Origin: Candidatus Chlorohelix allophototropha
Lineage (GTDB): Bacteria; Chloroflexota; Chloroflexia; Chloroheliales; Chloroheliaceae
Direction of reading: 5' to 3'
Length of the DNA stretch: 64,000 nucleotides
NCBI RefSeq assembly: GCF_030389965.1
Contig: NZ_CP128402.1
Location: 62,001 to 126,000 of the forward strand
Position 1 is the stretch's first letter; every line of letters starts with the position of its first letter. The notes below the pieces were generated by a model. It saw nothing but the letters and a program-made list of their open reading frames with translations, did not search any database and was not told the DNA's origin. Positions 1-64,000 of this stretch are shown here, piece after piece. Made by a program: the position numbers and the translations under genes.

Positions 1-1336
1 TCGCTCCAGCATCGGCGGCAGCATCTGGTTTCGTTGTCAGTTTGTCGCTCCCTTGTATCGCCGCCAGAAAATCCAGCCGTGGCACGCTTGTTCCGATATC
101 TCCAAAGCGAGCAGCAAATTTCCCGACTATCCAATCTGGTAAGAGGGCATAAGCTCGATACTCTTGCCAACCCTCATGGCGACCTAACCGACCTAAGCGT
201 TGGATAAAGGTTCCGGCGTTGGATGACTCGAAAATAAGCAGGTTTATTTTGAAATCCACTCCCACATCTATTGTACTGGTTGCGATGATAAGTTGTACCG
301 CCGAGTCTTGCCCCATCACTCGGTCACGCTCCTCGCGAGAGGTCAGACCCGTATTTTCGCCAACCTTAATACCATGTTTCTGCTCTAATTCCGCTTGATA
401 AAACTTGGTTAGGCGTTTAGCAGTGGCAACCGAGTTCGCAATAAAAACCCCCTTCGCCCCCGGATTAGCCTGGTAAAAAGTTACTAATTCTTCCAGATGA
501 GTTTCAGCCCAAGCAAAAGCGCCTTTTTCATTTAGGGGATGTAGCCGCAACGAAATAGGCTGGACAATCGGTTTTTCGGTATAACCAAAGGCTGGTACAG
601 CTGAATAATCACCCGCAATTTCTGTCCAGCGAAAGCCGCTATTGTCCAGCAATTTTTTGAATAATTTGCTGGGCGTAGCCGATAGAAAGATATATTTCAG
701 CTTTCGACCTGTACCAATCGCTCGGTGGTAGTTCAAAATGTTCAAAATTGAAATTACTTGTGGTGCGCCAAAAATATGAAATTCATCAAAGATAAAATAG
801 TCGAAATTTGGGGGAATAGCATAAACATAATCTCGTTTTTCCCCATCGCTGCCCGGATAATTGTAGCTACCTAGCAAATGAAACAGGTCTGGGTTAGTCA
901 ACAATACATCGTTACTACTGAACAGTTTTAGAATCTGGCTACTGCGTTTACCTATTTCCTGTATTTCCATCAGTTCGGTGATACGCTCCCCATACATGGT
1001 GTCGAAATGGAGGTTTCTCCCGAATTCTTGAATGTAGCGCGCAACTTGCCGCTCTTGATCTTTAATCAGATCGTTGGTGGGGTAGGTGAGTAAGGCACAT
1101 TTATTCTGAGTTAATATGGGTAGCTGTCCCGCCAGACTCTTGCCATCGCCAGTTAAGGCTGTATCAAATATTACATCTAAGTCTGGGTCGTTAAAGGCTT
1201 GCCAGACGCGGGCTTGATGATAGCGTAACTTGCTTTGATAGTGTAGCGGCAACCGCTCTATCGAAAGCCCCTTTAAGTCAGCCGCAGTCGCTAACCTGGA
1301 ATAAATTGATCCTAATTCAATCCTAAACTCTGCCAT
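1..1336 (-). CDS. cas3: Type I-D CRISPR helicase Cas3' (partial, runs off left edge)
   Basis: The protein is a superfamily 2 helicase of the Cas3' type found in type I-D (cyanobacterial-type) CRISPR systems, where it unwinds and helps degrade target DNA recruited by Cascade. My translation from ATG at 1336 gives about 445 residues before the window ends. Visible motifs are Walker A TGDGKS (about 62-67), a DEFH box (about 184-187), SATPS motif III (about 219-223) and motif VI QRLGRLGR (about 379-386). The stretch LLTYPTNDLIKDQE after Walker A is typical of the I-D family. An AGGAG ribosome site lies just before the start. The HD nuclease domain is not in this part, as expected because type I-D puts HD on Cas10d. 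Other cas genes should lie to the left. Family call is firm; subtype rests on remembered family resemblance. Confidence 0.85.
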   Translation of the reverse strand, partial: MAEFRIELGSIYSRLATAADLKGLSIERLPLHYQSKLRYHQARVWQAFNDPDLDVIFDTALTGDGKSLAGQLPILTQNKCALLTYPTNDLIKDQERQVARYIQEFGRNLHFDTMYGERITELMEIQEIGKRSSQILKLFSSNDVLLTNPDLFHLLGSYNYPGSDGEKRDYVYAIPPNFDYFIFDEFHIFGAPQVISILNILNYHRAIGTGRKLKYIFLSATPSKLFKKLLDNSGFRWTEIAGDYSAVPAFGYTEKPIVQPISLRLHPLNEKGAFAWAETHLEELVTFYQANPGAKGVFIANSVATAKRLTKFYQAELEQKHGIKVGENTGLTSREERDRVMGQDSAVQLIIATSTIDVGVDFKINLLIFESSNAGTFIQRLGRLGRHEGWQEYRAYALLPDWIVGKFAARFGDIGTSVPRLDFLAAIQGSDKLTTKPDAAADAGA

Positions 1337-1504
1337 ATCTGGCTCCTAGCTTTAGAAAATACAATTCCATAATATATGGAAACTTACTAAAAATTAGCAG
1401 CATTAAAAACTAAACCTATTATAACAAAGTCGTTTTGTCACTTTTGTCACTAATTAGGATGATTTTTCGTTTCTAAAACTAGGCTACCTCAAAACCAGCG
1501 AGGC

Positions 1505-1525
1505 AGCCAAAAACTATCAGGCTGC
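1505..1525 (+). terminator. Stem-loop overlapping end of small ORF
   Basis: GCAGCC and GGCTGC form a six-base stem around a loop of nine, followed by TTTTA on the + strand. It looks like a weak intrinsic terminator for + strand transcription, or a structure at the 3' end of the 50-aa gene on the minus strand. No + strand gene is upstream, so its function is unclear. Confidence 0.3.
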
Positions 1526-1669
1526 TTTTAGCTCGTGAAGAGCAATTTGTGAATTGCTCGATTGGATGACTTCGCAAAGCAGGGGGGTAGGAGGGTTGAT
1601 GAAAAAGCTATTCCCATCGGGTGCTATAGCCACCCAAAACTCTAACTGTACTGCAATATATTGATTCAT
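1517..1669 (-). CDS. Small hypothetical protein, 50 aa
   Basis: A 50-codon ORF sits between the WYL regulator and cas3 on the same strand. It starts with ATG at 1669 after a good AAGGAG ribosome site about 8 bases upstream, and ends with TGA at 1517-1519. The protein begins MNQYIAVQLEFWVAIAPDG and has no recognised domain or signal peptide. Its size resembles small HicB/antitoxin-like or CRISPR-accessory proteins, but I cannot assign it. The ribosome site and an open frame of full length are the only support for it being real. Confidence 0.5.
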   Translation of the reverse strand: MNQYIAVQLEFWVAIAPDGNSFFINPPTPLLCEVIQSSNSQIALHELKAA

Positions 1670-1816
1670 ACAGAAGTCTCCTTACCGTATCAGATTGTTA
1701 TAGGTATACAATCATAGTACAGTTAGAATAACTTATATCCAAATTAAGCGTTGGAGGAAAACTGCCAAGTAAAACCTTCAACGTTTTTATTTTATCAAAT
1801 ATTGTAATTGTTGTTT

Positions 1817-1967
1817 AGTCTATATAAGTAAACCTATATATGCATTAAAAATATAAACCCTCTTGTTTTCAAAGGAAGGGTTTATACCTCAAACGGTATT
1901 AGTTGTAACTGCTAAAGCATTTAGCAAGTCTATATAAGTATTTTCAATTCCTCAAACGGAATTAGAC
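1817..1967. promoter_or_regulatory. Repeated operator-like motifs between WYL gene and cas3
   Basis: The 14-mer AGTCTATATAAGTA occurs exactly at 1817-1830 and again at 1927-1940. Interleaved with it, the decamer CCTCAAACGG occurs at 1887-1896 and 1950-1959, each time as the loop of a short hairpin (TACC...GGTA and AATTCC...GGAATT). The WYL-domain family includes a known negative regulator of type I-D CRISPR loci in Synechocystis, so these could be its binding sites or a cas promoter region. Only two copies of each motif exist, so it is not a CRISPR array. Confidence 0.4.
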
Positions 1968-1995
1968 TATAGCTTATCACTGTATAAGTTAACGG

Positions 1996-2937
1996 TCAAA
2001 CTTCATCTCCGGCATAATAACTCATCATTACTTTAATTTCTTGGGCAAGGCGTTGACGAAGGTAAAGCGGGGAAAGTAGTTCTACCTTTTGACCCAAGCG
2101 TAGCATTTCCTGAATAATCCAGAACTCCTCCTCTTTGGCTTTCACATGGGCGCGACCATCGGACAGGATTTCAAGTAATTCTTGCTGATGAAACCGCTCG
2201 GATATTCCGCCCTTAACTAAGTCTGTATGGAGTAAATATTCAAATTCCACGAGTTCCGGCTTACGAAGGGTTGCAAACTTCTGGGGCAATACGCGCAACT
2301 CCTTGATTTTGTCAAGGCGGAATGGAAACACTCGGCTCATTTTGGGATTGTAGCCATATAAATAGAAGACCCCGTTTCGCACACCAACACTTTGTGGTTC
2401 AACCGCGTGGTGAGGGATTTCTTCGGAGGAACGACTGACAGGACGAGTATAAATAAATTGGATTTTCTGTTGCTGACGGATAGCCTGTTCTAACGTCTCT
2501 ATAAGTGGGCGATAGCGACTGTAATCTCGGGCGAAATAGGGTCCAAAATAACTCAGAGGGGTAGAACTATCTAAGCGTTGCATTTGTTGGTTAAGTTGTC
2601 CGGCTAACTTACTGAGTAACTGGCTGACATCACTGGCATAGGGATGACCAGTTTGAAATTCCTGCTGAACTCGGCTGAGTAACACTTGCTCCTCTTTACT
2701 CAGTATAGCTGAAAGGATTCTAGTGGTGGCAGTGGTTTCGGGAAGATAATAGCGTCCATCCCCGTCCAGCTCAATCTCATATTCCAACCGGAGTTCCTCT
2801 AGGTCGCGTTGAAACATCCTGCGACCTGACTCTCTAAGATTATATAATTCTGTAAGGAGTTCAAGTCTGGTTGGGGTTTGAGTTTGAATATAACTCACGA
2901 GTTGATCCAAGCGTATTTTTTTAGTTTGGCGTGGCAT
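1996..2937 (-). CDS. WYL-domain transcriptional regulator
   Basis: This is a helix-turn-helix plus WYL-domain regulator. The N-terminal part (MPRQTKKIRLDQLVSYIQ onward) carries the winged helix, and the C-terminal half holds the WYL-like core with FYLYGYNPK and FPFRLDKIKEL. WYL proteins regulate CRISPR and DNA-damage genes, and one represses a type I-D locus in Synechocystis. The gene sits just upstream of the I-D cas3 on the same strand, which supports that role. The open frame extends to 3033, giving 345 aa. I prefer the internal ATG at 2937 (313 aa) because the family homology starts there; neither start has a convincing ribosome site. An 18-base palindrome lies about 180 bases upstream of this start. 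Confidence 0.8.
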   Translation of the reverse strand: MPRQTKKIRLDQLVSYIQTQTPTRLELLTELYNLRESGRRMFQRDLEELRLEYEIELDGDGRYYLPETTATTRILSAILSKEEQVLLSRVQQEFQTGHPYASDVSQLLSKLAGQLNQQMQRLDSSTPLSYFGPYFARDYSRYRPLIETLEQAIRQQQKIQFIYTRPVSRSSEEIPHHAVEPQSVGVRNGVFYLYGYNPKMSRVFPFRLDKIKELRVLPQKFATLRKPELVEFEYLLHTDLVKGGISERFHQQELLEILSDGRAHVKAKEEEFWIIQEMLRLGQKVELLSPLYLRQRLAQEIKVMMSYYAGDEV

Positions 2938-3120
2938 TATAGTATTACGAGAGCCTTTCATAAAATGCCAAAATCTGGGTTTTCGAGCCAGATTTGAAAT
3001 AAAAATCCTCGTTTTAACTTGATCTGAAAGCATGTTGGGTAATTGAAATAGCTATTTTAACCTAATTGCTTATCAAATCAAGCATTTTGAGCTTAGAGCA
3101 ATGGCAACTCAATTGTGGTG

Positions 3121-3249
3121 TGACCCACTAGTGGGTCAAGTGTCACGGCTGTGGCCTTTACGAAAGACTTGGGAACTGAGTTTTTGAGCGTAATTATTAC
3201 GAAATTTCTTTTTATCCAGTGGCGATGAGTGTGACACTTGGCTCACTAG
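3121..3249. promoter_or_regulatory. Perfect 18-bp palindrome within a larger inverted repeat
   Basis: TGACCCACTAGTGGGTCA at 3121-3138 is a perfect palindrome. Part of it extends into a 19-base arm (3128-3146) that recurs inverted at 3231-3249 with 17 of 19 matches, enclosing about 85 bases. It lies upstream of the WYL gene and could be an operator pair for it, or the ends of a very small inverted-repeat element. No coding sequence is inside. Confidence 0.45.
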
Positions 3250-3329
3250 TTATTGAACAGCGCGTAGCCAAAATGGCTACGCGCCAAATATGAACTATAG
3301 TGACTCATATACATAGATGGTAGAAGCAC

Positions 3330-3602
3330 ACCTTTTACGAGAAGTAAATAGAGTGCTAGACTGAAGGGAAGAACGGGAGAGACTTCAATAGTGACTGTGG
3401 CACATCGTGACCACCTGGAGTAGATTACTCCCCGCCCGTCAGGGTCTTATACGTCAATTGAGCTTGTTGCAGCTCCCCAGGGAGACTGCCAATCCGTTAT
3501 GAGTTTACGTTTACCCTGATCGGGTGGGTTTCCCGTAAAAGCGTCTTAGCCCTCTCAAAGGGTTTAAAGAAAGTATTCAACACCCGACGAAAGGATACTT
3601 TT
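3330..3602 (+). ncRNA. IS110 left-end noncoding region, candidate bridge RNA
   Basis: About 270 bases lie directly upstream of an IS110-type reading frame and carry several hairpins: GGAGTA/TACTCC at 3417-3431, GAGCT/AGCTC at 3460-3475, and CTCCC/GGGAG at 3473-3484. IS110 elements of the IS621 type encode a structured bridge RNA in the noncoding region upstream of the recombinase gene. Position and hairpin density fit this. I could not identify target-binding or donor-binding loops, so the RNA call is tentative. The outer limit of the element is unknown because IS110 ends lack inverted repeats. Confidence 0.35.
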
Positions 3603-4802
3603 ATGTCAGGGCAACTAAGCCAAGCTAGCCCATCCGCTACACCAGTTCCTCAATTTCTAGTAGGTGTCGATATAGCTAGCCAAAAATTTATGGTGGCAGT
3701 TTTTAAGTTGGATAAAACAATCACACTCAAACCGCTCGAATTCGACAACTCTCTGACTGGTTTCGAGAAATTGTGTGCTCAATTCGACCAACTCGGTCTG
3801 GTACCGGCACACACTCTGGTAGGAATGGAAGCAACCGCCCGTTATTGGGAAAACCTTTATCACTATCTGAGCAGGCATGGCTATCAGCTAATTTTACTCC
3901 AGCCCGCTCACACCCATCAATGGGCTGCCAATAGAGGGTTGCGCGCTAAAACCGATCGACTAGATAGCTTAACGATTGCACGACACTTATTAGCAGAAGA
4001 CGCTCGTTCCTACCTTTTTGACAGGGTAAAACGAACGATTAGCCTTGTACACGTCCAGCAACAAAGACAAAAACGCAACCGCGCTATTATCCCTGTCTTT
4101 GTTCCTGAGTTCTTTAACCGCTATCTCGGAAAAGAGTGGCAAACCGATAGTGCCGACCTTATCTACCGTAAGGGTAGTTTCTGGTTGTATATCGTTGTTT
4201 CCACTGATAAAGCTGATACAACTCCTACCGATAAAGCTATCGGGGTGGATTTGGGTAGCAGCCGGATAGCGGTTACTTCCAAGCGCAACTTCTTTGGTGG
4301 TAAAGCCAAGAAAGAAGTAAACAACCGCTACTTTCGACTTCGCCGGTCGCTTCAAGCTAAAGGCACTAAATCTGCTAAACGGTATCTTTAAAAGCTGTCT
4401 GGTAAGATTGCACGGTTTCAGCGTGATGTGAACCACTGCGTCTCGAAGACTATAGTTCTCAATTGTTCTCCCTGTGACATGATTGCAATGGAAAACCTGA
4501 CCGATATTCGAGACAGGGTAAAGGGCAGACGTACTCAACGCCGAGCTATGAGCAACTGGAGCTTCCGACAAATTCAAGGATTTGTTGAATACAAAGCCAA
4601 GTTTGCCGGAGTTAGAGTTAAGTATGTTGATGCCCGCTACAGTTCTCAAGGTTGTTCCTCTTGCGGGGTTGTAGATAAACGTTCCCGCCGCAATCAATCT
4701 GAATTTGTTTGTAAACTTTGTGGTCACAGCTTAAATGCTGACCTCAACGCTGCCGTCAATCAGCCTATCGTCTCAATCGCCTGTGCCCGTAGGGGTATCT
4801 GA
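3603..4802 (+). pseudogene. Chimeric IS110 DEDD domain fused in frame to TnpB, one internal stop
   Basis: The first about 137 residues are the DEDD (RuvC-like) domain of an IS110 recombinase, with D23, E76, D118 and D121 in place (VGVDIAS, GMEATARYW, KTDRLDS). From about residue 138 the frame becomes TnpB: part of the wedge domain, then RuvC-I GVDLGSSRIAVTS (D216). A TAA at 4389-4391 stops the frame after 262 aa. Reading on in the same frame gives the rest of TnpB, with RuvC-II AMENLTD (E297), a four-Cys zinc ribbon (351, 354, 370, 373) and RuvC-III NADLNAA (D380). The IS110 C-terminal serine domain and the TnpB N-terminus are missing. The simplest reading is a recombination scar plus a nonsense mutation. 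All catalytic residues of both parts survive. Confidence 0.85.
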
Positions 4803-4804
4803 TT

Positions 4805-4838
4805 AGGGACAAGCTACGCCGCTTTATCGGCTGTAGTT
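4805..4838 (+). repeat. TnpB right-end hairpin, copy A
   Basis: A 34-base block starting AGGGACAAGCTACGCCG and ending CGGCTGTAGTT directly follows the tnpB stop codon. It folds through GCCG/CGGC and CTAC/GTAG pairing. This is where IS200/IS605-type elements keep the right end that doubles as the scaffold of the TnpB guide RNA (reRNA/omega RNA). Near-identical copies occur at 5084 and 6617. Confidence 0.7.
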
Positions 4839-5083
4839 ATTGACTCGTTTATTTCCTCTCAAAATTGCAATGTTCCCAGTGACCTTTAATATGAGATAAT
4901 AGCAATCCTTCAATGTTGCGTCAATTTGAATGATATTTATCAGGGTGGGTTGTGAGGTTGTCACACGTGAAACCTAATCTTAAACGTCAGCTATAACATC
5001 AGGGATAAGCCACCATACTACTCTCGGTATAGCTTTCGCTGGTGGGCTGCCGTCATACAGCCTATCGTCTCGGACTTCGGTTC
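4839..5083. other. Intergenic stretch between TnpB right ends
   Basis: About 245 bases with no credible ORF separate right-end copies A and B. From about 4990 the sequence resembles the shorter relative of the structured element at 6418-6650: it shares GGTATA, GCTGGTGGG and CCTATCGT in the same order before the right-end hairpin. At 5048-5072 it matches the 3' end of tnpB (GCCGTCA, CAGCCTATCGTCTC). The rest holds nothing I recognise. Confidence 0.4.
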
Positions 5084-5117
5084 AGGGACAAGCTACGCCG
5101 CTTTATCGGCTGTAGTT
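5084..5117 (+). repeat. TnpB right-end hairpin, copy B (solo)
   Basis: This 34-base block is identical to copy A at 4805-4838, but no tnpB gene precedes it. Only about 30 bases of tnpB 3'-end sequence lie upstream. It ends 11 bases before the 3' end of the Bro-N gene. Together with the inverted copy near 6050 it brackets that gene. Confidence 0.7.
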
Positions 5118-5127
5118 TATGACGAAC

Positions 5128-5979
5128 TCAAACATCCTCTTCTTCCTCAAACATCGAAAGCTGTCCTAGTGGTCGGCGTTGCTGCTTTAAAAAATTCTGA
5201 TTGCTCACTACGGGATGTCCTACCGATTGCTCAATTTCTTTTCTAGCTCTCCCTGCCGCTGTTCCTGCCTCTCTGGAATCCTTTTTCAACCCTTCAAAGC
5301 CTTGCGTATCCCGATCCTGATGAAGGGTGATAGCAGTAGCTTCTCCTAGAGACAATAAAGCCAACTCAAGCACGGTCATATGGTCACGCAGATTGGTTTT
5401 TGATGGCAGAAGCTTATAGGTTTTATGTGCCTGTATGCTGACTTCGAAAGTGCCCTCATGAATTTCATTTGTCAAAACGGCAAATTGTACCCCTTCTTTG
5501 GCACCCCGCTCTCTCCACTCATCAGTAAGATCATTGCGTACAATATCATTTCGTATGCGCTGTTCAATCCACTCCTCCGGGTAGTTAAGTTTGCGATAAT
5601 GCTGCCGCATTCGCTCCAGCATCAGAGAAGGATCTTCAATTTCTTGGAAACGCTCTTCTCCAACCTGGGCAAGCCAGATACGGAAAGGTTCTGCATTGGG
5701 TGAGGGTACGGATTGGATAAGTCTAAGAATTGTTTCGCGGTTTGCTGTATCGGTTTCTCTGAGCTTTCCATCGGCAGATTTAAGTTTCAGAGGTTCGATT
5801 CCTTCTGCAAACCCTTCTGCTCTGGCACGTTTCTTTACTTTAGACCAGTAGATACTAGGTTTCTCATTTTGAGTAAGGGCTGCCACAATATCTACAATGC
5901 TGTAATACCATTCGCCTTTGTGCCAAATCCTTCTAATCGTGATACCGTTGAACAGAGATAGTTCTTTACCCTGAGCCAT
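5128..5979 (-). CDS. BRO-N domain antirepressor / DinD-like protein
   Basis: The N-terminal about 110 residues form a Bro-N domain (SLFNGITIRRIWHKGEWYYS, then VDIVAALTQNEKPSIYW), known from phage antirepressors and baculovirus BRO proteins that bind DNA. The C-terminal part has the conserved pattern seen in DinD-like members (EAGTAAGRARKEIEQSVG, VVSNQNFL) and ends in an acidic tail. At 283 aa the length fits the family. The start ATG at 5979 follows a GAGGGA ribosome site. It lies between two inverted TnpB right ends, so it may have been moved as cargo or simply been hit on both sides. A second, truncated relative lies at 40671. Confidence 0.75.
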   Translation of the reverse strand: MAQGKELSLFNGITIRRIWHKGEWYYSIVDIVAALTQNEKPSIYWSKVKKRARAEGFAEGIEPLKLKSADGKLRETDTANRETILRLIQSVPSPNAEPFRIWLAQVGEERFQEIEDPSLMLERMRQHYRKLNYPEEWIEQRIRNDIVRNDLTDEWRERGAKEGVQFAVLTNEIHEGTFEVSIQAHKTYKLLPSKTNLRDHMTVLELALLSLGEATAITLHQDRDTQGFEGLKKDSREAGTAAGRARKEIEQSVGHPVVSNQNFLKQQRRPLGQLSMFEEEEDV

Positions 5980-6049
5980 ATTTCCCTCTTCTAGTATCCA
6001 ACCGTTACCATTTTGGTAATGGTTGCTACTTTGCTTTTTTGCGCCAAGT

Positions 6050-6300
6050 CATAGACTACAGCCGCCTTTCGGCATAGGACATCTAGTGACAAACCCTGAT
6101 TCGCTAACCCACGACTCAAAATTACGTTAGCGGTGGCAGTATTCCGATGCATTTCTGCCCCACAAGAGCAAATCGCGCACCGGTATTAGCAGAATCACAA
6201 TAAAACCTTTCCTTATGTGGCGGAAGCCACGCCCTTTTATACCCCTACGGGGCACAGGCGGGCTGTGGACAGCCACCAAAAACACACTAGCCGAATAGTA
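6050..6300 (-). pseudogene. tnpB 3'-end remnants with right-end hairpin (copy D)
   Basis: Two scraps of TnpB C-termini lie head to tail on the minus strand. The outer one, near 6239-6290, matches the end of the tnpB at 4802: the DNA block GCCTGTGCCC(C)GTAGGGGTAT is shared. The inner one, about 6090-6190, reads as a zinc-ribbon tail (CSCGAEMHRNTATANVILSR) after an apparent frameshift. A right-end-like hairpin with GCCG/CGGC and CGGCTGTAGTCTATGA follows at about 6050-6080, inverted relative to copy B. Nothing here is expressible as a full protein. Confidence 0.6.
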
Positions 6301-6417
6301 CGTTTGTTTGAGTTTAGCCTCAAATCCTGTTATAATTCGCTCATAGCTTGTAAAGCTAAGGCAGATACATACGCTGCACTTTAAGACACAAACGCCACTC
6401 GGCTGAAACGGTTAGGG
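6301..6417. other. Spacer with no recognised feature
   Basis: This stretch separates the minus-strand tnpB scraps from the structured element. I see no ORF with a ribosome site and no clear repeat in it. It may be the left half of the non-autonomous element that ends at 6650. Confidence 0.3.
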
Positions 6418-6650
6418 CTGATAGCACTCTGCTATCAGTAAGTGTCTGCCACGCCCTGCTAATAGAGGGGCTAAACCATGCCAGCTTTGGTATAGGAGTA
6501 GCGATACTCCCGGTTCGTGATTAGACTAGAACCGTCTTTAGCTGGTGGGTCGCACCGGAGAAATCCGGCAGGTCTAGTCAACCTGTGTCATCCGACCTAT
6601 CGTTCCAGCACTCGCTAGGGACAAGCTACGCCGATTTATCGGCTGTAGTA
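6418..6650 (+). ncRNA. Highly structured RNA-like element ending in TnpB right-end copy C
   Basis: Consecutive hairpins fill this stretch: CTGATAG/CTATCAG (6418-6438), GGAGTA-GCGA-TACTCC (6495-6510), CGGTTC/GAACCG (6511-6534), CCGGA-GAAA-TCCGG with a GNRA-type loop (6555-6568), and finally the right-end hairpin at 6617-6650 (32 of 34 bases as in copies A and B). No ORF is present. It looks like a non-autonomous IS200/IS605-type element, or a TnpB guide-RNA locus that lost its tnpB. It ends 15 bases before the 3' end of parB. Confidence 0.5.
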
Positions 6651-6664
6651 AGATGACCTATCTC

Positions 6665-7489
6665 CTAGTCTTCTTCCAAAGATATCAGTTTTTTAAGTTC
6701 TGCCAGTTTTTGCTCCATTTCAGAAATATTCTGACGTATAATATCTCTTGTGTCGGGTGTAGTCTGCGTGACCCATACCAAAGCAGTATCCAATGCCTGG
6801 TTAAATTTACGAAATACCGAAGGATTGAAGCGAATAATTCTTGGTGTTACAGGTTGGTCTTGTAACGGAGCGTTACTATTGTTACCATTTTCACTATCTT
6901 TTGCCAGCTCTTCAACTTGATCATTTAAACGTCGATTGACATACATTGCGCTCTTATTGATTAATTTGGCGATTTCACGGTTGGTCAAGTTGTAGTCGCT
7001 TTGAAGCATCAAAAAGAAGCGTTTTTCATCAGTATCGGTCAAGTCAAGGCGTTGTATATTCTCGACCAACATAGTAAATTTCGCCTCACGGTCATCCATA
7101 TCTTTGACAATAACCGGCACTTCCTTTAGCCCAGCAAGTTGAGCCGCCCGAAAGCGTCGCGCACCCGCAATAATCTCATACTGCTTCTCCTCCGGCACAT
7201 TCGCACCAGAACGACGTACAATCAGCGGTTCCAAAACACCTCTGGACTGTATATCATCAGCCAACTCTTGTAGCGCTTCTTTGGCTTTATCCGAGTGGAA
7301 GTCGTGACGTACTTGCTCGCTAGCTTCGATTAGAAGGTCAATCGGTATAATCATAGCGCCCACCAGTGCTCTGGTTGAGGAAGCAGTTCCCACCAATTGC
7401 TGCCCTTCCGTGCGAGCTACAATATTATTAAGCGAAGGAATATTGATTCTGGCTGGTCGGAGGTTCTTCTTATTAGACAGATCTGACAT
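6665..7489 (-). CDS. parB: ParB-type partition protein
   Basis: This 274-aa protein is a ParB/Spo0J-family centromere-binding CTPase. The N-terminal domain carries the ParB box (IIAGARRFRAAQLAGLKE) and the conserved VPVIVKDM and MLVENIQRLDLT segments. A helix-turn-helix follows (LTNREIAKLINKSAMYVNRR) and a charged coiled-coil-like dimerisation tail ends the chain. It overlaps the end of parA by 17 bases, a usual sign of translational coupling. Together with parA it should segregate this replicon. The N-terminal extension before the ParB box (about 60 residues) is a little long and low in motifs. Confidence 0.92.
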   Translation of the reverse strand: MSDLSNKKNLRPARINIPSLNNIVARTEGQQLVGTASSTRALVGAMIIPIDLLIEASEQVRHDFHSDKAKEALQELADDIQSRGVLEPLIVRRSGANVPEEKQYEIIAGARRFRAAQLAGLKEVPVIVKDMDDREAKFTMLVENIQRLDLTDTDEKRFFLMLQSDYNLTNREIAKLINKSAMYVNRRLNDQVEELAKDSENGNNSNAPLQDQPVTPRIIRFNPSVFRKFNQALDTALVWVTQTTPDTRDIIRQNISEMEQKLAELKKLISLEED

Positions 7490-8246
7490 TGTCTAGTACC
7501 TCCTGAGTAAGAGCCAGATAGTCAGCCGACAAGTCGCTGCCACGTTGGTAAGCAATAACCGATTGACCACGCATAGACGCTTCCTGCATATTAGCCCGTT
7601 CACGTATGATTGTGGCAAAAGCGCTATTTCCCCATTCCTCCCGTAACGCTCCCTCCAATTCTTTATGAAGTGTGCGCCGACCATCATAGCGGGCTATAAA
7701 AATACCCAGCATTTCAAGATTGGGATTGGAATTCTCGCGTATTTCTTGGTAAGTCCTGAGCATATTGCCAAGACCTTCCACGCACAACCGTTCTGGAACA
7801 ACCGGAACCATCAAATAATCGGCGGCAGTGAGACCGTTTAAAGTGGCGATGTCGAAGCTAGGTGGGGTATCGATCAATACAAAATCATAGTTTCCGATTA
7901 TAGCTCTGATTTTTTTGGAGAGAAGACGCTCCCGACCCAGTGTTTCCTGTATCGAGAAATTAAGCACCCCCAGCTTTATAGAGGCAGGTAGGAGGTCAAT
8001 TCCTTCAGCAGTGTGTACAATAGTATCCTGAGCCGTAACCGAACTATCCGTAATAAGCTGGAAAGTGGTTGGGTTCAGACCAACTGGATCAACCCCCAAC
8101 GATACTGTCAGGTTACACTGTTGGTCAAGATCAACCGTCAACACCCGAAGATCGAACTGTACCAAGCAGGCAGCAAGATTAAGAACGGAAGAGGTCTTGG
8201 CAGTGCCACCTTTATTTTGAGCCAAGCAGATTATTTTTGCAGTCAT
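7473..8246 (-). CDS. parA: ParA-type partition ATPase
   Basis: This 257-aa protein is a ParA/Soj ATPase of the deviant Walker A type: LAQNKGGTAKTSSVLNLA near the N-terminus, VLTVDLDQQCNLT next, and the Walker B region DFVLIDTPPSFD in the middle. It lacks an N-terminal helix-turn-helix, so it is a short Type Ib/chromosomal-style ParA and should not itself repress transcription through such a domain. ATG at 8246 is preceded by palindromes (8259-8308) that may be parS or an operator. It forms an operon with parB, and the rep-like gene is transcribed in the same direction just upstream. Confidence 0.93.
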   Translation of the reverse strand: MTAKIICLAQNKGGTAKTSSVLNLAACLVQFDLRVLTVDLDQQCNLTVSLGVDPVGLNPTTFQLITDSSVTAQDTIVHTAEGIDLLPASIKLGVLNFSIQETLGRERLLSKKIRAIIGNYDFVLIDTPPSFDIATLNGLTAADYLMVPVVPERLCVEGLGNMLRTYQEIRENSNPNLEMLGIFIARYDGRRTLHKELEGALREEWGNSAFATIIRERANMQEASMRGQSVIAYQRGSDLSADYLALTQEVLDNVRSV

Positions 8247-8258
8247 ACTATATGAACT

Positions 8259-8308
8259 TTCAATACTTATTGAAGCTATGTTATCGCTAGTAGCGTAATA
8301 AATATAGC
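8259..8308. promoter_or_regulatory. Palindromes upstream of parA, candidate parS/operator
   Basis: TTCAATA-CT-TATTGAA is a perfect inverted repeat at 8259-8274. Immediately after, CGCTA-G-TAGCG (8285-8295) forms the core of a longer imperfect dyad with GCTAT and ATAGC at its outer ends. Palindromes right before parA are the usual place for a ParB-binding centromere or an autoregulatory operator. Neither matches the classic chromosomal parS sequence. Confidence 0.4.
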
Positions 8309-8351
8309 ATAAATCATCAGGAACAGGAAATCTGAAAAGCTATTATTCCAG

Positions 8352-9665
8352 CTACGCAAGCTGAATCTTCTGATCAAACCCACCCGGTAAAAAGTGCAAA
8401 AACATCCTTTTTTGCAGTATTTCCAACAGCGTTTTGTAAATTGTTTTTTCCTGTTGGGGTGTCAGGCAGACCCAATCTGGAAACCACAAATAGCATTTTT
8501 CTGAATCCTTATCCAGTTTCAATCGAGCATATTGCGATACCGTTGCCGGTAGACATTTACTGTGATCTAGTTCAATCCTCAATATGCGCCAGATATCGGA
8601 AAGTTCTTGACTCGAAGGTTTGTCTTCGGTGATATAGAAAGCCGTCCTATCTTTAGGAGCATTCTCGATTTTGTATTCAAAGGCTGTTTCAAATGGAGCA
8701 GTAGACTCTTCAGAAGATAGGATTTCAGTAGGATTTGCGCCCATGATTTCTTCTGAAAACTCGGGACTGGAGGTGTTGGTATCCTCTCCAAAGGTAGTAG
8801 AACAAGTTAGATAGGCATATTTACCGGTGGTGTATTTGGAAAAATCTATAGGAGCAGGGTTTTTAACTTGTCGTTTACGCTGCCTAGCATCGCTGCCAAG
8901 TTTTTTTACCTGAACAGGGTCAGCGTCGCGCAGAAGCATAAAGCGAATAAAACCGGGAGGATTGTAGATTCCAGATTTCTGACTTGCCTGTACTATCAAC
9001 CTTACATACTCGATATCCCGTTTTCTTCCGATGATTAGGAGTGCCAGTTCTTCGCTTAAGAGTTGAGATAGACCGGCTGAAACCAGTAGAGCTTCAATTT
9101 CTGCTGCTTCCGATGGTAATAAAGCGGAGGGAATTGAAGGTAGTGTATAGGCTAGTGGTTCAGTTTCAGTGGTGGAAACAAGCGGTGTATTTTTGTCTTC
9201 GTTAGAATCGTATTGTGATGGTACTTTTTCACACACATGGTTTAATTCTAATTCATGTATATTGGAGGAAATATATTTCCTCCCCCTCCGGAAAAGATTT
9301 TCCTCACTACTTTCTGACACACCTTGGTTTTTTAACGAAGGTCTTCCAAGATGATAAGTGTTGGTTGTACCGCTGGAGTGCGTTACCGTAACCAATTCCG
9401 CTCCTTCCAACTCTTTTAATAGCCCTCGTACCCGTCTTTCGGAAAGTCCCATTTCCTCTGCTAGCCTACCTTGTGAAGGCCAAGCGCAGGATTTGGAACC
9501 ACAATAAGAAAGCAACAGCAGGTAAAGCTTTAGAGCAGCCGGGGTGAGGTTTGGGTTTTTTATTAGTTCTACGGGAACTTGGACAAAATATCCATTCGTC
9601 CTTGCCGATGACTCAAAACTTGAAGCAACCTCAAGAGGAGCCTGTTTCTTTTGTAAAGAAGGCAT
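8352..9665 (-). CDS. Winged-helix replication-initiator-like protein
   Basis: The N-terminal about 100 residues form a winged helix (LTPAALKLYLLLLSYCG, then WPSQGRLAEEMGLSERRVRG) of the kind used by plasmid replication initiators and primosomal DnaD-like proteins. The middle is low-complexity and acidic. The last about 75 residues (WRILRIELD ... LWFPDWVCL ... LLEILQKRMFLHFLPG) weakly resemble a DnaA N-terminal-type domain. At 437 aa it lies upstream of parA on the same strand, with a leader that is covered by a predicted antisense RNA, and DnaA-box-like repeats beyond. I infer a rep gene; a transcription regulator is the alternative. Confidence 0.6.
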   Translation of the reverse strand: MPSLQKKQAPLEVASSFESSARTNGYFVQVPVELIKNPNLTPAALKLYLLLLSYCGSKSCAWPSQGRLAEEMGLSERRVRGLLKELEGAELVTVTHSSGTTNTYHLGRPSLKNQGVSESSEENLFRRGRKYISSNIHELELNHVCEKVPSQYDSNEDKNTPLVSTTETEPLAYTLPSIPSALLPSEAAEIEALLVSAGLSQLLSEELALLIIGRKRDIEYVRLIVQASQKSGIYNPPGFIRFMLLRDADPVQVKKLGSDARQRKRQVKNPAPIDFSKYTTGKYAYLTCSTTFGEDTNTSSPEFSEEIMGANPTEILSSEESTAPFETAFEYKIENAPKDRTAFYITEDKPSSQELSDIWRILRIELDHSKCLPATVSQYARLKLDKDSEKCYLWFPDWVCLTPQQEKTIYKTLLEILQKRMFLHFLPGGFDQKIQLA

Positions 9666-9684
9666 AAAAAATTCTCCTTAGCTC

Positions 9685-9713
9685 TTGACATGGAGAATCT
9701 CTTATGCTATCCT
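9685..9713 (+). promoter_or_regulatory. Sigma-70-like promoter for a + strand small RNA
   Basis: TTGACA at 9685-9690 is a perfect -35 box, and TATCCT at 9708-9713 follows at the optimal 17-base spacing. It points away from the rep-like gene, into that gene's own leader. The transcript would start near 9720 and reach a terminator by about 9815. Confidence 0.6.
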
Positions 9714-9719
9714 TTAAGT

Positions 9720-9815
9720 GTAAAAGGAAAATAAAAGTCCTCCCTGTGAGGGCTATGCACTTGTTTGAGAATCCCCGTTGCTTTCCAGGGCTGAGAGGGG
9801 ATTTTCTTATTTTAT
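9720..9815 (+). ncRNA. Predicted countertranscribed RNA opposite the rep leader
   Basis: Downstream of the promoter the sequence forms a small hairpin (CCCT-GTG-AGGG, 9742-9752). It then forms a strong terminator stem, GAGAATCCCC (9767-9776) with GGGGATTTTC (9797-9806), followed by a T-rich run. No ORF is inside. The RNA lies fully antisense to the untranslated leader of the rep-like gene at 9665, the arrangement used by copy-number control RNAs of plasmids such as pT181 and pIP501. A second copy of this layout is at 26715-26855. The element is predicted only from signals. Confidence 0.5.
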
Positions 9816-9828
9816 AGACATTTTAGAT

Positions 9829-9851
9829 GCTGGTCACTGACCAGCTTTTTT
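9829..9851. terminator. 17-bp palindrome followed by a T run
   Basis: GCTGGTCACTGACCAGC at 9829-9845 is a perfect palindrome followed by six T bases. It could terminate + strand transcription (a back-up for the antisense RNA). It could also be an operator over the -35 region of the minus-strand rep promoter, whose likely -10 (TATAAA) is at about 9811-9816. Confidence 0.45.
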
Positions 9852-10042
9852 GTTTCTATTGTATCTTTCTACAACTAAATGCTCTAATAGCATTACAAAT
9901 ATTCAATTAGTGAGTAGTGATAGACCCATGACCAAAAGATTGAGTATATAAACACAGGTAGTCATTGGGAACGCCTGTACTCTACCTGAGTCTAATTGTA
10001 ATGTGATTCTCAACTTTGTCAAGACATGAGAATTGTTTGATG

Positions 10043-10078
10043 AACTTATCCCTCAAAAGCAAACTTATCCCCTCAACC
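10043..10078. repeat. Two DnaA-box-like direct repeats, possible origin
   Basis: AACTTATCCCTCAA at 10043-10056 is repeated as AACTTATCCCCTCAA at 10062-10076. Each holds TTATCC, the core of a DnaA box. The sequence around 9850-10080 is AT-rich and non-coding, lying upstream of the rep-like gene, so it is the best origin candidate in the window. Two repeats are few for iterons. Confidence 0.35.
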
Positions 10079-10084
10079 AAATAT

Positions 10085-10345
10085 TCTAAACGCTAACCTG
10101 AATCTATTGTCAATAACCGCCAGCTAAAGCAGGCGGCTTGAGGAACAAGTCCCCAAGAGCCTGTATTGACCAGACTCAGAACTGAAACACCTTCTACGTG
10201 TAGCAGGTCATGATACCTACAGGTGCTTTCCAGCCTGTAGCTCTATCGCCCGATTTCAAGAGTGCTGAGGTAAGGCACAAAGGAGTCGGGCATAACAAGC
10301 CTTTTACACCTTGTCGAGGAAACCATTACCCGTAAGGAGGCTCTT
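10085..10345 (+). ncRNA. IscB omega-RNA-like leader
   Basis: About 260 bases upstream of the iscB fragment carry dense hairpins. They end with GAGGAAACCATTACCCG and AAGGAGG directly before the start, the arrangement I recall for IscB omega RNAs, which lie upstream of and overlap the iscB ribosome site. Paired segments include CGCCAGCTAAAGCAGGCGG and the CTACAGG...CCTGTAG stem near 10215-10242. The RNA may survive although its protein is truncated. Confidence 0.6.
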
Positions 10346-10795
10346 TTGAGCAACGTATTTCTATTGGACACGAACAAGCAACCGCTAGACCCGATACATC
10401 CCGGCTACGCTCGGTGGCTTCTCACACAAGGCAAGGCAGCCATGTTCAAACACTATCCCTTCACCATCATCTTGAAACGGGTAGTGACGGATGCCGAGAC
10501 ATACCACTTGCACTTGAAGCTAGACCCCGGCAGCAAAACTATCGGACTGGCGATAGTCAACGATGCCACTGGAGAGGTGGTATTCGCGGCTGAGATAACG
10601 CACAGGGGACAGCAGATTAGAGATGCGCTTCTAACCCGTAGGCAACTACGGAGAGGTAGGCGCAACCGCAAGACCCGTTATTGCCAACCTCGTTTCCTGA
10701 ACCGCACCAGACCTAAAGGTTGGCTACCCCCTTACTGGAAAGCCGTATCGCCAATGTGCTGACTTGGATGGAACGGCTATCAAGGCTTTGCCCAC
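10346..10795 (+). pseudogene. iscB: Truncated, frameshifted IscB
   Basis: The N-terminus is the IscB PLMP/RuvC-I region: VFLLDTNKQPLDPIHPGYAR, then LDPGSKTIGLAIV with the first RuvC aspartate, and the arginine-rich bridge helix RRQLRRGRRNRKTRYC. It starts at TTG 10346 behind AAGGAGG. Near a CCCCC run at about 10724 the frame shifts, after which LESRIANVLTWMERLSRL continues IscB. The homology then ends at about 10795 where a transposase scrap is joined. The HNH domain and RuvC-II/III are gone, so no nuclease can be made. Confidence 0.85.
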
Positions 10796-10965
10796 AGCAG
10801 ATCGTTTTAACCCGTCAGGTAAAACACCCTCAGTTTAAACCACTTGATCGTTTCTGGCTGGTAGTGCTGGTCAGTAAAGTTAAAGCCTGGCGCCAAGCGC
10901 TGCTTATTTTGAACCATAGCCGGACAGACTGCGGTTTGTTAAAAAACAGCAGCAAAATTGACGGC
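10796..10965 (+). pseudogene. Integrase-core transposase fragment
   Basis: In the frame following the iscB fragment, the residues IVLTRQVKHPQFKPLDRFWL and LVSKVKAWRQALLI match the N-terminal part of rve-type (IS481-like) transposases. Only about 45 residues are present, and they are cut off at the 3' end of the neighbouring minus-strand giant gene. It is a joint left by recombination or insertion between two mobile elements. Confidence 0.6.
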
Positions 10966-13900
10966 TCAAAGGCAGAGTTCGGGCACTGGTTCAAGCGGAG
11001 ATGTTCTATAGATACGCATTTTCCCCAGGTCCGTACTCAAGGGTTCATTGACATTTTCAAAGTTCGGGATCATCTCAATGGCCAGCACGCTTAGCGGCGT
11101 ATTCTCCGGCAGCCCTAGGTAAAGCAACATTGCTCTGACCTCGGTCTGTGTCCAGCTACAAATACCGTATTCTTGCGGAGTCTCCTGGCGCTTTCTTTCT
11201 AAATCGATCTGGTTCCTTTCAACCTTCATTTTCTTTTCGCGTAACACTATGTTCCTGAAGTCTTTGCCATCCAACTGCATGACCTGGGCATACAAGACTC
11301 CCCAGATTTCCGTTTGTGGATATGTGTACAGGGCATTTCGACCCTCATAAGTGGATGTTGCATAGGGGGCGGATAGGAGGATGGCGTCATCGGTACGGGC
11401 TACAGTACACGTCATCTGCGGCGCAGGATGTTGAATCCCGGTGACCCGGATTGCCCGGCCAAATCTTGCCTGTGCAGTAGACCAGACTCTGGCATGACCC
11501 ACACAAAATTCGTACACAAAGAAGCCAAATAGCTCGTTAGACTCTACATTCAAACCGGGTGGCAGCGGGATGATGAAATGCCTTGGTGAAATTTCGGTGC
11601 AAGGAATGAGTGGTTGCCAGGCATTCAAGCCCGCTTGGTCGTCGGATTGTCCGGCGGTAATCACGCGAATCAGTTCTGGTGGAATAAATGGCGTGTTTTC
11701 TTTCGGGTCAGGAACAGGATCACGACCTACCAGCAGCAGTGGGTCGGGTGCGTACGCCTTTACAAAAGCAAAATAGCCATCTTCCGGGTTCTGTATAGAC
11801 TCCTCAAACTCAATCCACACCACTTTCTTCCTGGCTTCCGTGGACGAGTAATCGTCACTCCGCACGTAAGGACTGAGCGCGATGCCAGCGGACACAACCC
11901 TGGGCACCTGCGCAGGCGGGACCGCAACAGGGACGGTCATCGTCAATTCCTTATCGGCGTCCTTTTGAGCAGGAGCCTTTTTGAAATGCGCTGTTATGGT
12001 GTATTTCAATTCAAGTGGTTCCGGGAATGGCCCGGAGAAATTTTTGGGATCGACCACGTCAAAGAAGATGAGCTTCGTATGGCTCCGGTCCGCGTCTTGG
12101 AGCGCCGTTATGCTCACGGTGTTCTTTAGCTCAATGATGCCGACAAGCTCCACGCCATTCCGTTTTATTTCAAAACTTATGATGTCCAGACCATCCCATG
12201 ACCAGTCCCGCTTGATATCCAGAATGATTGTTGGAATCCACTGCTGCACCAGATCGGTTTTATTGGCAAAGGTGATGGTGGAATGTTCGGGAGAGAGCGT
12301 ATGGGGCAGCCCTTTGGCACAACCAAAGATAATCCTTTCGCCCGGCTTGCCGAAAAGCGAGGCACCAGCGGTATTCAATTGAAGTTGCTCTGCCAGCCGC
12401 TGGAATAAGTTGGCCGGGGTATCAGTTGACTGTCCACTTAATGCCATCAGGGCTAATAAGTTGGTCGTAGGAGTCGGATCGGGTTGTAAAAGGATAGACT
12501 GAAATTGGCGGGCCGGACTTTCATTGACAAACAAAGATCTTTCGTCTACCGCATCGGAGCGCGTGTAGATGGATACTGCCCTGCCGACCCGCGTTTCCTG
12601 ACTGCCGAAGTATGATAAAGTCGGGTCTGCCCTGCATACGGGGAAAACCCGGATGCGAATATCCCGCGAAGTGGGTAATTTAAGTGCAGAGCTATCAGTC
12701 GTCAGGGGCAAATCTCCCAGATCCGACTCATCGCCAAATTTGATGACAAGTGCATCATGAAATTCAACAGGCAGGTCGAAAGGTTGGGTAATATCCTCCG
12801 GAAAGGTGCGAATCGTGGTAAATAAAGGGTAATATGCTTCATTGCCACGCTGCGAGAGGAGTGTATCCATTTCCGGCGCTTTAACAGCTACTTCAATTCT
12901 CAAAAAGTCCACGTCAGGGTCGAAGTAGCCAGCCTCTCTGCTCTGAGTCAATGCCGTGGGAAAGTCTGCCAGTAGCAAATTGTAAGCGTTAGGCAGCCCG
13001 GTAAAGAGCAGGGAGGGATAACCTAATAAGGGCCTGTAGACTCTATAGCTGCTCGGCGATGTAGCAGGGGGTGGGTCGAGGTCAAGATCCTGGACACGTG
13101 CTTTCATGGGGGGCAAATATCGGCGGAAGCGGCACGTTCCAAAGGGAGCAGGTCCGCCGTTGAGGGGAACGTCCTGTTCTTGTGGACCACCGCCGGTAGT
13201 ATCGGCAAAGCGGACCCGGAAATCATATATCTCCCCGTATCGCAAAGGTACTTTTTCCGCATCTACACCTTGCATTTGCTTCTTCAAAACGGCATCAGTG
13301 CCGCCTAGCTTAGCCGCCCTTTCATCCTTGATGATCAGCGAGGTGCCTGTCCACTGGGTGTAGTAGGCTGGCAGCCAGAAAACGCCCTGTTTCTGCCCTT
13401 CTAACTGCACTGGCCCGACTTCGATGCCAAGTTCAGCATCAATTGTGCCAAGGTCGATTCCACTGAGCTGCAAGTCCCCGTGCACCTTCACCAGGGAATT
13501 CCACTTTGTGTCGTCGTCGCCGTTTTTCCTGACGTCCACCCGATAGTTAAACGTCCCCATCGGCGCGTCCACCTGAATTCCCAGATCGGGATCGAGGGTC
13601 ATTTGACGATTTTGCCAGATGAGCAGTTGCTCATCGTCCCATCCCAGCCGTACGCCAAAATCCCGCGTGGGCGGAAGCCCGTTCTGCTCCTGTCCGGGTT
13701 CAAGCAGCAAATTGGCGCTCACGGGCTGTATACAATGGACTATCTTGGCAAAGCCATCATCGTAATCTTCTGCTTCAATGAAAATTGGGTCGTAATTGCC
13801 GGGGACGGGTGCATCGGAAACCGGGAATTGGACTGCGGCGAAGAGGCTTCTTGGGGACGACAGCGCTGGGATGCGCGCCGCATAGCGCTTTACAATATCA

Positions 13901-14574
13901 GGTTGTGCCACTATCTGCGCATGGTACTCGCTGGTATTATCCAGATCAATATATAGCCAACCCCCGTCTGCATAGACACCCGCTGGCAGCGTGAAATCCA
14001 CTTCATATACAAACCCCAGACGGCGCGCCAAGATAGGCTGGCGCAAGGCTAGAGCAAAAACTTTCCCCCAACTGACTTCGTCGGTGCTATAAATGGGCTT
14101 TGGCAGGCCCTCTTTCCTGTCTTTGATAGCACATTGGTAGCTGTCGTCGGTTTTCGCATAAGGGGTCCGGGGCTGGGAGAAAGAAAAAGAATGGCGATAA
14201 CTATTCGGCAAGTATTTCTGAATAACCGTTGACGCGCTGACGGGATTAATTACATTGGAAGGCTTGGTGATTTTGAATGAACGGGCCAATTGCTGGAAGA
14301 GTGTCAGTGAATCGGCTGGCGGGGTGGTGCTGAGTACCACCGTGTGTGTAACGTCTACCGGGCGTGGCATCATATCCAGGCTGTCGATGATCATTGCATC
14401 AAACTTCAATCGGACACTGGCAAATGGTGACGCCGTTACCCCAGAAGGTACATTGACCGCAAAGGGAGTCGTCGGGTCCTCGTGGGGCATGACCAGGATA
14501 TTCATCTTCAATACCGTGCCATCCCAGTGCTGCGGGAACGGCATAATGGTCAATCTGGTAGTCGAAGTAGTCAT
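10966..14574 (-). CDS. Giant hypothetical protein, 1202 aa
   Basis: I do not recognise this protein. It has no signal peptide, no transmembrane segment and no nucleotide-binding motif that I can see. The composition is rich in beta-strand-like segments, proline and acidic residues (for example PLNGGPAPFGTCRFRRYLPP and DDGFAKIVHCIQPVSA), suggesting many beta domains. ATG at 14574 follows an AAAAGAG ribosome site. It lies 36 bases downstream of the 1695-aa gene on the same strand, so the two are very likely co-transcribed and may act together. A secreted or surface structural role, or a tail-like assembly, are guesses only. Confidence 0.6.
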   Translation of the reverse strand: MTTSTTRLTIMPFPQHWDGTVLKMNILVMPHEDPTTPFAVNVPSGVTASPFASVRLKFDAMIIDSLDMMPRPVDVTHTVVLSTTPPADSLTLFQQLARSFKITKPSNVINPVSASTVIQKYLPNSYRHSFSFSQPRTPYAKTDDSYQCAIKDRKEGLPKPIYSTDEVSWGKVFALALRQPILARRLGFVYEVDFTLPAGVYADGGWLYIDLDNTSEYHAQIVAQPDIVKRYAARIPALSSPRSLFAAVQFPVSDAPVPGNYDPIFIEAEDYDDGFAKIVHCIQPVSANLLLEPGQEQNGLPPTRDFGVRLGWDDEQLLIWQNRQMTLDPDLGIQVDAPMGTFNYRVDVRKNGDDDTKWNSLVKVHGDLQLSGIDLGTIDAELGIEVGPVQLEGQKQGVFWLPAYYTQWTGTSLIIKDERAAKLGGTDAVLKKQMQGVDAEKVPLRYGEIYDFRVRFADTTGGGPQEQDVPLNGGPAPFGTCRFRRYLPPMKARVQDLDLDPPPATSPSSYRVYRPLLGYPSLLFTGLPNAYNLLLADFPTALTQSREAGYFDPDVDFLRIEVAVKAPEMDTLLSQRGNEAYYPLFTTIRTFPEDITQPFDLPVEFHDALVIKFGDESDLGDLPLTTDSSALKLPTSRDIRIRVFPVCRADPTLSYFGSQETRVGRAVSIYTRSDAVDERSLFVNESPARQFQSILLQPDPTPTTNLLALMALSGQSTDTPANLFQRLAEQLQLNTAGASLFGKPGERIIFGCAKGLPHTLSPEHSTITFANKTDLVQQWIPTIILDIKRDWSWDGLDIISFEIKRNGVELVGIIELKNTVSITALQDADRSHTKLIFFDVVDPKNFSGPFPEPLELKYTITAHFKKAPAQKDADKELTMTVPVAVPPAQVPRVVSAGIALSPYVRSDDYSSTEARKKVVWIEFEESIQNPEDGYFAFVKAYAPDPLLLVGRDPVPDPKENTPFIPPELIRVITAGQSDDQAGLNAWQPLIPCTEISPRHFIIPLPPGLNVESNELFGFFVYEFCVGHARVWSTAQARFGRAIRVTGIQHPAPQMTCTVARTDDAILLSAPYATSTYEGRNALYTYPQTEIWGVLYAQVMQLDGKDFRNIVLREKKMKVERNQIDLERKRQETPQEYGICSWTQTEVRAMLLYLGLPENTPLSVLAIEMIPNFENVNEPLSTDLGKMRIYRTSPLEPVPELCL

Positions 14575-14610
14575 AGTTCTATCTCTTTTCTGCTCAAGAA
14601 CGGACGGTTG

Positions 14611-17600
14611 CTATACCTGTTTCTTTTCCTGCCAGGTTACGTCAAACTCGAAATGAATCACAAATGCCAGAGTGACTTCAGCGGCAAACTCCACTTCGCA
14701 AACAGCGTATGTCTTTTCTTCACCGCTCTCGATTTCCTTTTCCGTGCCACCTTTTGCCTCAATCGAAATACCGATAACTATAATGCCACCGAGGAGTTCG
14801 GCTTCACCCTTAAAGATCATGATGGCATAAATGCCGGAGCCGGAATCCTTCCATTCCATTTCCAGGCCCACCGCCATCATCACGGATACTTCGCCAACGA
14901 CCGGCCATTCGGTGGCAAGCTCTAGGCCTACCGCTACCTTAAAGCCAAAGGACTTGCCCTCTTTGGAGTCGATACCGAATTCAAATTCAAGAATTCCAAC
15001 AAAGTAAAGATCAAGGATGCCAATAGAAGTACAGAAAATATCTATCTCCCCGCCCAGCTTGAGTGATGCGCCAACGGATAACATGTCGGTTGCCACTTTT
15101 GCCAGGTCTGTTGAGGGAGTGTCGGAACTCTTCGAGAAGGGCAGCATGTTATAGTGCCCTTCGATTTCAATGTCCAATTCAAGTTTAACCGGAGGTTTCG
15201 TCACACCGGGCGTTTGCGGAACCGACTTGATTTTGAAGCCAAAAACCCAGATTTCCAGCTTTGCTGGCGCTTCATACTTAAGCTTGAAGCCGATCAGCGA
15301 GGCTTTCCATTTCGGCTGCCAGGTAGTGACGGTGGCATTGCCCATATTGACGGAAAACGCCTGGCTCATGTCGAAATCGCCAAGAAACTTCAGGAGATCC
15401 ACAATAGGCTGTAAAATAGAGCCGAACTTAACTTTTGGCTTTGGCATTGTCGGCTTTTGGCCGAAGGCAGCTTCAAACTCAGAAGTTACCGTGATAAGTC
15501 CCTTGAAGGCCATGATGTCAATGACTATACTTTCCTTCTTCACCATGGCCGTCCAGGGGACCGGAGCTTGCGAGTCAAAGGTATAGGTGACAACAGCCTG
15601 ACCCCCTGAATCCGCTACATCCGAATAATCAACGTAAATCCGAGACCCGCCTTTATTCAGCAAGTCGCGCTGGTAGCCGACCGGTGTCGTAAATGTCCCG
15701 CCGGAGGTCAATCTCAACTGGCCTGGCCCTATGACGGCGAGGGTCGTGCCGACCAATCCCAGCGGGAAAGTCGAATCCACGTTGGGGAAAATGGCGGTAG
15801 AACCGAGGATGGCATAGCTATCGGCAAAATAGGGCCGCAGGGTGCTTCGTATATTGGCATCGCCACGCGCAATGGTTGGTCGCAGATACAAGACTTTTTG
15901 GGACCCGGTGGAGTGAAGTATCCCGTAATCCGACGCAGGACTGGAGGCTTGCCTAATGTCAGAAGGCTCGGCAAAGCGGTAAGGCTGTACTGGTATGGTA
16001 TTCAACCGACCTTCTCGAATTAGTGGAAGTGCCCCATCAACATCGATACCGACAATGTCCGCTGTACTTTCCTGCCGCCTGACCAGGCTCCAGGAGCCTT
16101 CTTTGGGAAGTTGCAAGGAACCACGACCGGCCGATACGAAGAGGTAGGCGCCAGAATTATCAACGCCGCTCACATCTATCCTTGTCAAGCGCATCGGCTG
16201 TCCGGACGCCCCCACGTTTACCATGCAATCAACTGGGCCGCCCAGATTGCCTTCTTCCTGCAAAAGTTGGTAGAATTGCTGAGGGCTCAGGGGGCGTTGA
16301 TAGGGTGCTAATTGAACAAACCCTCTTTGCTTCTTACTGGGCACAAATCCATTTCGAGCACCGAGGCTCACATCTTCAAGCAACACGTCCGCATCAAAAA
16401 AGACTTCCTGCATAGTGACATCATCGGTCGGTACCCCTCCGGGTTTGTGGTAGATGCGCCCGGTGTCGGCGATATTAGTCACATTGTAAAGGCCCTTAAC
16501 CACGCCTGGATGGAATTCAAAGGGATTCGGCAACTGTGTTTTTATTCCAGCTATGACTACATAATAGGAAAAATCATAAATCCCGGGTCCCTGGGCTTTC
16601 CATCCGCTATCATAGCGGGTAACACCGCCACCGCTCGTCCGCTGGATGGTGATGGTGCGGACGAGAGGCACACCACAGGGGTACAGTATACTTTTGACCT
16701 GCACAATTTCATGAGAAGTGCGCCCGATCCAGACATCGAATCTGGTCTGGCTTGTCGCCGCGATTTCGGCATTAGGATTCAGCCAGTTGCTGAACAGTGT
16801 AGCCCCATAACCGGAAAAATCAATTCGGTGTACTGGTACCCGTTCGTTGGCGCCCCCCGGCTTGAATTCGTTATTAAATATTGTATCCACGACCGGACCC
16901 AATACGCTTAGCGGCTTCCCATTGTCATCCAGGGGAATAGTGCCCGTTAACAGATCAATCAGATTGCGGGTTTGGATAGTGGCGCCCTTAAAGCCTGCCG
17001 TCTCAAAATTGTCGCCCACATCAGGGCTGGTGGCTAGGACTGATATTTGAATGCCACCCTCAACGTTACTGGTATCGAATTTGGGCTGGTTGAGCGAGAG
17101 CAAGGCGCCCGGCTTGGTATTGTCATAGGCGTTGTCCCAGAGCGCTACAGCCTTCATGCCAAAGGGCAGTGTGAACAGTCCGGCCACTCTGGCGGCGTTG
17201 TCGCTGTCATTGTAGGCCGCCAGGATTTTCTTGACTACGGGCCTAGGGGCAATTGGAATTAACTCATAGACTTCCGCCCCAAGCAGGGCCGGATCGCCAG
17301 TATCGGGTGATGTAGCAGGCGAGGGAAAGGGATAAGGCTTTACTTTAGGATTTTGGATAGTCCGAATCGCTTCCCATTGAATCTGCGGCAGCGTGTAGAG
17401 CCTTGTATTGGCGGCAAGGGCGCTTAAATCTACCCCTATAATCTCGAAGGGGATGCGGCTGGCGGTAGCCGACTGCGCTTCTTTGGTTTGATCCCGCCTG
17501 CGTCCAAAAATGTCCAAGCCGACACCCAACAGGTCCGCATTAGTTGAAACGTCTAGCATGTAAATCTGCTCTTTGGCGGTATTCAGGACCGCATCAAAGT

Positions 17601-19698
17601 AACTGCGCAGTTTTTGCGTGTTAGCCTGGTCCTCCCTGGCAACCTCTTCTATCTGAGGTATTCTTGCCGCATACATGCGGTAGGTCATAGAAGATAATAC
17701 AGATGTTTCTATATCAGTTGCCAGCAACGCTGTATCGGTTGTATTGGGAGCGGGTAATTGAATGATTTGAGGGGGCTGACCCACCAATGTCGAACCTGAT
17801 GATCTCGACGCATTGGCTAGTGTATTTATGTTAAAGGGATTGGTCTCGATAAAGCTAAAAGTCATCAGCGGTTGATCGGGAGCAGTCCACCGGATGAGAG
17901 TTAGCAAGCTAACCCCGGAGGTGCTTTTATAGCCGAGCTGCCCTGTAGTAAGGCGCACTTTATCCTGGTAATAGTCGTTGCTAAAGGGTGTTTTATAGGA
18001 CGAGACATAGGGGTCAGGCAGCGAAGGGATTAAATCATATATATGTGCCGCAAGCGCCAGAGCACCTTTATTAAACTGGTGCTGGTTTTCTAAAACCCCC
18101 ACCAGGACAAGGTCGTCGAAAGGGGTCGTTTTGATGAGTGAATTTGACAGTGCAAACGAAATGGGATTCAGCTCCGAGGTAAGCTTATTGATGACGAGTC
18201 TTTCTAAAATGTTCCAGGCCAGAAGATAGACCTGTGTGACAGATTTTGTTTCCAGCAAAGCCAGTTCTGTCCGGTCGGAATGGACATTTGGCCTTTGCCT
18301 GTCCGCACGAAGAGGCCTATCAATCGTGAAACTTGACTTTACTTCCATCATTGTCACAATTTCATTGCCACTTGATAGAGAGTTATAGCGGATTTCAAAC
18401 TGGTTAGGATAGCTTATGTTGGCCTGCACTCGGATTTGGCGAATCATGTTGCTGTTGCTATCGTTCCACAGTTCAAAATGTTGTCTTCCGCCCCGGACAA
18501 AAGCCTGTGTGGCGGTCAAAGCTATACGGCCAGGTTCGGCCATCAGATAGGATTTTCTTAGTTTGACAGTCCCTTTTTCAAGGCCCTGCCAGTTTGCCGA
18601 TAGCCCTACATCCGTGACCAAGCAGATGGCACCGATACCACCAGCATCACCTAAATGATCGATACTGCTGGTTAAAGTGACCGGAAGGGCCCAGGCGCCC
18701 AGGGTAAGAGGGGCCGTCCCACCCGGCTGAAATAACTGGGACAAAACCCGAGCGATGTGCACTGTGTGGGGCGTTGATTTAAACGGGATCAGAAGACGGT
18801 TGAGAATCGGCTCATAATTACCGTTATGGCTGGCGCTTGTGAGACTATATTCCTGCCCATAGAGGGTTAGTGCCATATCCTCGGCCTGTACCAGGGACAT
18901 TCCACCAGGATTACAGATTAGAGTGACGCTGCGGGGTAGCGTAATCGTCATTTGTTTGGCGTCATCACCGGTGTTAGTATCCAGCGCAGAAGAGGCTACT
19001 GGCTGATCCAATTCTAACTCTAGCATGCAGGATTGATTACTGGCGATGACAAGGGTGTCTCCGGAAATATTGACAGGACCGTTGATGCTCAGGGTTCCTC
19101 TCTTAATTTTCAGTCCGGTGAAAGACCCGGCGGGTGCTGAGGAGGCTAGCAAAGTGGATATGAACCAGATACTTCCCGCATCCAAGGGATAGGTGTTGCT
19201 CGCCATTAACAGCCCTCTGACGGGAATCGAGAGGAAAACCGCCGACGCATTGCCACGGGCTACTTTTAGCTGGCGTCTGATCCGGTAAAAATCGAACCAG
19301 TATAACCGTCCTAGGCTATCCGCAAAGGGACCTAAAGTGGAACTGATCATTTGCCCAGCCGCCCATTGGGGAACCGAAGCGGCATTCTGGCTGGTGAGAA
19401 CCGGAACTTCTCGCCGGAAAACTCGCAGGTCCGAAAGTGGTGATTCTGGTGTCGGCTCTAGGCTGCCGGCAATTTGGCTTACTGTATTGATGGCATCGCT
19501 CGTGATGAATGGCTTACGGGAAAATATCGTTTGCAAATCCACAGAATTGGGGGACAGAATCTCAGATAATAGCTGAGACTGGAGCACCTGAGCCAGAGCT
19601 TGTCTCAACTGTGAAAGTTGCTCCGGTGTTGATCCCGCTACCGGAACCAGATTACCTGTAAGCTGTAATAAAGTAGCCGCCAAGTGGATGTTATCCAT
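14611..19698 (-). CDS. Giant hypothetical protein, 1695 aa
   Basis: This is the larger of two adjacent giant genes. The N-terminal about 60 residues are helical (LLQLTGNLVPVAGSTPEQLS). The middle has long beta-rich stretches. The last about 250 residues show alternating hydrophobic/charged strands (FGFKVAVGLELATEW, AVGLEMEWKD) that recall amphipathic beta-barrel or beta-sheet proteins. I see no signal peptide, no Walker motif and no catalytic signature. ATG at 19698 has an AAAGGG ribosome site 8 bases upstream. The promoter should lie in the 500-base gap shared with the divergent katG. Function is unknown. Confidence 0.6.
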   Translation of the reverse strand: MDNIHLAATLLQLTGNLVPVAGSTPEQLSQLRQALAQVLQSQLLSEILSPNSVDLQTIFSRKPFITSDAINTVSQIAGSLEPTPESPLSDLRVFRREVPVLTSQNAASVPQWAAGQMISSTLGPFADSLGRLYWFDFYRIRRQLKVARGNASAVFLSIPVRGLLMASNTYPLDAGSIWFISTLLASSAPAGSFTGLKIKRGTLSINGPVNISGDTLVIASNQSCMLELELDQPVASSALDTNTGDDAKQMTITLPRSVTLICNPGGMSLVQAEDMALTLYGQEYSLTSASHNGNYEPILNRLLIPFKSTPHTVHIARVLSQLFQPGGTAPLTLGAWALPVTLTSSIDHLGDAGGIGAICLVTDVGLSANWQGLEKGTVKLRKSYLMAEPGRIALTATQAFVRGGRQHFELWNDSNSNMIRQIRVQANISYPNQFEIRYNSLSSGNEIVTMMEVKSSFTIDRPLRADRQRPNVHSDRTELALLETKSVTQVYLLAWNILERLVINKLTSELNPISFALSNSLIKTTPFDDLVLVGVLENQHQFNKGALALAAHIYDLIPSLPDPYVSSYKTPFSNDYYQDKVRLTTGQLGYKSTSGVSLLTLIRWTAPDQPLMTFSFIETNPFNINTLANASRSSGSTLVGQPPQIIQLPAPNTTDTALLATDIETSVLSSMTYRMYAARIPQIEEVAREDQANTQKLRSYFDAVLNTAKEQIYMLDVSTNADLLGVGLDIFGRRRDQTKEAQSATASRIPFEIIGVDLSALAANTRLYTLPQIQWEAIRTIQNPKVKPYPFPSPATSPDTGDPALLGAEVYELIPIAPRPVVKKILAAYNDSDNAARVAGLFTLPFGMKAVALWDNAYDNTKPGALLSLNQPKFDTSNVEGGIQISVLATSPDVGDNFETAGFKGATIQTRNLIDLLTGTIPLDDNGKPLSVLGPVVDTIFNNEFKPGGANERVPVHRIDFSGYGATLFSNWLNPNAEIAATSQTRFDVWIGRTSHEIVQVKSILYPCGVPLVRTITIQRTSGGGVTRYDSGWKAQGPGIYDFSYYVVIAGIKTQLPNPFEFHPGVVKGLYNVTNIADTGRIYHKPGGVPTDDVTMQEVFFDADVLLEDVSLGARNGFVPSKKQRGFVQLAPYQRPLSPQQFYQLLQEEGNLGGPVDCMVNVGASGQPMRLTRIDVSGVDNSGAYLFVSAGRGSLQLPKEGSWSLVRRQESTADIVGIDVDGALPLIREGRLNTIPVQPYRFAEPSDIRQASSPASDYGILHSTGSQKVLYLRPTIARGDANIRSTLRPYFADSYAILGSTAIFPNVDSTFPLGLVGTTLAVIGPGQLRLTSGGTFTTPVGYQRDLLNKGGSRIYVDYSDVADSGGQAVVTYTFDSQAPVPWTAMVKKESIVIDIMAFKGLITVTSEFEAAFGQKPTMPKPKVKFGSILQPIVDLLKFLGDFDMSQAFSVNMGNATVTTWQPKWKASLIGFKLKYEAPAKLEIWVFGFKIKSVPQTPGVTKPPVKLELDIEIEGHYNMLPFSKSSDTPSTDLAKVATDMLSVGASLKLGGEIDIFCTSIGILDLYFVGILEFEFGIDSKEGKSFGFKVAVGLELATEWPVVGEVSVMMAVGLEMEWKDSGSGIYAIMIFKGEAELLGGIIVIGISIEAKGGTEKEIESGEEKTYAVCEVEFAAEVTLAFVIHFEFDVTWQEKKQV

Positions 19699-22375
<2,677 letters not shown>

Positions 22376-22391
22376 CACATTACTTTAAGGT

Positions 22392-22418
22392 TGCTGTGGT
22401 GGTGATGCCATCACAGCA
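22392..22418 (+). terminator. Hairpin after katG
   Basis: TGCTGTG at 22392-22398 pairs with CACAGCA at 22412-22418, extended inside by TGG/CCA across a one-base mismatch. It starts 17 bases after the katG stop codon. There is no T-run, so it is either a factor-dependent terminator or an mRNA 3' stabiliser. Confidence 0.5.
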
Positions 22419-22756
22419 TTCCGGTTCCGGCGAATTTCGGACAAGAGAACAAATATTCCCTTCGTAGCACACCTTCACTTTTAAACTCTCCTTTCACTTT
22501 GCCACCATACTAACTGGCTGCTCGTAAACTTATTCTTGAGCTGGTAAAACTTGCTTACGAAATCTGCCCGCCTCCGCCTTGCACTCCCCTGTTCTTTGTG
22601 CCAGCGCCTGTTGTATGATTTTATAATTTCAACACTCCCATCTATTTGGGGAAATTCGTGACCAATACCAATTTTGAGGTGGCGTGAGTTGTTTCTTTTA
22701 ATATGGACACGAATAAAAACGAACCATGCAAGTCTGAAATAAGTAAACAGTATAAG
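22419..22756. other. Non-coding gap after katG
   Basis: About 340 bases with no ORF that I can support and no clear repeat. The next recognisable item is the WD40 scrap at 22762. Confidence 0.4.
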
Positions 22757-22761
22757 GCTCG

Positions 22762-23007
22762 GTGAGCGATGCCAATTTCAGCCCGGATGGGAAGAACATC
22801 TTGACCGCCAGCGAAGATTTCACTGCCATCATTCAACCCTGCGATATTTGCGGTAGCTTTTCCCAAGCGCTGGAGCAGGCTAAAAAGACTGTCACCCGCT
22901 CCCTCACCTCCGATGAAAAAGCCCAATTCGGGATAGCGACTGCGGCTATTTTACCAATCAGCCCAGCTAATACTTCCCGCTGGAGTAGAAAAGAAGAGAG
23001 AGCTTGA
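22762..23007 (+). pseudogene. C-terminal scrap of a WD40-repeat protein
   Basis: The frame begins with half a WD40 blade (ANFSPDGKNILTASEDFTA) and runs into the tail typical of such proteins (LEQAKKTVTRSLTSDEKAQF). The usual W of the blade is replaced by Q (IIQPCD). All upstream repeats are missing and GTG is the only possible start, so this is a remnant of a much longer gene. Confidence 0.65.
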
Positions 23008-23021
23008 TCGAGGTTCATTTT

Positions 23022-23492
23022 ATGAGGTATGTCCTTTTTCGATTTGGTTTAAGCTTAGCGCTATGCACGCTATTGGGCTTGTTGCTTCAGCCTGTGGGAA
23101 TAATACCACCACTGCTGTCCCAATTTTAGCTGCAACATCCGCCACCACAACCACTGTGGCTCAGTTAACAACCCCAACGACAATTACAGTTGCCAGTATA
23201 GCAACGGCGACGACTGCTTTAACCACAACTAACGCAGCGACAACTGCCAGTTCAACATTGCCCCAACTTCTTTTTGTGGGGAACTTGCTTGTCTCCGGAT
23301 ATGGTCTGAGTAATACCGATAGTTTTCCCTATCAAACTTGGAAACTTCTAGGGATGGACAAGTACGATATGCAAAACTTGGGTATGAACAGCAATTGATG
23401 GTAGCACTACTACAGAAATACTGACTTACAGCCCTGCTATAGATGCCTTATATGCAAATGATGTCAGTCAACTAGAGGTTCTCGCTCACACC
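23022..23492 (+). pseudogene. Degraded SGNH/GDSL hydrolase lipoprotein
   Basis: ATG 23022 opens a lipoprotein-like signal (MRYVLFRFGLSLALCTLLGL). The frame breaks within it, and the lipobox LVASAC continues in another frame from 23063. A Thr/Ala-rich linker follows. The start of an SGNH hydrolase comes next (LLFVGNLLVSGYGLSNTDSF), where the catalytic GDSL is changed to GNLL. A stop at about 23396 is followed, in another frame, by STTTEILTYSPAIDALY, still matching the family. The gene is then cut at the primase gene end (23493). Two frame breaks, a lost nucleophile and truncation make it non-functional. Confidence 0.7.
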
Positions 23493-26400
23493 TCAAGTAA
23501 GCGCCCAGGCTATGGGCAAATCCTCCCAAAACGGATCTTTTACCTGGGTGTCAACCGTCTCTTCCTGGAGCAAACTCATCTCCGGTTCGCTATCTCTCTC
23601 TTTATCAGGTTTAGTCTCCCCATGAACCACCCCCTGGTTTTTGGACGATTCCTCATAAGATTCACATGAGAAATTCATTTTTTCAGCGGGGTTGATGGCT
23701 ATTTTACCGGTCGTGGTAAGCTCATCAATCTTTAAATCCCCCACTGGCTCATTACAAAGTATTAGAATTCTGGCCGGAGGCAGCTGTTCCGACCGTAACG
23801 CGGTTCGGAGCCGTCCAATGGCCTGGATAATATGGGAGGCGTAATCGTGTTCGATGGCGGCTTGAACCGCGGGGTCGCTATGACACTGCCGCCATAAACC
23901 GGCACTCCGCCCCGTCCGGTCCAAATGGTTATACAGCCGAAGTTTTTGATACCGTGGTTGAACAGAATCTTGCGCTACCCCTTGTTCTTCTCCCAGAAAA
24001 GCCTTGAGCGCTTTTACTTCGGCCTCGATCCGGTCCAGCGGGCGCAGGTGGTGACCGACCAGCGCCAGACTATCCAGTCCGGCAAAGCGGTTGGTGGCCC
24101 GGTGTAGCCCCCAGTGTTCCACCTGCCCGCTTTCTGGGAGTTCCAGCGCTTCTTCCCCCTCTTCAAAGCGAAGCGGCACCACCGTTAGATGTTTTTCTCC
24201 GTTACCCGCAAAAGCCCTGATCGCCCTTGAGATATTAGCTCTGGTAGTCGCCTTATACAAATCGCCTTTGGAATAAAGGGCCCCGGTAATCTGGGTAATC
24301 CACTGGTGCTGGGGCACGGCGTAATGCTGTTCCTGCAGTTCCGGGAACAGCATTTTAAGCTGGGGCGGAACGGTAGAATCCAACACCACCAGCGTTTTAT
24401 GTCTGAGCAGTTCCACCAGGTGCCCTCTGACCTCGATAATTTCAAGCCGGAAACTACCGTCCGGCCCTTTAACGGCGTAGGGTGGGCCGGCATTTTCTTC
24501 CGTCAGCGCCCGTAGCAGCGCTGCGGCGGCCCGGTAAGGCAGGTTCAGTTTTGCATTGTGCCGGTAGGGCGTTTCAAAATGAAAGGCTTCATAAAGCATC
24601 ATCTCGGCAATCGGCGGGGCGGCCTGGATCTGACACCAGGCGGCCAGGCTTCTGAGATCTTCCCCCACCGCCAGCGCCGCCTGCTCCAGATAGGGCCAGG
24701 CGTTTACCAGTCGTCCGGCCCTGCAATCTGCTTCCTCCCGGCTTAAAGTATCCAGGGTGGTCTCGATTATCCCCAGAAGCTTTTGCCACTCCGGCGCGTA
24801 AAGGGCGGTCAGGGCAATCTTTTCCCGCCAGCCTCTCAGTACCTCGCCGTCAACGGTAATACCGCTTTCGAGCAGATAGGGTAAAAGTTCCTCGTCGCAA
24901 ATTACCACCTCAAACCGGCCCAGCTCATGCGAGTTATTCAGGTAGGCCTCTTTGGTGGCGATCACCACCCTGGCCTGGCGGCTCAGTTTTCGGCTGGCAA
25001 GATACCCGTCAATCTCGCAATGGAAAGGACGTAGCTGGCCGGGAAAGGCTTTTTGCCAGTTCACCTCACTGCCAAAAGGACAATCCCGGCAGACAAAGCG
25101 GGCAGCCGCATGGCGAGCGGACCCGGCCTGGAGAGCCAGCGGATTGGCACAATCCTCCGGTTCGGGTGACGCAGGAGGGGCGTTAAGGTCGATCAGCCGC
25201 CGCCCACGCTGTATAACTGCCAGCCCCTGCGCTACCGCCTGACCCAGCAGCGTATCAGGGCGGGTGCGCTCCCGGATATTCTCTTTAGTGGGACATACTA
25301 AAAGCACCCGGTGTTCAAGGGTACTTTCCAAAAGAGCGGTAGCCAACGCCTCATCGGCGGCCTGGCTTTTACCGGTGCCGGTGGTGGAGGTGATAACGGT
25401 TTTGGTGCCGTCAGGGCAGCGGATCTTACGGTCAAGAATAGCGCGGTGCTGTCGGCGGGCCTGCTCCACGGTAAAGAGGGGGGTGGCGGTGCCAAAGTTT
25501 AGGGCAAGGGCTTCAGGGGGAAGAGCTGGGACAAAGCGGGGGCCGGTGGAAATAGCCAGGTCAAAGCGGAAAACCGCGTCGGCTTTCAAAGCATCATCAA
25601 GGCCTTTTAAGGGATCCGGGGTAAAGACCGTTTCCTGGGAAGGCGGCAACAATAGGGCTGAATTCGTTTCTTCAACGGCACTATGCGGCATATCCCAATT
25701 CAAACTAAACAGACTTATCTGCGGGAAAGTCGCCGCCAGCAGGCGTAGCAACTTCTGCTCGGCTTCCCTTACCCTGGGGTTTTGGTGTTTATCCCGGTCA
25801 AAGGCCAGCGAAATACCACTGACCGCAAGCTGTTGGATAATTTCGATCAGTTCAGTTTCCCGGTAGGCGGTAACACCGGCCAGGGAAATAGCGTGGCACT
25901 GCCAGTTGTGGGAGGCCACCGCCGCTTTCTTAAAACCTTCGGTGATGATCAGGTGGTGGGAATTTTGAGCTTTAGTTTCTACCCTGAATACCGAAAGCGG
26001 GGTACCGCCAAGACCGCCGTGGGAGAGCCAACGATAACGGTCACTACGACCCTGCGGCCGGTCTTTTCGGAGCTGGATTCCCAACATAATACCGGTGTGA
26101 CTAAATGCCGGGAAGAGCAGCCCGTCGGACGCTCCGGCGATGGTCCACCAACTCCGGCTACCCGCGATTACCTTCAAAAGGGCCGGATGGCGGCAGGCGA
26201 TTTCTTCGCCAAACTGCTGTACTATTTTTCCAGCGATACTCCCCGCCTGGGAATAACGGAGGGTGCCGCAGCGGACAATAAATTCTTCCGCCAATCCCTC
26301 CGCTTTCAGGTAGGCCCGGTGTTCAGCAGACAATTTACATATCCCAATGATAGCTTGGTTAACCCTATCTATAGCCTCGGGGGGTAGTGGCTTAATTTCC

Positions 26401-26693
26401 TGCTCAGTTACTGATAAAGGTTGCTCAGCCTGAAATGCTTTAGAGACGGTGGAGTTGGGCAAGGCGGGTCTTAATTCATGGATCCAGCCGCCGCCACGCC
26501 ACTTTATGCTACGCTCTCCAGGAGTATACATGCAGTGGACCAGCGCTCCATCCCCGGAGACCTCGCACCAACCGTACCGGCCACACACCGGGCAGGGATA
26601 TTTCCTGCTGGTACGTTTCCACTCCACCCTTTCCCTAAAACCAGGTGTTTTTAATAAACCGGCCCCCTGATTACCGGGCTGTATTTTGGGCAT
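23493..26693 (-). CDS. Primase/helicase-like replication protein, 1066 aa
   Basis: The N-terminus has a zinc-ribbon (CPVCGRYGWC ... C, about residues 34-54), as in DnaG-type and phage primases. A TOPRIM/DUF3854-like region follows (HLIITEGFKKAAVA with the acidic residue, then SLAFDRDKH with a DxD pair). The second half is a helicase: Walker A STTGTGKS (about 433-440), the acidic VVICDEELL, and a motif VI-like QAIGRLRTALRSEQ near residue 990. It probably primes or unwinds plasmid DNA. Start ATG 26693 follows AGAAAGGA. Its leader is covered by an antisense RNA module resembling that at the rep-like gene, suggesting copy control of both. It borders pseudogene debris at its 3' end. Confidence 0.75.
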   Translation of the reverse strand: MPKIQPGNQGAGLLKTPGFRERVEWKRTSRKYPCPVCGRYGWCEVSGDGALVHCMYTPGERSIKWRGGGWIHELRPALPNSTVSKAFQAEQPLSVTEQEIKPLPPEAIDRVNQAIIGICKLSAEHRAYLKAEGLAEEFIVRCGTLRYSQAGSIAGKIVQQFGEEIACRHPALLKVIAGSRSWWTIAGASDGLLFPAFSHTGIMLGIQLRKDRPQGRSDRYRWLSHGGLGGTPLSVFRVETKAQNSHHLIITEGFKKAAVASHNWQCHAISLAGVTAYRETELIEIIQQLAVSGISLAFDRDKHQNPRVREAEQKLLRLLAATFPQISLFSLNWDMPHSAVEETNSALLLPPSQETVFTPDPLKGLDDALKADAVFRFDLAISTGPRFVPALPPEALALNFGTATPLFTVEQARRQHRAILDRKIRCPDGTKTVITSTTGTGKSQAADEALATALLESTLEHRVLLVCPTKENIRERTRPDTLLGQAVAQGLAVIQRGRRLIDLNAPPASPEPEDCANPLALQAGSARHAAARFVCRDCPFGSEVNWQKAFPGQLRPFHCEIDGYLASRKLSRQARVVIATKEAYLNNSHELGRFEVVICDEELLPYLLESGITVDGEVLRGWREKIALTALYAPEWQKLLGIIETTLDTLSREEADCRAGRLVNAWPYLEQAALAVGEDLRSLAAWCQIQAAPPIAEMMLYEAFHFETPYRHNAKLNLPYRAAAALLRALTEENAGPPYAVKGPDGSFRLEIIEVRGHLVELLRHKTLVVLDSTVPPQLKMLFPELQEQHYAVPQHQWITQITGALYSKGDLYKATTRANISRAIRAFAGNGEKHLTVVPLRFEEGEEALELPESGQVEHWGLHRATNRFAGLDSLALVGHHLRPLDRIEAEVKALKAFLGEEQGVAQDSVQPRYQKLRLYNHLDRTGRSAGLWRQCHSDPAVQAAIEHDYASHIIQAIGRLRTALRSEQLPPARILILCNEPVGDLKIDELTTTGKIAINPAEKMNFSCESYEESSKNQGVVHGETKPDKERDSEPEMSLLQEETVDTQVKDPFWEDLPIAWALT

Positions 26694-26714
26694 AGAAAAT
26701 CCTTTCTACGCCTC

Positions 26715-26744
26715 TTGACAGCACCATGTCAGGTGTGCTAAGCT
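26715..26744 (+). promoter_or_regulatory. Promoter-like pair for second antisense RNA
   Basis: TTGACA at 26715-26720 is a perfect -35. The -10 (TAAGCT, 18-base spacer) is weak. The placement relative to the primase start is the same as that of the 9685 promoter relative to the rep start. Confidence 0.4.
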
Positions 26745-26855
26745 TTTATTAGCCGGCAGCTAAACTGCCCTAAAAGAATAGCGCCTATCAGGGGCGTAAA
26801 CTTGGTTAGAAAATCCCAATGAGCTGGTAGGCCTGGTGGGATTTTCGCTTTTATA
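26745..26855 (+). ncRNA. Second predicted countertranscribed RNA, opposite the primase leader
   Basis: Downstream of the promoter the + strand forms GGCAG/CTGCC (26755-26769), then GCGCC/GGGCG (near 26781-26796), then a perfect ten-base terminator stem GAAAATCCCA (26809-26818) with TGGGATTTTC (26837-26846) and a CTTTTA run. The 3' end, ATTTTC...TTTATAGAC, is shared with the RNA at 9720-9815. It is antisense to the leader of the primase/helicase gene. Confidence 0.45.
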
Positions 26856-26887
26856 GACTATTTTGCTATTGGGCTGAAGCTCTTTTT

Positions 26888-29800
26888 CTACTCGCCGAGC
26901 AACCTCCTTGGTGAAAGATACTTTGCCCTTATAGCGCTCAAATCCGACCAGGGAGTAATCGCCTTCTGCCAGACTTTCCCTGCCGGACTTATTTCAGCCA
27001 GGAGGGTCTCATTGGTGGTAAGCAGTTCTAACGCCAGCTCGGGCCAGCCCAGCGAAGCGTCAGTCTCTACCACCGTGGAACTCCCCTCCAACACTTCCAT
27101 TACCAGCCTTTCTGATTCTTTTCCTCCCAACTCGTCCCAACGCTCTTCTCCGTTCAGGTTAAAGGCTGCTCTGACCCACCCCAGTATTTCCTCTCCCAGA
27201 AAATAGCGCTCTCCCAATCGTTCCTCCACCGGGCAGACCCACTCCACCAGCCGGAGAATCTGCCGGGCCAGTTCCACCCCGAAAGTTTTGGGGCTTTGGG
27301 GTATTGACACTCCACCCGGCGCCACTCCCCGGTAAGTCGCCTCCCACCAGAGCCGGCTCACTACCCCCAGCCAGGCGGCGTTAAACAACCGGGCCAGTTG
27401 TGCTTCTTTCGCCTGATCCGGTGTTACCAGTAACAGCGCTATTTTCCGGGGTGGTGGGACCACTGTTCCCCGCCGGTAGCAGTCCAATAGCCAGAGTGAC
27501 CAGCGCTGCCGCACATAGGCGGCCGCTTTAGCGAGATAACGGGCAGACCAGTTACGCAGACCCCGCTCATATTCCAGATAGAAGCCCAGATAGCGAATGG
27601 TATCGCCGGGACTTCCCAGCCGTAACTCCCCGTAACCGTCCGGCAAAAGCTGGCCGGTGGCATAGCCGATCTCAGTGGTTAGCGGCCTTATTCCCTGTTG
27701 GAGCTTATCCCGCCAGGCGACAAATGAGAGTTCTTCGGGCGGCAAATAAAAGCGGTGGCAGAAGGGCTCGGCCTGCCAGCTTTCCAGCCAGAAAGTTGGG
27801 GGAGGGAGCGGTAAGCGTTGTTTGAGCCGCTCGACCTTTTTGGTATCACGGTACCAGCCGGGGGTAGTAGAGAAAGGGCTAAAAAAGTGGCGTGATGGCA
27901 GGGACAGAAAGAAGTTAACCACCGCCCCGGCGTGTTCTGCCAGCGTATTTGGCCAGGTAAAGCCGATCTCCGCCACCGAGTTTCCCAGATCCTGCGGCAC
28001 TGAACTTTCCTGCTCCGCCCCGTCGTAGAAAACCAGTTTTGCCTGACCCTCGACGAGCAGGCGGCGGCGAGAGGCGAAAACGGCTCTTTCCCGCCGGTAA
28101 TGAGGGTCATATTCCAGGGCAAAACCCTCCAGCCAGAAGAGCGCCACCAGAGCAGGTTCAGTGAGATAAAAACTAAAGCGTTTCAGTCGCCTCTCTTCCG
28201 GTTCATAGGGGTAGGGAACCGGACCTTCTCTTCCGGTGGCAGCGGCGGCTATAGCCCCCAGCTGCCCATAGTTTTGACGGCGCTCTTTTAGGCGCCCCTG
28301 GCTCAATCGCGCTACCGGCAGGGCGGAAGGTAAAAGGGCCACTTCCGGCCGCGCCAGTTGCCGGAAAGCCGCGGCCGTCTCACCCCAGAACCGGGCCACC
28401 AGCCCGGAATGCTCCAGCCGGTTTAATTCGGCCTCAAGTCCTGACATTTTTACCCCGGTAAGGCGGTAAAGAGAAGGCAGGTCCAGCGGGCCAAAGGCAT
28501 GTAGAGTGTAAAGCAGCCGGCGCAAAGCCGGGCGGGCCAGCAAGTATAACAATAAACCCCCGGTTTCCCCGAACCTGCTCAGGTTGGCCTGCCGGTTCGA
28601 AGTAGCAATCTTCGGCAAGCCCGGCCTGGCTTTCTCCGCAATATAACCTGAAAAAATCGGGTCATGCTCCAGGTAATAACGCAGGCCGGTGGTCAACCGT
28701 TTAGAAGGAGGCTTTGCCAGAGGGGTTTGAATTGTTACAGGAGGTGGACCAGGAGGAAAATTCTTGCCCACCCCCAACCGGGAAAGCAACATAGCACGGT
28801 CCATACCGGCCAACTCGCCCGTGGTGAAAGCGAGCGGTTCAGGCCCGACCAATTCAAGTTCCAGCAGTGTCTGAGACAGGGCTATTTGCCACAATCCGGC
28901 TCTCCCCCGGCTTCTGGTGATTACCACCAGCCCAATCTCCCGGGGGTTCTCCAGTGGAAACGGCGTAGCTGGCAAGCGAGAGGCCGCTCCAGGACCTGCC
29001 GGTTCTGGCCGGACGGTCGCGGCCAGCCGTTGGGCCAGTGTCGGGTCGGAGAAGGCGGGGATTGGATTGGTAAGATTTTGCCCGACCGATTCAGGGGCGG
29101 TGAAATTTCCTGAACCGGGTCGCGCCAGACCGGGCAGGAAAAACAAATCAGGAAAAAAGCGCTCCTTAATATTGGATACCGCGGCAAGCGGCAAGGGTTG
29201 GCTGGAGAGGGCTACTCCTGGTTGGTGCAGCCTTTCCGCCAGCGCTTTCAGATAAGGCTTCACCCAGCTATCCGGTAGCGTTTCTGGATCAACCACTACC
29301 AGTAAAACCTTTTTTATTCCAGTCTCGGGCAAATCTTCTGCCGGAAATTCCAGCAGTCCTACCGCATCCACCGGTATAGAAAGAACCGGTCCTTCCTCTC
29401 CCTCACCGGCCACCAGCGAAACCCCTTCGCCCCAGGCCAGTGGTCCGGTGAGATCTTGCGCCCGGTATAGTGCCATGAGAAATCGCCGGGCTAACGCCAG
29501 ACTCCCCACCCGCCTCAGGTAAAGTGGCACTTCCCCCAATGTTATGCCGGCACAGTTGGCAAAATTGTTACGCCAGCCGGACAGCCTGGCATAATGTAGG
29601 TCCTCAATAGGCAGAATGGCCTGGACCAGGTAAGCCAGCGCCAGCGCTCCCCGATGGGTCAGCCAGAATCGCCGGTGCCGGGTGGCGGCTTGCGTGGCAG
29701 TCGGCGTGTTAGCCAACGCCTCCAGCAAATTTTCTGTTTCATTTCCCAAAAGAGGTATTCCCGGTAAGCGTAGGAATCCTTCCGGGCTCACCGCCGCCAG

Positions 29801-30052
29801 CCCAGAAAGTTCAGCGCTCCCGGTCAGATAATGGTCGCACTCTTCCACCCAGCCCCACTCCAGCGCCTGGTGTAAATATATCTGCACCCGGTGCAGGCTC
29901 AAGGAAGGGCAGAATTCCACCAGCTCCGCAGTTGAGGCAAAGGGGAAACGGGCCAGGGCTGAAAGCAACCTGGCAAAAGCCGGTCGGCTCAGATAGCGGG
30001 CTTGCGTGATAATCAAACCCTGGCGTTTATCCTTTTTCTGACGGGGTATCAT
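26888..30052 (-). CDS. Replication-relaxation-like winged-helix protein, large
   Basis: The N-terminal about 200 residues carry a winged helix (FPFASTAELVEFCPSLSLHR) and the WLTHRGALALAY-type motif common in replication-relaxation proteins, which sit in plasmid and conjugative modules. A second winged helix occurs near residue 520 (LHAFGPLDLPSLYRLTGVK), so the protein looks duplicated. The rest is not recognised. The open frame reaches 30079, but I prefer ATG 30052 because GGGAGAAGAAGG lies five bases upstream. It overlaps the end of the TraG-like gene, so the two are coupled. Function in relaxosome formation or replication is inferred. Confidence 0.5.
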   Translation of the reverse strand: MIPRQKKDKRQGLIITQARYLSRPAFARLLSALARFPFASTAELVEFCPSLSLHRVQIYLHQALEWGWVEECDHYLTGSAELSGLAAVSPEGFLRLPGIPLLGNETENLLEALANTPTATQAATRHRRFWLTHRGALALAYLVQAILPIEDLHYARLSGWRNNFANCAGITLGEVPLYLRRVGSLALARRFLMALYRAQDLTGPLAWGEGVSLVAGEGEEGPVLSIPVDAVGLLEFPAEDLPETGIKKVLLVVVDPETLPDSWVKPYLKALAERLHQPGVALSSQPLPLAAVSNIKERFFPDLFFLPGLARPGSGNFTAPESVGQNLTNPIPAFSDPTLAQRLAATVRPEPAGPGAASRLPATPFPLENPREIGLVVITRSRGRAGLWQIALSQTLLELELVGPEPLAFTTGELAGMDRAMLLSRLGVGKNFPPGPPPVTIQTPLAKPPSKRLTTGLRYYLEHDPIFSGYIAEKARPGLPKIATSNRQANLSRFGETGGLLLYLLARPALRRLLYTLHAFGPLDLPSLYRLTGVKMSGLEAELNRLEHSGLVARFWGETAAAFRQLARPEVALLPSALPVARLSQGRLKERRQNYGQLGAIAAAATGREGPVPYPYEPEERRLKRFSFYLTEPALVALFWLEGFALEYDPHYRRERAVFASRRRLLVEGQAKLVFYDGAEQESSVPQDLGNSVAEIGFTWPNTLAEHAGAVVNFFLSLPSRHFFSPFSTTPGWYRDTKKVERLKQRLPLPPPTFWLESWQAEPFCHRFYLPPEELSFVAWRDKLQQGIRPLTTEIGYATGQLLPDGYGELRLGSPGDTIRYLGFYLEYERGLRNWSARYLAKAAAYVRQRWSLWLLDCYRRGTVVPPPRKIALLLVTPDQAKEAQLARLFNAAWLGVVSRLWWEATYRGVAPGGVSIPQSPKTFGVELARQILRLVEWVCPVEERLGERYFLGEEILGWVRAAFNLNGEERWDELGGKESERLVMEVLEGSSTVVETDASLGWPELALELLTTNETLLAEISPAGKVWQKAITPWSDLSAIRAKYLSPRRLLGE

Positions 30053-32501
30053 CTGCACCTTCTTCTCCCGGTTCGTCAATCGGTTCTTTCCTGGTGGGGG
30101 CGGAACCAGGCTCCCGGTTTTCTTCCTGATGGCCGACGACCTTTTCGGGAGAGAAGGGTTTAGCGGCTTCGGCTTGCTTTTGCCGCAAAGCCTGTTCTCC
30201 CAATCTCAGCCCTTGTTCTCTGGCCTCCCTGGCGGCCAGCACTTCTCTGGCTTTACGCCGCTGGGCAGCCAGTAGTGCCTGCCGCTGCTGCTTTACCTGA
30301 GTTTCGGGCCGGTAATCCCGTCCATCCTGCCAGTTAAGACCTTTTTCCAGATCTTCCGCCGGAGTTCCCTGGCTTCGTACCGGGGGTGGTACCTTCCAGT
30401 CCACCCCGATAGCAGGCAGGGGTTCTGGAAGTGGTAATAACGGCTTTTCCGGCTTTACACCCTTTTCTTTCGGCCCGGATAGCTTGACTTCTTCACCGAT
30501 GTTAGCTTTGGTGGCAGCCTGACCAGTCCCGTCTTTCCTATCACCCTTTTCTGTCGCTGCCTGGCTTTCCGGTATTTTCGGCGGGCGGGCGGTGCTTCCT
30601 GAAGCACGGTAGGCTCTGCGAGCGGTGTACTCCTGCCGCCGTTTCCCTTCCGCTTTTAGCCAGAAATGCAGCTCCTGAAAAAGTTGCCCCTTGATTTCAG
30701 CCCCAAACCCACAAAACAGCACGCTGCTATCGGGGTCAGGCAGCTTTAACTCAAAGATACCCAGGTATTCGAGTTCTTTACGCCTAAGATAATCCGCCAC
30801 TTCCCCAACCGGACGACTATGAGTAAGGCGGGAGCGCTCCAACACCCCTGCCTCAATCTCCCGGCTTTCCATTTCTACCAGCTTTTCCAGCCCGACCGCT
30901 TTCAGGGAGTCAGGGATAGAAAAGCGGGGGGCGACCTGGATGGAGCAGACCGGTTGGCGGCGTTTTCCCACCGTGAGTTTGGCGTAACACAGCCCCTGGG
31001 GAGCGTTCACCAGGTCGTACAGGTCGGGGCCGCTAACACCCCCGCCCGCCGCCGGGTTGATCAACCCGCCCTGTAAACTTTTCACCCCACCACCGGTGCT
31101 ATCCGCTACCAGTTCTCCCCGCAGATACTCGGCATCCTCGGCATTCACCTGCAACGCCAGTAAATTAGCCTGGTTAGCCAGCACCAGTGGACGGAGCAGG
31201 GGGTCCAACTTATCCAGTGCCCGCAGGGATTGGGTGGCCAGCAGCGCCCGTACCCCGAATTTGCGATCCTCGGCAAAGATCCGGCCGTAGGGTACCGCCG
31301 GCATACTGCTGAACTCGTCCACCACCAGTTGCACCACTGGTCGCTCTTCTTCCTCGGGAATAGCGCTGGCCCCCTGCCGGGCCTGTCTTAAGAGAAAACC
31401 AATCAGCACTGCCCCGGCCAGTGCGGCATTCTCGACCTCAAGCTCGGCTGCCGCCAGGTCTACCAGCACTATCCCACCGGAAGAGATGAGTGGCGCGAAA
31501 TCCAGGGTGGTGGTGGGTTGCCCCAGGAGATGGCTCAAAAGGTCGGAAGTCAGGAAGGGGTTGATCTTGTTCAGAACCGGCTTGATCACCTCGTTGCGAA
31601 AACGCTCGTCCATCTTCTGGGTGAACTGGATCTTCCACCAGGCGTAGAGTGCCGGGTTATCTTCGCGGATTACCGGCAATTCCAGCAAGGCTTCCCGGAG
31701 AGGGTCAATGGTAATAAGCGGCACCACGTCCAGCAAGGTGAACTGGTGCTGAGTAAGGCGGCAGGTGTTTAACAGAAAAAGGGCAAAAAGGGCGTTGCGC
31801 AGCAAATCCTCCAGCCGCACTCCCCAGCTATCCGGAAAGAGGCGCTTCATAATGGCAATAGTGGTGGCGGCGCAGGTCTCCTTGGAATCCCACATCGCGG
31901 TATCCAGCAGGTTCAGACCAAAAGGCTGCAGGCGGTCTCCCAAATTTAGATATACCACCATCTCTTCCAACAGCTCCTCCCACCAACCCTCAGATGGCCT
32001 GCTGGTCTGGAGCAGTTGGGTCGACACCGGTTGGATTTCGGTCGGAGAAAGCGCCGCCAATCTCTGCGGGTTAATACCGCTTTCCCTGGTCGCACCCAGC
32101 CAGCGGGATACTCTGACGGAAGCTACCAGGCGGGCAATATCTTCGAGGGTACGACGGGCCAGACTTCGGTGCGGGTCAAACAGACACAGGGAAATCGGCG
32201 GAGTAGTGGGTACCGATTTTACCGGTGAGTAAGCATTATCGGCAGAGTGGGTCTGGTGATTGGAATTAGAAATTGTCGCCAGCCGGAGGTTACGCCGCCG
32301 GATCGCGGCAATTTTAGCCAGCCCCAGACACCAGACAGCCAGGGTATGGCTTTTGCCGCCGCCGGAGCGGGAAGTGATCAGGGTATGGTTCAGGGCACTT
32401 TCCAGCGGCAGGGAAAAAGGTTTTTTTGCGCCGGCCACCCGCACATAACCCAGAAAAAGCCCCGGTTCTGCCAGGAAACTATCCGCTTTCAATACATTCA
32501 T
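30027..32501 (-). CDS. TraG/HerA-like conjugative coupling ATPase
   Basis: This 824-aa protein is an FtsK/HerA-superfamily ATPase of the type IV coupling-protein kind, which delivers DNA to the transfer channel. Walker A is SRSGGGKS (44-51) and Walker B is VVQLVVDEFSS. TraM-binding-like sequence LLATQSLRALDKLDP follows. The last about 250 residues are charged, with a long coiled coil (QQRQALLAAQRRKAREVLAA). No transmembrane segment is present; the membrane anchor may be supplied by the 679-aa neighbour. ATG 32501 has a GGGGAG ribosome site. VirB4 lies upstream in the same operon. Confidence 0.75.
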   Translation of the reverse strand: MNVLKADSFLAEPGLFLGYVRVAGAKKPFSLPLESALNHTLITSRSGGGKSHTLAVWCLGLAKIAAIRRRNLRLATISNSNHQTHSADNAYSPVKSVPTTPPISLCLFDPHRSLARRTLEDIARLVASVRVSRWLGATRESGINPQRLAALSPTEIQPVSTQLLQTSRPSEGWWEELLEEMVVYLNLGDRLQPFGLNLLDTAMWDSKETCAATTIAIMKRLFPDSWGVRLEDLLRNALFALFLLNTCRLTQHQFTLLDVVPLITIDPLREALLELPVIREDNPALYAWWKIQFTQKMDERFRNEVIKPVLNKINPFLTSDLLSHLLGQPTTTLDFAPLISSGGIVLVDLAAAELEVENAALAGAVLIGFLLRQARQGASAIPEEEERPVVQLVVDEFSSMPAVPYGRIFAEDRKFGVRALLATQSLRALDKLDPLLRPLVLANQANLLALQVNAEDAEYLRGELVADSTGGGVKSLQGGLINPAAGGGVSGPDLYDLVNAPQGLCYAKLTVGKRRQPVCSIQVAPRFSIPDSLKAVGLEKLVEMESREIEAGVLERSRLTHSRPVGEVADYLRRKELEYLGIFELKLPDPDSSVLFCGFGAEIKGQLFQELHFWLKAEGKRRQEYTARRAYRASGSTARPPKIPESQAATEKGDRKDGTGQAATKANIGEEVKLSGPKEKGVKPEKPLLPLPEPLPAIGVDWKVPPPVRSQGTPAEDLEKGLNWQDGRDYRPETQVKQQRQALLAAQRRKAREVLAAREAREQGLRLGEQALRQKQAEAAKPFSPEKVVGHQEENREPGSAPTRKEPIDEPGEEGADDTPSEKG

Positions 32502-32774
32502 GGTTGCTCCCCCCAGGTTTCTACATCATCAGACATAAGGGTTGTCCCAGACAGGGGATAGTCCAGGTGCACTTCAGTTGCGCACCCTTTAAAACCTGTC
32601 TCCTGATTTCCTACCACCTTTTGGGGCTGTCCGACATTACTCTGGGTGTCATTTTGCTGGCTATATTCGCCGGTGTTCCCCTTGATTCCTGTAGCTATGC
32701 TGACCTCTTTCTATCTGGCTCTTTACACCAGTCCGGCAAGTGTCGCCTCGCCAGAAGACTTTCTCTCCCCACTC
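32502..32774. other. Intergenic gap in the transfer operon, possible small ORF
   Basis: This gap of about 270 bases is the only long one inside the block. On the minus strand a frame of about 64 sense codons ends in TGA at 32498-32500, overlapping the ATG of the TraG-like gene as ATGA. No ATG opens it early; a GTG at 32617 would give 39 aa. The overlap hints at translational coupling but the evidence is thin. Confidence 0.25.
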
Positions 32775-34814
32775 CTATTTTTCCTCTTTGACCTCGAACA
32801 ATAGCCCCAACCCCGCTGAAGCCCAGCCCTCTGCGCCGGTGTCAGCCTGTCCGGTACATTCCAGTAGAGTTTGGGCCGGGCCGATCTCCTTGGCCCCACT
32901 GCGTTCCAGGAAAGGATATTCCTCTAAACCGCCCGGTAGGTGCCAGAGGGCGGCCAGTTCTGCCGAGTTAAATAAACCCAGGCCAGGATAAGCTTTAATT
33001 TCCGCCGGTATCTCCCGGCGACCCAGGTTGGCCAGTGCGTCAAAAAGACGGCTGTTAAAAGGCCAGAGGTTAGCCACAAAGCCTTCCCTCAAACATTCAG
33101 GGTCGGGCCAGTCCAGCGGATGCAGACTGGAAAAGACCTGAATTTCACGCTGGGGTGGGGCTGCCACAAAAGCGTTGCCGCTGCCGTTCTGGTAGGCGGC
33201 ATAACCGCCGGCCAGGGTCTGTAACAGTTGTTCTCCTCGTTCCTCCGCCCCAGCCAATGCCAGCTCCTGCACCATTTCCCAGATGGCCGGATCTTCCGGC
33301 TTTATCTTCAAGCCGCTTCCCCCCGCCACATTCGCTGCCCCACTACCAATTTGTTCCAGCATACTGTTCCTGAGCCGGTAGAGTGTTCTGGCTCTGGCTT
33401 GTTCCCCCGGCCCGAAGTGCTGTAAAAACTCCGAACCTGTTACCGCCTGCCGGAGGTAAGGCTCCAGGCGTACGGAAGTGACCAGCCGCAAAGCCGCCAG
33501 CGACACAGGACAGGAGATTTTAGTCTCGATGGCGAGCGGCGAAAGCACCTCTCCCGGTCGTCCTTTACGCCGCATAAACCACCAGAGTGCCGCCATAAAA
33601 AACAGACTGACAACCAGCCCGACCAGCGCCAGCCCTGTATTTATAACGGCGGTCAGGGTTTCCCCGTGCGCCAGCGGTCCGCCGATGAAATCACGGTAGA
33701 ACAGCCATAACCCAAAGCCTCCTCCCACCAGGGTGAGCAGGCTTAAAAAGAGCCAGGGATTTGGCCGGTCACAATTGCCCCCCGGTCTCCTCTGGGAAGT
33801 TGTCCGGCTAGAACTGTCTGGTCTGTAACGCCTTCCATGTTCTGACACCCCTTCCCGCTGCCGTTTAGCCTGGGGTGTTGGCGGGGCCTGTTCTGACCCA
33901 GCGGCTCTCAGGGCTAGTGCCAACCCTTCCTGCGCTTTGCTCCACTCTTTGGGAGCCGGGCCAAAGACCAGTAGCTGGGCAACTACGACTTCACCGGGCT
34001 TAAGCCCCGACAGGGCCGCCAGCAGTGAGCGCAGCGGGGTATTTTCCCTTTCTCCAACCCGGTTGCTCTTACCGGCAAGTTCCAGGGGCAAGGCCGGGTG
34101 TTCCGAGAGGGCCAGCCAGCCGGTCTGCGCCACCTGGGAAGCCGGATCATCGGCAAAGAGCAGCGGGTCAAATTTCCGCCACTCTTTCAGCCCCTCCTGG
34201 CTAAAGCTGAGATTGCGGTGGAGGCGGTAAGCGGCGACCGGCTCACTGCTAAGCCGCTCTACCAGCAGGTGAGGATATTCATGGCGTAGTAGCCTCAGGC
34301 ATTCTTCCAGCATCTCCGGCCGGTTTGTTCTTAATAGAAAAGAGAGCTGCTGGTAAGCTCCCGCGATTTCCAGCGAGACGGTCCAGTCCCACTGCGGGTG
34401 GTGACGTCTGGCAAGGGTTTTCAGCCTGGCCCTGATAGCTGGATCGGTCATAAGCGCCGCCGTTTCGGCCAATCCCCTGTCGCTTTTTCCAGCTCCCCCC
34501 ACTTTATCTTCCTGGCCCAGAAAAGCCCGGCGCTCCATCCTACGCGCTGCGGTTTTACGGGCCGAGGAGTTTGTAAGGGTGCGTCCTCCGGCCAGCCGGG
34601 GCTGTCCGGCCAGCTGGGCTACCAGCGAACTAAGCTGGGTAAAGAAGTTTTCCAGCCGGCGGGGGTCGGTGATAGTCTCACGGGGTGGGATCAGGCGGGC
34701 TACCAGGGTGTCTCCAGAACCGGGCAGGGGCGGCCGGTTAAACTCCTCCACCAGGAAATCAAATTGAGCTGAATTAAAATCCAAACCTGGCTCACCTACC
34801 TTTAACCTGCTCAT
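32775..34814 (-). CDS. Transfer-module membrane protein, 679 aa
   Basis: The N-terminal half is soluble. Two transmembrane segments lie at about residues 350-410 (LFLSLLTLVGGGFGLWLFY and TGLALVGLVVSLFFMAALWW), with a short loop between. A second soluble region follows. The start, including FDFLVEEFNRPPLPGSGDT, resembles membrane partners of HerA/TraG ATPases in conjugative modules, but I cannot name the family. It lies between VirB4 and the coupling ATPase on the same strand, 16 bases from the VirB4 stop, so it is likely a component of the transfer channel or the membrane anchor of the coupling protein. A ribosome site GAAGGGA precedes ATG 34814. Confidence 0.55.
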   Translation of the reverse strand: MSRLKVGEPGLDFNSAQFDFLVEEFNRPPLPGSGDTLVARLIPPRETITDPRRLENFFTQLSSLVAQLAGQPRLAGGRTLTNSSARKTAARRMERRAFLGQEDKVGGAGKSDRGLAETAALMTDPAIRARLKTLARRHHPQWDWTVSLEIAGAYQQLSFLLRTNRPEMLEECLRLLRHEYPHLLVERLSSEPVAAYRLHRNLSFSQEGLKEWRKFDPLLFADDPASQVAQTGWLALSEHPALPLELAGKSNRVGERENTPLRSLLAALSGLKPGEVVVAQLLVFGPAPKEWSKAQEGLALALRAAGSEQAPPTPQAKRQREGVSEHGRRYRPDSSSRTTSQRRPGGNCDRPNPWLFLSLLTLVGGGFGLWLFYRDFIGGPLAHGETLTAVINTGLALVGLVVSLFFMAALWWFMRRKGRPGEVLSPLAIETKISCPVSLAALRLVTSVRLEPYLRQAVTGSEFLQHFGPGEQARARTLYRLRNSMLEQIGSGAANVAGGSGLKIKPEDPAIWEMVQELALAGAEERGEQLLQTLAGGYAAYQNGSGNAFVAAPPQREIQVFSSLHPLDWPDPECLREGFVANLWPFNSRLFDALANLGRREIPAEIKAYPGLGLFNSAELAALWHLPGGLEEYPFLERSGAKEIGPAQTLLECTGQADTGAEGWASAGLGLLFEVKEEK

Positions 34815-34830
34815 AATTTCAATCCCTTCC

Positions 34831-36792
34831 CTAATAATTTCGCTGAGAGGGTAGACCGTTTACCGGGTTGGTTTCGGCCAGCCGGAACTCCTCCTCGCTA
34901 TGCACTACCGCCAGCATTACCCAGCGGGTACCACATTTTAAGAGCGCCAACCCCTGTTGGGCCTGGAACAGCACAAAACGCACCTGCTCATCGGTAAGTT
35001 TTAAGGCTTCTCGGAGGCTCTTCTCCTGATGAGGTTCCTGCTGACCGATCCACTTGGTGTCACAGCAGGAAAGCACCGCCCGCCCCTGCTCGGTGGACAA
35101 TAGATCCTCCAGTTGCTGGGTGGCCACCACCAGCGACAGCCCCAGCTTGCGGGAGCGGCGGGCAAAACTCTCCACCAGCCTACCCCCTGCCACCGAACTG
35201 ATTACACTCCATAACTCGTCCACCACAAAGACCATCGGGCGGCGGTAGCGCACTGCCAGCGACCAGACCCAATCCATTGCCATCAGGATAATTATGGGTT
35301 GTAGCTCCCGGGAGACATCCCTGATCTTAAAGACCGTCAGGTGGTCTGAAATATCCAGAGTGGTGGGACGGTTGGTAAAGAAACCGGCAAAAGCCCCGCT
35401 GATATACCGCTCCAGGGCACTGGCCAGACCAAAGTCGCTACCTTCTGCCAGATCCCGGATGGTATCGCGCAGGTCGGCCAGAGCCGGAATCCGCGGCCGG
35501 GTAAATCTCTCCGCCACCTGCCGGTTATTGGCTGCTCCACCTTCACCGGCCAGTAGTTCGGCGTAAGCCAGCGTGCCCTGTTCCAACAGAGGCGCGGTCA
35601 GACGCCCAGACAGCACCTCCTCATAGGTGATCCCGCAACGCCGGTAGGTCTCAAAGACGGCATGTTCCAGAAAATCTCTGGCTTCCCTGGGCAGATCAGA
35701 AGTAGCCCGGCTATCCCCCACTCCCAGCACCAGCATGGTCAGGAGGGGCAGTAAAGTGGCCACTTTCTCGGCCAGGGGATTGGCTCTTTCTGATTCGGTT
35801 TCGCCCCCGGCCTCCAGCCGCCCGGTAGCGCTGGCCGGTAACTGGAAGATATTAAAGACAAAAGGACGGGAACTGGAGAGCTGGATATTACGACCACCCG
35901 CCGCTTCGGCCAGCCGGGAATATTCGTTCTCAGGGTCAATCACAAAAGCTCTGACCCCGGTGGTCAGCAATCGCCCCAGTAATGTTTTAGTAAAGAAGCT
36001 CTTACCGGCTCCCGGCTTGCCCCCGATAAAAATATTGGGGTTAGCCAGCTCCGGTCTTTTCCACAGGTTTACAATCACCGGGGAGCGTTCCACCGCGTTA
36101 ACCCCGAAAAGAACCCCACCCGGCATATTCAGATCGGTAGAGGCAAAAGGGAAAGCAAAGGCTACCGTGGTGGCATCCACCAGCTTGGGCCGCTGCACCT
36201 GGTTTTGCCCGTCCGGCAGAAGAGAGCGGAACCCCCTTAACTGGCGGTAAGGCATACTCCTGGCATCAGCTCCACCTCTGACCACCGCGCTCCTTAGCTG
36301 AAGCAGCCGGTCACGGGTTTCAAGTGGGGTGCCACCCCAGGTGGTCACCAGTAGATCCAGCTTCAGCGCTTTCTCGGTGCCGGCTTCCAGCTTCTGCTGC
36401 AGAGCGTTTACATCCTCCAGCCCCAGTTCCAGCTCGGGGCTGGTGACTCGCCCTTTCTTCTGGTCCTGCAGCCGGGTAGAGATAAAGTCGCGGCGTTGTT
36501 TCTGGAGGCGGGCGATCACCCGGCGGGAATCCAAAGGGGTCAAAAAGAAATCCACCTCATGCGGCAAATTCAAAGAAAGGAGTGGGTCAAGCCAGCCGGG
36601 GGCTACCTCTCTGGGCAGGTTGGCGATATACAGGTGGCCGTAGTAAAACTCCCCAACCCGGATATATTCCTGCCGGATTTCCACCTGCCCCGGGGCCAAA
36701 AGGTCGGGCAGATGGCGGGCACTGGTAGCCAGGGCTTGCTCGACCGCTTCCGCCTCCACCGGTCTTCCGGTTTCTCTATTATCTAAAGCCAT
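34831..36792 (-). CDS. VirB4/TraC-like conjugation ATPase
   Basis: VirB4 ATPases power type IV secretion. The N-terminal domain (YYGHLYIANLPREVAPGWLD) is VirB4-specific. Walker A is GKPGAGKS (258-265), and a Walker B reads PMVFVVDELWSVI. The conserved motif SLVVATQQLEDLLST follows, and the C-terminal IGQQEPHQEKSLREALKLTD stretch is typical. At 653 aa it is within the normal range for compact Gram-positive-type members. The gene is in a same-strand row with the 447-aa partner upstream and the membrane protein downstream. Presence of VirB4 plus a TraG-like ATPase supports a conjugative element, although no relaxase was identified. Confidence 0.85.
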   Translation of the reverse strand: MALDNRETGRPVEAEAVEQALATSARHLPDLLAPGQVEIRQEYIRVGEFYYGHLYIANLPREVAPGWLDPLLSLNLPHEVDFFLTPLDSRRVIARLQKQRRDFISTRLQDQKKGRVTSPELELGLEDVNALQQKLEAGTEKALKLDLLVTTWGGTPLETRDRLLQLRSAVVRGGADARSMPYRQLRGFRSLLPDGQNQVQRPKLVDATTVAFAFPFASTDLNMPGGVLFGVNAVERSPVIVNLWKRPELANPNIFIGGKPGAGKSFFTKTLLGRLLTTGVRAFVIDPENEYSRLAEAAGGRNIQLSSSRPFVFNIFQLPASATGRLEAGGETESERANPLAEKVATLLPLLTMLVLGVGDSRATSDLPREARDFLEHAVFETYRRCGITYEEVLSGRLTAPLLEQGTLAYAELLAGEGGAANNRQVAERFTRPRIPALADLRDTIRDLAEGSDFGLASALERYISGAFAGFFTNRPTTLDISDHLTVFKIRDVSRELQPIIILMAMDWVWSLAVRYRRPMVFVVDELWSVISSVAGGRLVESFARRSRKLGLSLVVATQQLEDLLSTEQGRAVLSCCDTKWIGQQEPHQEKSLREALKLTDEQVRFVLFQAQQGLALLKCGTRWVMLAVVHSEEEFRLAETNPVNGLPSQRNY

Positions 36793-36936
36793 TTTGTTAT
36801 TCTTATCCTTTCGTTATTTTTTGTCCCAAATTAGCGTAACCTTTGGGGCGGTAAGACGCTCTGACTAAAAGTAGCTAAATACCTTTTGCTTGCAGCGAAG
36901 ATACTTTAATCCCCCTCGTGTGGTCTCAAGTAAAAA

Positions 36937-38232
36937 CTATTTATTCTGGGGCGACTTGAACTCCGGCAGCACTGCCGTACCGGAGCGACGGGTGTTCCCT
37001 GGCTGGTCCGATTCTTTCCCCCCTGACGGTGGTGCTTCCTTAGAAATTTCAGCCCGGTTTCCCTTTCCCAGCGGGGCTTCTACCGGCGGAATACTTTTTG
37101 GAATAGGGACCCTACCGCCCATGGGACGGTAGGGTTGTTGGTCGGGAGCAGGGGAAGGGGGTGGCACCGCATTGACGGTTGCTACCCTCTCCAGGGCAGT
37201 ACCGGCAATTTGCCTACCTTCCCAAAAAGCGGAGTTGTCCGGCAGATTACTGGCTACCACCAGCTGGCTCTGCGCGCCCACAAAACCGGACAGCGAGAAG
37301 GGCGGTTGTGGTCTGATAGACATGCGGCGGGATCTTAAACTATCGGTGCGACGCACCTCATCGGCCAGCTCAGGGCGCAGGTATTCGGCGAACAGGGCGG
37401 TGAACTCCCAATCGGGTAGAGGGGTTATATTTAGCCCCAGAGCCGACAGACCCACCACCAGCAGCTCCTGGTCACGCCGGAGTAATTGCAGGCTGCGCTT
37501 ATATTCCTCGTACATAGCCTGTTCCATTTCTTCCCGGCGGTTTTCCAGATTTCGCTGCCCCTGCCGCTGCTCCTTGAGACTCAAGTTAGCCTTTTTATGG
37601 CCGGGTTTAGGGGTTTGAAGGAGGGGTGCTTGGGTTTTCAGGCTTACACCGGAAAAAAGGGGGCCGGGTAGACCGGTTTCGCGCCGGTAAGCTTCCTCCA
37701 TCTCGGCCAGCCGGGGGGAAGTAACGGAAAGAATGGCGTAATTACGACGCTCGACCAGTTCTTCAGTCCCCGCCAGTTCGGCCAGGAACTGTTTTTGACC
37801 CAATGCCACTCGATGCAAGGCGGCGCTGGTATTACCGGAGAGGGCATAGTCGATCTGCTGGGCCAGCGGTTCCAGCCCGGCTTCCACCATTCGCACCTTG
37901 AACTGGATTTCAGCGGTGGTCAGCCGGCATAATACCGCATGGAATCCTCCGATCACCTGCGCCACCTCGGTTTCGCCGGACAGACTGAAATTGCCGGTTC
38001 CTACCAGAAGGGCCGCCGCCAGGCGACCCCCTTGGAAGAGGGCTATTCCATCGGCGATCCGGATGGGCGAGAGTTCCAGGTCACGGGTATCACATAACCG
38101 TGACAGCGTTTTGGGAGAGTAATCCTTAAGCTCCTCGTCTTTGAGGTCGTAGAAATCTCCGCCACCGGTTCCGGCAAAAGGATCGGCGCGACCGCCCGGC
38201 CGGAGTTTTGAGAAGAAGTCAAAAAATGGCAT
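36937..38232 (-). CDS. VirB4-associated conjugation protein, TraC-like N-terminal domain
   Basis: The first about 200 residues have the pattern seen in proteins that partner VirB4 in Gram-positive-type transfer modules (SPIRIADGIALFQGGRLAAA, then FHAVLCRLTTAEIQFKVRM). A coiled coil follows (QRQGQRNLENRREEMEQAMY) and a proline-rich tail ends the chain. No Walker motif is seen, so it is not an ATPase by itself. I prefer ATG 38232, preceded by GGAAAGGAGCC, over the open-frame start at 38280. It lies just upstream of VirB4 and just after the beta-propeller gene. The family link is from memory and moderate. Confidence 0.55.
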   Translation of the reverse strand: MPFFDFFSKLRPGGRADPFAGTGGGDFYDLKDEELKDYSPKTLSRLCDTRDLELSPIRIADGIALFQGGRLAAALLVGTGNFSLSGETEVAQVIGGFHAVLCRLTTAEIQFKVRMVEAGLEPLAQQIDYALSGNTSAALHRVALGQKQFLAELAGTEELVERRNYAILSVTSPRLAEMEEAYRRETGLPGPLFSGVSLKTQAPLLQTPKPGHKKANLSLKEQRQGQRNLENRREEMEQAMYEEYKRSLQLLRRDQELLVVGLSALGLNITPLPDWEFTALFAEYLRPELADEVRRTDSLRSRRMSIRPQPPFSLSGFVGAQSQLVVASNLPDNSAFWEGRQIAGTALERVATVNAVPPPSPAPDQQPYRPMGGRVPIPKSIPPVEAPLGKGNRAEISKEAPPSGGKESDQPGNTRRSGTAVLPEFKSPQNK

Positions 38233-38296
38233 TGTTATAGGAGGCTCCTTTCCTGATTTGTATTTGCTAGCCGAGGTCATTCGACTATTTCAAGAT

Positions 38297-39475
38297 TTAA
38301 CCTGGCCAATCGACCAGCCAGAAATCCCCACCCTGCCCCGGTTGTGACCCTGGTACTGCCACCAGCAGTCCCCGACCATCCGGACGCCACTCGGCTTCAA
38401 AGCGAGGCGCAGTTACCTTATCCAGCAGCGGCAACCGGATCGGGTCATGGGTTTGGTTTAAAACCTTTACGCTGAGGCCCTTTGCTATTTCCACCGGACT
38501 ATCTGACCGGGCGAAACCGGCCAGTTCTTTTATTTGCAGCTGTAAGCCAGCAGCGCCGGAGAGAAATGGCCCATTATCCCGGGAAGCTACCTGTCCGGAA
38601 AGATAAAACAGGCTATTGTCCTGATTGAAATAAGGGAAGGAATCCTGTCTGAGCTTATCTGAAGAATCCCGACCAGGGCTCTTGCGGCTGGCCGAGCCGT
38701 CCGGTTGTCCCAGATCCAGTAGCGGGATTGGTAGGGCAGTAGGGCCAGAATTAGTGAGCAGAGGGAAAAGGGTGTCAAAAGGTTTGCTGTTATCCTGCGC
38801 CCAGGCTGGCGCACTTGCTCCGTACACCCCCCGATTATCCGTCGGGCTATTTTGTCCCGCCCAGGCAAAGGGGTTGAAACGACTCTGGCCGTAAGCCAGT
38901 GGGTAGACTTTTTCTCCCCCTGGCGGGTTTGGCGAGGTAGCTTGCTCCCAAAGCCGTCCTCCTGAGACTTCACCCAGATAACGCAGTGGAGTGGCAGTAA
39001 CACTGGCTCTTTCCCCGGCCTGACGCAAATCCAGCAAGCACAGGCTAGGAGCGGTTTGGCTTTCAAAGCTACTGCCCCGCGTTACCAGAAAAGAGACGGC
39101 GGTGCCAGCCTGGTTCCAGGCGACCGTGCCTGGTAGCACAGTGAGTGGTAAGGGTTGGGGTGTCGCCAGCAGGGCCAGACCGGGAGGAGTACCTCCACCT
39201 GCTCCCATTACCAGCGCCACCGTCACCGGGTTGCCACTTCCTGCTGGTGCCAGTTTTATTACCGCCAGTAGCCGGTCCCCGGCAGGAGACCAGTAAAGCT
39301 GCTCAATGGTAGCGTAACGCTGCGCTGAGAAGTTGCCCGGTGCCGGTGGTGTTATTCCCGGTAAAAGATCGGTCAGTTGTCCCAGGCTGAAAAGTGGAAG
39401 GGGGTCGGGCAAGGTTAAAAAAGCGCCGGCAGGGGAAAGGGTGTTGGGCAGGCGGGCCAGCCAGACGGTTTTCAT
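38297..39475 (-). CDS. Beta-propeller (TolB-like) domain protein, probably the rest of the PEGA gene
   Basis: Repeated blades of the kind SPAGDRLLAVIKLA, NQAGTAVSFLV and FEAEWRPDGRGLLVAVPG suggest a TolB/WD40-like propeller. It overlaps the PEGA-domain gene by 173 bases in another frame. Its ATG at 39475 has only a weak ribosome-like GGGA. The N-terminal residues KTVWLARLPNTLSPAG continue the preceding protein's PVWDDE better than that protein's own frame does. So this is most likely the second half of one PEGA-propeller protein split by a +1 shift, either a real mutation, a sequencing error, or programmed recoding. Confidence 0.55.
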   Translation of the reverse strand: MKTVWLARLPNTLSPAGAFLTLPDPLPLFSLGQLTDLLPGITPPAPGNFSAQRYATIEQLYWSPAGDRLLAVIKLAPAGSGNPVTVALVMGAGGGTPPGLALLATPQPLPLTVLPGTVAWNQAGTAVSFLVTRGSSFESQTAPSLCLLDLRQAGERASVTATPLRYLGEVSGGRLWEQATSPNPPGGEKVYPLAYGQSRFNPFAWAGQNSPTDNRGVYGASAPAWAQDNSKPFDTLFPLLTNSGPTALPIPLLDLGQPDGSASRKSPGRDSSDKLRQDSFPYFNQDNSLFYLSGQVASRDNGPFLSGAAGLQLQIKELAGFARSDSPVEIAKGLSVKVLNQTHDPIRLPLLDKVTAPRFEAEWRPDGRGLLVAVPGSQPGQGGDFWLVDWPG

Positions 39476-40313
39476 CGTCCCAGACCGGCTGGCCAGTCTT
39501 AAGGCTGTTACCCGCCTCGCTCAAGGTGTAACTCGGCTGGGATTTAAGGTGACGGGCCACAAAAGCCAGGCGACCGGCATCGGGAGAAAGAGCTGGTGCA
39601 TTCAGGACAATTTCCCGAGAGCCGGTGGCACCGGAAGCTTTAACCAACCCGTCAAGGGTGGGCGGTGACACCACCACCGGATTTATAGCGCCGGAGGAAA
39701 GCTTATACAGCCACAGGTTGGTTGGCCAGCCCTCTGCGCCGGGCGGGAGCGGTTGGTGGCCGGAATCCAACTCGGTCAGTTCAAGCAGCTGTGAAGAAAG
39801 AAAGCGGGCGTAATCCAGACGGGCACCGGGGAAAGGCAGGGGTAAGCGGTGCAGGGTGGCCTGGTCGGGAAAGAGGGTGATAGTCTGGGTATAAACCGGA
39901 AGCGCCCCCTCCGATAAAGGTTTACCGGTTACCTGGAGGGTGGTATGGTAGGTGCTAAAACCACCCTTTCCGACATCTATCCGGTTGTTACCGGGGGGCA
40001 GTTTCAATCTGGTGGGAGTGCTACCGTCCATGGGTTGGCCTTCCAGATAAACGGTTGCTCCAGTAGGGTCTGAATTTACCAGTAGCTCCAGCACCGGCGC
40101 GCCTCGCTCAGGGGACAGCAAAAGGTTGAGCGGATTGATCCCGGTAAGAAATATAAGGCCGACCACCAGGACTGCCAGAAAACCAAAGCCTGAGAAAAGG
40201 ACAAAACCCAATCCCCTAAACCAAACTTTAGATCTTTTCCTGTTTTTCAGGCGTCTGCTCCGACCGGGTAACCCCTTTCTTCCAGAGGTTCCCCGCTTGC
40301 TGCCCTGGGACAT
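39303..40313 (-). CDS. PEGA-domain membrane protein (first half of split gene)
   Basis: A basic N-terminus is followed by one transmembrane helix (FVLFSGFGFLAVLVVGLIFL), then a PEGA domain (LLVNSDPTGATVYLEGQPMD, followed by TPTRLKLPPGNNRIDVGK). PEGA domains occur in S-layer and other cell-surface proteins. Propeller-like blades start near residue 235 (LSPDAGRLAFVARHL) but this frame ends soon after as low-complexity sequence, while the neighbouring frame carries on the blades. I chose ATG 40313 (GAGGAG seven bases upstream) over 40331. Being first in the transfer block, it may be a surface part of it. Confidence 0.65.
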   Translation of the reverse strand: MSQGSKRGTSGRKGLPGRSRRLKNRKRSKVWFRGLGFVLFSGFGFLAVLVVGLIFLTGINPLNLLLSPERGAPVLELLVNSDPTGATVYLEGQPMDGSTPTRLKLPPGNNRIDVGKGGFSTYHTTLQVTGKPLSEGALPVYTQTITLFPDQATLHRLPLPFPGARLDYARFLSSQLLELTELDSGHQPLPPGAEGWPTNLWLYKLSSGAINPVVVSPPTLDGLVKASGATGSREIVLNAPALSPDAGRLAFVARHLKSQPSYTLSEAGNSLKTGQPVWDDENRLAGPPAQHPFPCRRFFNLARPPSTFQPGTTDRSFTGNNTTGTGQLLSAALRYH

Positions 40314-40423
40314 ACAATTGCTCCTCATCACAAAAGGCTGTAAAAACTACCGACGTAATCTGGTCAGTATGGCTGGATCAAATTTCGAGTTGGCCTTTAG
40401 AGTAACAAAGAGATGGTGACAAG

Positions 40424-40576
40424 ATGGCTACAAAAAAGTATATATTTGAGCCAGCGCATCAAATACCGGTCAGTTCGGAAGGAGAAGTTGAAATCAAAAG
40501 TAATCAGGGTCGGTGGTGTATTGAAAAAAAAGGCCAATTATCATACCGGTATGATAAAAATATGCCTGAGCAATAA
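40424..40576 (+). CDS. Small ORF, 50 aa
   Basis: ATG 40424 opens a 50-codon frame (MATKKYIFEPAHQIPVSSEG ... ) with a weak purine-rich upstream region (AAAGAGATGG). It lies on the + strand between the PEGA gene and the dinD fragment. The sequence is Lys/Glu-rich and plausible as a folded small protein, but no family is recognised. Confidence 0.3.
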   Translation: MATKKYIFEPAHQIPVSSEGEVEIKSNQGRWCIEKKGQLSYRYDKNMPEQ

Positions 40577-40670
40577 AGCAAAACTTGAAAATACCCTTGA
40601 ATTTCTAGTATAATTGTTCTATGAGAAAAACTTTATTTCTATATACCTGTTAACCGTAAAGGAAATTTAG

Positions 40671-40956
40671 ATGGGTAAAGAAATCCCGACAACTCTTGAT
40701 TTTGAGAGAATAAAGCAGATAAGCCCCTACGGGGCTGAATACTGGAGTGCCCGCGACCTGGCTCCTCTACTTGGTTACGATAAGTGGCAAAACTTTGAAG
40801 TCGCTATTAAGCGCGGTATAACCGCCTGCGAACAGGTAGGACAAATCGCAAAAGACCATTTTACTGGCGCCGGTAAAATGGTCACTCTTGGATCAGGAGC
40901 GCAGCGCGAAGTAAAAGATTACATTCTAAGCCGCCTTGCCTGTTACCTCATAGCCC
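40671..40956 (+). pseudogene. Truncated DinD-like gene, interrupted by a group II intron
   Basis: The frame encodes the N-terminal part of a DinD/Bro-N-family protein: DFERIKQISPYGAEYWSARD, LAPLLGYDKWQNF, then GAQREVKDYILSRLACYLIA. In full-length relatives the sequence goes on with a conserved Asn/Asp-rich segment; here it ends exactly where GTGCG begins at 40957. The reading frame runs on to 41039 only through intron sequence. A ribosome site AAAGGAAA precedes ATG 40671. The downstream part of the gene was not found in the window. Confidence 0.7.
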
Positions 40957-41263
40957 GTGCGCCCGTAAAGGGACATTACCTCAGTGGGGTCAAGACTCTG
41001 TTCCCTGTGGGTAGGGGAACTGCTCAACGCCTTACCTAAAGACTGAAAAGCCAATAGGGAACATAGCACGGCGGTATAAAGGGAAAACAAGGGTTCCATC
41101 AAACCGGAGTGTTTCTCAGAGCAGTCTCGACAAGGTGAAAGCTACACTGCTTTAAGTCCAGTATCAAGCGGTATAAGAGGTAACGGGTGGGAAAGATGGT
41201 GACGCCCACTCTCTTCTGGACGAGCGTTAGTTGGATTTGAACTTGCCCCGGTTTAGTGGGGTG
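40957..41263 (+). mobile_element. 5' part of a group II intron
   Basis: The segment starts GTGCGCCCG, the bacterial group II 5' consensus. It continues with domain I-like features: a CAGTGGGGTCAAGACTCTGT-type segment, GACAAGGTGAAAGC, and CCAGTATCAAGCGGTATAA. About 300 bases remain before the IS3 element. No reverse transcriptase, domain V or 3' end is visible, so it cannot splice. It is inserted in the dinD-like gene. Confidence 0.7.
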
Positions 41264-41272
41264 TGAGAATAG

Positions 41273-41729
41273 TCAAACATTTAGCTGTTCAAACCCCACT
41301 GGTGTCATAAAACCCAACGCCGAATGTAGCCGCTTCCGATTGTAAAACACTTCCATATATTCGAAAATAACTGTCTTGGCTTCGCGTCTACTCTCAAACT
41401 TATAACGATCCGTACATTCCACTTTCAACGTCCCGAAAAAGCTTTCCATGAGTGCATTGTCCCAACAATCACCCTTTCGGCTCATATTGGTTTCGATCCC
41501 GTACTGCTCCAGCAATCCTTGGTAACCCCTACTGGTGTATTGGCTCCCCCGATCGGTATGATGTAAAAGCCCCTTTCCCGGTTTACGTCGCTCCAATGCC
41601 ATAACCAAGGCTCTTTCCACCAACGCTTCATCCCGGTTGGCACCCAGCGACCAACCCACTACTTTGCGGGAATAAATATCTAACAAGGCTGCTAGGTACA
41701 ACCAACCTTCATTAGTCCATACCCCGGTA
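41273..41729 (-). pseudogene. IS3 OrfB transposase, C-terminal part
   Basis: This is the DDE integrase core: TNEGWLYLAALLDIYSRKVV with the second-block Asp, then HHTDRGSQYTS, and ETNMSRKGDCWDNALMESFF. The glutamate block ends in YNRKRLHSALGFMTP. It continues the N-terminal half at 44055-44457: removing IS21 joins DEKWVGDI to TGVWTNEG. The first about 12 residues of the apparent frame are IS21 end sequence. Confidence 0.85.
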
Positions 41730-41850
41730 ATATTGAAAACAAGCGTGAAATAATGAGCCAGAAACAAGCGTAAAGATTTGACCCACCTCCCTAACTAAAT
41801 CAAACTGGTTCTCCCTAATCAAAGCCCAAAGGCCGTAAAAGGAGAACAAT

Positions 41851-43080
41851 ATGCTGAAGTTGGAGGAAAGGATGGACGTACAGCTGCTCAAAAAGCAAGG
41901 GCTTTCAATTCGAGCTATTGCTGAACAAACCAGTTACAGCCGTAATACTGTTCGCAAAATCTTACGTCAGCAATCGGGAGCGACCCACGAAATCTCCAGA
42001 AAAATTCGCAGTTCTAAACTTGATCCTTTTAAGCCCTATTTGGAAAATCGGTTTAAGCAGTATCCACTTTCGGCGGTTCGGCTTATGGAAGAGATAAAAC
42101 CGATGGGCTATACCGGTTCAATTGACGTACTCAGACGCTTTCTTCAATCCCTCAAACCGCGTCGTCAAGCTTTAGCCAAAGCCACCATTCGTTTTGAGAC
42201 CCCACCCGGAGAACAGGCGCAAGCGGATTGGGCATACTGTGACCGTTTCCTTGATCCAAATGGCGAAACCATTCCTATCTATGCTTTTGTAATTGTACTG
42301 GGTTTCTCCCGAATGTTGTATCTAGAATTCACTACCTCAATGGAATTGCCAATACTGTTGGAATGCCATAAACACGCTTTTGAATATTTTGAGGGGTCTC
42401 CGGCTACGATCCTCTATGACAATATGAAACAGATTAAATTAGCACCCGGTCAATTCAACCCACTCTACCTGGATTTCGCCCAATACTACGGGCTGGTTCC
42501 CAAAACTCACCGGGTACGCCGCCCGCGTACCAAAGGCAAAATAGAGCGTATGGTAGATTACGTTAAAGATAATTTTCTCACAGGGCGTACTTTTATTGAC
42601 CTGGTTGATCTAAATAGCCAAGGTCGGATTTGGCTTGAACAAACGGCTAATGTCAGGGTTCACGCTACCACTGGTCACCGTCCAGTAGATTTATGGCAGC
42701 TAGAAAAGGCAAAATTAGGCGCTTACCAGACCCTTCCTCCTTACCAGATCACTTCTAGAGAGTTGCGAAAAGTCAGCGCAGAGAGTTTTGTACATTGGGC
42801 TGGTAGTCGTTATAGTGTACCGCCCGAACACGTTGGGCAAACAGTGTTGGTAGAGGTGCGCCAAGGACAGCAAAGAATTGTGATCCGTTCTAACAACCTG
42901 ATCATTGCCGAACATATTCAGGCCGCTAAACCAGGTTTGTGTATAGCAGAAAAAGCGCATCTGGAGGCGCTGTGGAAACTTTCGCTGGGCAACCCTCCCG
43001 CTCCAGCCCACCGCTGGCAAGTCACTTTTAATGAAACTGTGTTGGCTCCCGCCCTTTCTAGTTATGAGGAGGTAATCTGA
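41851..43080 (+). CDS. istA: IS21 transposase IstA
   Basis: IstA is the DDE transposase of IS21. The N-terminal helix-turn-helix reads LKKQGLSIRAIAEQTSYSRN. The catalytic core shows the first Asp in GEQAQADWAYCD, the second in ATILYDNMKQ, and the Glu in TKGKIERMVDY. The C-terminal beta-barrel part (AESFVHWAGSRYSVPPEHVG) is typical. Length 409 aa is normal. The stop overlaps the istB start by one base, with GAGGAGG in front of istB. The copy looks intact and may be active. Confidence 0.95.
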   Translation: MLKLEERMDVQLLKKQGLSIRAIAEQTSYSRNTVRKILRQQSGATHEISRKIRSSKLDPFKPYLENRFKQYPLSAVRLMEEIKPMGYTGSIDVLRRFLQSLKPRRQALAKATIRFETPPGEQAQADWAYCDRFLDPNGETIPIYAFVIVLGFSRMLYLEFTTSMELPILLECHKHAFEYFEGSPATILYDNMKQIKLAPGQFNPLYLDFAQYYGLVPKTHRVRRPRTKGKIERMVDYVKDNFLTGRTFIDLVDLNSQGRIWLEQTANVRVHATTGHRPVDLWQLEKAKLGAYQTLPPYQITSRELRKVSAESFVHWAGSRYSVPPEHVGQTVLVEVRQGQQRIVIRSNNLIIAEHIQAAKPGLCIAEKAHLEALWKLSLGNPPAPAHRWQVTFNETVLAPALSSYEEVI

Positions 43081-43898
43081 TGAGCCAAACATACGAACAT
43101 CTGGCAGTTAGTGGGCTGGAGCAACTGGGTCTCAAGACCGCGCTCAACCAGTTGGATCAAGCCAGCCAGCGAGCCGCTGCCGAAAATTGGAGTTATACCC
43201 ACTTTCTAGGTTACCTTTTAGAAGGAGAGTTGCGCGAACGTCAGCGTAAGACAATCGAGACAATTCTGAGGTTTGCTAATATGCCTTATCTCAAACGCCT
43301 AAACGAGTTTGACTTTACTGCTCAACCAGGGCTTGATCGTCGCTTAATTGACGAACTGGCTACTGGTCGGTTCCTCCACGAAGGACGCAACATTATCTTT
43401 TTGGGTCCGCCTGGCGTAGGCAAAACCCACCTCGCCCTCAGTCTTGGCGTTATGACCGCAGAAATGGGACATCGGATCTACTTCACCACGGCGATGGACC
43501 TGGCACGGCGTTTAACTAAAGCGGTCGATGAAAACCGTTTGCACCGCCAGATCAATGTATTAACTCAACCCAAGCTGCTAGTTATTGATGAGATGGGCTA
43601 TTTGACCCTGGATGCAACTCAGGCTGGCCTCTTATTTCAGGTGATTTGCAAACGTTACGAAAAAGGGCATTCCCTGGTGTTAACTTCCAATAAGCCCTTT
43701 GGTGAGTGGGCTCAGCTTTTTGGAGGAGACGCAGTAATGGCTAGTGCTGCCCTTGACCGCCTACTTCACCGAGCCACGGTGATAAACATTCGTGGGGCGA
43801 GTTTTAGGTTAAAAGAGAAACGCCAAGCCGGATTAGAAAATACCGAGACTTTGTCGCTTGTACCTAAGCCCACCATACCAAATGGCAAGATAGAATGA
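43080..43898 (+). CDS. istB: IS21 ATP-binding helper IstB
   Basis: IstB is the AAA+ target-selection helper, related to DnaC. Walker A is GPPGVGKTHLA and Walker B is LLVIDEMGYL. The N-terminal domain begins with a helical region (LGYLLEGELRERQRKTIET). At 272 aa it is full length and directly coupled to istA. No frameshift is seen. Confidence 0.95.
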   Translation: MSQTYEHLAVSGLEQLGLKTALNQLDQASQRAAAENWSYTHFLGYLLEGELRERQRKTIETILRFANMPYLKRLNEFDFTAQPGLDRRLIDELATGRFLHEGRNIIFLGPPGVGKTHLALSLGVMTAEMGHRIYFTTAMDLARRLTKAVDENRLHRQINVLTQPKLLVIDEMGYLTLDATQAGLLFQVICKRYEKGHSLVLTSNKPFGEWAQLFGGDAVMASAALDRLLHRATVINIRGASFRLKEKRQAGLENTETLSLVPKPTIPNGKIE

Positions 43899-44054
43899 AA
43901 TTATTAGCTATACAGCTGATTGCCCTCCTCCCGACAATTGATTTTTCGGTAGTTGGCAATGCTTGTATGGTTTTAGAAACTGAATTGCAGACATTGAGGT
44001 GGGTCATTTTTTATGCTGGTTAGTGGGTCACTTTAAAACGCCTGTTGACAATAT

Positions 44055-44457
44055 CTCCCACCCATTTCTCATCAGGCTTGGTAGCCGTGAAATCCCGCTT
44101 TAGCCGGTTGGGTGCCACCGGGTTGTTGTGCTGGCTATTAGTCGTTAGAACCTTGCGCTTCTTACGTCGATGACAGGAGACTAGCCCCAGCAACCGCATC
44201 AGTCTGGCTACCCGCTTCCTAGAACAGTTTATCCCCTTACGCCTTAGCGCCGCCTTTACTCTGGGACTACCGTAAGTTTGCCGGGACTGCTCGAATATAG
44301 GCTCAATTTCTGCTCCCAGTTCCCGGTCAGCCTTGGCTCTGGCACTTTTTGGTCGTTTCCGCCAGGCGTAATAGCCGCTTTCAGAAACCACCAGCACCTT
44401 GCACATTAACCTTACCAGAAATTCCTGCTTGTGCTCATAAATGAACTGAAACTTCAC
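44055..44457 (-). pseudogene. IS3 OrfB transposase, N-terminal part
   Basis: The part begins at GTG 44457 and encodes the HTH_21-like region (VSESGYYAWRKRPKSARAK, SRQTYGSPRVKAALRRKGI) followed by the start of the catalytic core (KPDEKWVGDI). The last about 11 codons of the apparent frame come from the IS21 end. It overlaps the read-through end of OrfA as GTGA. Confidence 0.85.
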
Positions 44458-44780
44458 TTTTGGTTCTGCGTGAAGATGGCTCTGGCTTTTTTTAAGATAT
44501 CCCTTTCCATCCGCAGTCGTTCATTCTCCATTCGCAGCTGACGGAGTTATTCTTCAGCCTCAGTTTGATGACCCTTACCAGGAAAGGCTTGCTCCCCTTT
44601 TTCGGCCAATATTTTACGCCAATGGTATAGCACACTGTCCGATACTCCCAGTTCTCTAGCGATTTGTACGGCTGTTTTACCGCTGGTTTCCATTAACCGC
44701 ACTGCTTCTCGCTTAAATTCTACTGGATACTCTTTCTGTGTCTCTCCCATTTCTGCCCCTTTCGTGAAATAGTATAGCAT
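44454..44780 (-). pseudogene. IS3 OrfA with an in-frame stop
   Basis: OrfA is the helix-turn-helix protein of IS3 (FKREAVRLMETSGKTAVQIA, ELGVSDSVLYHWRK). A TAA at 44547-44549 ends it after 77 aa. The same frame continues past the stop with the expected leucine-zipper part (LRQLRMENERLRMERDILKK) to TGA at 44454. The slippery run TTAAAAAAAG for OrfAB frameshifting is at about 44486-44495, past the nonsense codon, so no fusion transposase can form. The element is dead in any case because of IS21. Confidence 0.8.
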
Positions 44781-44824
44781 TCTCTCTTCCTATACTCCAC
44801 GATTCCTGGTCAACTTCTCTGTCA

Positions 44825-45021
44825 ATGGTTTCGAGCACCAATCCAACTTGGGCAGGCAGCAAGAGACTAAGGTCTGAAATGGTTTTCTCCTTTTTGAGAT
44901 ATCATTTTACCGCTAAATTATTCCGCTATTTATATACGTACCAAGGTTTCAAAATCAGCAAAAGTGAGACAGAACCCAAAGTCAGCACCAATACTGTTAA
45001 AAACCGAATTATAAAAGGGTC
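44825..45021. other. Gap between IS3 and the sulfur-modification operon
   Basis: About 200 AT-rich bases. I see no gene and no clear intrinsic terminator for the operon that ends at 45022. Confidence 0.4.
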
Positions 45022-48000
45022 TCAATACAAATTATCACTTCGTAAAAGTTTTACAAGATCGTCAATCTCATCGGGAGTTACATACGGTACTTGGGCATAT
45101 ACAAGTGAAAGATTGCCTTCAAGTTTAGCTAATAAATGCCCTCTGCCAAGTAAGCGCTCTGCCCCACGTTCTCCTAAAGCAATCTCAGAGGTACCCTCAG
45201 AATCTACACGAAGTATTAAACGGTTACCTAAATTCGCTCGTAATTGCATTGGGACAACATTGGCTTCAGGCCGCTGCGCCGCAAACACTAAATAAATTCC
45301 CGCAGCACGTGCCTTTACGCCTAAACGCTGAACAGACGAGGAAACTTCTTGCTTATACTCGTCAGATAACATCCATTCAGCAAACTCATCGTGAATTAGC
45401 CACAAGGCTGGTAATCGTTCTCCAGAGCTAACTTTCTCATTATATGCCCGAAAATTTTGAACTCTAGCTTTCCTCATTAGTACATAGCGATTATCCATTT
45501 CGGTAATTAAAGTTTGGATGCGGTTAATAGCGGTATCTTGCTGGTCAATAATCCCACCGTCTAAATGAGGAAGGCTTTCGAAGGTGAAGTAATCAACCCC
45601 CTGCTTTGGATCAATTATCGTGATTCTTGCTTGCTCAGGTAGGTTAGTTGCAGCGATACTTAGTATAATATTTTGTACTAGAACAGACTTACCACTACCA
45701 GTTGTGCCAGCAATTAAAGTGTGGGGAGCATGATCGCTGCCCGGGGAAAGGATAAGTAATGTTCCATCATCTTCACGGACACCAATAAGTAGGTCCTGGT
45801 TTCCATTTTTTACGTCGGGTGTCCATCGTTGCCAGAGTTGGCGTAATGATACTGTTTGACGGCCGGGTCTTGCTATTGATAGTGACACTACACCAGGCTC
45901 CGGTTGTACACCAATTAAGTTGAGACCATGAGTCGTCAGAAACTCTGTTCTTCGCCGTGTCACTTGATCAATTGTAAGGAGTGAACTACCCTGGAATTTA
46001 AGTAGCGCTGCGTTTGGAGTTAATACACTATGAACAAGTTTTGCCTGTAGCTTAAACTGCTGTAAGGCAATTTTTGTAGTTGTTTCAACCTGTCGTAACC
46101 AGGACTGGTCTTCTTCACTTTCCTTGATGTCACGTGGGATTTCTTGAATCCACTTAAGTATACTAGGAAATGCCCATTTTTGAGATTCTCGAACCCCTGA
46201 CTCACTATCCGTTTTGAGCTTATCTGCACTGGGTACTGGCTCAATAATCACTATGGCGGAGTCATTTGTATTTTCTATTTTTTCTACTGCTGAATTATGA
46301 CTTTCGGTTACAAATGAATCACTAGGAATATTTACGTCTATATCATTTTTTTGATTTCTATCATTATTAGTGACCTTCCCACTTTGGTAATCTATAGAGC
46401 TTTGGGATTGACCAGGTCTATAGTGATTATTGCTCGTAACTAAATCCCAATAATTGACATCAATCTCACGCCTTACACCCATTGGATCGCCACGATGATA
46501 ATATCGCAGGACCAATTCTCGCACATGATCGCGGCCAAATACCTCCTGATGAGCGTCAAAACCATCTTTCGCTTCAGGCAGTCGTATGTGCGCGGAGATA
46601 TTTACTGCATCAGATGGACCAGATATGAACACATGAGAATATCCACGGAGCTCAAGAATGCACTGTCCATCACGAATTGCTCTCTGCCACTTTGATAAAT
46701 CTAGTGGGGCCCCAGAAGGAAGACGTATTCCATCCACTAACAAGTCTGAAAGGCGTGCTAGCCAAATATCACGGTCCAAACGCGGGGGTGTTGAAATAAC
46801 AGCGCCTGCAACACGCTTAAGGGTATCACGTAGTTGTTTATGAGATTCCTTACGTTTGCTAGCGAGACCGCCAAAGTCAATATACTTAGCCTCAGTTATT
46901 ATCACTACCAGGAGCATTTTATTTTCCGGCGTAAACGTCGGATGTAATACAAGCAGATCCGCAATTTGCTCTTCCTTTTGGCCCAGCCAATCGGCATAGT
47001 CATCCAGGAAAAACCAACCAACACTCTGATTATGACCAAGTTCGTAGCTAATGAGATATCGGCTTAAAACTATACCTATTAACTCACTGGCGCTCTGCCC
47101 TCGTTGCGCTGCACGTAAAACAATATCCCCCGATACATCATTTGCATCATTGATAAAGCGGGTAGCAAGTTCAGTTATATCGTTGTTGCTAATTCCCAAA
47201 TCAAGATTCCGGAGGCGATTCACCACCATAGAGCGTAAAAGACCCATGGGGGCCATAGAAGAGATAATCAAGTTACGCCCTTGCGTAGCTATATGTTTGT
47301 ACCGGATGATTTGTACTTTCTGCTCAATCAGCTGACGCCGGTCAAGCAGTTCGTCGTAATTAACCACCCAGCTAGCAAGGTTGTGAGTCTCTTCAAAAAT
47401 TTTTGCAGTTGTGCTGTCGCGAAAGTCGAGTTGCCGTGCTGGTAACAGGCGTGTTTCACGGCTACTATTCCAATCTCCTTTAAAGAATGTTGTTACTGCA
47501 GTAAGATGTGCCCAAGCTTCAGCTCGCTGAACAGGGCAACAAAGATATACTGTTGATTTCATATCACCGATAGTGGCTGGACGTCGACGAGACCATTGGG
47601 CAGGATTTAATGATGCTGGATCAGCAGGTTGAGAATTCACTAAATACCAATCCAGACGAGCATGGCGTGCAATCACATCTTGAAGAAAAACAATGTCTTG
47701 TGGGCAACCATCTAAGGGGTCAGGAGGCGGAGCTTGATCTGCTGAGATACCAATGCGTAGCCGAGCCATAAAATCTTGTGTAGCCTCGCTTGCAACATAT
47801 CTATCCCCCCCATCACCATCCGATGCATCCACGATCTGTTCATATAACCAGCTGAGTTGTTTTGGATCTCGATGTCTAAGTACAATCTGGCAACGAGTGT
47901 CCTCATCATCTTGATAAAGACGTCCAAATTTATCTACAACTGCCAGAGGCAGACGTGAAGAATCGCAATTATAAAGAACTACCGAGAGATTAGCTTGTTC

Positions 48001-50415
48001 ATGTGGATGCAGCTTGAGGTAGCGTTGAACAAGCTCTACTACCAGTGTTGCACCCTCAGAAGGATTTTCGTTTGTATCATCTGCACCAGCATCCGCAGCA
48101 AGAGGTGACTCATGAAGTGAGTAGTCTCCAGCAGTATCGGTTAGAGCTAAAAGCTCAGGTTGGTTATCTTGCCAGCCAAGTACAACTTCCGGATAATGTA
48201 TATGTGCTAGCTCCTCGCGCAACTCTGAAAAGAAAAGCCGAGGATCGCCAAATTCAATTTCTTGTGTTGTCAGTAAAGTGCGTATAACATTTGCGAAACG
48301 ACGTGCTTTCCGGGCCATTGCTGCTAAGCGTAATGGATGCCAGGGGGCAATAATTGCTGTAGGGCGACCACCTTCAACGCCTACAGTACCTAGTTGAAGG
48401 ATCGGACGTAAAAGCAATTGTCGATTACGATCACCCTGAGCCAGACAACAAATTGATTCAAGAAGTGTCCCATATGTGGTAACCTGATCTTCGAGTTTCA
48501 ATGAGGAGAGCCCAGTTACTTTAAAATCTATAACAGCTGCCTCATATTCTCGTGCAAATCTTTCAAATTCTGTAGCAAGTTGTTCAGCGTTACTCACGCT
48601 TATTAGATTTTTCGATTTTGCCTCATCCAATTTTGAATGCCATAAAAATTTCAGATCGTTAGCTTTTTTATATACACCAACTAGAGAACCTCTATCTTGC
48701 CCATAGGCTGCCATAAGCGTACGAACATTCCAGAGATCGACATTCTGTGCTGCTCCTTTACTACTTGTAGACTCGCGATTGGCCCGACAAATGATGAACG
48801 GTTTTGTCACCAACCGATTCCAATCATTGACAAACTCGCTTGCAATCCATTGAGGGTTATATCGCCAAATGAATTGAGCGACAGCTTGTTCATCTGCCCC
48901 ATCGAGAGTTTTAAATTCAAGGGTAACGAAGAATTTTAGTTGTAAAGTTGCTTTTGCTTCAGAACGATTCAACTGCTGCCCACGAACTTTCCATTCTTCG
49001 ATAAGGTCAGGAAACTTGAAAAGCGCGCCTACATTCCACTCAACATGACGACCAAGCAATTCTTTAAGACCCGCATAGCGTCTTGCAAAATAGAGACCGG
49101 CATCAACATTTAGGTTTCTTAAGTCTTTACGGTAGAGACTATCGCAACTTATAAGCAGCTTACGATTAGTACATGGTGTTTCCCAGCTAAAACCTTCCAT
49201 ACAAGTAACTAATCCGCTAAGAAAATCATGTGTTTCCTTTAGGGTTCCAAAAACGAAACGATCCCAGGCAGATTTAAGTTTGCGATCTTCACGCAATTCA
49301 TCGCGGTGAGCATCATAAAATTGGCGATCATCCTCAATATCCGCTTCGGAACTACGACGCCTGCTTAAGCGTTCAATGTAATCCAACTCTATCGTAGTTA
49401 ATAATTCTGGATTACGCTCCTTATAAAAATCCAAAGTCGCTTTCCCAAGGTTGAATTTCTCCCGTCTGAGACCATCAAAGAGTGGTCTAATATCTTCCCA
49501 TTCGCACTCGGATAAGTTTGCGGATTGTGGGGTCCAACCTCCCGGTGCTGCAATGAAATCAGAAATGACTTGATGATATTTCTCAGGAATATCGTTTTTA
49601 ACCCGCTCGAACGCTATTCTTAATTCATCTTCATTTAACATGACCCCAGAGGGATTTTGTTTGATCAGGTAGCAAGAGTACTTACTTTGAACCATTTTAT
49701 ACTGAGCGCGCCACTTTGCTACCTGGCCACGCGTACCCGGTGCCATTCCCCGGAATTGACCGGCTTTTTTAGGCAGCCGAAGCGCAGGTAGCGCTGAATC
49801 TAAGGCTTCGTCAAAAGGAAGACCCTCTTCTTCAATTAACTTTTTTGTCCGTAATACATAGTTTGCATACCGGTCAAGGTTTACGAAATTCTGATCGTTG
49901 AGACCCTTTAAAGCTTTTTCCCACCATCTCCGGACATCGTCTAAAATGGCTAAATCTTTACACGCAGCCAAAACCCATAGATCTGCTCGAGCCAGCAAAT
50001 CTGGAGCCCCAATAGAACTTACTTCACGGAGGGATTGTTCCTCGTCGTCACCAGTATTAGCAAGTAACAAAGCTGGTTTCGCACAGGGGGCGTTTCGAAA
50101 GTAGGTCGCCCTTTCTTCTGTGAGTATTTCTGAAGGCAATTCAAATCCAGACATGAAGTGCTTGGGCAGTTTGATGTCAAATTGCTCTGATAAATGGGGG
50201 TCAGCCAGGATTGCCTGAGCGATTGCCGCGGTCTGCATCGGTGATAAACAATCAATGATGAAACGTGCTGTTCCACTTATATTTCCACTTGCATCATCGT
50301 CATCTAATCGTTCGCGCAGATACGAGGCAACAACATTCCCTAGGAGTATCTCGCGCGATTGAGATACTTTTTGTGTGCTATCAGTTGTTGAAGCTGGGGT
50401 TTGCTCATTAGTCAT
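45022..50415 (-). CDS. DptH-like FtsK/HerA DNA translocase, 1797 aa
   Basis: The C-terminal about 230 residues are an FtsK/SpoIIIE-type motor: Walker A GTTGSGKS (about 1570-1577), Walker B LWLIHDEF (about 1671-1678), and FAAQRPEANVVP. The very long N-terminal part (about 1500 residues) has no motif I recognise. Size, domain order and place as the third of three genes match DptH, the helicase of phosphorothioation-dependent restriction, which with DptF and DptG cleaves unmodified DNA. The start ATG 50415 overlaps the preceding gene by 8 bases. It is the last gene of the operon. Alternative: another HerA-type defence motor. Confidence 0.65.
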   Translation of the reverse strand: MTNEQTPASTTDSTQKVSQSREILLGNVVASYLRERLDDDDASGNISGTARFIIDCLSPMQTAAIAQAILADPHLSEQFDIKLPKHFMSGFELPSEILTEERATYFRNAPCAKPALLLANTGDDEEQSLREVSSIGAPDLLARADLWVLAACKDLAILDDVRRWWEKALKGLNDQNFVNLDRYANYVLRTKKLIEEEGLPFDEALDSALPALRLPKKAGQFRGMAPGTRGQVAKWRAQYKMVQSKYSCYLIKQNPSGVMLNEDELRIAFERVKNDIPEKYHQVISDFIAAPGGWTPQSANLSECEWEDIRPLFDGLRREKFNLGKATLDFYKERNPELLTTIELDYIERLSRRRSSEADIEDDRQFYDAHRDELREDRKLKSAWDRFVFGTLKETHDFLSGLVTCMEGFSWETPCTNRKLLISCDSLYRKDLRNLNVDAGLYFARRYAGLKELLGRHVEWNVGALFKFPDLIEEWKVRGQQLNRSEAKATLQLKFFVTLEFKTLDGADEQAVAQFIWRYNPQWIASEFVNDWNRLVTKPFIICRANRESTSSKGAAQNVDLWNVRTLMAAYGQDRGSLVGVYKKANDLKFLWHSKLDEAKSKNLISVSNAEQLATEFERFAREYEAAVIDFKVTGLSSLKLEDQVTTYGTLLESICCLAQGDRNRQLLLRPILQLGTVGVEGGRPTAIIAPWHPLRLAAMARKARRFANVIRTLLTTQEIEFGDPRLFFSELREELAHIHYPEVVLGWQDNQPELLALTDTAGDYSLHESPLAADAGADDTNENPSEGATLVVELVQRYLKLHPHEQANLSVVLYNCDSSRLPLAVVDKFGRLYQDDEDTRCQIVLRHRDPKQLSWLYEQIVDASDGDGGDRYVASEATQDFMARLRIGISADQAPPPDPLDGCPQDIVFLQDVIARHARLDWYLVNSQPADPASLNPAQWSRRRPATIGDMKSTVYLCCPVQRAEAWAHLTAVTTFFKGDWNSSRETRLLPARQLDFRDSTTAKIFEETHNLASWVVNYDELLDRRQLIEQKVQIIRYKHIATQGRNLIISSMAPMGLLRSMVVNRLRNLDLGISNNDITELATRFINDANDVSGDIVLRAAQRGQSASELIGIVLSRYLISYELGHNQSVGWFFLDDYADWLGQKEEQIADLLVLHPTFTPENKMLLVVIITEAKYIDFGGLASKRKESHKQLRDTLKRVAGAVISTPPRLDRDIWLARLSDLLVDGIRLPSGAPLDLSKWQRAIRDGQCILELRGYSHVFISGPSDAVNISAHIRLPEAKDGFDAHQEVFGRDHVRELVLRYYHRGDPMGVRREIDVNYWDLVTSNNHYRPGQSQSSIDYQSGKVTNNDRNQKNDIDVNIPSDSFVTESHNSAVEKIENTNDSAIVIIEPVPSADKLKTDSESGVRESQKWAFPSILKWIQEIPRDIKESEEDQSWLRQVETTTKIALQQFKLQAKLVHSVLTPNAALLKFQGSSLLTIDQVTRRRTEFLTTHGLNLIGVQPEPGVVSLSIARPGRQTVSLRQLWQRWTPDVKNGNQDLLIGVREDDGTLLILSPGSDHAPHTLIAGTTGSGKSVLVQNIILSIAATNLPEQARITIIDPKQGVDYFTFESLPHLDGGIIDQQDTAINRIQTLITEMDNRYVLMRKARVQNFRAYNEKVSSGERLPALWLIHDEFAEWMLSDEYKQEVSSSVQRLGVKARAAGIYLVFAAQRPEANVVPMQLRANLGNRLILRVDSEGTSEIALGERGAERLLGRGHLLAKLEGNLSLVYAQVPYVTPDEIDDLVKLLRSDNLY

Positions 50416-52051
50416 TTTTCCATCTCCCGTAGGGATTTTCTACATAAGCACATGCATCTGAAAGTCTACGTAGCAAACCTAAACTAGCTAACCTCTGCTC
50501 TAACCGACGTGCATTAGCCTGAAATGCTTTTCGGTCGAATTCCTCTGTAGATAGCACTTGCTCAGCTTCGTGGTCACCGATCACTAACCCATATTTCTTA
50601 AACAGATGGGCTAAAAACTCATCAAACTCCATACGTCGATCTACTGTAGCGAATAAGAGTGTTTTTATCAATTGATCTGTAGGAGCGTAACGAAAACGTG
50701 TTGTTCCCCTCCTTGAAATAAGACCAATTTCTCTGCCATAACTACGATGAACTTGCGCTACATGCTGCTTATGACCCTTTCGAATCTCTCCCTTTAACTC
50801 GTCTAATAGTTTATCTGGGTCATTAGCTCCTTTGTAGTCGTCGCCCCACCAAACCGCCTCTCGCACAACGTTTAAGCAACGCACATATGCACCTGAATCC
50901 CCTTCAGTTAAAGCCGATTGCCAAGAATGGGATTGGCGGATACGTTCAACAAAAAACTCAGCAGCCTGGGTAGATATACCATTGTTAAGACCATAACTCT
51001 CCAAGGCGATCTCTCGCACAAGTGTTTTCTTCGGGGCTATAATTTCACAAACCAAATAGAATGGATTTTTATTATCTGCCCAAATTGATGCGACCGCTAG
51101 GTGGTAGCGTAATAAATGCAGTGCGGAAAGGGTTACCAAATGTGGATATCCGTCGAACGCAGGCAACTGTAATTTGTAAATAGCGAGCCAATCTCGTGCA
51201 AGATCGTCATATACAGGATGATAAAGATATGGTAAAAAGCAACTCTTGTTTTCACCTTCTTGGTCATTTTTATCATCCGGTTGTAATGACGCAACTAGTT
51301 TATCCCATCGATTACTTCCTTCAACCATAACTCGAACGGAATTTGTTAACTCACTACGATAGGACGAGCGAGATAACATTGTATAAAGAATTTCTCCACT
51401 CCGACCAAAATTAATATATTCGCGACTTGGTTGACCGTTAAGGTTGATATTGAGATCGATGTAAAGTGAATTCTGTCCAAAAGGGAAAACAAATCGCGAA
51501 GACCAGCGTTTATTGCTTTCCCGCTCTACCGCCGTGCCTCGAATGATACGAACTACTTTCGCAAACTCATCAAACGAATGAAAGCGCTCTCTAAGATATG
51601 AAAAATCACGCTCTGGCACGCCTTGCGCTGAATCTTCCATACTCTTGAGCCATTTTTGCCAGGCTCTTCCACTATCCCCTTGCTCTTCAGCAATGCGGAA
51701 CACTTCATCATTGTTGAAAAGAATATTGCGCAGATACATGCGTTGTCGTGGCCTATAGCGTAAGGGGTAGGGGGCGTTATCTGAGAAAAGTTGCCCTTGT
51801 CGATGGCGTGCTTCAGCAACATTCAAAAATTCAAGGAAAACAAGCCAGGGACTTTGTGAATCCCATATGCGGTGTCCCCAAATCTGTTCATCTAGCCATA
51901 GATCAATTTTATGATCTTTTTTATTTGGGCGGAGTCCTGAGGGTGATTCGACAAAAGGCAAGGTATCCAATACACCAGTCCAGACACCTGGGCAGAGTGT
52001 AATGGCGGATTGTTCGGTGTTGAATGATTTAGTTTCAGAAGTAGACGGCAT
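50408..52051 (-). CDS. DptG-position protein, 547 aa
   Basis: I do not recognise a domain with certainty. The protein has a central aromatic-rich region (YPLRYRPRQRMYLRNILF) and an ordered C-terminus (YAPTDQLIKTLLFATVDRRM, then FDEFLAHLFKKYGL). There is no Walker motif, signal peptide or membrane segment. Its size and place between an ATPase and an FtsK-type giant match DptG of the DptFGH restriction set. The gene is 28 bases after the ATPase gene and overlaps the next by 8 bases, so all three should be co-expressed as one complex. Assignment rests mainly on context. Confidence 0.5.
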   Translation of the reverse strand: MPSTSETKSFNTEQSAITLCPGVWTGVLDTLPFVESPSGLRPNKKDHKIDLWLDEQIWGHRIWDSQSPWLVFLEFLNVAEARHRQGQLFSDNAPYPLRYRPRQRMYLRNILFNNDEVFRIAEEQGDSGRAWQKWLKSMEDSAQGVPERDFSYLRERFHSFDEFAKVVRIIRGTAVERESNKRWSSRFVFPFGQNSLYIDLNINLNGQPSREYINFGRSGEILYTMLSRSSYRSELTNSVRVMVEGSNRWDKLVASLQPDDKNDQEGENKSCFLPYLYHPVYDDLARDWLAIYKLQLPAFDGYPHLVTLSALHLLRYHLAVASIWADNKNPFYLVCEIIAPKKTLVREIALESYGLNNGISTQAAEFFVERIRQSHSWQSALTEGDSGAYVRCLNVVREAVWWGDDYKGANDPDKLLDELKGEIRKGHKQHVAQVHRSYGREIGLISRRGTTRFRYAPTDQLIKTLLFATVDRRMEFDEFLAHLFKKYGLVIGDHEAEQVLSTEEFDRKAFQANARRLEQRLASLGLLRRLSDACAYVENPYGRWKND

Positions 52052-52079
52052 TTCTTCTTACCCATTTATTCCTATAATA

Positions 52080-53948
52080 TTACATTTCACGAATCTCTAG
52101 ATTCTGTACTGTAACCTTGCCTGTTTCTTCGACTTCTAAAAGTCTAAAGGCAAGTGATGCATCGTTCTGTTCTTCTCCATCATGAATTTGACGTTTAGTT
52201 AACGCAGTCAGTAATTGGCTTTTAAAGGCAAGCACATCTTCATAACATTCTTTTGAGAAACTACTTGGTAAAGCCCCTTGTGCAACACGACTGAGAAATT
52301 CATAACGGGTAAGATAGAGAGGAAATGTGCAACTGATTTCGCGGCTGAATGCTACCTCTAACAGAGGTACAGTTCCATCTTCACGCAAAATAATATCAAC
52401 CCTTTCACCTCGTCGTGGCTCAACCGATATGCGTTCCTCTAAAAGTCTACTTACCTTACCTTGTGACAGCGCCAGACTTGTAGCCAGCAGAAGATCTCGG
52501 TCATCTGAGACTAACATTCCTGTGAATACTCGATTAAGGCCACGAACAAGTCTTGCTAAGATTGTCCGGGCTACCCGTTTCCCCATTTCCAAGGCACTCA
52601 CGACTTGTTCAAGGTATTCACCAGCGAAGCAAAAAACAGTCAAATCCCATAGATGCATGTCGGCTGCTTCGCTATGAGGTATTTTAAAGAAAAGGCCTCT
52701 TCGCTGACTGACAAGCATTCGTAAAAATCTGGAGCTACGTTCTTCATCTTCATCTGTTCCCTCTATGTATTCCCGCTGTGCAGCAGCATAACTGGGATCA
52801 GCTCCATAAAATTTATCGGTGTTTATATATTGATTGAAATAGGGCTGTAAAAGTTCATCAGTATCACCAAATATGAGTATGTTATCAATGCGATTAGAGG
52901 TTTCAAATCCTATCCCGAATCGGTTGAGAGCATCAAAGACAAGGATAGACTCACGACGCGTATCCGATAAATTCCCTCCCAAAAGATTATTGTAAAGACT
53001 TGCTTTAGCAACAGTTCCTTTACGGATAATATTAGGTACATCGTTTGCCTTCATAAGTTGATCTTTGGCATCTGGATGACCGAGAACTGCATTAACCAGT
53101 AACAAAAGAATCTGTCGTATTGGAAGGTGGTATTGGTTATAATCGCACAATGAGAATAAATCCTGTAGTCGATTTTGTACAAGAGGAGTTGCTAGTAACT
53201 CCAGGTTGTGTCTGATAGGACACTCTGAGCCGAAAAACTCACTAGACCCACTTTCGAGAGAACGGCATATTTCCCACCCTGGTGCTTCTAAGAAACATTG
53301 AAGCGCACGCTCAAAGAGATCTGCCGAATGATGCCGGCTAAGGTTAAAAAGTCGTAGAGCGACACCTGATTGTTCCTGGTGATCTTCAACAAGGAGTGTT
53401 TCAAGCACCTCTTGCGCCTGCGTCATATATTTGGAAGGATCAAGACGACGCCATGCCTCCATAAGCTGCCCATCATTAGCAGCAATTAGAAATAACTCAT
53501 CTCTATTGTTCTCAAAGAGTGAAGAGCTAAAACGTTGTAGTAAATCTGTTTTTACTGGATCCCAAGGCATTCCGCGTTCAGGTGACCATGCGCTTAAATC
53601 TCGTACCATATGCAATAATCTGTCGCTCCTGCTCAGTTGAACAGACAGGTATGGGCTAGGGGATTGCCACATTCTTGAGTCGCCACCAACGGCTTCCCAA
53701 ACACGTCGGCATAGATGTGTTTTACCATCGCCAGCGGTACCTGTAAGTATGACAGAGACTGGCTGCGATCCTGTTATTGCTTCTAGCACATTTTCGGTTG
53801 CGGGATGTTCGAATTGGAGTGGGACCACCCCTGCACGCATAGCTGACCGCCTGATAAATTCATCATACATGTTTTCATTATGCGGAACTGGCCCATATTG
53901 CCGGAGAAAGCGAATCCAATTATATGCCTGTGTCTTTAGATCCTTCAT
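52080..53948 (-). CDS. DptF-like P-loop ATPase, 622 aa
   Basis: Walker A GTAGDGKT lies at residues 70-77 (VILTGTAGDGKTHLCRR). The sequence after it (ELFLIAANDGQLMEAWRR) is a likely sensor/Walker B segment. The rest is helical and not recognised. Family and position resemble DptF, the ATPase that with DptG and DptH performs phosphorothioation-dependent restriction. It directly follows the dndC-like gene (30-base gap), the expected arrangement of a modification gene next to a restriction gene set. Homology to AAA-type ATPases is clear; the DptF identity is likely but not proven. Confidence 0.65.
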   Translation of the reverse strand: MKDLKTQAYNWIRFLRQYGPVPHNENMYDEFIRRSAMRAGVVPLQFEHPATENVLEAITGSQPVSVILTGTAGDGKTHLCRRVWEAVGGDSRMWQSPSPYLSVQLSRSDRLLHMVRDLSAWSPERGMPWDPVKTDLLQRFSSSLFENNRDELFLIAANDGQLMEAWRRLDPSKYMTQAQEVLETLLVEDHQEQSGVALRLFNLSRHHSADLFERALQCFLEAPGWEICRSLESGSSEFFGSECPIRHNLELLATPLVQNRLQDLFSLCDYNQYHLPIRQILLLLVNAVLGHPDAKDQLMKANDVPNIIRKGTVAKASLYNNLLGGNLSDTRRESILVFDALNRFGIGFETSNRIDNILIFGDTDELLQPYFNQYINTDKFYGADPSYAAAQREYIEGTDEDEERSSRFLRMLVSQRRGLFFKIPHSEAADMHLWDLTVFCFAGEYLEQVVSALEMGKRVARTILARLVRGLNRVFTGMLVSDDRDLLLATSLALSQGKVSRLLEERISVEPRRGERVDIILREDGTVPLLEVAFSREISCTFPLYLTRYEFLSRVAQGALPSSFSKECYEDVLAFKSQLLTALTKRQIHDGEEQNDASLAFRLLEVEETGKVTVQNLEIREM

Positions 53949-53978
53949 TAGTTACCACTTAATCAATTAAAGGTAAGG

Positions 53979-54794
53979 TTAAATTGAACAAATAAGACAT
54001 CCCTCAGGTTCATCAATCTCCTCATAATTTACTACACCACCAAGTGTTTCGACTAAAGTGAGATTTTTACGTTGTGTAAGCTTACGTGCTTGCGAAGCTT
54101 CCCATTTTGCCTTTATCTCGGCTATGCGTTCAGGGCGCTCAAGACTGGCCAGAGACTCCGACTCTTGCCAGAAAAATTCTTCACCATGCAAAACACTTTG
54201 TTCCTCATAGCGCTTGGCCTCTTCAAACAAATCAGGATGTGTTTCTTTAAGACGTACCCATTCTATTTTTTGCTGATAAAAACAGAAAAAACAACCGGAG
54301 CGGGTGCGACCCCAGGTTGTATACTGGGGGAGTCCAAGCCCAGATTCCTCTAAAATACGAAAAATATCAGCTTTTACTAACCCATCTTCTCGAAAAGGAT
54401 AAACAGTTTGGATATTTGGCTTGGTACTGATGTAACCTGTACGTTTCTCGTCAGCACGTAACGCAACATAGTTAATAACCGGATCGCTGCCCACGTAATG
54501 CTCAAAAGGTTTTAGTTTAAGATTTTTTGTGCACCAGCGACGGTGATTCGAAGGTAACATGCCACCGTAAACTGTCAGCCAATGATCGAAATTATCCACC
54601 CTGGAAGTTTTGGTAATCGGCTTACCCAAAATAGCTTGGAGTCGGCCCAGATATTCGATGGTTTCCGGAAGTTCTTTATCTGTATCGTGAAAAATGTACT
54701 CCATTTCAGGAATACGATCCCTCATATATATAGCTAATGCTGCACTGTCTTTACCACCTGAAAGACTAAGTATGTGTCGTATTGGTTTATCCAT
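53979..54794 (-). CDS. DndC-like PP-loop sulfurtransferase
   Basis: This 271-aa protein belongs to the PAPS-reductase/ATP-pyrophosphatase family. The PP-loop SGGKDS is at 12-17. RWCTKNLKLKPF (C88) and RSGCFFC (C168, C171) are the cysteines that in DndC help bind an iron-sulfur cluster; a further CLIC pair (C266, C269) ends the chain. DndC transfers sulfur from the DndA cysteine desulfurase to DNA backbones. It is much shorter than classic DndC (about 480-500 aa), closer to minimal or SspD-type members. It lies between the receiver-like gene and the DptF-like gene. Sulfur chemistry is well supported; DNA as substrate is inferred from the neighbours. Confidence 0.8.
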   Translation of the reverse strand: MDKPIRHILSLSGGKDSAALAIYMRDRIPEMEYIFHDTDKELPETIEYLGRLQAILGKPITKTSRVDNFDHWLTVYGGMLPSNHRRWCTKNLKLKPFEHYVGSDPVINYVALRADEKRTGYISTKPNIQTVYPFREDGLVKADIFRILEESGLGLPQYTTWGRTRSGCFFCFYQQKIEWVRLKETHPDLFEEAKRYEEQSVLHGEEFFWQESESLASLERPERIAEIKAKWEASQARKLTQRKNLTLVETLGGVVNYEEIDEPEGCLICSI

Positions 54795-54804
54795 TATCTA
54801 TCCC

Positions 54805-56949
54805 TCAGTTAGTAGGATCAATGTTGATAATTAGTATTTTTTGTTTAGCTTTTTTTTCTTTATCTTCGTCTGTTAACCCATTACCTAACATGAGAACCCA
54901 ATCAGGGTTTAAAAGACTTTGTAATTTACCTGCACTGGGAAGGTTGTGCTGTGATATCCAAAGATTACCCCATTGTTGAAAATCATTTAAAACATTTGCC
55001 AAAACTGGATTACGTTTTCCCTCTTTACCTTCTTCATATCTGTTAGATAATACATTTCTGATTTTTTCTACAAGTGATAAGGTTAACATAAACTTAGAGC
55101 CATCCCTAATGCTAATAATACCAGCACTTTCAGCATCATCTAAATGAACTTCTTCAAAGTTCCCACCATTTTGTAGTAAAAGTTTGATATTTGCTTGTCG
55201 GTAAATGGGAGGTGCTACTGGCAGCCCAACTCGGGTGAGATCTGCCGCGAAGCTACGCTGAATTTCTAATGCGAAAGGTAAACGGAGACGAGCTTTTCGA
55301 TCAAGGTTTGCCTCGTTGTACCATTTCATAAAACTACCATAATGAATAGATCTGACTTTTTTTGGTTCCCATATAATCCTGTAAGCTTGATTCTCGTGTG
55401 TAAACAATTCTGTACGAGGACCACGGTTTTCTTTGCTACTAACGGGTTGCAATTCCCCTTCTATTAATAGAATGGCTTGTTCTGAATCTATCTTACGTTT
55501 ACCTTTATTTGGAGTAAACGTAAGATCACATTCATTATTAATAATCATATATAGTTTTGGTAAGCTCTCCTCATAGTTTTTAGATAATAAACTTGGGCTC
55601 TCAGTAAGTGGCTTATTAGGTTTTACTAGTTCATTATCTGTAGGTGTCACTTGCTCTGAAATTGAGAATAATTGGCTTTTTTCGGTCTCAGTAATTGGAG
55701 GTATTTCTTGCTTGTTTTCTATCACTGCCAAGTTATTTGTAGTTTCAAACAAAGACTCTTCTAGTTCTTCACCTATAGTAATAGCTTGCTCTAATGGAGT
55801 AGGCTGGGTTGTTTGTCCTAGAAATACATCACCTAAGCTCAAGTATGGCTCTATACTGTCTGGATCTGAAACTTTATTGGGAATTTTGGGATGCGGACTA
55901 ACAGTGCCTACTTCTGTATCAAAAAGGGCATGCTGATATATTTCTGCCAATCGTATGGAAGGAGGGGTGTGAATTGGGATAGCATGGGTGAAATCGGCAA
56001 CATTTAGCTTATCACGTGTATCTTTTAGACCTTTGTCAAAAAGGAGATAACTAAAATATGAGCTAAATAGCCAGAACATATAGCTTCCTAAGGGTTCACC
56101 CTCCTCTTGGAGACATAAGCTCTGTATAAAGGCATAGTCGTTCAGGGTCAATTCCTTGATATGTTCAGTGAATATTGATTTAACTTCATCTATTTTCTTA
56201 CACACACTGTCGACAAAGTCTTGCATATGATGACCAACTGGTAAGGAAAGGGCATACATTTGCAAGTTCATGGTAAGTTTGAACAGGTCGCGTAAATCCT
56301 GCTTGTGTACAGCGTAAAACATACCACCCAATAAACCTGATCTTTTCCGGAAATCATCCTTTTCCTCAACAACACCTGGTCGACTTGACATTAGTACCAC
56401 TAAGGGCTTAGTCGCTTGTCGTGCTTCATACGCTGTAAATATTTCCTTTGCCTTTCTTACTGCAGGTTCAACTATATCTACGCCTGTTGTAGAAGGGTTT
56501 AAATGCCAGTCAAGAAAAAATATGTTAATCGATGTATCGTTGATTTCGTCTCCGGGGGTAAATGTTTGCACCTTAAGATTGAAATTTTTTTCCAGGTGAT
56601 TTTTGATAGGATCTAACAAAGCAGTACGTTGGTCTATCCATATTCCTAATTCGGACTCCCGCCAGATTTTATCTAGAGCTGGATACTTATTACGCTGACT
56701 CAGGAACTTGCATATAAATGTAATTGTGATTTGTTCAAATCCAACAACACTGTCATCAAAGCTCTCAAGCTCGGAAAATGCAGTATCCTCATTCTGAATA
56801 GCTGCCCAAAGATTCTCAGCGTTATAACTACTTATTTCTAACTGTTCAAGGGGTATATAGTCATCATCGATAATGCCTACATTAGTTATTCCATGTTTAG
56901 CAAGTAGAGTAGTAACATGGTTCTCTGCGTTGGTAGCACTATTGGTCAT
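54805..56949 (-). CDS. Receiver-like domain protein, 714 aa, partner of the GHKL protein
   Basis: The N-terminal region has the key residues of a response-regulator receiver: acidic D28-D30 (VGIIDDDY), a phosphoacceptor-like D147 (IFFLDWHL), S188/S189 (VVLMSSRPG) and K216 (YAVHKQDLR). An insertion of about 110 residues separates the first strand from the third, unlike standard receivers. The middle is acidic and low-complexity. The last about 180 residues are folded but unrecognised (FALEIQRSFAADLTRVGLPV). It overlaps the histidine-kinase-like gene upstream by ATGA. I infer it receives a signal from that protein and passes it to the modification or restriction proteins. The receiver call is from motif reading only. 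Confidence 0.55.
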   Translation of the reverse strand: MTNSATNAENHVTTLLAKHGITNVGIIDDDYIPLEQLEISSYNAENLWAAIQNEDTAFSELESFDDSVVGFEQITITFICKFLSQRNKYPALDKIWRESELGIWIDQRTALLDPIKNHLEKNFNLKVQTFTPGDEINDTSINIFFLDWHLNPSTTGVDIVEPAVRKAKEIFTAYEARQATKPLVVLMSSRPGVVEEKDDFRKRSGLLGGMFYAVHKQDLRDLFKLTMNLQMYALSLPVGHHMQDFVDSVCKKIDEVKSIFTEHIKELTLNDYAFIQSLCLQEEGEPLGSYMFWLFSSYFSYLLFDKGLKDTRDKLNVADFTHAIPIHTPPSIRLAEIYQHALFDTEVGTVSPHPKIPNKVSDPDSIEPYLSLGDVFLGQTTQPTPLEQAITIGEELEESLFETTNNLAVIENKQEIPPITETEKSQLFSISEQVTPTDNELVKPNKPLTESPSLLSKNYEESLPKLYMIINNECDLTFTPNKGKRKIDSEQAILLIEGELQPVSSKENRGPRTELFTHENQAYRIIWEPKKVRSIHYGSFMKWYNEANLDRKARLRLPFALEIQRSFAADLTRVGLPVAPPIYRQANIKLLLQNGGNFEEVHLDDAESAGIISIRDGSKFMLTLSLVEKIRNVLSNRYEEGKEGKRNPVLANVLNDFQQWGNLWISQHNLPSAGKLQSLLNPDWVLMLGNGLTDEDKEKKAKQKILIINIDPTN

Positions 56950-59378
56950 GCTGTCACGCCTCCAAGAGTAAGTACAAATGTATTATATGTTCCATCAGGT
57001 TCTGTGGTTTTTTCTGCAAGAAAAACATCTTCTCCATGATACTTGGCTATCTCACGAGCGATAAAAAGCCCTAAACCTTTTCCCTGACCTGGGGGTTTTG
57101 TGCTAACGAATGCTTCAAATATTCGCTCTTTCAGCCCTGGGAGGATTCCTGGTCCATTATCAGTTACTCTAAGCTCTTTCGCTGTAGCATCGACAGTAAC
57201 CTTAATTTCTGCTTTGAAGGTTGGATCAAGCATTCGTTGCTGACGTAGCCAATAAATAGAATTGGTGATCAAATTGTCAAGGATTTGCATCATCATTCCT
57301 TTTACAGCATTGATCATAAATTTGTTGATCTTTGAAGAAGGTTCTAACTCTAATATGGGTGTAATCTGCTCATTAGCAAAAGGAATTTGTTTTGATTCAA
57401 AAATATCACGAATCACATTGATCAAATCAAATTTTTCCTTGCGCTGTCGGCCAGCTGTACTTAGTTGGTCAAGGATCTGGAGGCGCTTCTGTAAGGTTTT
57501 GAGCTGCACTTCAAGGGTTCGGATAAGTGCGTCTTGTGAGTTTGGAGAGCTACCTTCCCGAACATTAGCAAGAGTTAACAAAGCGTGTTCTGTTGCACGA
57601 TTAAGCTCATGCGCAAGCACTTCTACTGACAACCCTATTCCCGCCAAGTTTAAAAGCTGTCTGCGACCCTGCTCGTATTCAGAGGCGATTACCTGAACCT
57701 CTTGCATAATTTCTCGCAAGTGCGAACTTGATGTTCGAATTTCGTTGAAAAGAGACCCTTCCCTTTTAATTTCAGGAACTCGCCCGGCTAATTTATCTAA
57801 ATTGATCCGAAGTTGTCGATCTTCATCTTCTACCCTCTTCTCAAGTTCTTCAATAAGTACTGGTTCTCGTGCGCTAAGCTCTTTATCCGTTTTATCGAGA
57901 AATGCACGTAATTCCATTTGGATTACATATTTTAATAACGAAATTAATACAAACTTTTCCTCAGAGTCTCGAAGTCCCTCACGGTTTGACTGGTCTATTA
58001 ACTCAGAATTCAGGACACTTGTGATATTTAAACGCCCAATCAATTGTGCGCGATTAACTTTATAACCAGATGAGCTAAATGCTCTACGATCTAGATCGAG
58101 CCAGTCATCACGTAAATCACCGTAAGGTAATACACGAAAACCGTCCCGGAAAACCATAATTCCGCCACCCCATTCTCGTACTAGGTTGGCAACAGTATTG
58201 CGATCACCAATTCCTTCAAGTGCAGTCAGTATCCGCCGGTTATACCAATAAATTTCTAAATTGAATGGTCCAAGGGATTTCAGTAGTCGCATTCGTTCCA
58301 TACCCTCAGAGGGTAAAAGATTGTTTGTAAGATCTAATGATTTCTTAACTCTGGGTTTTTCTAAAGGGTTTAGTACTACAGAAATTAGATGGGCACCCTC
58401 AAGTGCAAAGTATTGTTGTCGCTCTCTATAACGTACAGAACCAGATAATCTCATCTCGCCATTGCTCTGCTGTATAAATTGTGCCTTGACAATAGCATGA
58501 GCATTCTCAAGTAAAAGGTTTTTGAATCGCGGAATTATTACTGGTTCTTGGTTGAATCGAAGCTGGATGGGAAATATGGTGGTTTCAGTAAATGGATCGG
58601 TTAGCTTACTGAACTCCTGTATGGCTAAGGTTTCAAGTCTGTCTTTAGACCATGCTGAAGTCAACCAACTAATTCGAATAATTGTGCCAGATACACTAGT
58701 GTCCCTTTTAGACGCGCCAAGATGGGGTTCAATTTTGAATTCGCTTAAAAGTGCATCGGAATCGTGAGAAAAAACCGACCAATCTATGTCTAGGACATTC
58801 CATTTGCTTTCATCTGCCTGTGTTGATTCCACATGTAATTGGGTACCAAGTCGCATTGCAGACAAACGTCCTATACCTTTTTCACCCAGCAATGGCCGCC
58901 CGCTTGAATTGTTATGCCCTTTATCACGTAATAAACGTCGAGACCTTGTACCAATTGTTAGATACACATCATTAAGTGTTTGGAGAGACATCCCCTCACC
59001 AGTATCGCTGACAACTATTGAATTACTTTCTGTTAGTACACGCAGAAGATCAGGCCAGGTTTCTGCTTCCAAAATAGTCTGACGGAACTCCTGTATATTA
59101 GGTACAGTCATGTCAATAGTAGCTAACGCTGTCTGCTTAAATGCTTCAATTGAAGTGACGGCACCAGAGTCACTTTCTACACTAATGTCTTGGCTACGTG
59201 AATATTCAATAAAATTCAATAAAATTGAATGGGGAATGCGGACAGTTACGTCAATCGTAACGCGTTTCGAACCGGCATCAAATGCATTTTTAACCAACTC
59301 AAAAAGTGCCACACCGTCTGAACTGATAAGTTCAGCACCTAAGTGGAGGAGGGTTCGAGCAGCAACTTGAAATGGCAC
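56946..59378 (-). CDS. Dual GHKL ATPase: MORC/MutL-like N-terminus fused to a histidine-kinase C-terminus
   Basis: Two ATP-binding GHKL domains are visible. The N-terminal one has the MORC/Hsp90/MutL motifs ALFELVKNAFDAG (E27, N31, D34), SDTGEGM (124-130) and GEKGIGRLSA (165-174). After a helical region, a HisKA-like helix with VLAHELN (H590) is followed by the kinase-type domain: N-box LDNLITNSI (about 700), DNGPGI (740) and GKGLGLFIAREI (about 766). Start is GTG 59378 after GGAGGAGG; the previous stop overlaps it by one base (TAGTG). The protein may sense DNA or modification state and signal by phosphotransfer to the 714-aa protein. The fused architecture is unusual. Confidence 0.8.
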   Translation of the reverse strand: MPFQVAARTLLHLGAELISSDGVALFELVKNAFDAGSKRVTIDVTVRIPHSILLNFIEYSRSQDISVESDSGAVTSIEAFKQTALATIDMTVPNIQEFRQTILEAETWPDLLRVLTESNSIVVSDTGEGMSLQTLNDVYLTIGTRSRRLLRDKGHNNSSGRPLLGEKGIGRLSAMRLGTQLHVESTQADESKWNVLDIDWSVFSHDSDALLSEFKIEPHLGASKRDTSVSGTIIRISWLTSAWSKDRLETLAIQEFSKLTDPFTETTIFPIQLRFNQEPVIIPRFKNLLLENAHAIVKAQFIQQSNGEMRLSGSVRYRERQQYFALEGAHLISVVLNPLEKPRVKKSLDLTNNLLPSEGMERMRLLKSLGPFNLEIYWYNRRILTALEGIGDRNTVANLVREWGGGIMVFRDGFRVLPYGDLRDDWLDLDRRAFSSSGYKVNRAQLIGRLNITSVLNSELIDQSNREGLRDSEEKFVLISLLKYVIQMELRAFLDKTDKELSAREPVLIEELEKRVEDEDRQLRINLDKLAGRVPEIKREGSLFNEIRTSSSHLREIMQEVQVIASEYEQGRRQLLNLAGIGLSVEVLAHELNRATEHALLTLANVREGSSPNSQDALIRTLEVQLKTLQKRLQILDQLSTAGRQRKEKFDLINVIRDIFESKQIPFANEQITPILELEPSSKINKFMINAVKGMMMQILDNLITNSIYWLRQQRMLDPTFKAEIKVTVDATAKELRVTDNGPGILPGLKERIFEAFVSTKPPGQGKGLGLFIAREIAKYHGEDVFLAEKTTEPDGTYNTFVLTLGGVTA

Positions 59379-62300
59379 TATGCACCTCCTCCCTGTGGAA
59401 CTACATCAGATTTGTCTTTTTTATTCAGGCTTTGTTCAAGCAACTGTACTAAAATTGCTAAACGTAATTCTTCAGATTCTGGTAATAAGCCTTGCAGTTC
59501 TGAAACTTTGTTTTTTACTTCCAATTCGATTTCAGGTCTAACCTGAACAACTTGCATAGCTTCCATTCCATTAGAATGAGTTAAACCCACACGAACGGCT
59601 GGGCCACTAGTTGTATAGTTGTGTTGTGAGAAGGTAATAGCTTCTAACCGTTGGAATGTATTACAAAGAATTTCAATCTCTTCGCCAGCTTTTTTCTCAT
59701 CACCCGGTAGCCAGTTTCGGGTAGGTTTAGCTATAACAAAGCTTCCTAATGCTTCTGCCCATGAGTCAGAGTTAAGTCTTGTATCCCCTAACCGCAAAGC
59801 GAAAGTTCGCAGTCGAGATTCAGAAGCTGCAACAGCAACGTTTGTTGCACGACTAGCAATACGCTCTCGATCGATAGCTCCTTCACCCTCACCTAGAGCA
59901 TTGGCAACTTTTGAGCGAATCCGTTCAAGCAATAACGGATAAGTATTGCGGAGGTCATTTAGTGCTTGTTGCAATAGTGTAACAAACTTTTCAATTCGTT
60001 CAGTATCCGGCGTTTCCTCGGCAGAGAAGCTTTCAACACCGCAGGCTTCAGGTAATTCTTTGAAAAGCAGCGGCCTAGGCTCACGCGCTTTAAATAGAAC
60101 TTCGCGTACTCGAGAAGCAATGGTGGGAAGATTTACAGTTCGTCTGGTATATTCTGGAAGTTCTGCCGCAAAGTTAATAAACGATCTTACGACATCTAAC
60201 AATTCAAGATCTTTATCTGGGGAGTCTACAAAAATTCTCGCCAATCTGTTGAAAAGTCTCACACGAACGCCCGCAACACGCACCATTTGGAATTCAAAAG
60301 TTGCAGGAGCCTTGATAAGACGAAGAAAATTGGATGGATTCAGACCTGTTATGAATGTACCATTTTCGTAAACTGCTAACTCATGGGAGTGTCCAGCAAC
60401 CACTATTGCCAATAAAAGCGGAATAACACCCATGCGTATTCCAAATGGTCTGGAAGTAAGTGCAGTAATAATTGTTGGTACAGATACTCGTTGCTCTTGA
60501 GCTTCTTCAAGAATATTTAGGATTTTTAGAAGAGCAGGTCGAAGTTGTAATGTATCATTTTCCTCTTCTGGTTCTTCTATTATATATTGCCCATCCAATT
60601 CACGGTGGATTACACCTGCTTTTAAGACAGACAAATACATAGATTTTTCTGGGGGTGCTTTGTCTTGATTAATACCCAAAAATGGTTTGTTGGGTGCTTC
60701 GAGCATTCTCTCGATTAAACGCATACGTGCATTGGCGGCAGCACTACTCAATATTGATCTATTGAGCAACTCATTCTTTATATATGGAGCATCATTATAT
60801 AGTTCATCACAAACAGCTGATAAAGTTAGTAATATTCCATGTCCTTGTTCAATAGAGAGAGGTTGTCCTTTACGCCACCACTCAATCTCCATTCCTGTGT
60901 CAGCATGACCAAAGCTAATCAATGCTGTCAAGCGATTTCTAAGTGTCCTGCGTGTAGCAGCAATTTCACGGGATACCTCAGCTGAGGCATATATATCATC
61001 TGTAAGCTCTGGTGCATTTGATTTTACCCATTCCCAACATCGTACGTCTTGCACCTCATTTCTAAGTCCAATTAATGGAAATGGCACTGCTATTAATATC
61101 TCTGGTCGAGAAGCTGCCTCTGATCCTTGCGCAAATTCTCTAGCTTTAATTTGTTCAGATGGGGTATCGCATAGTGCTACTACAACCAAGCCGTCCGCTG
61201 CCGTAGGTCGTATGGCATCTTTACTTAAAGATGTGAAATCTGTATATCTGACCTCAAAATATCGCATAGTACCAGTTTTAATGTAATGACGGCGAGCCAG
61301 CAAAGTGGGAACAGGAACATCTAAATAATTTGGCAAATGTATTGCAACCTGCTCTATTGGACCCAAAGCTCTCTTCGCATCTTCAAATCGTGTTTCTAGG
61401 TTAATGCTTGTAGTAGACCAAAGACGATACCCTCCTGCAGTACCCCGCTTAAAAAGTAAACCACGGTCTTTTAATTTAGCTATGGCAGTCTCTACCTTAT
61501 ATGTTGGATCGTTGTCAACAGTGGCTGATAACAAGGCTACATCTGTAGCTAAATATTGTTCAGAATCTATAAGATTAAGCACTGCTACTGTTTTAAGAAT
61601 AGCTAGTGCAACTTCATCGTTTATGTCAGCGCTATCTAAAATATCGACTATTCGTAACCATTGGCTACGGAAACTTGCTCCGTCTAAACGATGTCCGAAA
61701 TTTGCACGGATATAATCGTAAAAGTTCGAAAGGCGGTAATAGCCACCTGCTTTTATTGGGCGTTCCGCAAAAGCTTGTAAACCGTATGGTTCGGTAGAAA
61801 GAAGAAAGCCAAACAAAGAGCGCTCATGCTGTCCAAAGCGGGAGAAAAAATTAATAAGTACAGGAATAACCGTTGGATGTAGAGGATAAAGCTTAAGTAA
61901 ATTAAGCTCACTCAATGTATTGCCAGCCGTGCTATACCAACCTGTAGAGAGGGTTGACTTTATAATTGTTTCCGCATTATGAATGATTTCTTGAGGTAAT
62001 TGTTCAGTTATAACATTTAATGCACTTGAGACGAGGGTTACCGTATGTGTAAGTGGTTGATCAAAAACAATCTCATCAAATCGTCCTGCTACCTTTTCCC
62101 ATTCGTGGCGAACTGCAGATGGAAGCCGCTCAGCGTAAGCGTGAAATCCTTGATGCAAAAGCCCAACTAAAACAACTGGATGATTTCCGCTCCGCGCGGC
62201 CATTTCTGCCAAACGTTGGAGAAGATAGACATCTTCTCGGTCAGGATAAAGCGCTGCATATTCTAAAAGTTTTCCCATTTCATCCAGAACAAGCAGTACA

Positions 62301-62872
62301 CCTGAATAACCTGGAATATTAGCTAAATCTCTAATTAGCTCAAGAAGCTCTTGATTATCTCCACTATTTTGAAGTCTCTTAGCACGTTCTTTTAGAAGGT
62401 CTCTAATATCATTTTGGCTTAGCAGACAATCTAGACTCCACAATATTCCCCGTGCAATAGCAGAGACTAAACCCTCGCGTGCTCCTGTAACAATTACTGG
62501 TATTAACTTGAGGTTAAGAAGCTTTGAATTTGCATTTTCAATAGCTAACCGCGCTGGAGTAACAGCAGGTTTCTCTGGGTTGTAAAGTACATGCGCAAGA
62601 AGAAGGGCAAATGAAGATTTACCTGAGCCATAGTCACCAGTAATTCTCCAGGCACGGCGTCCTGAGTTCGGCCGCAGACCTTCCGTTATCCTAATAAGAG
62701 ATCGCTCCATAGACGGCGTTAAAATGTATTGCTCTAACAACTCAACATCATGAAAATCGCGTTCAATATGTATAGATCTTAGGTAACGGTCTGGGATTCG
62801 GAAAAGATTTTGAATCAGTCTATGATCTTCTTCTAGTCCGACTAAAAAATGGGTTTTAGGTTGTTCATCCAT
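59378..62872 (-). CDS. Large AAA-type ATPase, PglY/BrxC-like, about 1164 aa
   Basis: This is a P-loop ATPase with Walker A GDYGSGKS (about 79-86) and Walker B LLVLDEMGK (about 192-200), followed by a helical region. The Walker A form with a Tyr before GSGKS resembles BREX ATPases of the PglY/BrxC class. The remaining about 900 residues have no motif I can name. The open frame reaches ATG 62911, but I prefer ATG 62872, which overlaps the DUF4007 stop by 8 bases. In BREX such ATPases work with the methylase or phosphatase; here no PglZ or BrxX is visible and sulfur genes are. It could supply energy or regulate the modification complex. Confidence 0.65.
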   Translation of the reverse strand: MDEQPKTHFLVGLEEDHRLIQNLFRIPDRYLRSIHIERDFHDVELLEQYILTPSMERSLIRITEGLRPNSGRRAWRITGDYGSGKSSFALLLAHVLYNPEKPAVTPARLAIENANSKLLNLKLIPVIVTGAREGLVSAIARGILWSLDCLLSQNDIRDLLKERAKRLQNSGDNQELLELIRDLANIPGYSGVLLVLDEMGKLLEYAALYPDREDVYLLQRLAEMAARSGNHPVVLVGLLHQGFHAYAERLPSAVRHEWEKVAGRFDEIVFDQPLTHTVTLVSSALNVITEQLPQEIIHNAETIIKSTLSTGWYSTAGNTLSELNLLKLYPLHPTVIPVLINFFSRFGQHERSLFGFLLSTEPYGLQAFAERPIKAGGYYRLSNFYDYIRANFGHRLDGASFRSQWLRIVDILDSADINDEVALAILKTVAVLNLIDSEQYLATDVALLSATVDNDPTYKVETAIAKLKDRGLLFKRGTAGGYRLWSTTSINLETRFEDAKRALGPIEQVAIHLPNYLDVPVPTLLARRHYIKTGTMRYFEVRYTDFTSLSKDAIRPTAADGLVVVALCDTPSEQIKAREFAQGSEAASRPEILIAVPFPLIGLRNEVQDVRCWEWVKSNAPELTDDIYASAEVSREIAATRRTLRNRLTALISFGHADTGMEIEWWRKGQPLSIEQGHGILLTLSAVCDELYNDAPYIKNELLNRSILSSAAANARMRLIERMLEAPNKPFLGINQDKAPPEKSMYLSVLKAGVIHRELDGQYIIEEPEEENDTLQLRPALLKILNILEEAQEQRVSVPTIITALTSRPFGIRMGVIPLLLAIVVAGHSHELAVYENGTFITGLNPSNFLRLIKAPATFEFQMVRVAGVRVRLFNRLARIFVDSPDKDLELLDVVRSFINFAAELPEYTRRTVNLPTIASRVREVLFKAREPRPLLFKELPEACGVESFSAEETPDTERIEKFVTLLQQALNDLRNTYPLLLERIRSKVANALGEGEGAIDRERIASRATNVAVAASESRLRTFALRLGDTRLNSDSWAEALGSFVIAKPTRNWLPGDEKKAGEEIEILCNTFQRLEAITFSQHNYTTSGPAVRVGLTHSNGMEAMQVVQVRPEIELEVKNKVSELQGLLPESEELRLAILVQLLEQSLNKKDKSDVVPQGGGA

Positions 62873-63785
62873 GATTGTATCCAGTCTCATAAACTGTCGC
62901 CAAAAAGTCATAATCAGGAATATTGTTTCGCGTTACCTGACCTTGCACCGCTGATAATTGGTATTCAAATGGTTGAGCTACACCAGACATTACATACAAT
63001 TCAAGGCGTGTTCTCAAATCATCCTCTGGTAGCTTGAATACTTGGCCTATACTACACTCTGCGACAGCAATATCTCGGAATGTAAGGGTTCTTTCGGTTT
63101 GATGCCACCTGTTCCAATAGTCATCTAAGCAATATTCGAATACAGCCTTTGTCAATTCAGGTTTGGCCTCTCGACGGAACAAATAAACATCCTCTAAAGG
63201 TCCTTTCAAACCTATTCGTCGTTGGCCTGATTGCCTCAATAGAGCAAGTTCAACAAACGGACTGTCCAGAGAATCTTCAATAGCTGTCCGTTTTTGTGAC
63301 GGTAAATATGTACGAAGAAATATATCCAGATGCTGCGCTAAAGTGACGGAAGAATGTGAATAACCTAGCCGCTTTCCTTCCCGTTCAAATGCCGTTACGA
63401 CTTCACTTCTACTTAATTCTGGGTACGGCCAGCGATTTAAAAGGAAGTTCCAAGCGAAAATTGGATCAGCCTTTCGGGAGGATAAATGCCAATGGAGTAG
63501 CCAAAGAGTTTGTATATTCTCAAGATAAGGATCAAACCCATCTTCTGAGAAAACTCTTCTGCCAAAGGTTGTTAAGTTGAACACCTTCTGCTGTCGATTA
63601 GGAATTGCCACTCCCATTACTTCAACCCAAAAACGAATTGAGTTAACCATGTTTTTACCAACGCCAAGCTTGACCATTGCTTCTTCGTCATTAGTTAATA
63701 CAGAAGGATTCTCTGCAATAGCACTACAAGCTTTTGGCAACCAAGTATAGCGACAAATAAAAGTCTCGTGTCCAGAAAATCTCAT
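62865..63785 (-). CDS. DUF4007 family protein
   Basis: The N-terminus RFSGHETFICRYTWLPKACS and the KLGVGKNMVNSIRFWVEVMG stretch are the DUF4007 signature. This family of unknown function is often found beside PAPS-reductase-like and other DNA-sulfur genes. The protein is 306 aa with no membrane segment or catalytic motif that I can see. ATG 63785 overlaps the upstream desulfurase stop (ATGA), so translation is coupled. Its role is unknown; it may help sequence recognition or regulation. Confidence in the family is good. Confidence 0.8.
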   Translation of the reverse strand: MRFSGHETFICRYTWLPKACSAIAENPSVLTNDEEAMVKLGVGKNMVNSIRFWVEVMGVAIPNRQQKVFNLTTFGRRVFSEDGFDPYLENIQTLWLLHWHLSSRKADPIFAWNFLLNRWPYPELSRSEVVTAFEREGKRLGYSHSSVTLAQHLDIFLRTYLPSQKRTAIEDSLDSPFVELALLRQSGQRRIGLKGPLEDVYLFRREAKPELTKAVFEYCLDDYWNRWHQTERTLTFRDIAVAECSIGQVFKLPEDDLRTRLELYVMSGVAQPFEYQLSAVQGQVTRNNIPDYDFLATVYETGYNHG

Positions 63786-64000
63786 ATAGCTGCAATTGCC
63801 CTTCGTGTATCTTCTACGGCCGCAGCAAAATAACCTGCTGCGCGCTCGATTTCATCATCAGTTGTAAATTTGCCTAACCCGATACGGAAGGCTCCGTTTT
63901 GCAATTCTTCAGCTAAGCCCATAGCGTTAAGAACGTGTGATGGTGTATCCACAGCGGACGTACAAGCAGCCCCCGTTGAAATAGCCAAACGGTTACGTAA
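63782..64000 (-). CDS. Cysteine desulfurase, C-terminal end (partial, DndA/IscS-like)
   Basis: Only the last about 72 residues lie in the window. They hold the catalytic-cysteine loop (STGAACTSAVDTPSHVL), then FRIGLGKFTT, matching the C-terminus of IscS/NifS/DndA PLP enzymes that release sulfur from cysteine. The protein continues beyond 64000 to the right. As the most upstream visible gene of the operon it should supply sulfur to the dndC-like enzyme. Whether it is a dedicated DndA or a general IscS cannot be told from this fragment. Confidence 0.85.
   Translation of the reverse strand, partial: LRNRLAISTGAACTSAVDTPSHVLNAMGLAEELQNGAFRIGLGKFTTDDEIERAAGYFAAAVEDTRRAIAAI

Follow-up and report, generated by a model that had tools for sequence, protein, structure and literature searches.

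The window analyzed here, a stretch of 64,000 nucleotides from Candidatus Chlorohelix allophototropha, contains an island that, judged by its genes, is an SspABCD–SspFGH phosphorothioate system, with DNA phosphorothioation as its predicted chemistry. Two further genes lie within it, encoding a histidine kinase (K) and a response-regulator-like protein (R); the island is a named system combined with a recognizable K–R module in a largely undescribed context. In a survey of genome assemblies, the same pair was found to recur with sspBCD across 12 phyla. We propose, at about an even chance of being right, that a restriction system acquired a separable two-gene phosphorelay module operating by the relay outlined below.

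Gene content and layout of the island

Eight ORFs on the minus strand are complete (45022–63785), and a ninth, sspA, runs beyond the end of the window, which holds its 3′ end. In the direction of transcription, the order is sspA-B-C-K-R-sspD-F-G-H.

63782..64000, minus strand: 3′ end of sspA (cysteine desulfurase); PLP-lysine motif, cysteine 334, ATGA overlap with sspB
62865..63785, minus strand: sspB (DUF4007), 306 aa; Pfam PF13182 (2e-66), PADLOC SspB (2e-107)
59378..62911, minus strand: sspC (BrxC/PglY-like P-loop ATPase), 1177 aa; PADLOC SspC (E = 0), Walker A GDYGSGKS at residue 92
56946..59378, minus strand: K, paraMORC–histidine kinase, 810 aa; HATPase_c_3 (2e-16), HEF_HK (0.0038, below cut-off), HATPase_c (2e-21)
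58731..59030, minus strand: N-terminal HATPase_c_3 (paraMORC) ATPase of K, residues 117–216; Pfam match
57459..57638, minus strand: DHp/HEF_HK-like region of K, putative phospho-acceptor H590 at 57609–57611; H590-E591 invariant
56967..57293, minus strand: C-terminal HATPase_c kinase domain of K; Pfam match, conserved boxes
54805..56949, minus strand: R, two-domain response-regulator-like protein, 714 aa; AlphaFold2 pLDDT 83.7, pTM 0.80
56290..56892, minus strand: receiver domain of R, putative phospho-acceptor D147 at 56509–56511; conserved residues, AlphaFold2
54808..55848, minus strand: C-terminal output domain of R, 347 residues; GD ... CDL ... W ... RxG motifs
53979..54794, minus strand: sspD (PP-loop/PAPS-reductase-like sulfurtransferase), 271 aa; PADLOC SspD (6e-117), SGGKDS at residue 12
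52080..53948, minus strand: sspF, 622 aa; PADLOC SspF (3e-220), Walker A GTAGDGKT at residue 70
50408..52051, minus strand: sspG, 547 aa; PADLOC SspG (3e-192)
45022..50415, minus strand: sspH, 1797 aa; PADLOC SspH (E = 0), Pfam FtsK_SpoIIIE (6e-33)

The full sspA gene encodes 393 aa (63782–64963 in window numbering, C4:125782-126963), with its last 219 bp in the window and 963 bp beyond; in the protein, SGHK at 212 is the PLP-lysine motif, and STGAACTSAVD contains cysteine 334. In the 5′ half of the run, A/B overlap by 4 bp (ATGA), B/C by 47 bp, and C/K by 1 bp (TAGTG), and K/R share a second 4-bp ATGA overlap. In the 3′ half, gaps of 10, 30, and 28 bp separate R/D, D/F, and F/G, respectively, and G/H overlap by 8 bp. 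The nine genes thus arranged look like one tight operon. A first-pass annotation of this DNA had described a single coupled operon, and the frames, strand, and order are as it gave them; its statement that the junctions are overlaps or gaps of at most about 30 bp also holds, except that the B/C overlap is longer than it implied.

PADLOC profiles assigned B, C, D, F, G, and H as Ssp proteins (E from 2e-107 to 0), which identifies the island as SspABCD–SspFGH and not Dnd/Dpt, and bears out the earlier view of a DNA-sulfur system, phosphorothioation itself being predicted. The modification genes sspB, sspC, and sspD are present together with sspA, as are sspF, sspG, and sspH, with a Walker A motif in SspF and an FtsK-like end in SspH (a C-terminal FtsK/HerA-like motor with Walker A GTTGSGKS at residue 1570). 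The first-pass annotation named the right kinds of protein but misplaced two families: The trio that it called DptF/G/H-like is SspF/G/H (SspF matched the DndF profile at only 8e-4), and the PP-loop protein that it called DndC-like is SspD (the DndC profile matched at only 2e-3). The contrast it drew with classic Dnd loci is moot, since the island is an Ssp system. Among the operon proteins, PADLOC gave no match to DndD or DndE, to the BREX type 4 markers PglZ and BrxL, or to SspE.

SspABCD–SspFGH phosphorothioate defense has been demonstrated experimentally in V. anguillarum FF-93 (Wang et al. 2021; PMC8092258). The two loci share the sspA/iscS, B, C, and D modification set and the sspF, G, and H restriction set; the kinase and receiver genes are absent there, whereas here they lie between sspC and sspD.

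K and R as a two-component-like pair

K comprises an N-terminal HATPase_c_3 (paraMORC) domain, a DHp region with similarity to HEF_HK, and a C-terminal HATPase_c domain (Pfam). The HEF_HK match of the K in the window scored 18.1 bits (E 0.0038) against a cut-off of 24.1, and seven of nine homologs matched the model, the best at E 7e-5. The N terminus also matches NCBIfam BbrUII (3e-21); PADLOC gave K no Ssp name. Across 36 K sequences, the invariant residues include E27, N31, D34, D125, G127, G129, G165, K167, G168, and G170 of the paraMORC ATPase, H590-E591 of the DHp region (36/36), and N702, N706, D740, G742, G744, G768, and G770 of the HATPase_c domain (N, G1, and G2 boxes). With a highest Kyte–Doolittle 19-residue mean of 1.48, K likely lacks a transmembrane segment and is soluble.

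The R of the window matched nothing in Pfam or PADLOC; the Response_reg_2 model did not match it either, and matched one of nine homologs at E 2.8. The 63 R homologs all have D28, D29, D147, and K216, and 98% have S188; in the AlphaFold2 model each conserved residue terminates the expected receiver beta strand. Foldseek matched the receiver domain to DivK, ChxR, and GacS-type receivers at probabilities of 0.82–0.84 but with E > 0.1; a helical insertion of ∼80 residues after strand 1 perhaps accounts for the weakness of these matches. The full-length search was discarded, being dominated by low-quality matches (e.g., CTP synthase).

The output domain of R conserves G373, D374, C474, D475, L476, W527, R573, and G575. 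Pfam, PHROGs, PADLOC, and PDB sequence-profile searches returned no recognized family for it, and sequence searches no recognized DNA-binding domain. Foldseek gave a weak likeness to MazF/CcdB barrels (MazF probability 0.77, E 0.27). HHalign against 17 PemK/MazF proteins yielded a probability of 0.2%, and we do not claim a toxin of this type. With catalytic residues intact in both proteins, conservation supports the two-component-like pair that the first-pass annotation had recognized.

Distribution of the K–R pair

GTDB contigs were scanned with the paraMORC part of K, yielding 80 loci, which were chosen by similarity to Ssp-linked kinases and represent this clade and not HEF_HK proteins at large. 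K and R co-occur in 77 of the 80, most commonly joined by a 4-bp ATGA overlap, and in 75 of the 80 sspB, sspC, or sspD lies within 10 kb, most of the exceptions being cut by contig or flank ends. The hosts belong to Chloroflexota, Planctomycetota, Myxococcota, Nitrospirota, Thermodesulfobacteriota, Bacteroidota, Rhodothermota, Verrucomicrobiota, Fibrobacterota, Acidobacteriota, Latescibacterota, and Pseudomonadota. The gene set of the operon is not a chance assembly, since it recurs in dozens of genomes. The first-pass annotation had proposed to look for conserved gene order: K–R keeps company with sspB/C/D, and the C-K-R-D order of the window is mainly confined to one branch, with K–R elsewhere placed after D, upstream of sspA, or facing D-C-B. 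Genes B, C, K, R, D, F, G, and H form a single same-strand run in the window and in loci L018, L025, L028, L030, and L127. The Ssp-linked kinases group apart from five non-Ssp relatives (SH-aLRT 99, with long outgroup branches).

When genomes were sampled regardless of K–R, the pair was in the minority: 3/34 DUF4007-positive genomes of the window's phylum (including the window's own) and 1/30 DUF4007 loci from two phyla. A K profile run against 385 alphaproteobacterial genomes reached Ssp-clade strength in the seed genome only, in a search that scored two candidates per genome and gives no frequency estimate. Viral contigs yielded one match at 32% and otherwise relatives at 23%–29%, none a clear case of a phage carrying this clade.

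Several loci depart from the common pattern. L068 alone among the loci has K–R in a 21-kb stretch free of ssp genes and is a possible stand-alone or decayed copy. A single 623-aa frame preceding K (L069:8020-9891) matches both SspC (6e-128) and SspD (1e-115), a possible C–D fusion. At alphaproteobacterial K–R/Ssp loci (L034, L035, L037, L039, L041 [7427-9853, minus strand], L043, L052, L082, and L089), we noted a second gene of ∼810 aa with GHKL-like motifs (IYDDGVGQ), the tested member of which had no Pfam match. In L048, L057, L084, L092, and L094, K–R is accompanied by a PLD/helicase and ABC-ATPase cluster that resembles Pbe (Pfam on one member), and in several of these a protein of 770–990 aa lies directly 3′ of R, with HNH, AAA, and TPR domains in L048. 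Distant relatives of K occur in a four-gene set of kinase, ∼210- to 230-aa protein, HNH endonuclease, and N6 methylase (L095:5845-11033 and L096:5836-10938), which looks like a restriction–modification (R-M) system containing a two-component pair of its own.

K–R and the restriction genes

We compared pairwise distances across the 61 loci carrying all five of the genes B, C, D, K, and R. Distances correlated strongly for K with R (r = 0.94) and for B with C (r = 0.97), and less so for K or R with B, C, or D (r = 0.39–0.60), the pattern of two units that travel together but re-assort. K–R thus evolves semi-independently of B/C/D.

Effector genes were counted in 62 well-covered K–R loci (>19 kb) and in 25 Ssp loci without K–R. 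SspFGH was no more common with the pair than without it (20/62 vs. 7/25; Fisher P = 0.80). In 36 of the 62 K–R loci, FGH, SspE, and a Pbe-like cluster were all absent within ∼10 kb, and three bare B-C-D-K-R sets (L042, L071, and L081) directly adjoin a gyrB-type gene. Nor do the missing genes generally lie elsewhere: Among 38 genomes with FGH-less K–R loci, SspG was found genome-wide in two and an SspE-model match in two. The first-pass annotation had seen in the pair a specific link between the sulfur chemistry and the restriction motor; the equal FGH frequencies, the frequent lack of a known restriction gene nearby, and the semi-independent evolution speak against that part of its account. 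A role for K–R as a substitute for SspE was also dropped, as SspE is scarce with or without the pair (2/62 vs. 1/25). By the same measures, at least 17 of the 25 Ssp loci without K–R lacked both FGH and SspE; effector-poor Ssp loci therefore exist without the pair too, and the absence of FGH is no proof that K–R is an effector.

Candidate roles of the pair

From these comparative data we favor K–R as a separable phosphorelay module that would serve Ssp systems generally, a better fit than a sensor dedicated to FGH. The module is probably a phosphorelay-gated effector in its own right. The likeliest reading, at an even chance, is the more specific proposal that K senses the state of DNA through its paraMORC ATPase and that the C-terminal domain of R is the effector. 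Under this proposal, SspABCD would place the phosphorothioate mark on self DNA, and K, as a soluble sensor, would clamp or scan DNA with its GHKL ATPase and react to unmodified or invading molecules. An ATP-driven rearrangement of the dimer would govern autophosphorylation at H590, from which the phosphate would pass to D147 of R. Phosphorylated R would then free its C-terminal domain to kill the cell, arrest it, or attack DNA, acting beside SspFGH where that is present and alone elsewhere.

Three observations lend the effector reading indirect support: The usual companions of Ssp are restriction modules (SspE, FGH, and Pbe), GHKL/paraMORC-type ATPases act in known restriction enzymes and in VcSduA, and R has no recognized DNA-binding output. 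Against it, the output domain matches nothing in sequence searches, with a MazF/CcdB likeness that is weak and fails profile comparison; Ssp loci without K–R often also lack a recognized effector, and K–R need not be one; and a site between sspC and sspD would suit a regulator of modification as well. It is with somewhat less than even confidence that we add K–R to SspE, SspFGH, and PbeABCD as a further, unnamed phosphorothioate-linked effector module, in which the paraMORC ATPase would read the state of DNA and a cytoplasmic phosphorelay would fire the C-terminal effector.

A less likely role, and the one put forward by the first-pass annotation, is that of a gate on the SspFGH motor, holding a toxic restriction complex in check until infection or damage is sensed. 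Such a brake would be useful, as SspFGH without modification damages DNA and causes filamentation in E. coli JM109 (PMC8092258), and in the window and the five loci with the same eight-gene run the pair and FGH lie on one strand together. The gate is hard to square with the equal frequency of FGH in loci lacking K–R and with the genome-wide absence of SspG from 36 of the 38 genomes with FGH-less K–R loci; moreover, sspFGH of V. anguillarum FF-93 works with IscS–SspBCD alone, with no histidine kinase mentioned (PMC8092258).

We give slightly less credence again to K–R as a tuner of modification, adjusting how active SspABCD is or how strongly the ssp genes are expressed when unmodified DNA or the nucleotide state calls for it. 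The linkage of the pair to BCD irrespective of effector (75/80) would be expected of such a regulator, as would its placement between sspC and sspD, although that placement is found mainly in one branch; R carries no recognized DNA-binding domain, and many Ssp loci manage without the pair (29/30 DUF4007 loci sampled regardless of K–R). That K–R is an independent defense system and an unrelated neighbor in the defense island appears improbable: The wider family does occur in other defense loci (L095 and L096) and L068 has no ssp gene, but the pair is Ssp-linked in nearly all of the 80 loci over 12 phyla, in varied orientations yet always close, and its kinases group apart from the non-Ssp relatives.

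A K that senses unmodified DNA and an R that acts as effector, the reading we prefer, would make a restriction-like system in which self and non-self are told apart through a phosphate relay. The relay would render the decision tunable or reversible, in contrast to a nuclease that reads the mark directly.

Relation to described systems

K–R joins three themes: DNA phosphorothioation, MORC-type ATPases, and the His–Asp phosphorelay. Detocs, a defensive two-component system, protects against phages by a histidine kinase and receiver–effector logic; it is stand-alone, is not known to involve DNA modification, and has a kinase architecture that appears to differ from that of K.

A HEF_HK/Response_reg_2 kinase–receiver pair has been described next to R-M systems, above all type II systems that have C5 methylases (Bellieny-Rabelo et al. 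2021; PMC8011034), in a text that contains no phosphorothioation, DUF4007, or Ssp. Both pairs have a soluble kinase (K probably so) with HATPase_c_3 and HATPase_c domains and a DHp region, the likeness of which to HEF_HK is below the cut-off in the K of the window, and an immediately adjacent receiver gene encoding invariant Asp and Lys. They differ in that R here lacks a Response_reg_2 match, though all receiver residues are present, and in that the neighbors here are ssp genes, the R-M/C5 methylase neighbors not being found. R is also longer (∼610–770 aa, with an extra output domain) than the partner of the R-M-linked relatives among the genes examined here (∼210–230 aa). The first-pass annotation had raised the possibility that this exact locus is already a named system; SspABCD–SspFGH is named (PMC8092258) and the family of the pair is described beside R-M (PMC8011034), but the published Ssp system lacks K–R. 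Two large surveys, one of Dnd (PMC10853773) and one of BREX (PMC12839542), contain no association between a histidine kinase and Ssp, in a literature search with limited coverage of subscription journals.

Among DNA-targeting defenses, the paraMORC restriction ATPases (the BbrUII/HgiDII family and VcSduA of Shedu; PMC12137116) share an N-terminal GHKL/paraMORC-type ATPase with K. In VcSduA the ATPase is fused to a nuclease, whereas in K it is fused to a histidine-kinase core, with R adjacent.

An SspE-less Ssp system is reported from 62% of A. baumannii genomes, and one speculative sentence, published in 2025, places a histidine-kinase two-component system beside it, in an account without families, residues, phylogeny, or distribution (PMC12421847). 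This is probably the same module: In A. baumannii VB1190 (L012, CP040048.1), K–R faces D-C-B. K–R is a concrete candidate for the absent effector of that system, and the unnamed-effector reading, if true, would also explain why no nuclease accompanies the Ssp system common in A. baumannii global clone 2. Within the 30 kb of the VB1190 locus, sspE and sspFGH are absent, and K–R adjoins a Tn7-type-like gene layout of endonuclease, two transposases, and excisionase. New here are the linkage of K–R to Ssp in 75 of 80 homologous loci, its spread over 12 phyla, the co-evolution of K with R, their semi-independence from B/C/D, the equal frequency of FGH with and without the pair, and the 36 of 62 loci in which FGH, SspE, and a Pbe-like cluster are all absent nearby.

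Surroundings of the island

Elsewhere in the window, two huge ORFs of 1202 and 1695 aa (10966–19698, minus strand) had no Pfam match at 1e-5. G+C falls from ∼0.58 before window position 40 kb to ∼0.39–0.45 within the island. The 3′ flank of the island carries transposition genes, comprising a rve/Mu-type transposase (41851–43080), an ORF (43080–43898), and an IS3-type fragment (44020–44457). On the 5′ side, outside the window and ∼37 bp from sspA, lies a 116-bp near-perfect palindrome (L002:3000-3115, C4:127000-127115) with a DNA fold z-score of −12 and five further copies in the genome, diverged or partial. It has the look of a MITE or a comparable element with inverted repeats and may affect the promoter of the operon.

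What the first reader, a model, noticed from the sequence alone, without database searches (positions are those of the whole stretch)
52080..54794. Short DndC next to a DptFGH-like trio without visible dndB, dndD or dndE
The PP-loop protein is about half the length of classic DndC and no DndD ATPase or DndE is in the 19 kb seen. Either these lie beyond 64000, or the DUF4007 protein and the large AAA ATPase replace them, defining a distinct modification machinery.
Basis: partly seen in the sequence, partly recalled or inferred. Interest (0 to 1): 0.7.

Follow-up and report, generated by a model that had tools for sequence, protein, structure and literature searches.

The report
Sulfur-DNA defence island with embedded signalling pair
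The genes are a known bacterial defence system that marks DNA with sulfur (Ssp, not a crippled Dnd), but they carry two extra genes, a DNA-clamp-like histidine kinase and its partner, which in nearly every genome examined sit beside sulfur-marking genes and may be a missing partner of many such systems.

Summary
The short PP-loop protein is SspD. The DUF4007 protein is SspB, the large AAA ATPase is SspC, the desulfurase just past base 64000 is SspA, and the 'DptFGH-like trio' is SspF, SspG and SspH. This is SspABCD-SspFGH, a published phosphorothioate (PT) defence system that naturally lacks DndB/D/E. A complete dndBCDE locus does exist in this genome, but on another contig. What is unusual lies between sspC and sspD: an 810-aa protein with two intact GHKL ATPase sites and a histidine-kinase H-box ('HK'), and a 714-aa protein with a complete receiver site plus a C-terminal 'CDL' domain ('RR'). 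In GTDB species genomes, 42 of 44 close homologues of this HK lie beside PT genes (40 Ssp, 2 Pbe/Dnd-type), against 0 of 36 distant homologues. All 15 plasmid records with the HK also carry sspD. Thirty-one loci, including Acinetobacter baumannii, have sspC/D plus HK and no sspFGH nearby. Distant relatives sit beside DNA methyltransferases. I interpret HK-RR as a paraMORC/two-component-like partner module of DNA-modification systems, here dedicated to PT. Its biochemical role is inferred, not shown.

The parts
63782..64000 (-). sspA, cysteine desulfurase: only its 3' end is in the window; the gene spans C4:125782-126963 (L005:5782-6963), 393 aa, and overlaps the sspB start by 4 bases
   Evidence: PADLOC SspA 9e-107 / DndA 4e-107; Aminotran_5 1.7e-54; ORF
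62865..63785 (-). sspB (DUF4007), 306 aa; published Ssp work describes SspB as the DNA-nicking component
   Evidence: DUF4007 2e-66; PADLOC SspB 2e-107; function from PMC8092258
59378..62911 (-). sspC, BrxC-like AAA ATPase, 1177 aa; takes the place of DndD
   Evidence: PADLOC SspC E=0, 1334 bits; BREX_BrxC 2.7e-12
56946..59378 (-). HK: paraMORC-type GHKL ATPase fused to a histidine-kinase-like H-box and catalytic domain, 810 aa; both GHKL sites and H590-E591 intact
   Evidence: HATPase_c_3 2e-16, HATPase_c 2e-21, HEF_HK 0.004 (HEF_HK in 21 of 31 family members); invariant columns; PT neighbourhoods
54805..56949 (-). RR: receiver-like domain with D28 D29 / D147 / S188 / K216, a middle region, and a C-terminal GD...CDL...RxG domain of unknown function, 714 aa
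   Evidence: Invariant receiver residues in 42 homologues; profile match to R-M-linked receiver proteins, probability 99, E 6e-18
53979..54794 (-). sspD, PP-loop ATP pyrophosphatase/sulfurtransferase, 271 aa; SGGKDS and five Cys (88, 168, 171, 266, 269) conserved
   Evidence: PADLOC SspD 6e-117 versus DndC 0.002 and BrxP 1e-9; cysteine conservation
52080..53948 (-). sspF, P-loop NTPase, 622 aa
   Evidence: PADLOC SspF 3e-220 versus DndF 8e-4
50408..52051 (-). sspG, 547 aa
   Evidence: PADLOC SspG 3e-192
45022..50415 (-). sspH, 1797 aa, C-terminal FtsK/HerA-like translocase
   Evidence: PADLOC SspH E=0, 2135 bits versus DndH 0.025; FtsK_SpoIIIE 6e-33

Best explanation
This is a horizontally acquired SspABCD-SspFGH phosphorothioate defence island with a two-gene accessory module inserted in its operon. 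Known part (from published work on homologues, not tested here): SspA/SspD mobilise sulfur, SspB nicks DNA, and SspBCD install single-strand PT marks; SspFGH act against phage DNA in PT-marking cells. New part (inferred): HK is a soluble paraMORC-type GHKL ATPase fused to a histidine kinase core, and RR is its cognate receiver protein with a conserved C-terminal output domain. I propose that HK engages DNA or the Ssp complex through its N-terminal GHKL clamp, responds to invading or unmodified DNA by autophosphorylating H590, and passes the phosphate to RR D147, switching the CDL output domain. That output would either act as an effector itself, or control SspFGH or modification. Loci with sspBCD plus HK-RR and no sspFGH nearby suggest that HK-RR can be the only linked partner of PT modification.
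For: Ssp identity. HK-RR linkage: 38 of 44 close HK homologues in GTDB genomes have sspB/C/D within 10 kb; 2 more (L023, L038) have sspFGH in the locus and sspD on the same contig 10-17 kb away; 2 (L025, L054) sit beside Pbe/DndD-type PT genes; 0 of 36 distant HKs have Ssp genes. Plasmids: 15 of 15 full-length HK-bearing records carry sspD. RR follows HK immediately wherever the contig continues. HK and RR trees co-vary (Mantel r 0.93) and both follow sspD more weakly (r 0.34, above all 999 permutations). On the sspD tree the HK label needs 6 changes versus 29 for shuffles, and the window's SspD sits in a 26-of-26 HK-bearing clade. Gene order varies (between C and D, after D, convergent, after H), yet linkage persists. 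All receiver and kinase residues are conserved. Acquisition: GC 42% versus 50-53% around; 0 of 31 other sspD-bearing genomes of the same class have a close homologue of this HK beside ssp (one, G407, has a distant one).
Against: The RR C-terminal domain has no recognised catalytic motif, so 'effector' is a guess. HK-RR is rare: 1 of 49 sspD-bearing genomes sampled without regard to HK, although 15 of 65 plasmid records. It is therefore accessory, not core. In the window sspFGH is present, so HK-RR is not needed as sole effector there. L057 has HK-RR without any ssp genes.
Confidence: 0.66

Rival explanations
1. HK-RR is an ordinary regulatory two-component system that controls transcription or level of the ssp genes, with no direct role in restriction.
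For: HK/receiver residues are complete; the HK core resembles ordinary kinases; PT systems are known to be regulated (general knowledge).
Against: No recognised DNA-binding output domain in RR; no recognised sensory domain in HK, but a second GHKL ATPase of the paraMORC type tied to R-M loci (PMC8011034); R-M-linked cousins have the same CDL domain beside MTase-like genes.
Confidence: 0.2
2. The locus is an incomplete or degenerate Dnd system, with dndB/D/E lost or elsewhere in the genome and used in trans.
For: A canonical dndBCDE set exists on contig C3.
Against: All genes except the desulfurase match Ssp models by hundreds of bits and Dnd models only marginally (SspD 388 versus DndC 15 bits; SspH 2135 versus DndH 10 bits); sspA-B-C-D are complete; the C3 locus has its own dndC.
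Confidence: 0.03
3. HK-RR is an independent anti-phage system that merely shares defence islands with ssp.
For: Varied gene order and orientation relative to ssp; L057 and a few loci without ssp nearby.
Against: Neighbours other than PT genes do not recur comparably (most frequent other family in 7 of 54 loci); the split between close (42/44) and distant (0/36) homologues; clustering on the sspD tree.
Confidence: 0.12

Closest known systems
SspABCD-SspFGH (PMC8092258)
   Same: All seven proteins, sspA-B-C-D and sspF-G-H, in one collinear cluster
   Different: Two extra genes (HK, RR) between sspC and sspD; that paper's text holds no kinase term
HEF_HK / Response_reg_2 TCS-like pairs of paraMORC type (PMC8011034)
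   Same: HATPase_c_3 + H-box + HATPase_c kinase linked to a receiver protein; linked to DNA-modification genes
   Different: That work links them to methylation R-M systems and does not mention PT, Dnd or DUF4007; the window HK scores below the HEF_HK cut-off and its RR has no Response_reg_2 hit
Ssp locus of Acinetobacter baumannii global clone 2 (PMC12421847)
   Same: L015 (A. baumannii): the same HK-RR pair convergent with sspDCB; the authors note a two-component system near an Ssp lacking its nuclease
   Different: Only a remark in their discussion; no family, conservation or receiver/GHKL analysis in the text read. That their two-component system is this pair is my inference
VcSduA (Shedu with GHKL domain, PMC12137116)
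   Same: A paraMORC-type GHKL ATPase needed for phage defence
   Different: Single protein fused to a DUF4263 nuclease; no receiver partner described
Type 4 BREX (PMC12839542)
   Same: PAPS-reductase, DUF4007 and BrxC-like ATPase
   Different: No PglZ or BrxL here

Membership tests
SspABCD-SspFGH | SspB (DUF4007), SspC (AAA ATPase) and SspD (short PP-loop) encoded together | tested here: met
SspABCD-SspFGH | SspA cysteine desulfurase adjacent, or replaced by IscS | tested here: met
   L005:5782-6963, (the SspA and DndA models score equally)
SspABCD-SspFGH | SspF, SspG and SspH linked | tested here: met
SspABCD-SspFGH | PT modification of DNA and phage restriction | not testable with these tools
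   needs LC-MS and plaque assays
Dnd (DndBCDE) | DndB, DndD and DndE next to DndC | tested here: not met
   the complete set is on contig C3 instead
Type 4 BREX | PglZ and BrxL present, BrxP-type PAPS reductase | tested here: not met
   no PglZ/BrxL hit in the nine-gene cluster; SspD 6e-117 versus BrxP 1e-9
HEF_HK/Response_reg_2 TCS-like (HK) | HATPase_c_3 + HEF_HK + HATPase_c architecture | tested here: inconclusive
   Architecture present; HEF_HK 18.1 bits against cut-off 24.1 in the window; 21 of 31 homologues match at E<=0.1
HEF_HK/Response_reg_2 TCS-like (RR) | Response_reg_2 receiver domain | tested here: inconclusive
   Hit in 2 of 42 homologues only (best 0.0026); receiver residues invariant; profile match to R-M-linked RRs
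Two-component system | His-to-Asp phosphotransfer | not testable with these tools
   residues conserved

The most novel reading that the evidence does not exclude
paraMORC-HK plus REC-CDL is a general, exchangeable sensor/effector half of DNA-modification defence: paired with methyltransferases in some genomes and with PT machinery (Ssp, Pbe/Dnd) in others. In loci without SspE/SspFGH it would be the actual restriction partner, using a His-Asp phosphorelay as the switch for self/non-self discrimination, and would account for part of the many 'orphan' sspBCD loci, including those of A. baumannii global clone 2.
Probability: 0.35. Interest if true: 0.85.

Novelty: new variant of a known kind. 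Interest (0 to 1): 0.56.

Why it matters
The SspFGH authors reported that 2,211 of 2,678 sspBCD loci lack both known restriction partners and asked whether other partners exist (PMC8092258). In A. baumannii, 61.9% of genomes carry Ssp, nearly always without SspE (PMC12421847). HK-RR is a concrete candidate partner: conserved, specific to PT loci and testable with two point mutations. If it restricts, it would be a defence system switched by a two-component-like phosphorelay.

Tried and rejected
The RR profile against PDB sequences gave no hit. Pfam, NCBIfam and PADLOC scans of the window RR were empty. An SspE search in the HK-bearing loci by DUF262-like motif found no convincing candidate; the only clear motif was DGQHR in L059, and PADLOC/Pfam tallies of 58 neighbours showed no SspE among the 25 commonest families; single-member families beyond the list cannot be excluded. 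The 'Dnd beyond 64000' idea was rejected after reading contig C4 past the window. A PT link of the distant HKs was rejected (0 of 36).

Full report
WHAT IS THERE. The reported ORFs are real. On the minus strand, in transcription order, the island reads: sspA (C4:125782-126963, starting beyond the window), sspB/DUF4007 62865-63785, sspC 59378-62911, HK 56946-59378, RR 54805-56949, sspD 53979-54794, sspF 52080-53948, sspG 50408-52051, sspH 45022-50415. Neighbouring genes overlap or are separated by about 30 bases or less. PADLOC assigns SspA 9e-107 (DndA 4e-107), SspB 2e-107, SspC E=0, SspD 6e-117, SspF 3e-220, SspG 3e-192 and SspH E=0; for all but the desulfurase the Dnd models score far lower. 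SspD has an intact SGGKDS PP-loop, and five cysteines are conserved throughout an alignment of 93 SspD sequences. Its 271 aa is normal for SspD, so nothing is missing.

DUF4007 and the AAA ATPase do stand in for DndD/E, but this is the published SspABCD-SspFGH system (PMC8092258). No dndB/D/E lie upstream of the desulfurase; the genes there are a RecG-C-like ORF, an IS, ParB_N, Fic and T4SS-type genes. A separate canonical dnd set (dndB, dndC, dndD, dndE and a second dndB-like gene) is on contig C3 of the same genome, next to a helicase ORF that resembles a PT restriction helicase and starts near a transposase (the helicase reading is by eye). The genome thus holds two PT machineries.

THE EXTRA PAIR. 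HK has an N-terminal HATPase_c_3 GHKL domain, an H-box and a C-terminal HATPase_c. The key nucleotide-site residues of both ATPase domains and the H-box His-Glu are invariant in 31 homologues. RR has no Pfam, NCBIfam or PADLOC hit, but across 42 homologues D28, D29, D147, S188 and K216 are invariant, the residue set of a receiver domain, as are G373, D475 and R573, with C474 nearly invariant.

ASSOCIATION WITH PHOSPHOROTHIOATION. Of 44 close homologues (30% identity or more over most of the protein), 38 have sspB/C/D within 10 kb; L023 and L038 have sspFGH in the locus and sspD on the same contig 10-17 kb away; L025 and L054 sit beside PbeA/PbeC/DndD-like, dnd_rel_methyl or dnd_assoc_4-like genes. 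The remaining two are L039 (a 5.9-kb contig) and L057 (no ssp). Of 36 distant homologues, none has ssp genes. RR follows HK in every close locus where the contig continues. On plasmids, 15 of 15 records with a full-length HK also carry sspD, and 15 of 65 sspD records carry HK; ten of these regions were inspected and the genes are neighbours. The pair occurs between sspC and sspD (window, L020, L051, probably L040), after sspD, convergent to it, or after sspH: order changes, linkage stays. Thirty-one loci have sspC/D plus HK and no sspFGH within the fetched stretch, and no SspE was detected in them (with limits). A. baumannii L015 is one.

EVOLUTION. HK and RR distances correlate at r=0.93, and with SspD at 0.34, above all permutations. 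On an SspD tree the HK label changes 6 times against 29 for shuffles (sampling was partly by HK, so this shows clustering, not frequency); the window's SspD falls in a 26-of-26 HK-bearing clade with proteobacterial and planctomycete sequences, apart from the HK-less SspDs of its own class. Two plasmid SspDs over 60% identical to the window's (Hymenobacter yonginensis, Sphingomonas paucimobilis) have no listed HK, so the clade is not strictly HK-bearing. The island has 42% GC in a 50-53% setting. It was therefore most likely acquired horizontally with the pair. In samples not chosen for HK, 1 of 49 sspD-bearing genomes had it: it is an uncommon accessory.

WIDER FAMILY. Distant HK-RR pairs often follow a DNA methyltransferase-like gene (NPPY/DPPY motif near 22 of 38 loci, PCQ near 7, by motif only). 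Their partner proteins share the receiver-like + middle + GD...C(D/N)L architecture, and profile comparison of the two RR groups gives probability 99, E=6e-18 over 331 columns. PMC8011034 described the HEF_HK/Response_reg_2 pairs with R-M systems but not PT. The Ssp branch extends that theme from methylation to PT.

MECHANISM. Shown: gene identities, intact residues, linkage, co-evolution. From literature on homologues: PT synthesis by SspABCD and phage restriction by SspFGH. Inferred: HK senses DNA or the Ssp complex through its paraMORC clamp, phosphorylates RR, and RR's CDL domain acts as output. Whether that output restricts, triggers SspFGH, or tunes modification is open; I favour a direct role in defence over plain transcriptional control because RR has no recognised DNA-binding domain and the pair occurs without sspFGH.

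NOVELTY. The Ssp system itself is already known. Its dedicated HK-RR module was not found described in the searched papers, except for one sentence on A. baumannii (PMC12421847). Most subscription papers and preprints were not searchable.

Noticed in passing
G000 contig C3:312600-322050 (L165, L166): A second, canonical PT locus: dndB, dndC, dndD, dndE plus a second dndB-like gene, an HNH-like ORF and a PT-restriction-like helicase ORF that seems truncated beside a transposase, with a DndD-like fragment at C3:314562-314885.
   Followed up: partly
L008:18627-21158, L009:11291-13891, L021:7430-9868, L030:12455-14905, L032:2-2077: A recurrent ~820-870-aa protein with GHKL-like motifs near HK-RR Ssp loci, without Pfam or PADLOC hit where tested; possibly another accessory.
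   Followed up: no
L066-L070, L072, L077, L080, L083, L091-L094: Compact three-gene cassettes: NPPY-motif methyltransferase-like ORF, paraMORC-HK, ~550-620-aa receiver-CDL protein, with no obvious nuclease gene; candidate minimal modification-defence systems.
   Followed up: partly
L025:4733-9896 and L054: The close HK-RR pair beside PbeA/PbeC/DndD-type PT genes instead of ssp.
   Followed up: partly
window 41273-44457 and L005:9490-11233: IS3-, IS21- and another transposase-type ORFs on both sides of the island, with ParB, Fic and T4SS-pilin genes upstream: the island lies in a mobile context.
   Followed up: partly
L005:7638-8918: 426-aa ORF upstream of sspA with a RecG-C/HATPase_c_4 domain; PADLOC reports weak pAgo-associated matches.
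   Followed up: no
L059:14242-15609: A DGQHR-motif (DndB-like) ORF next to an sspBCD-A-HK-RR locus.
   Followed up: no
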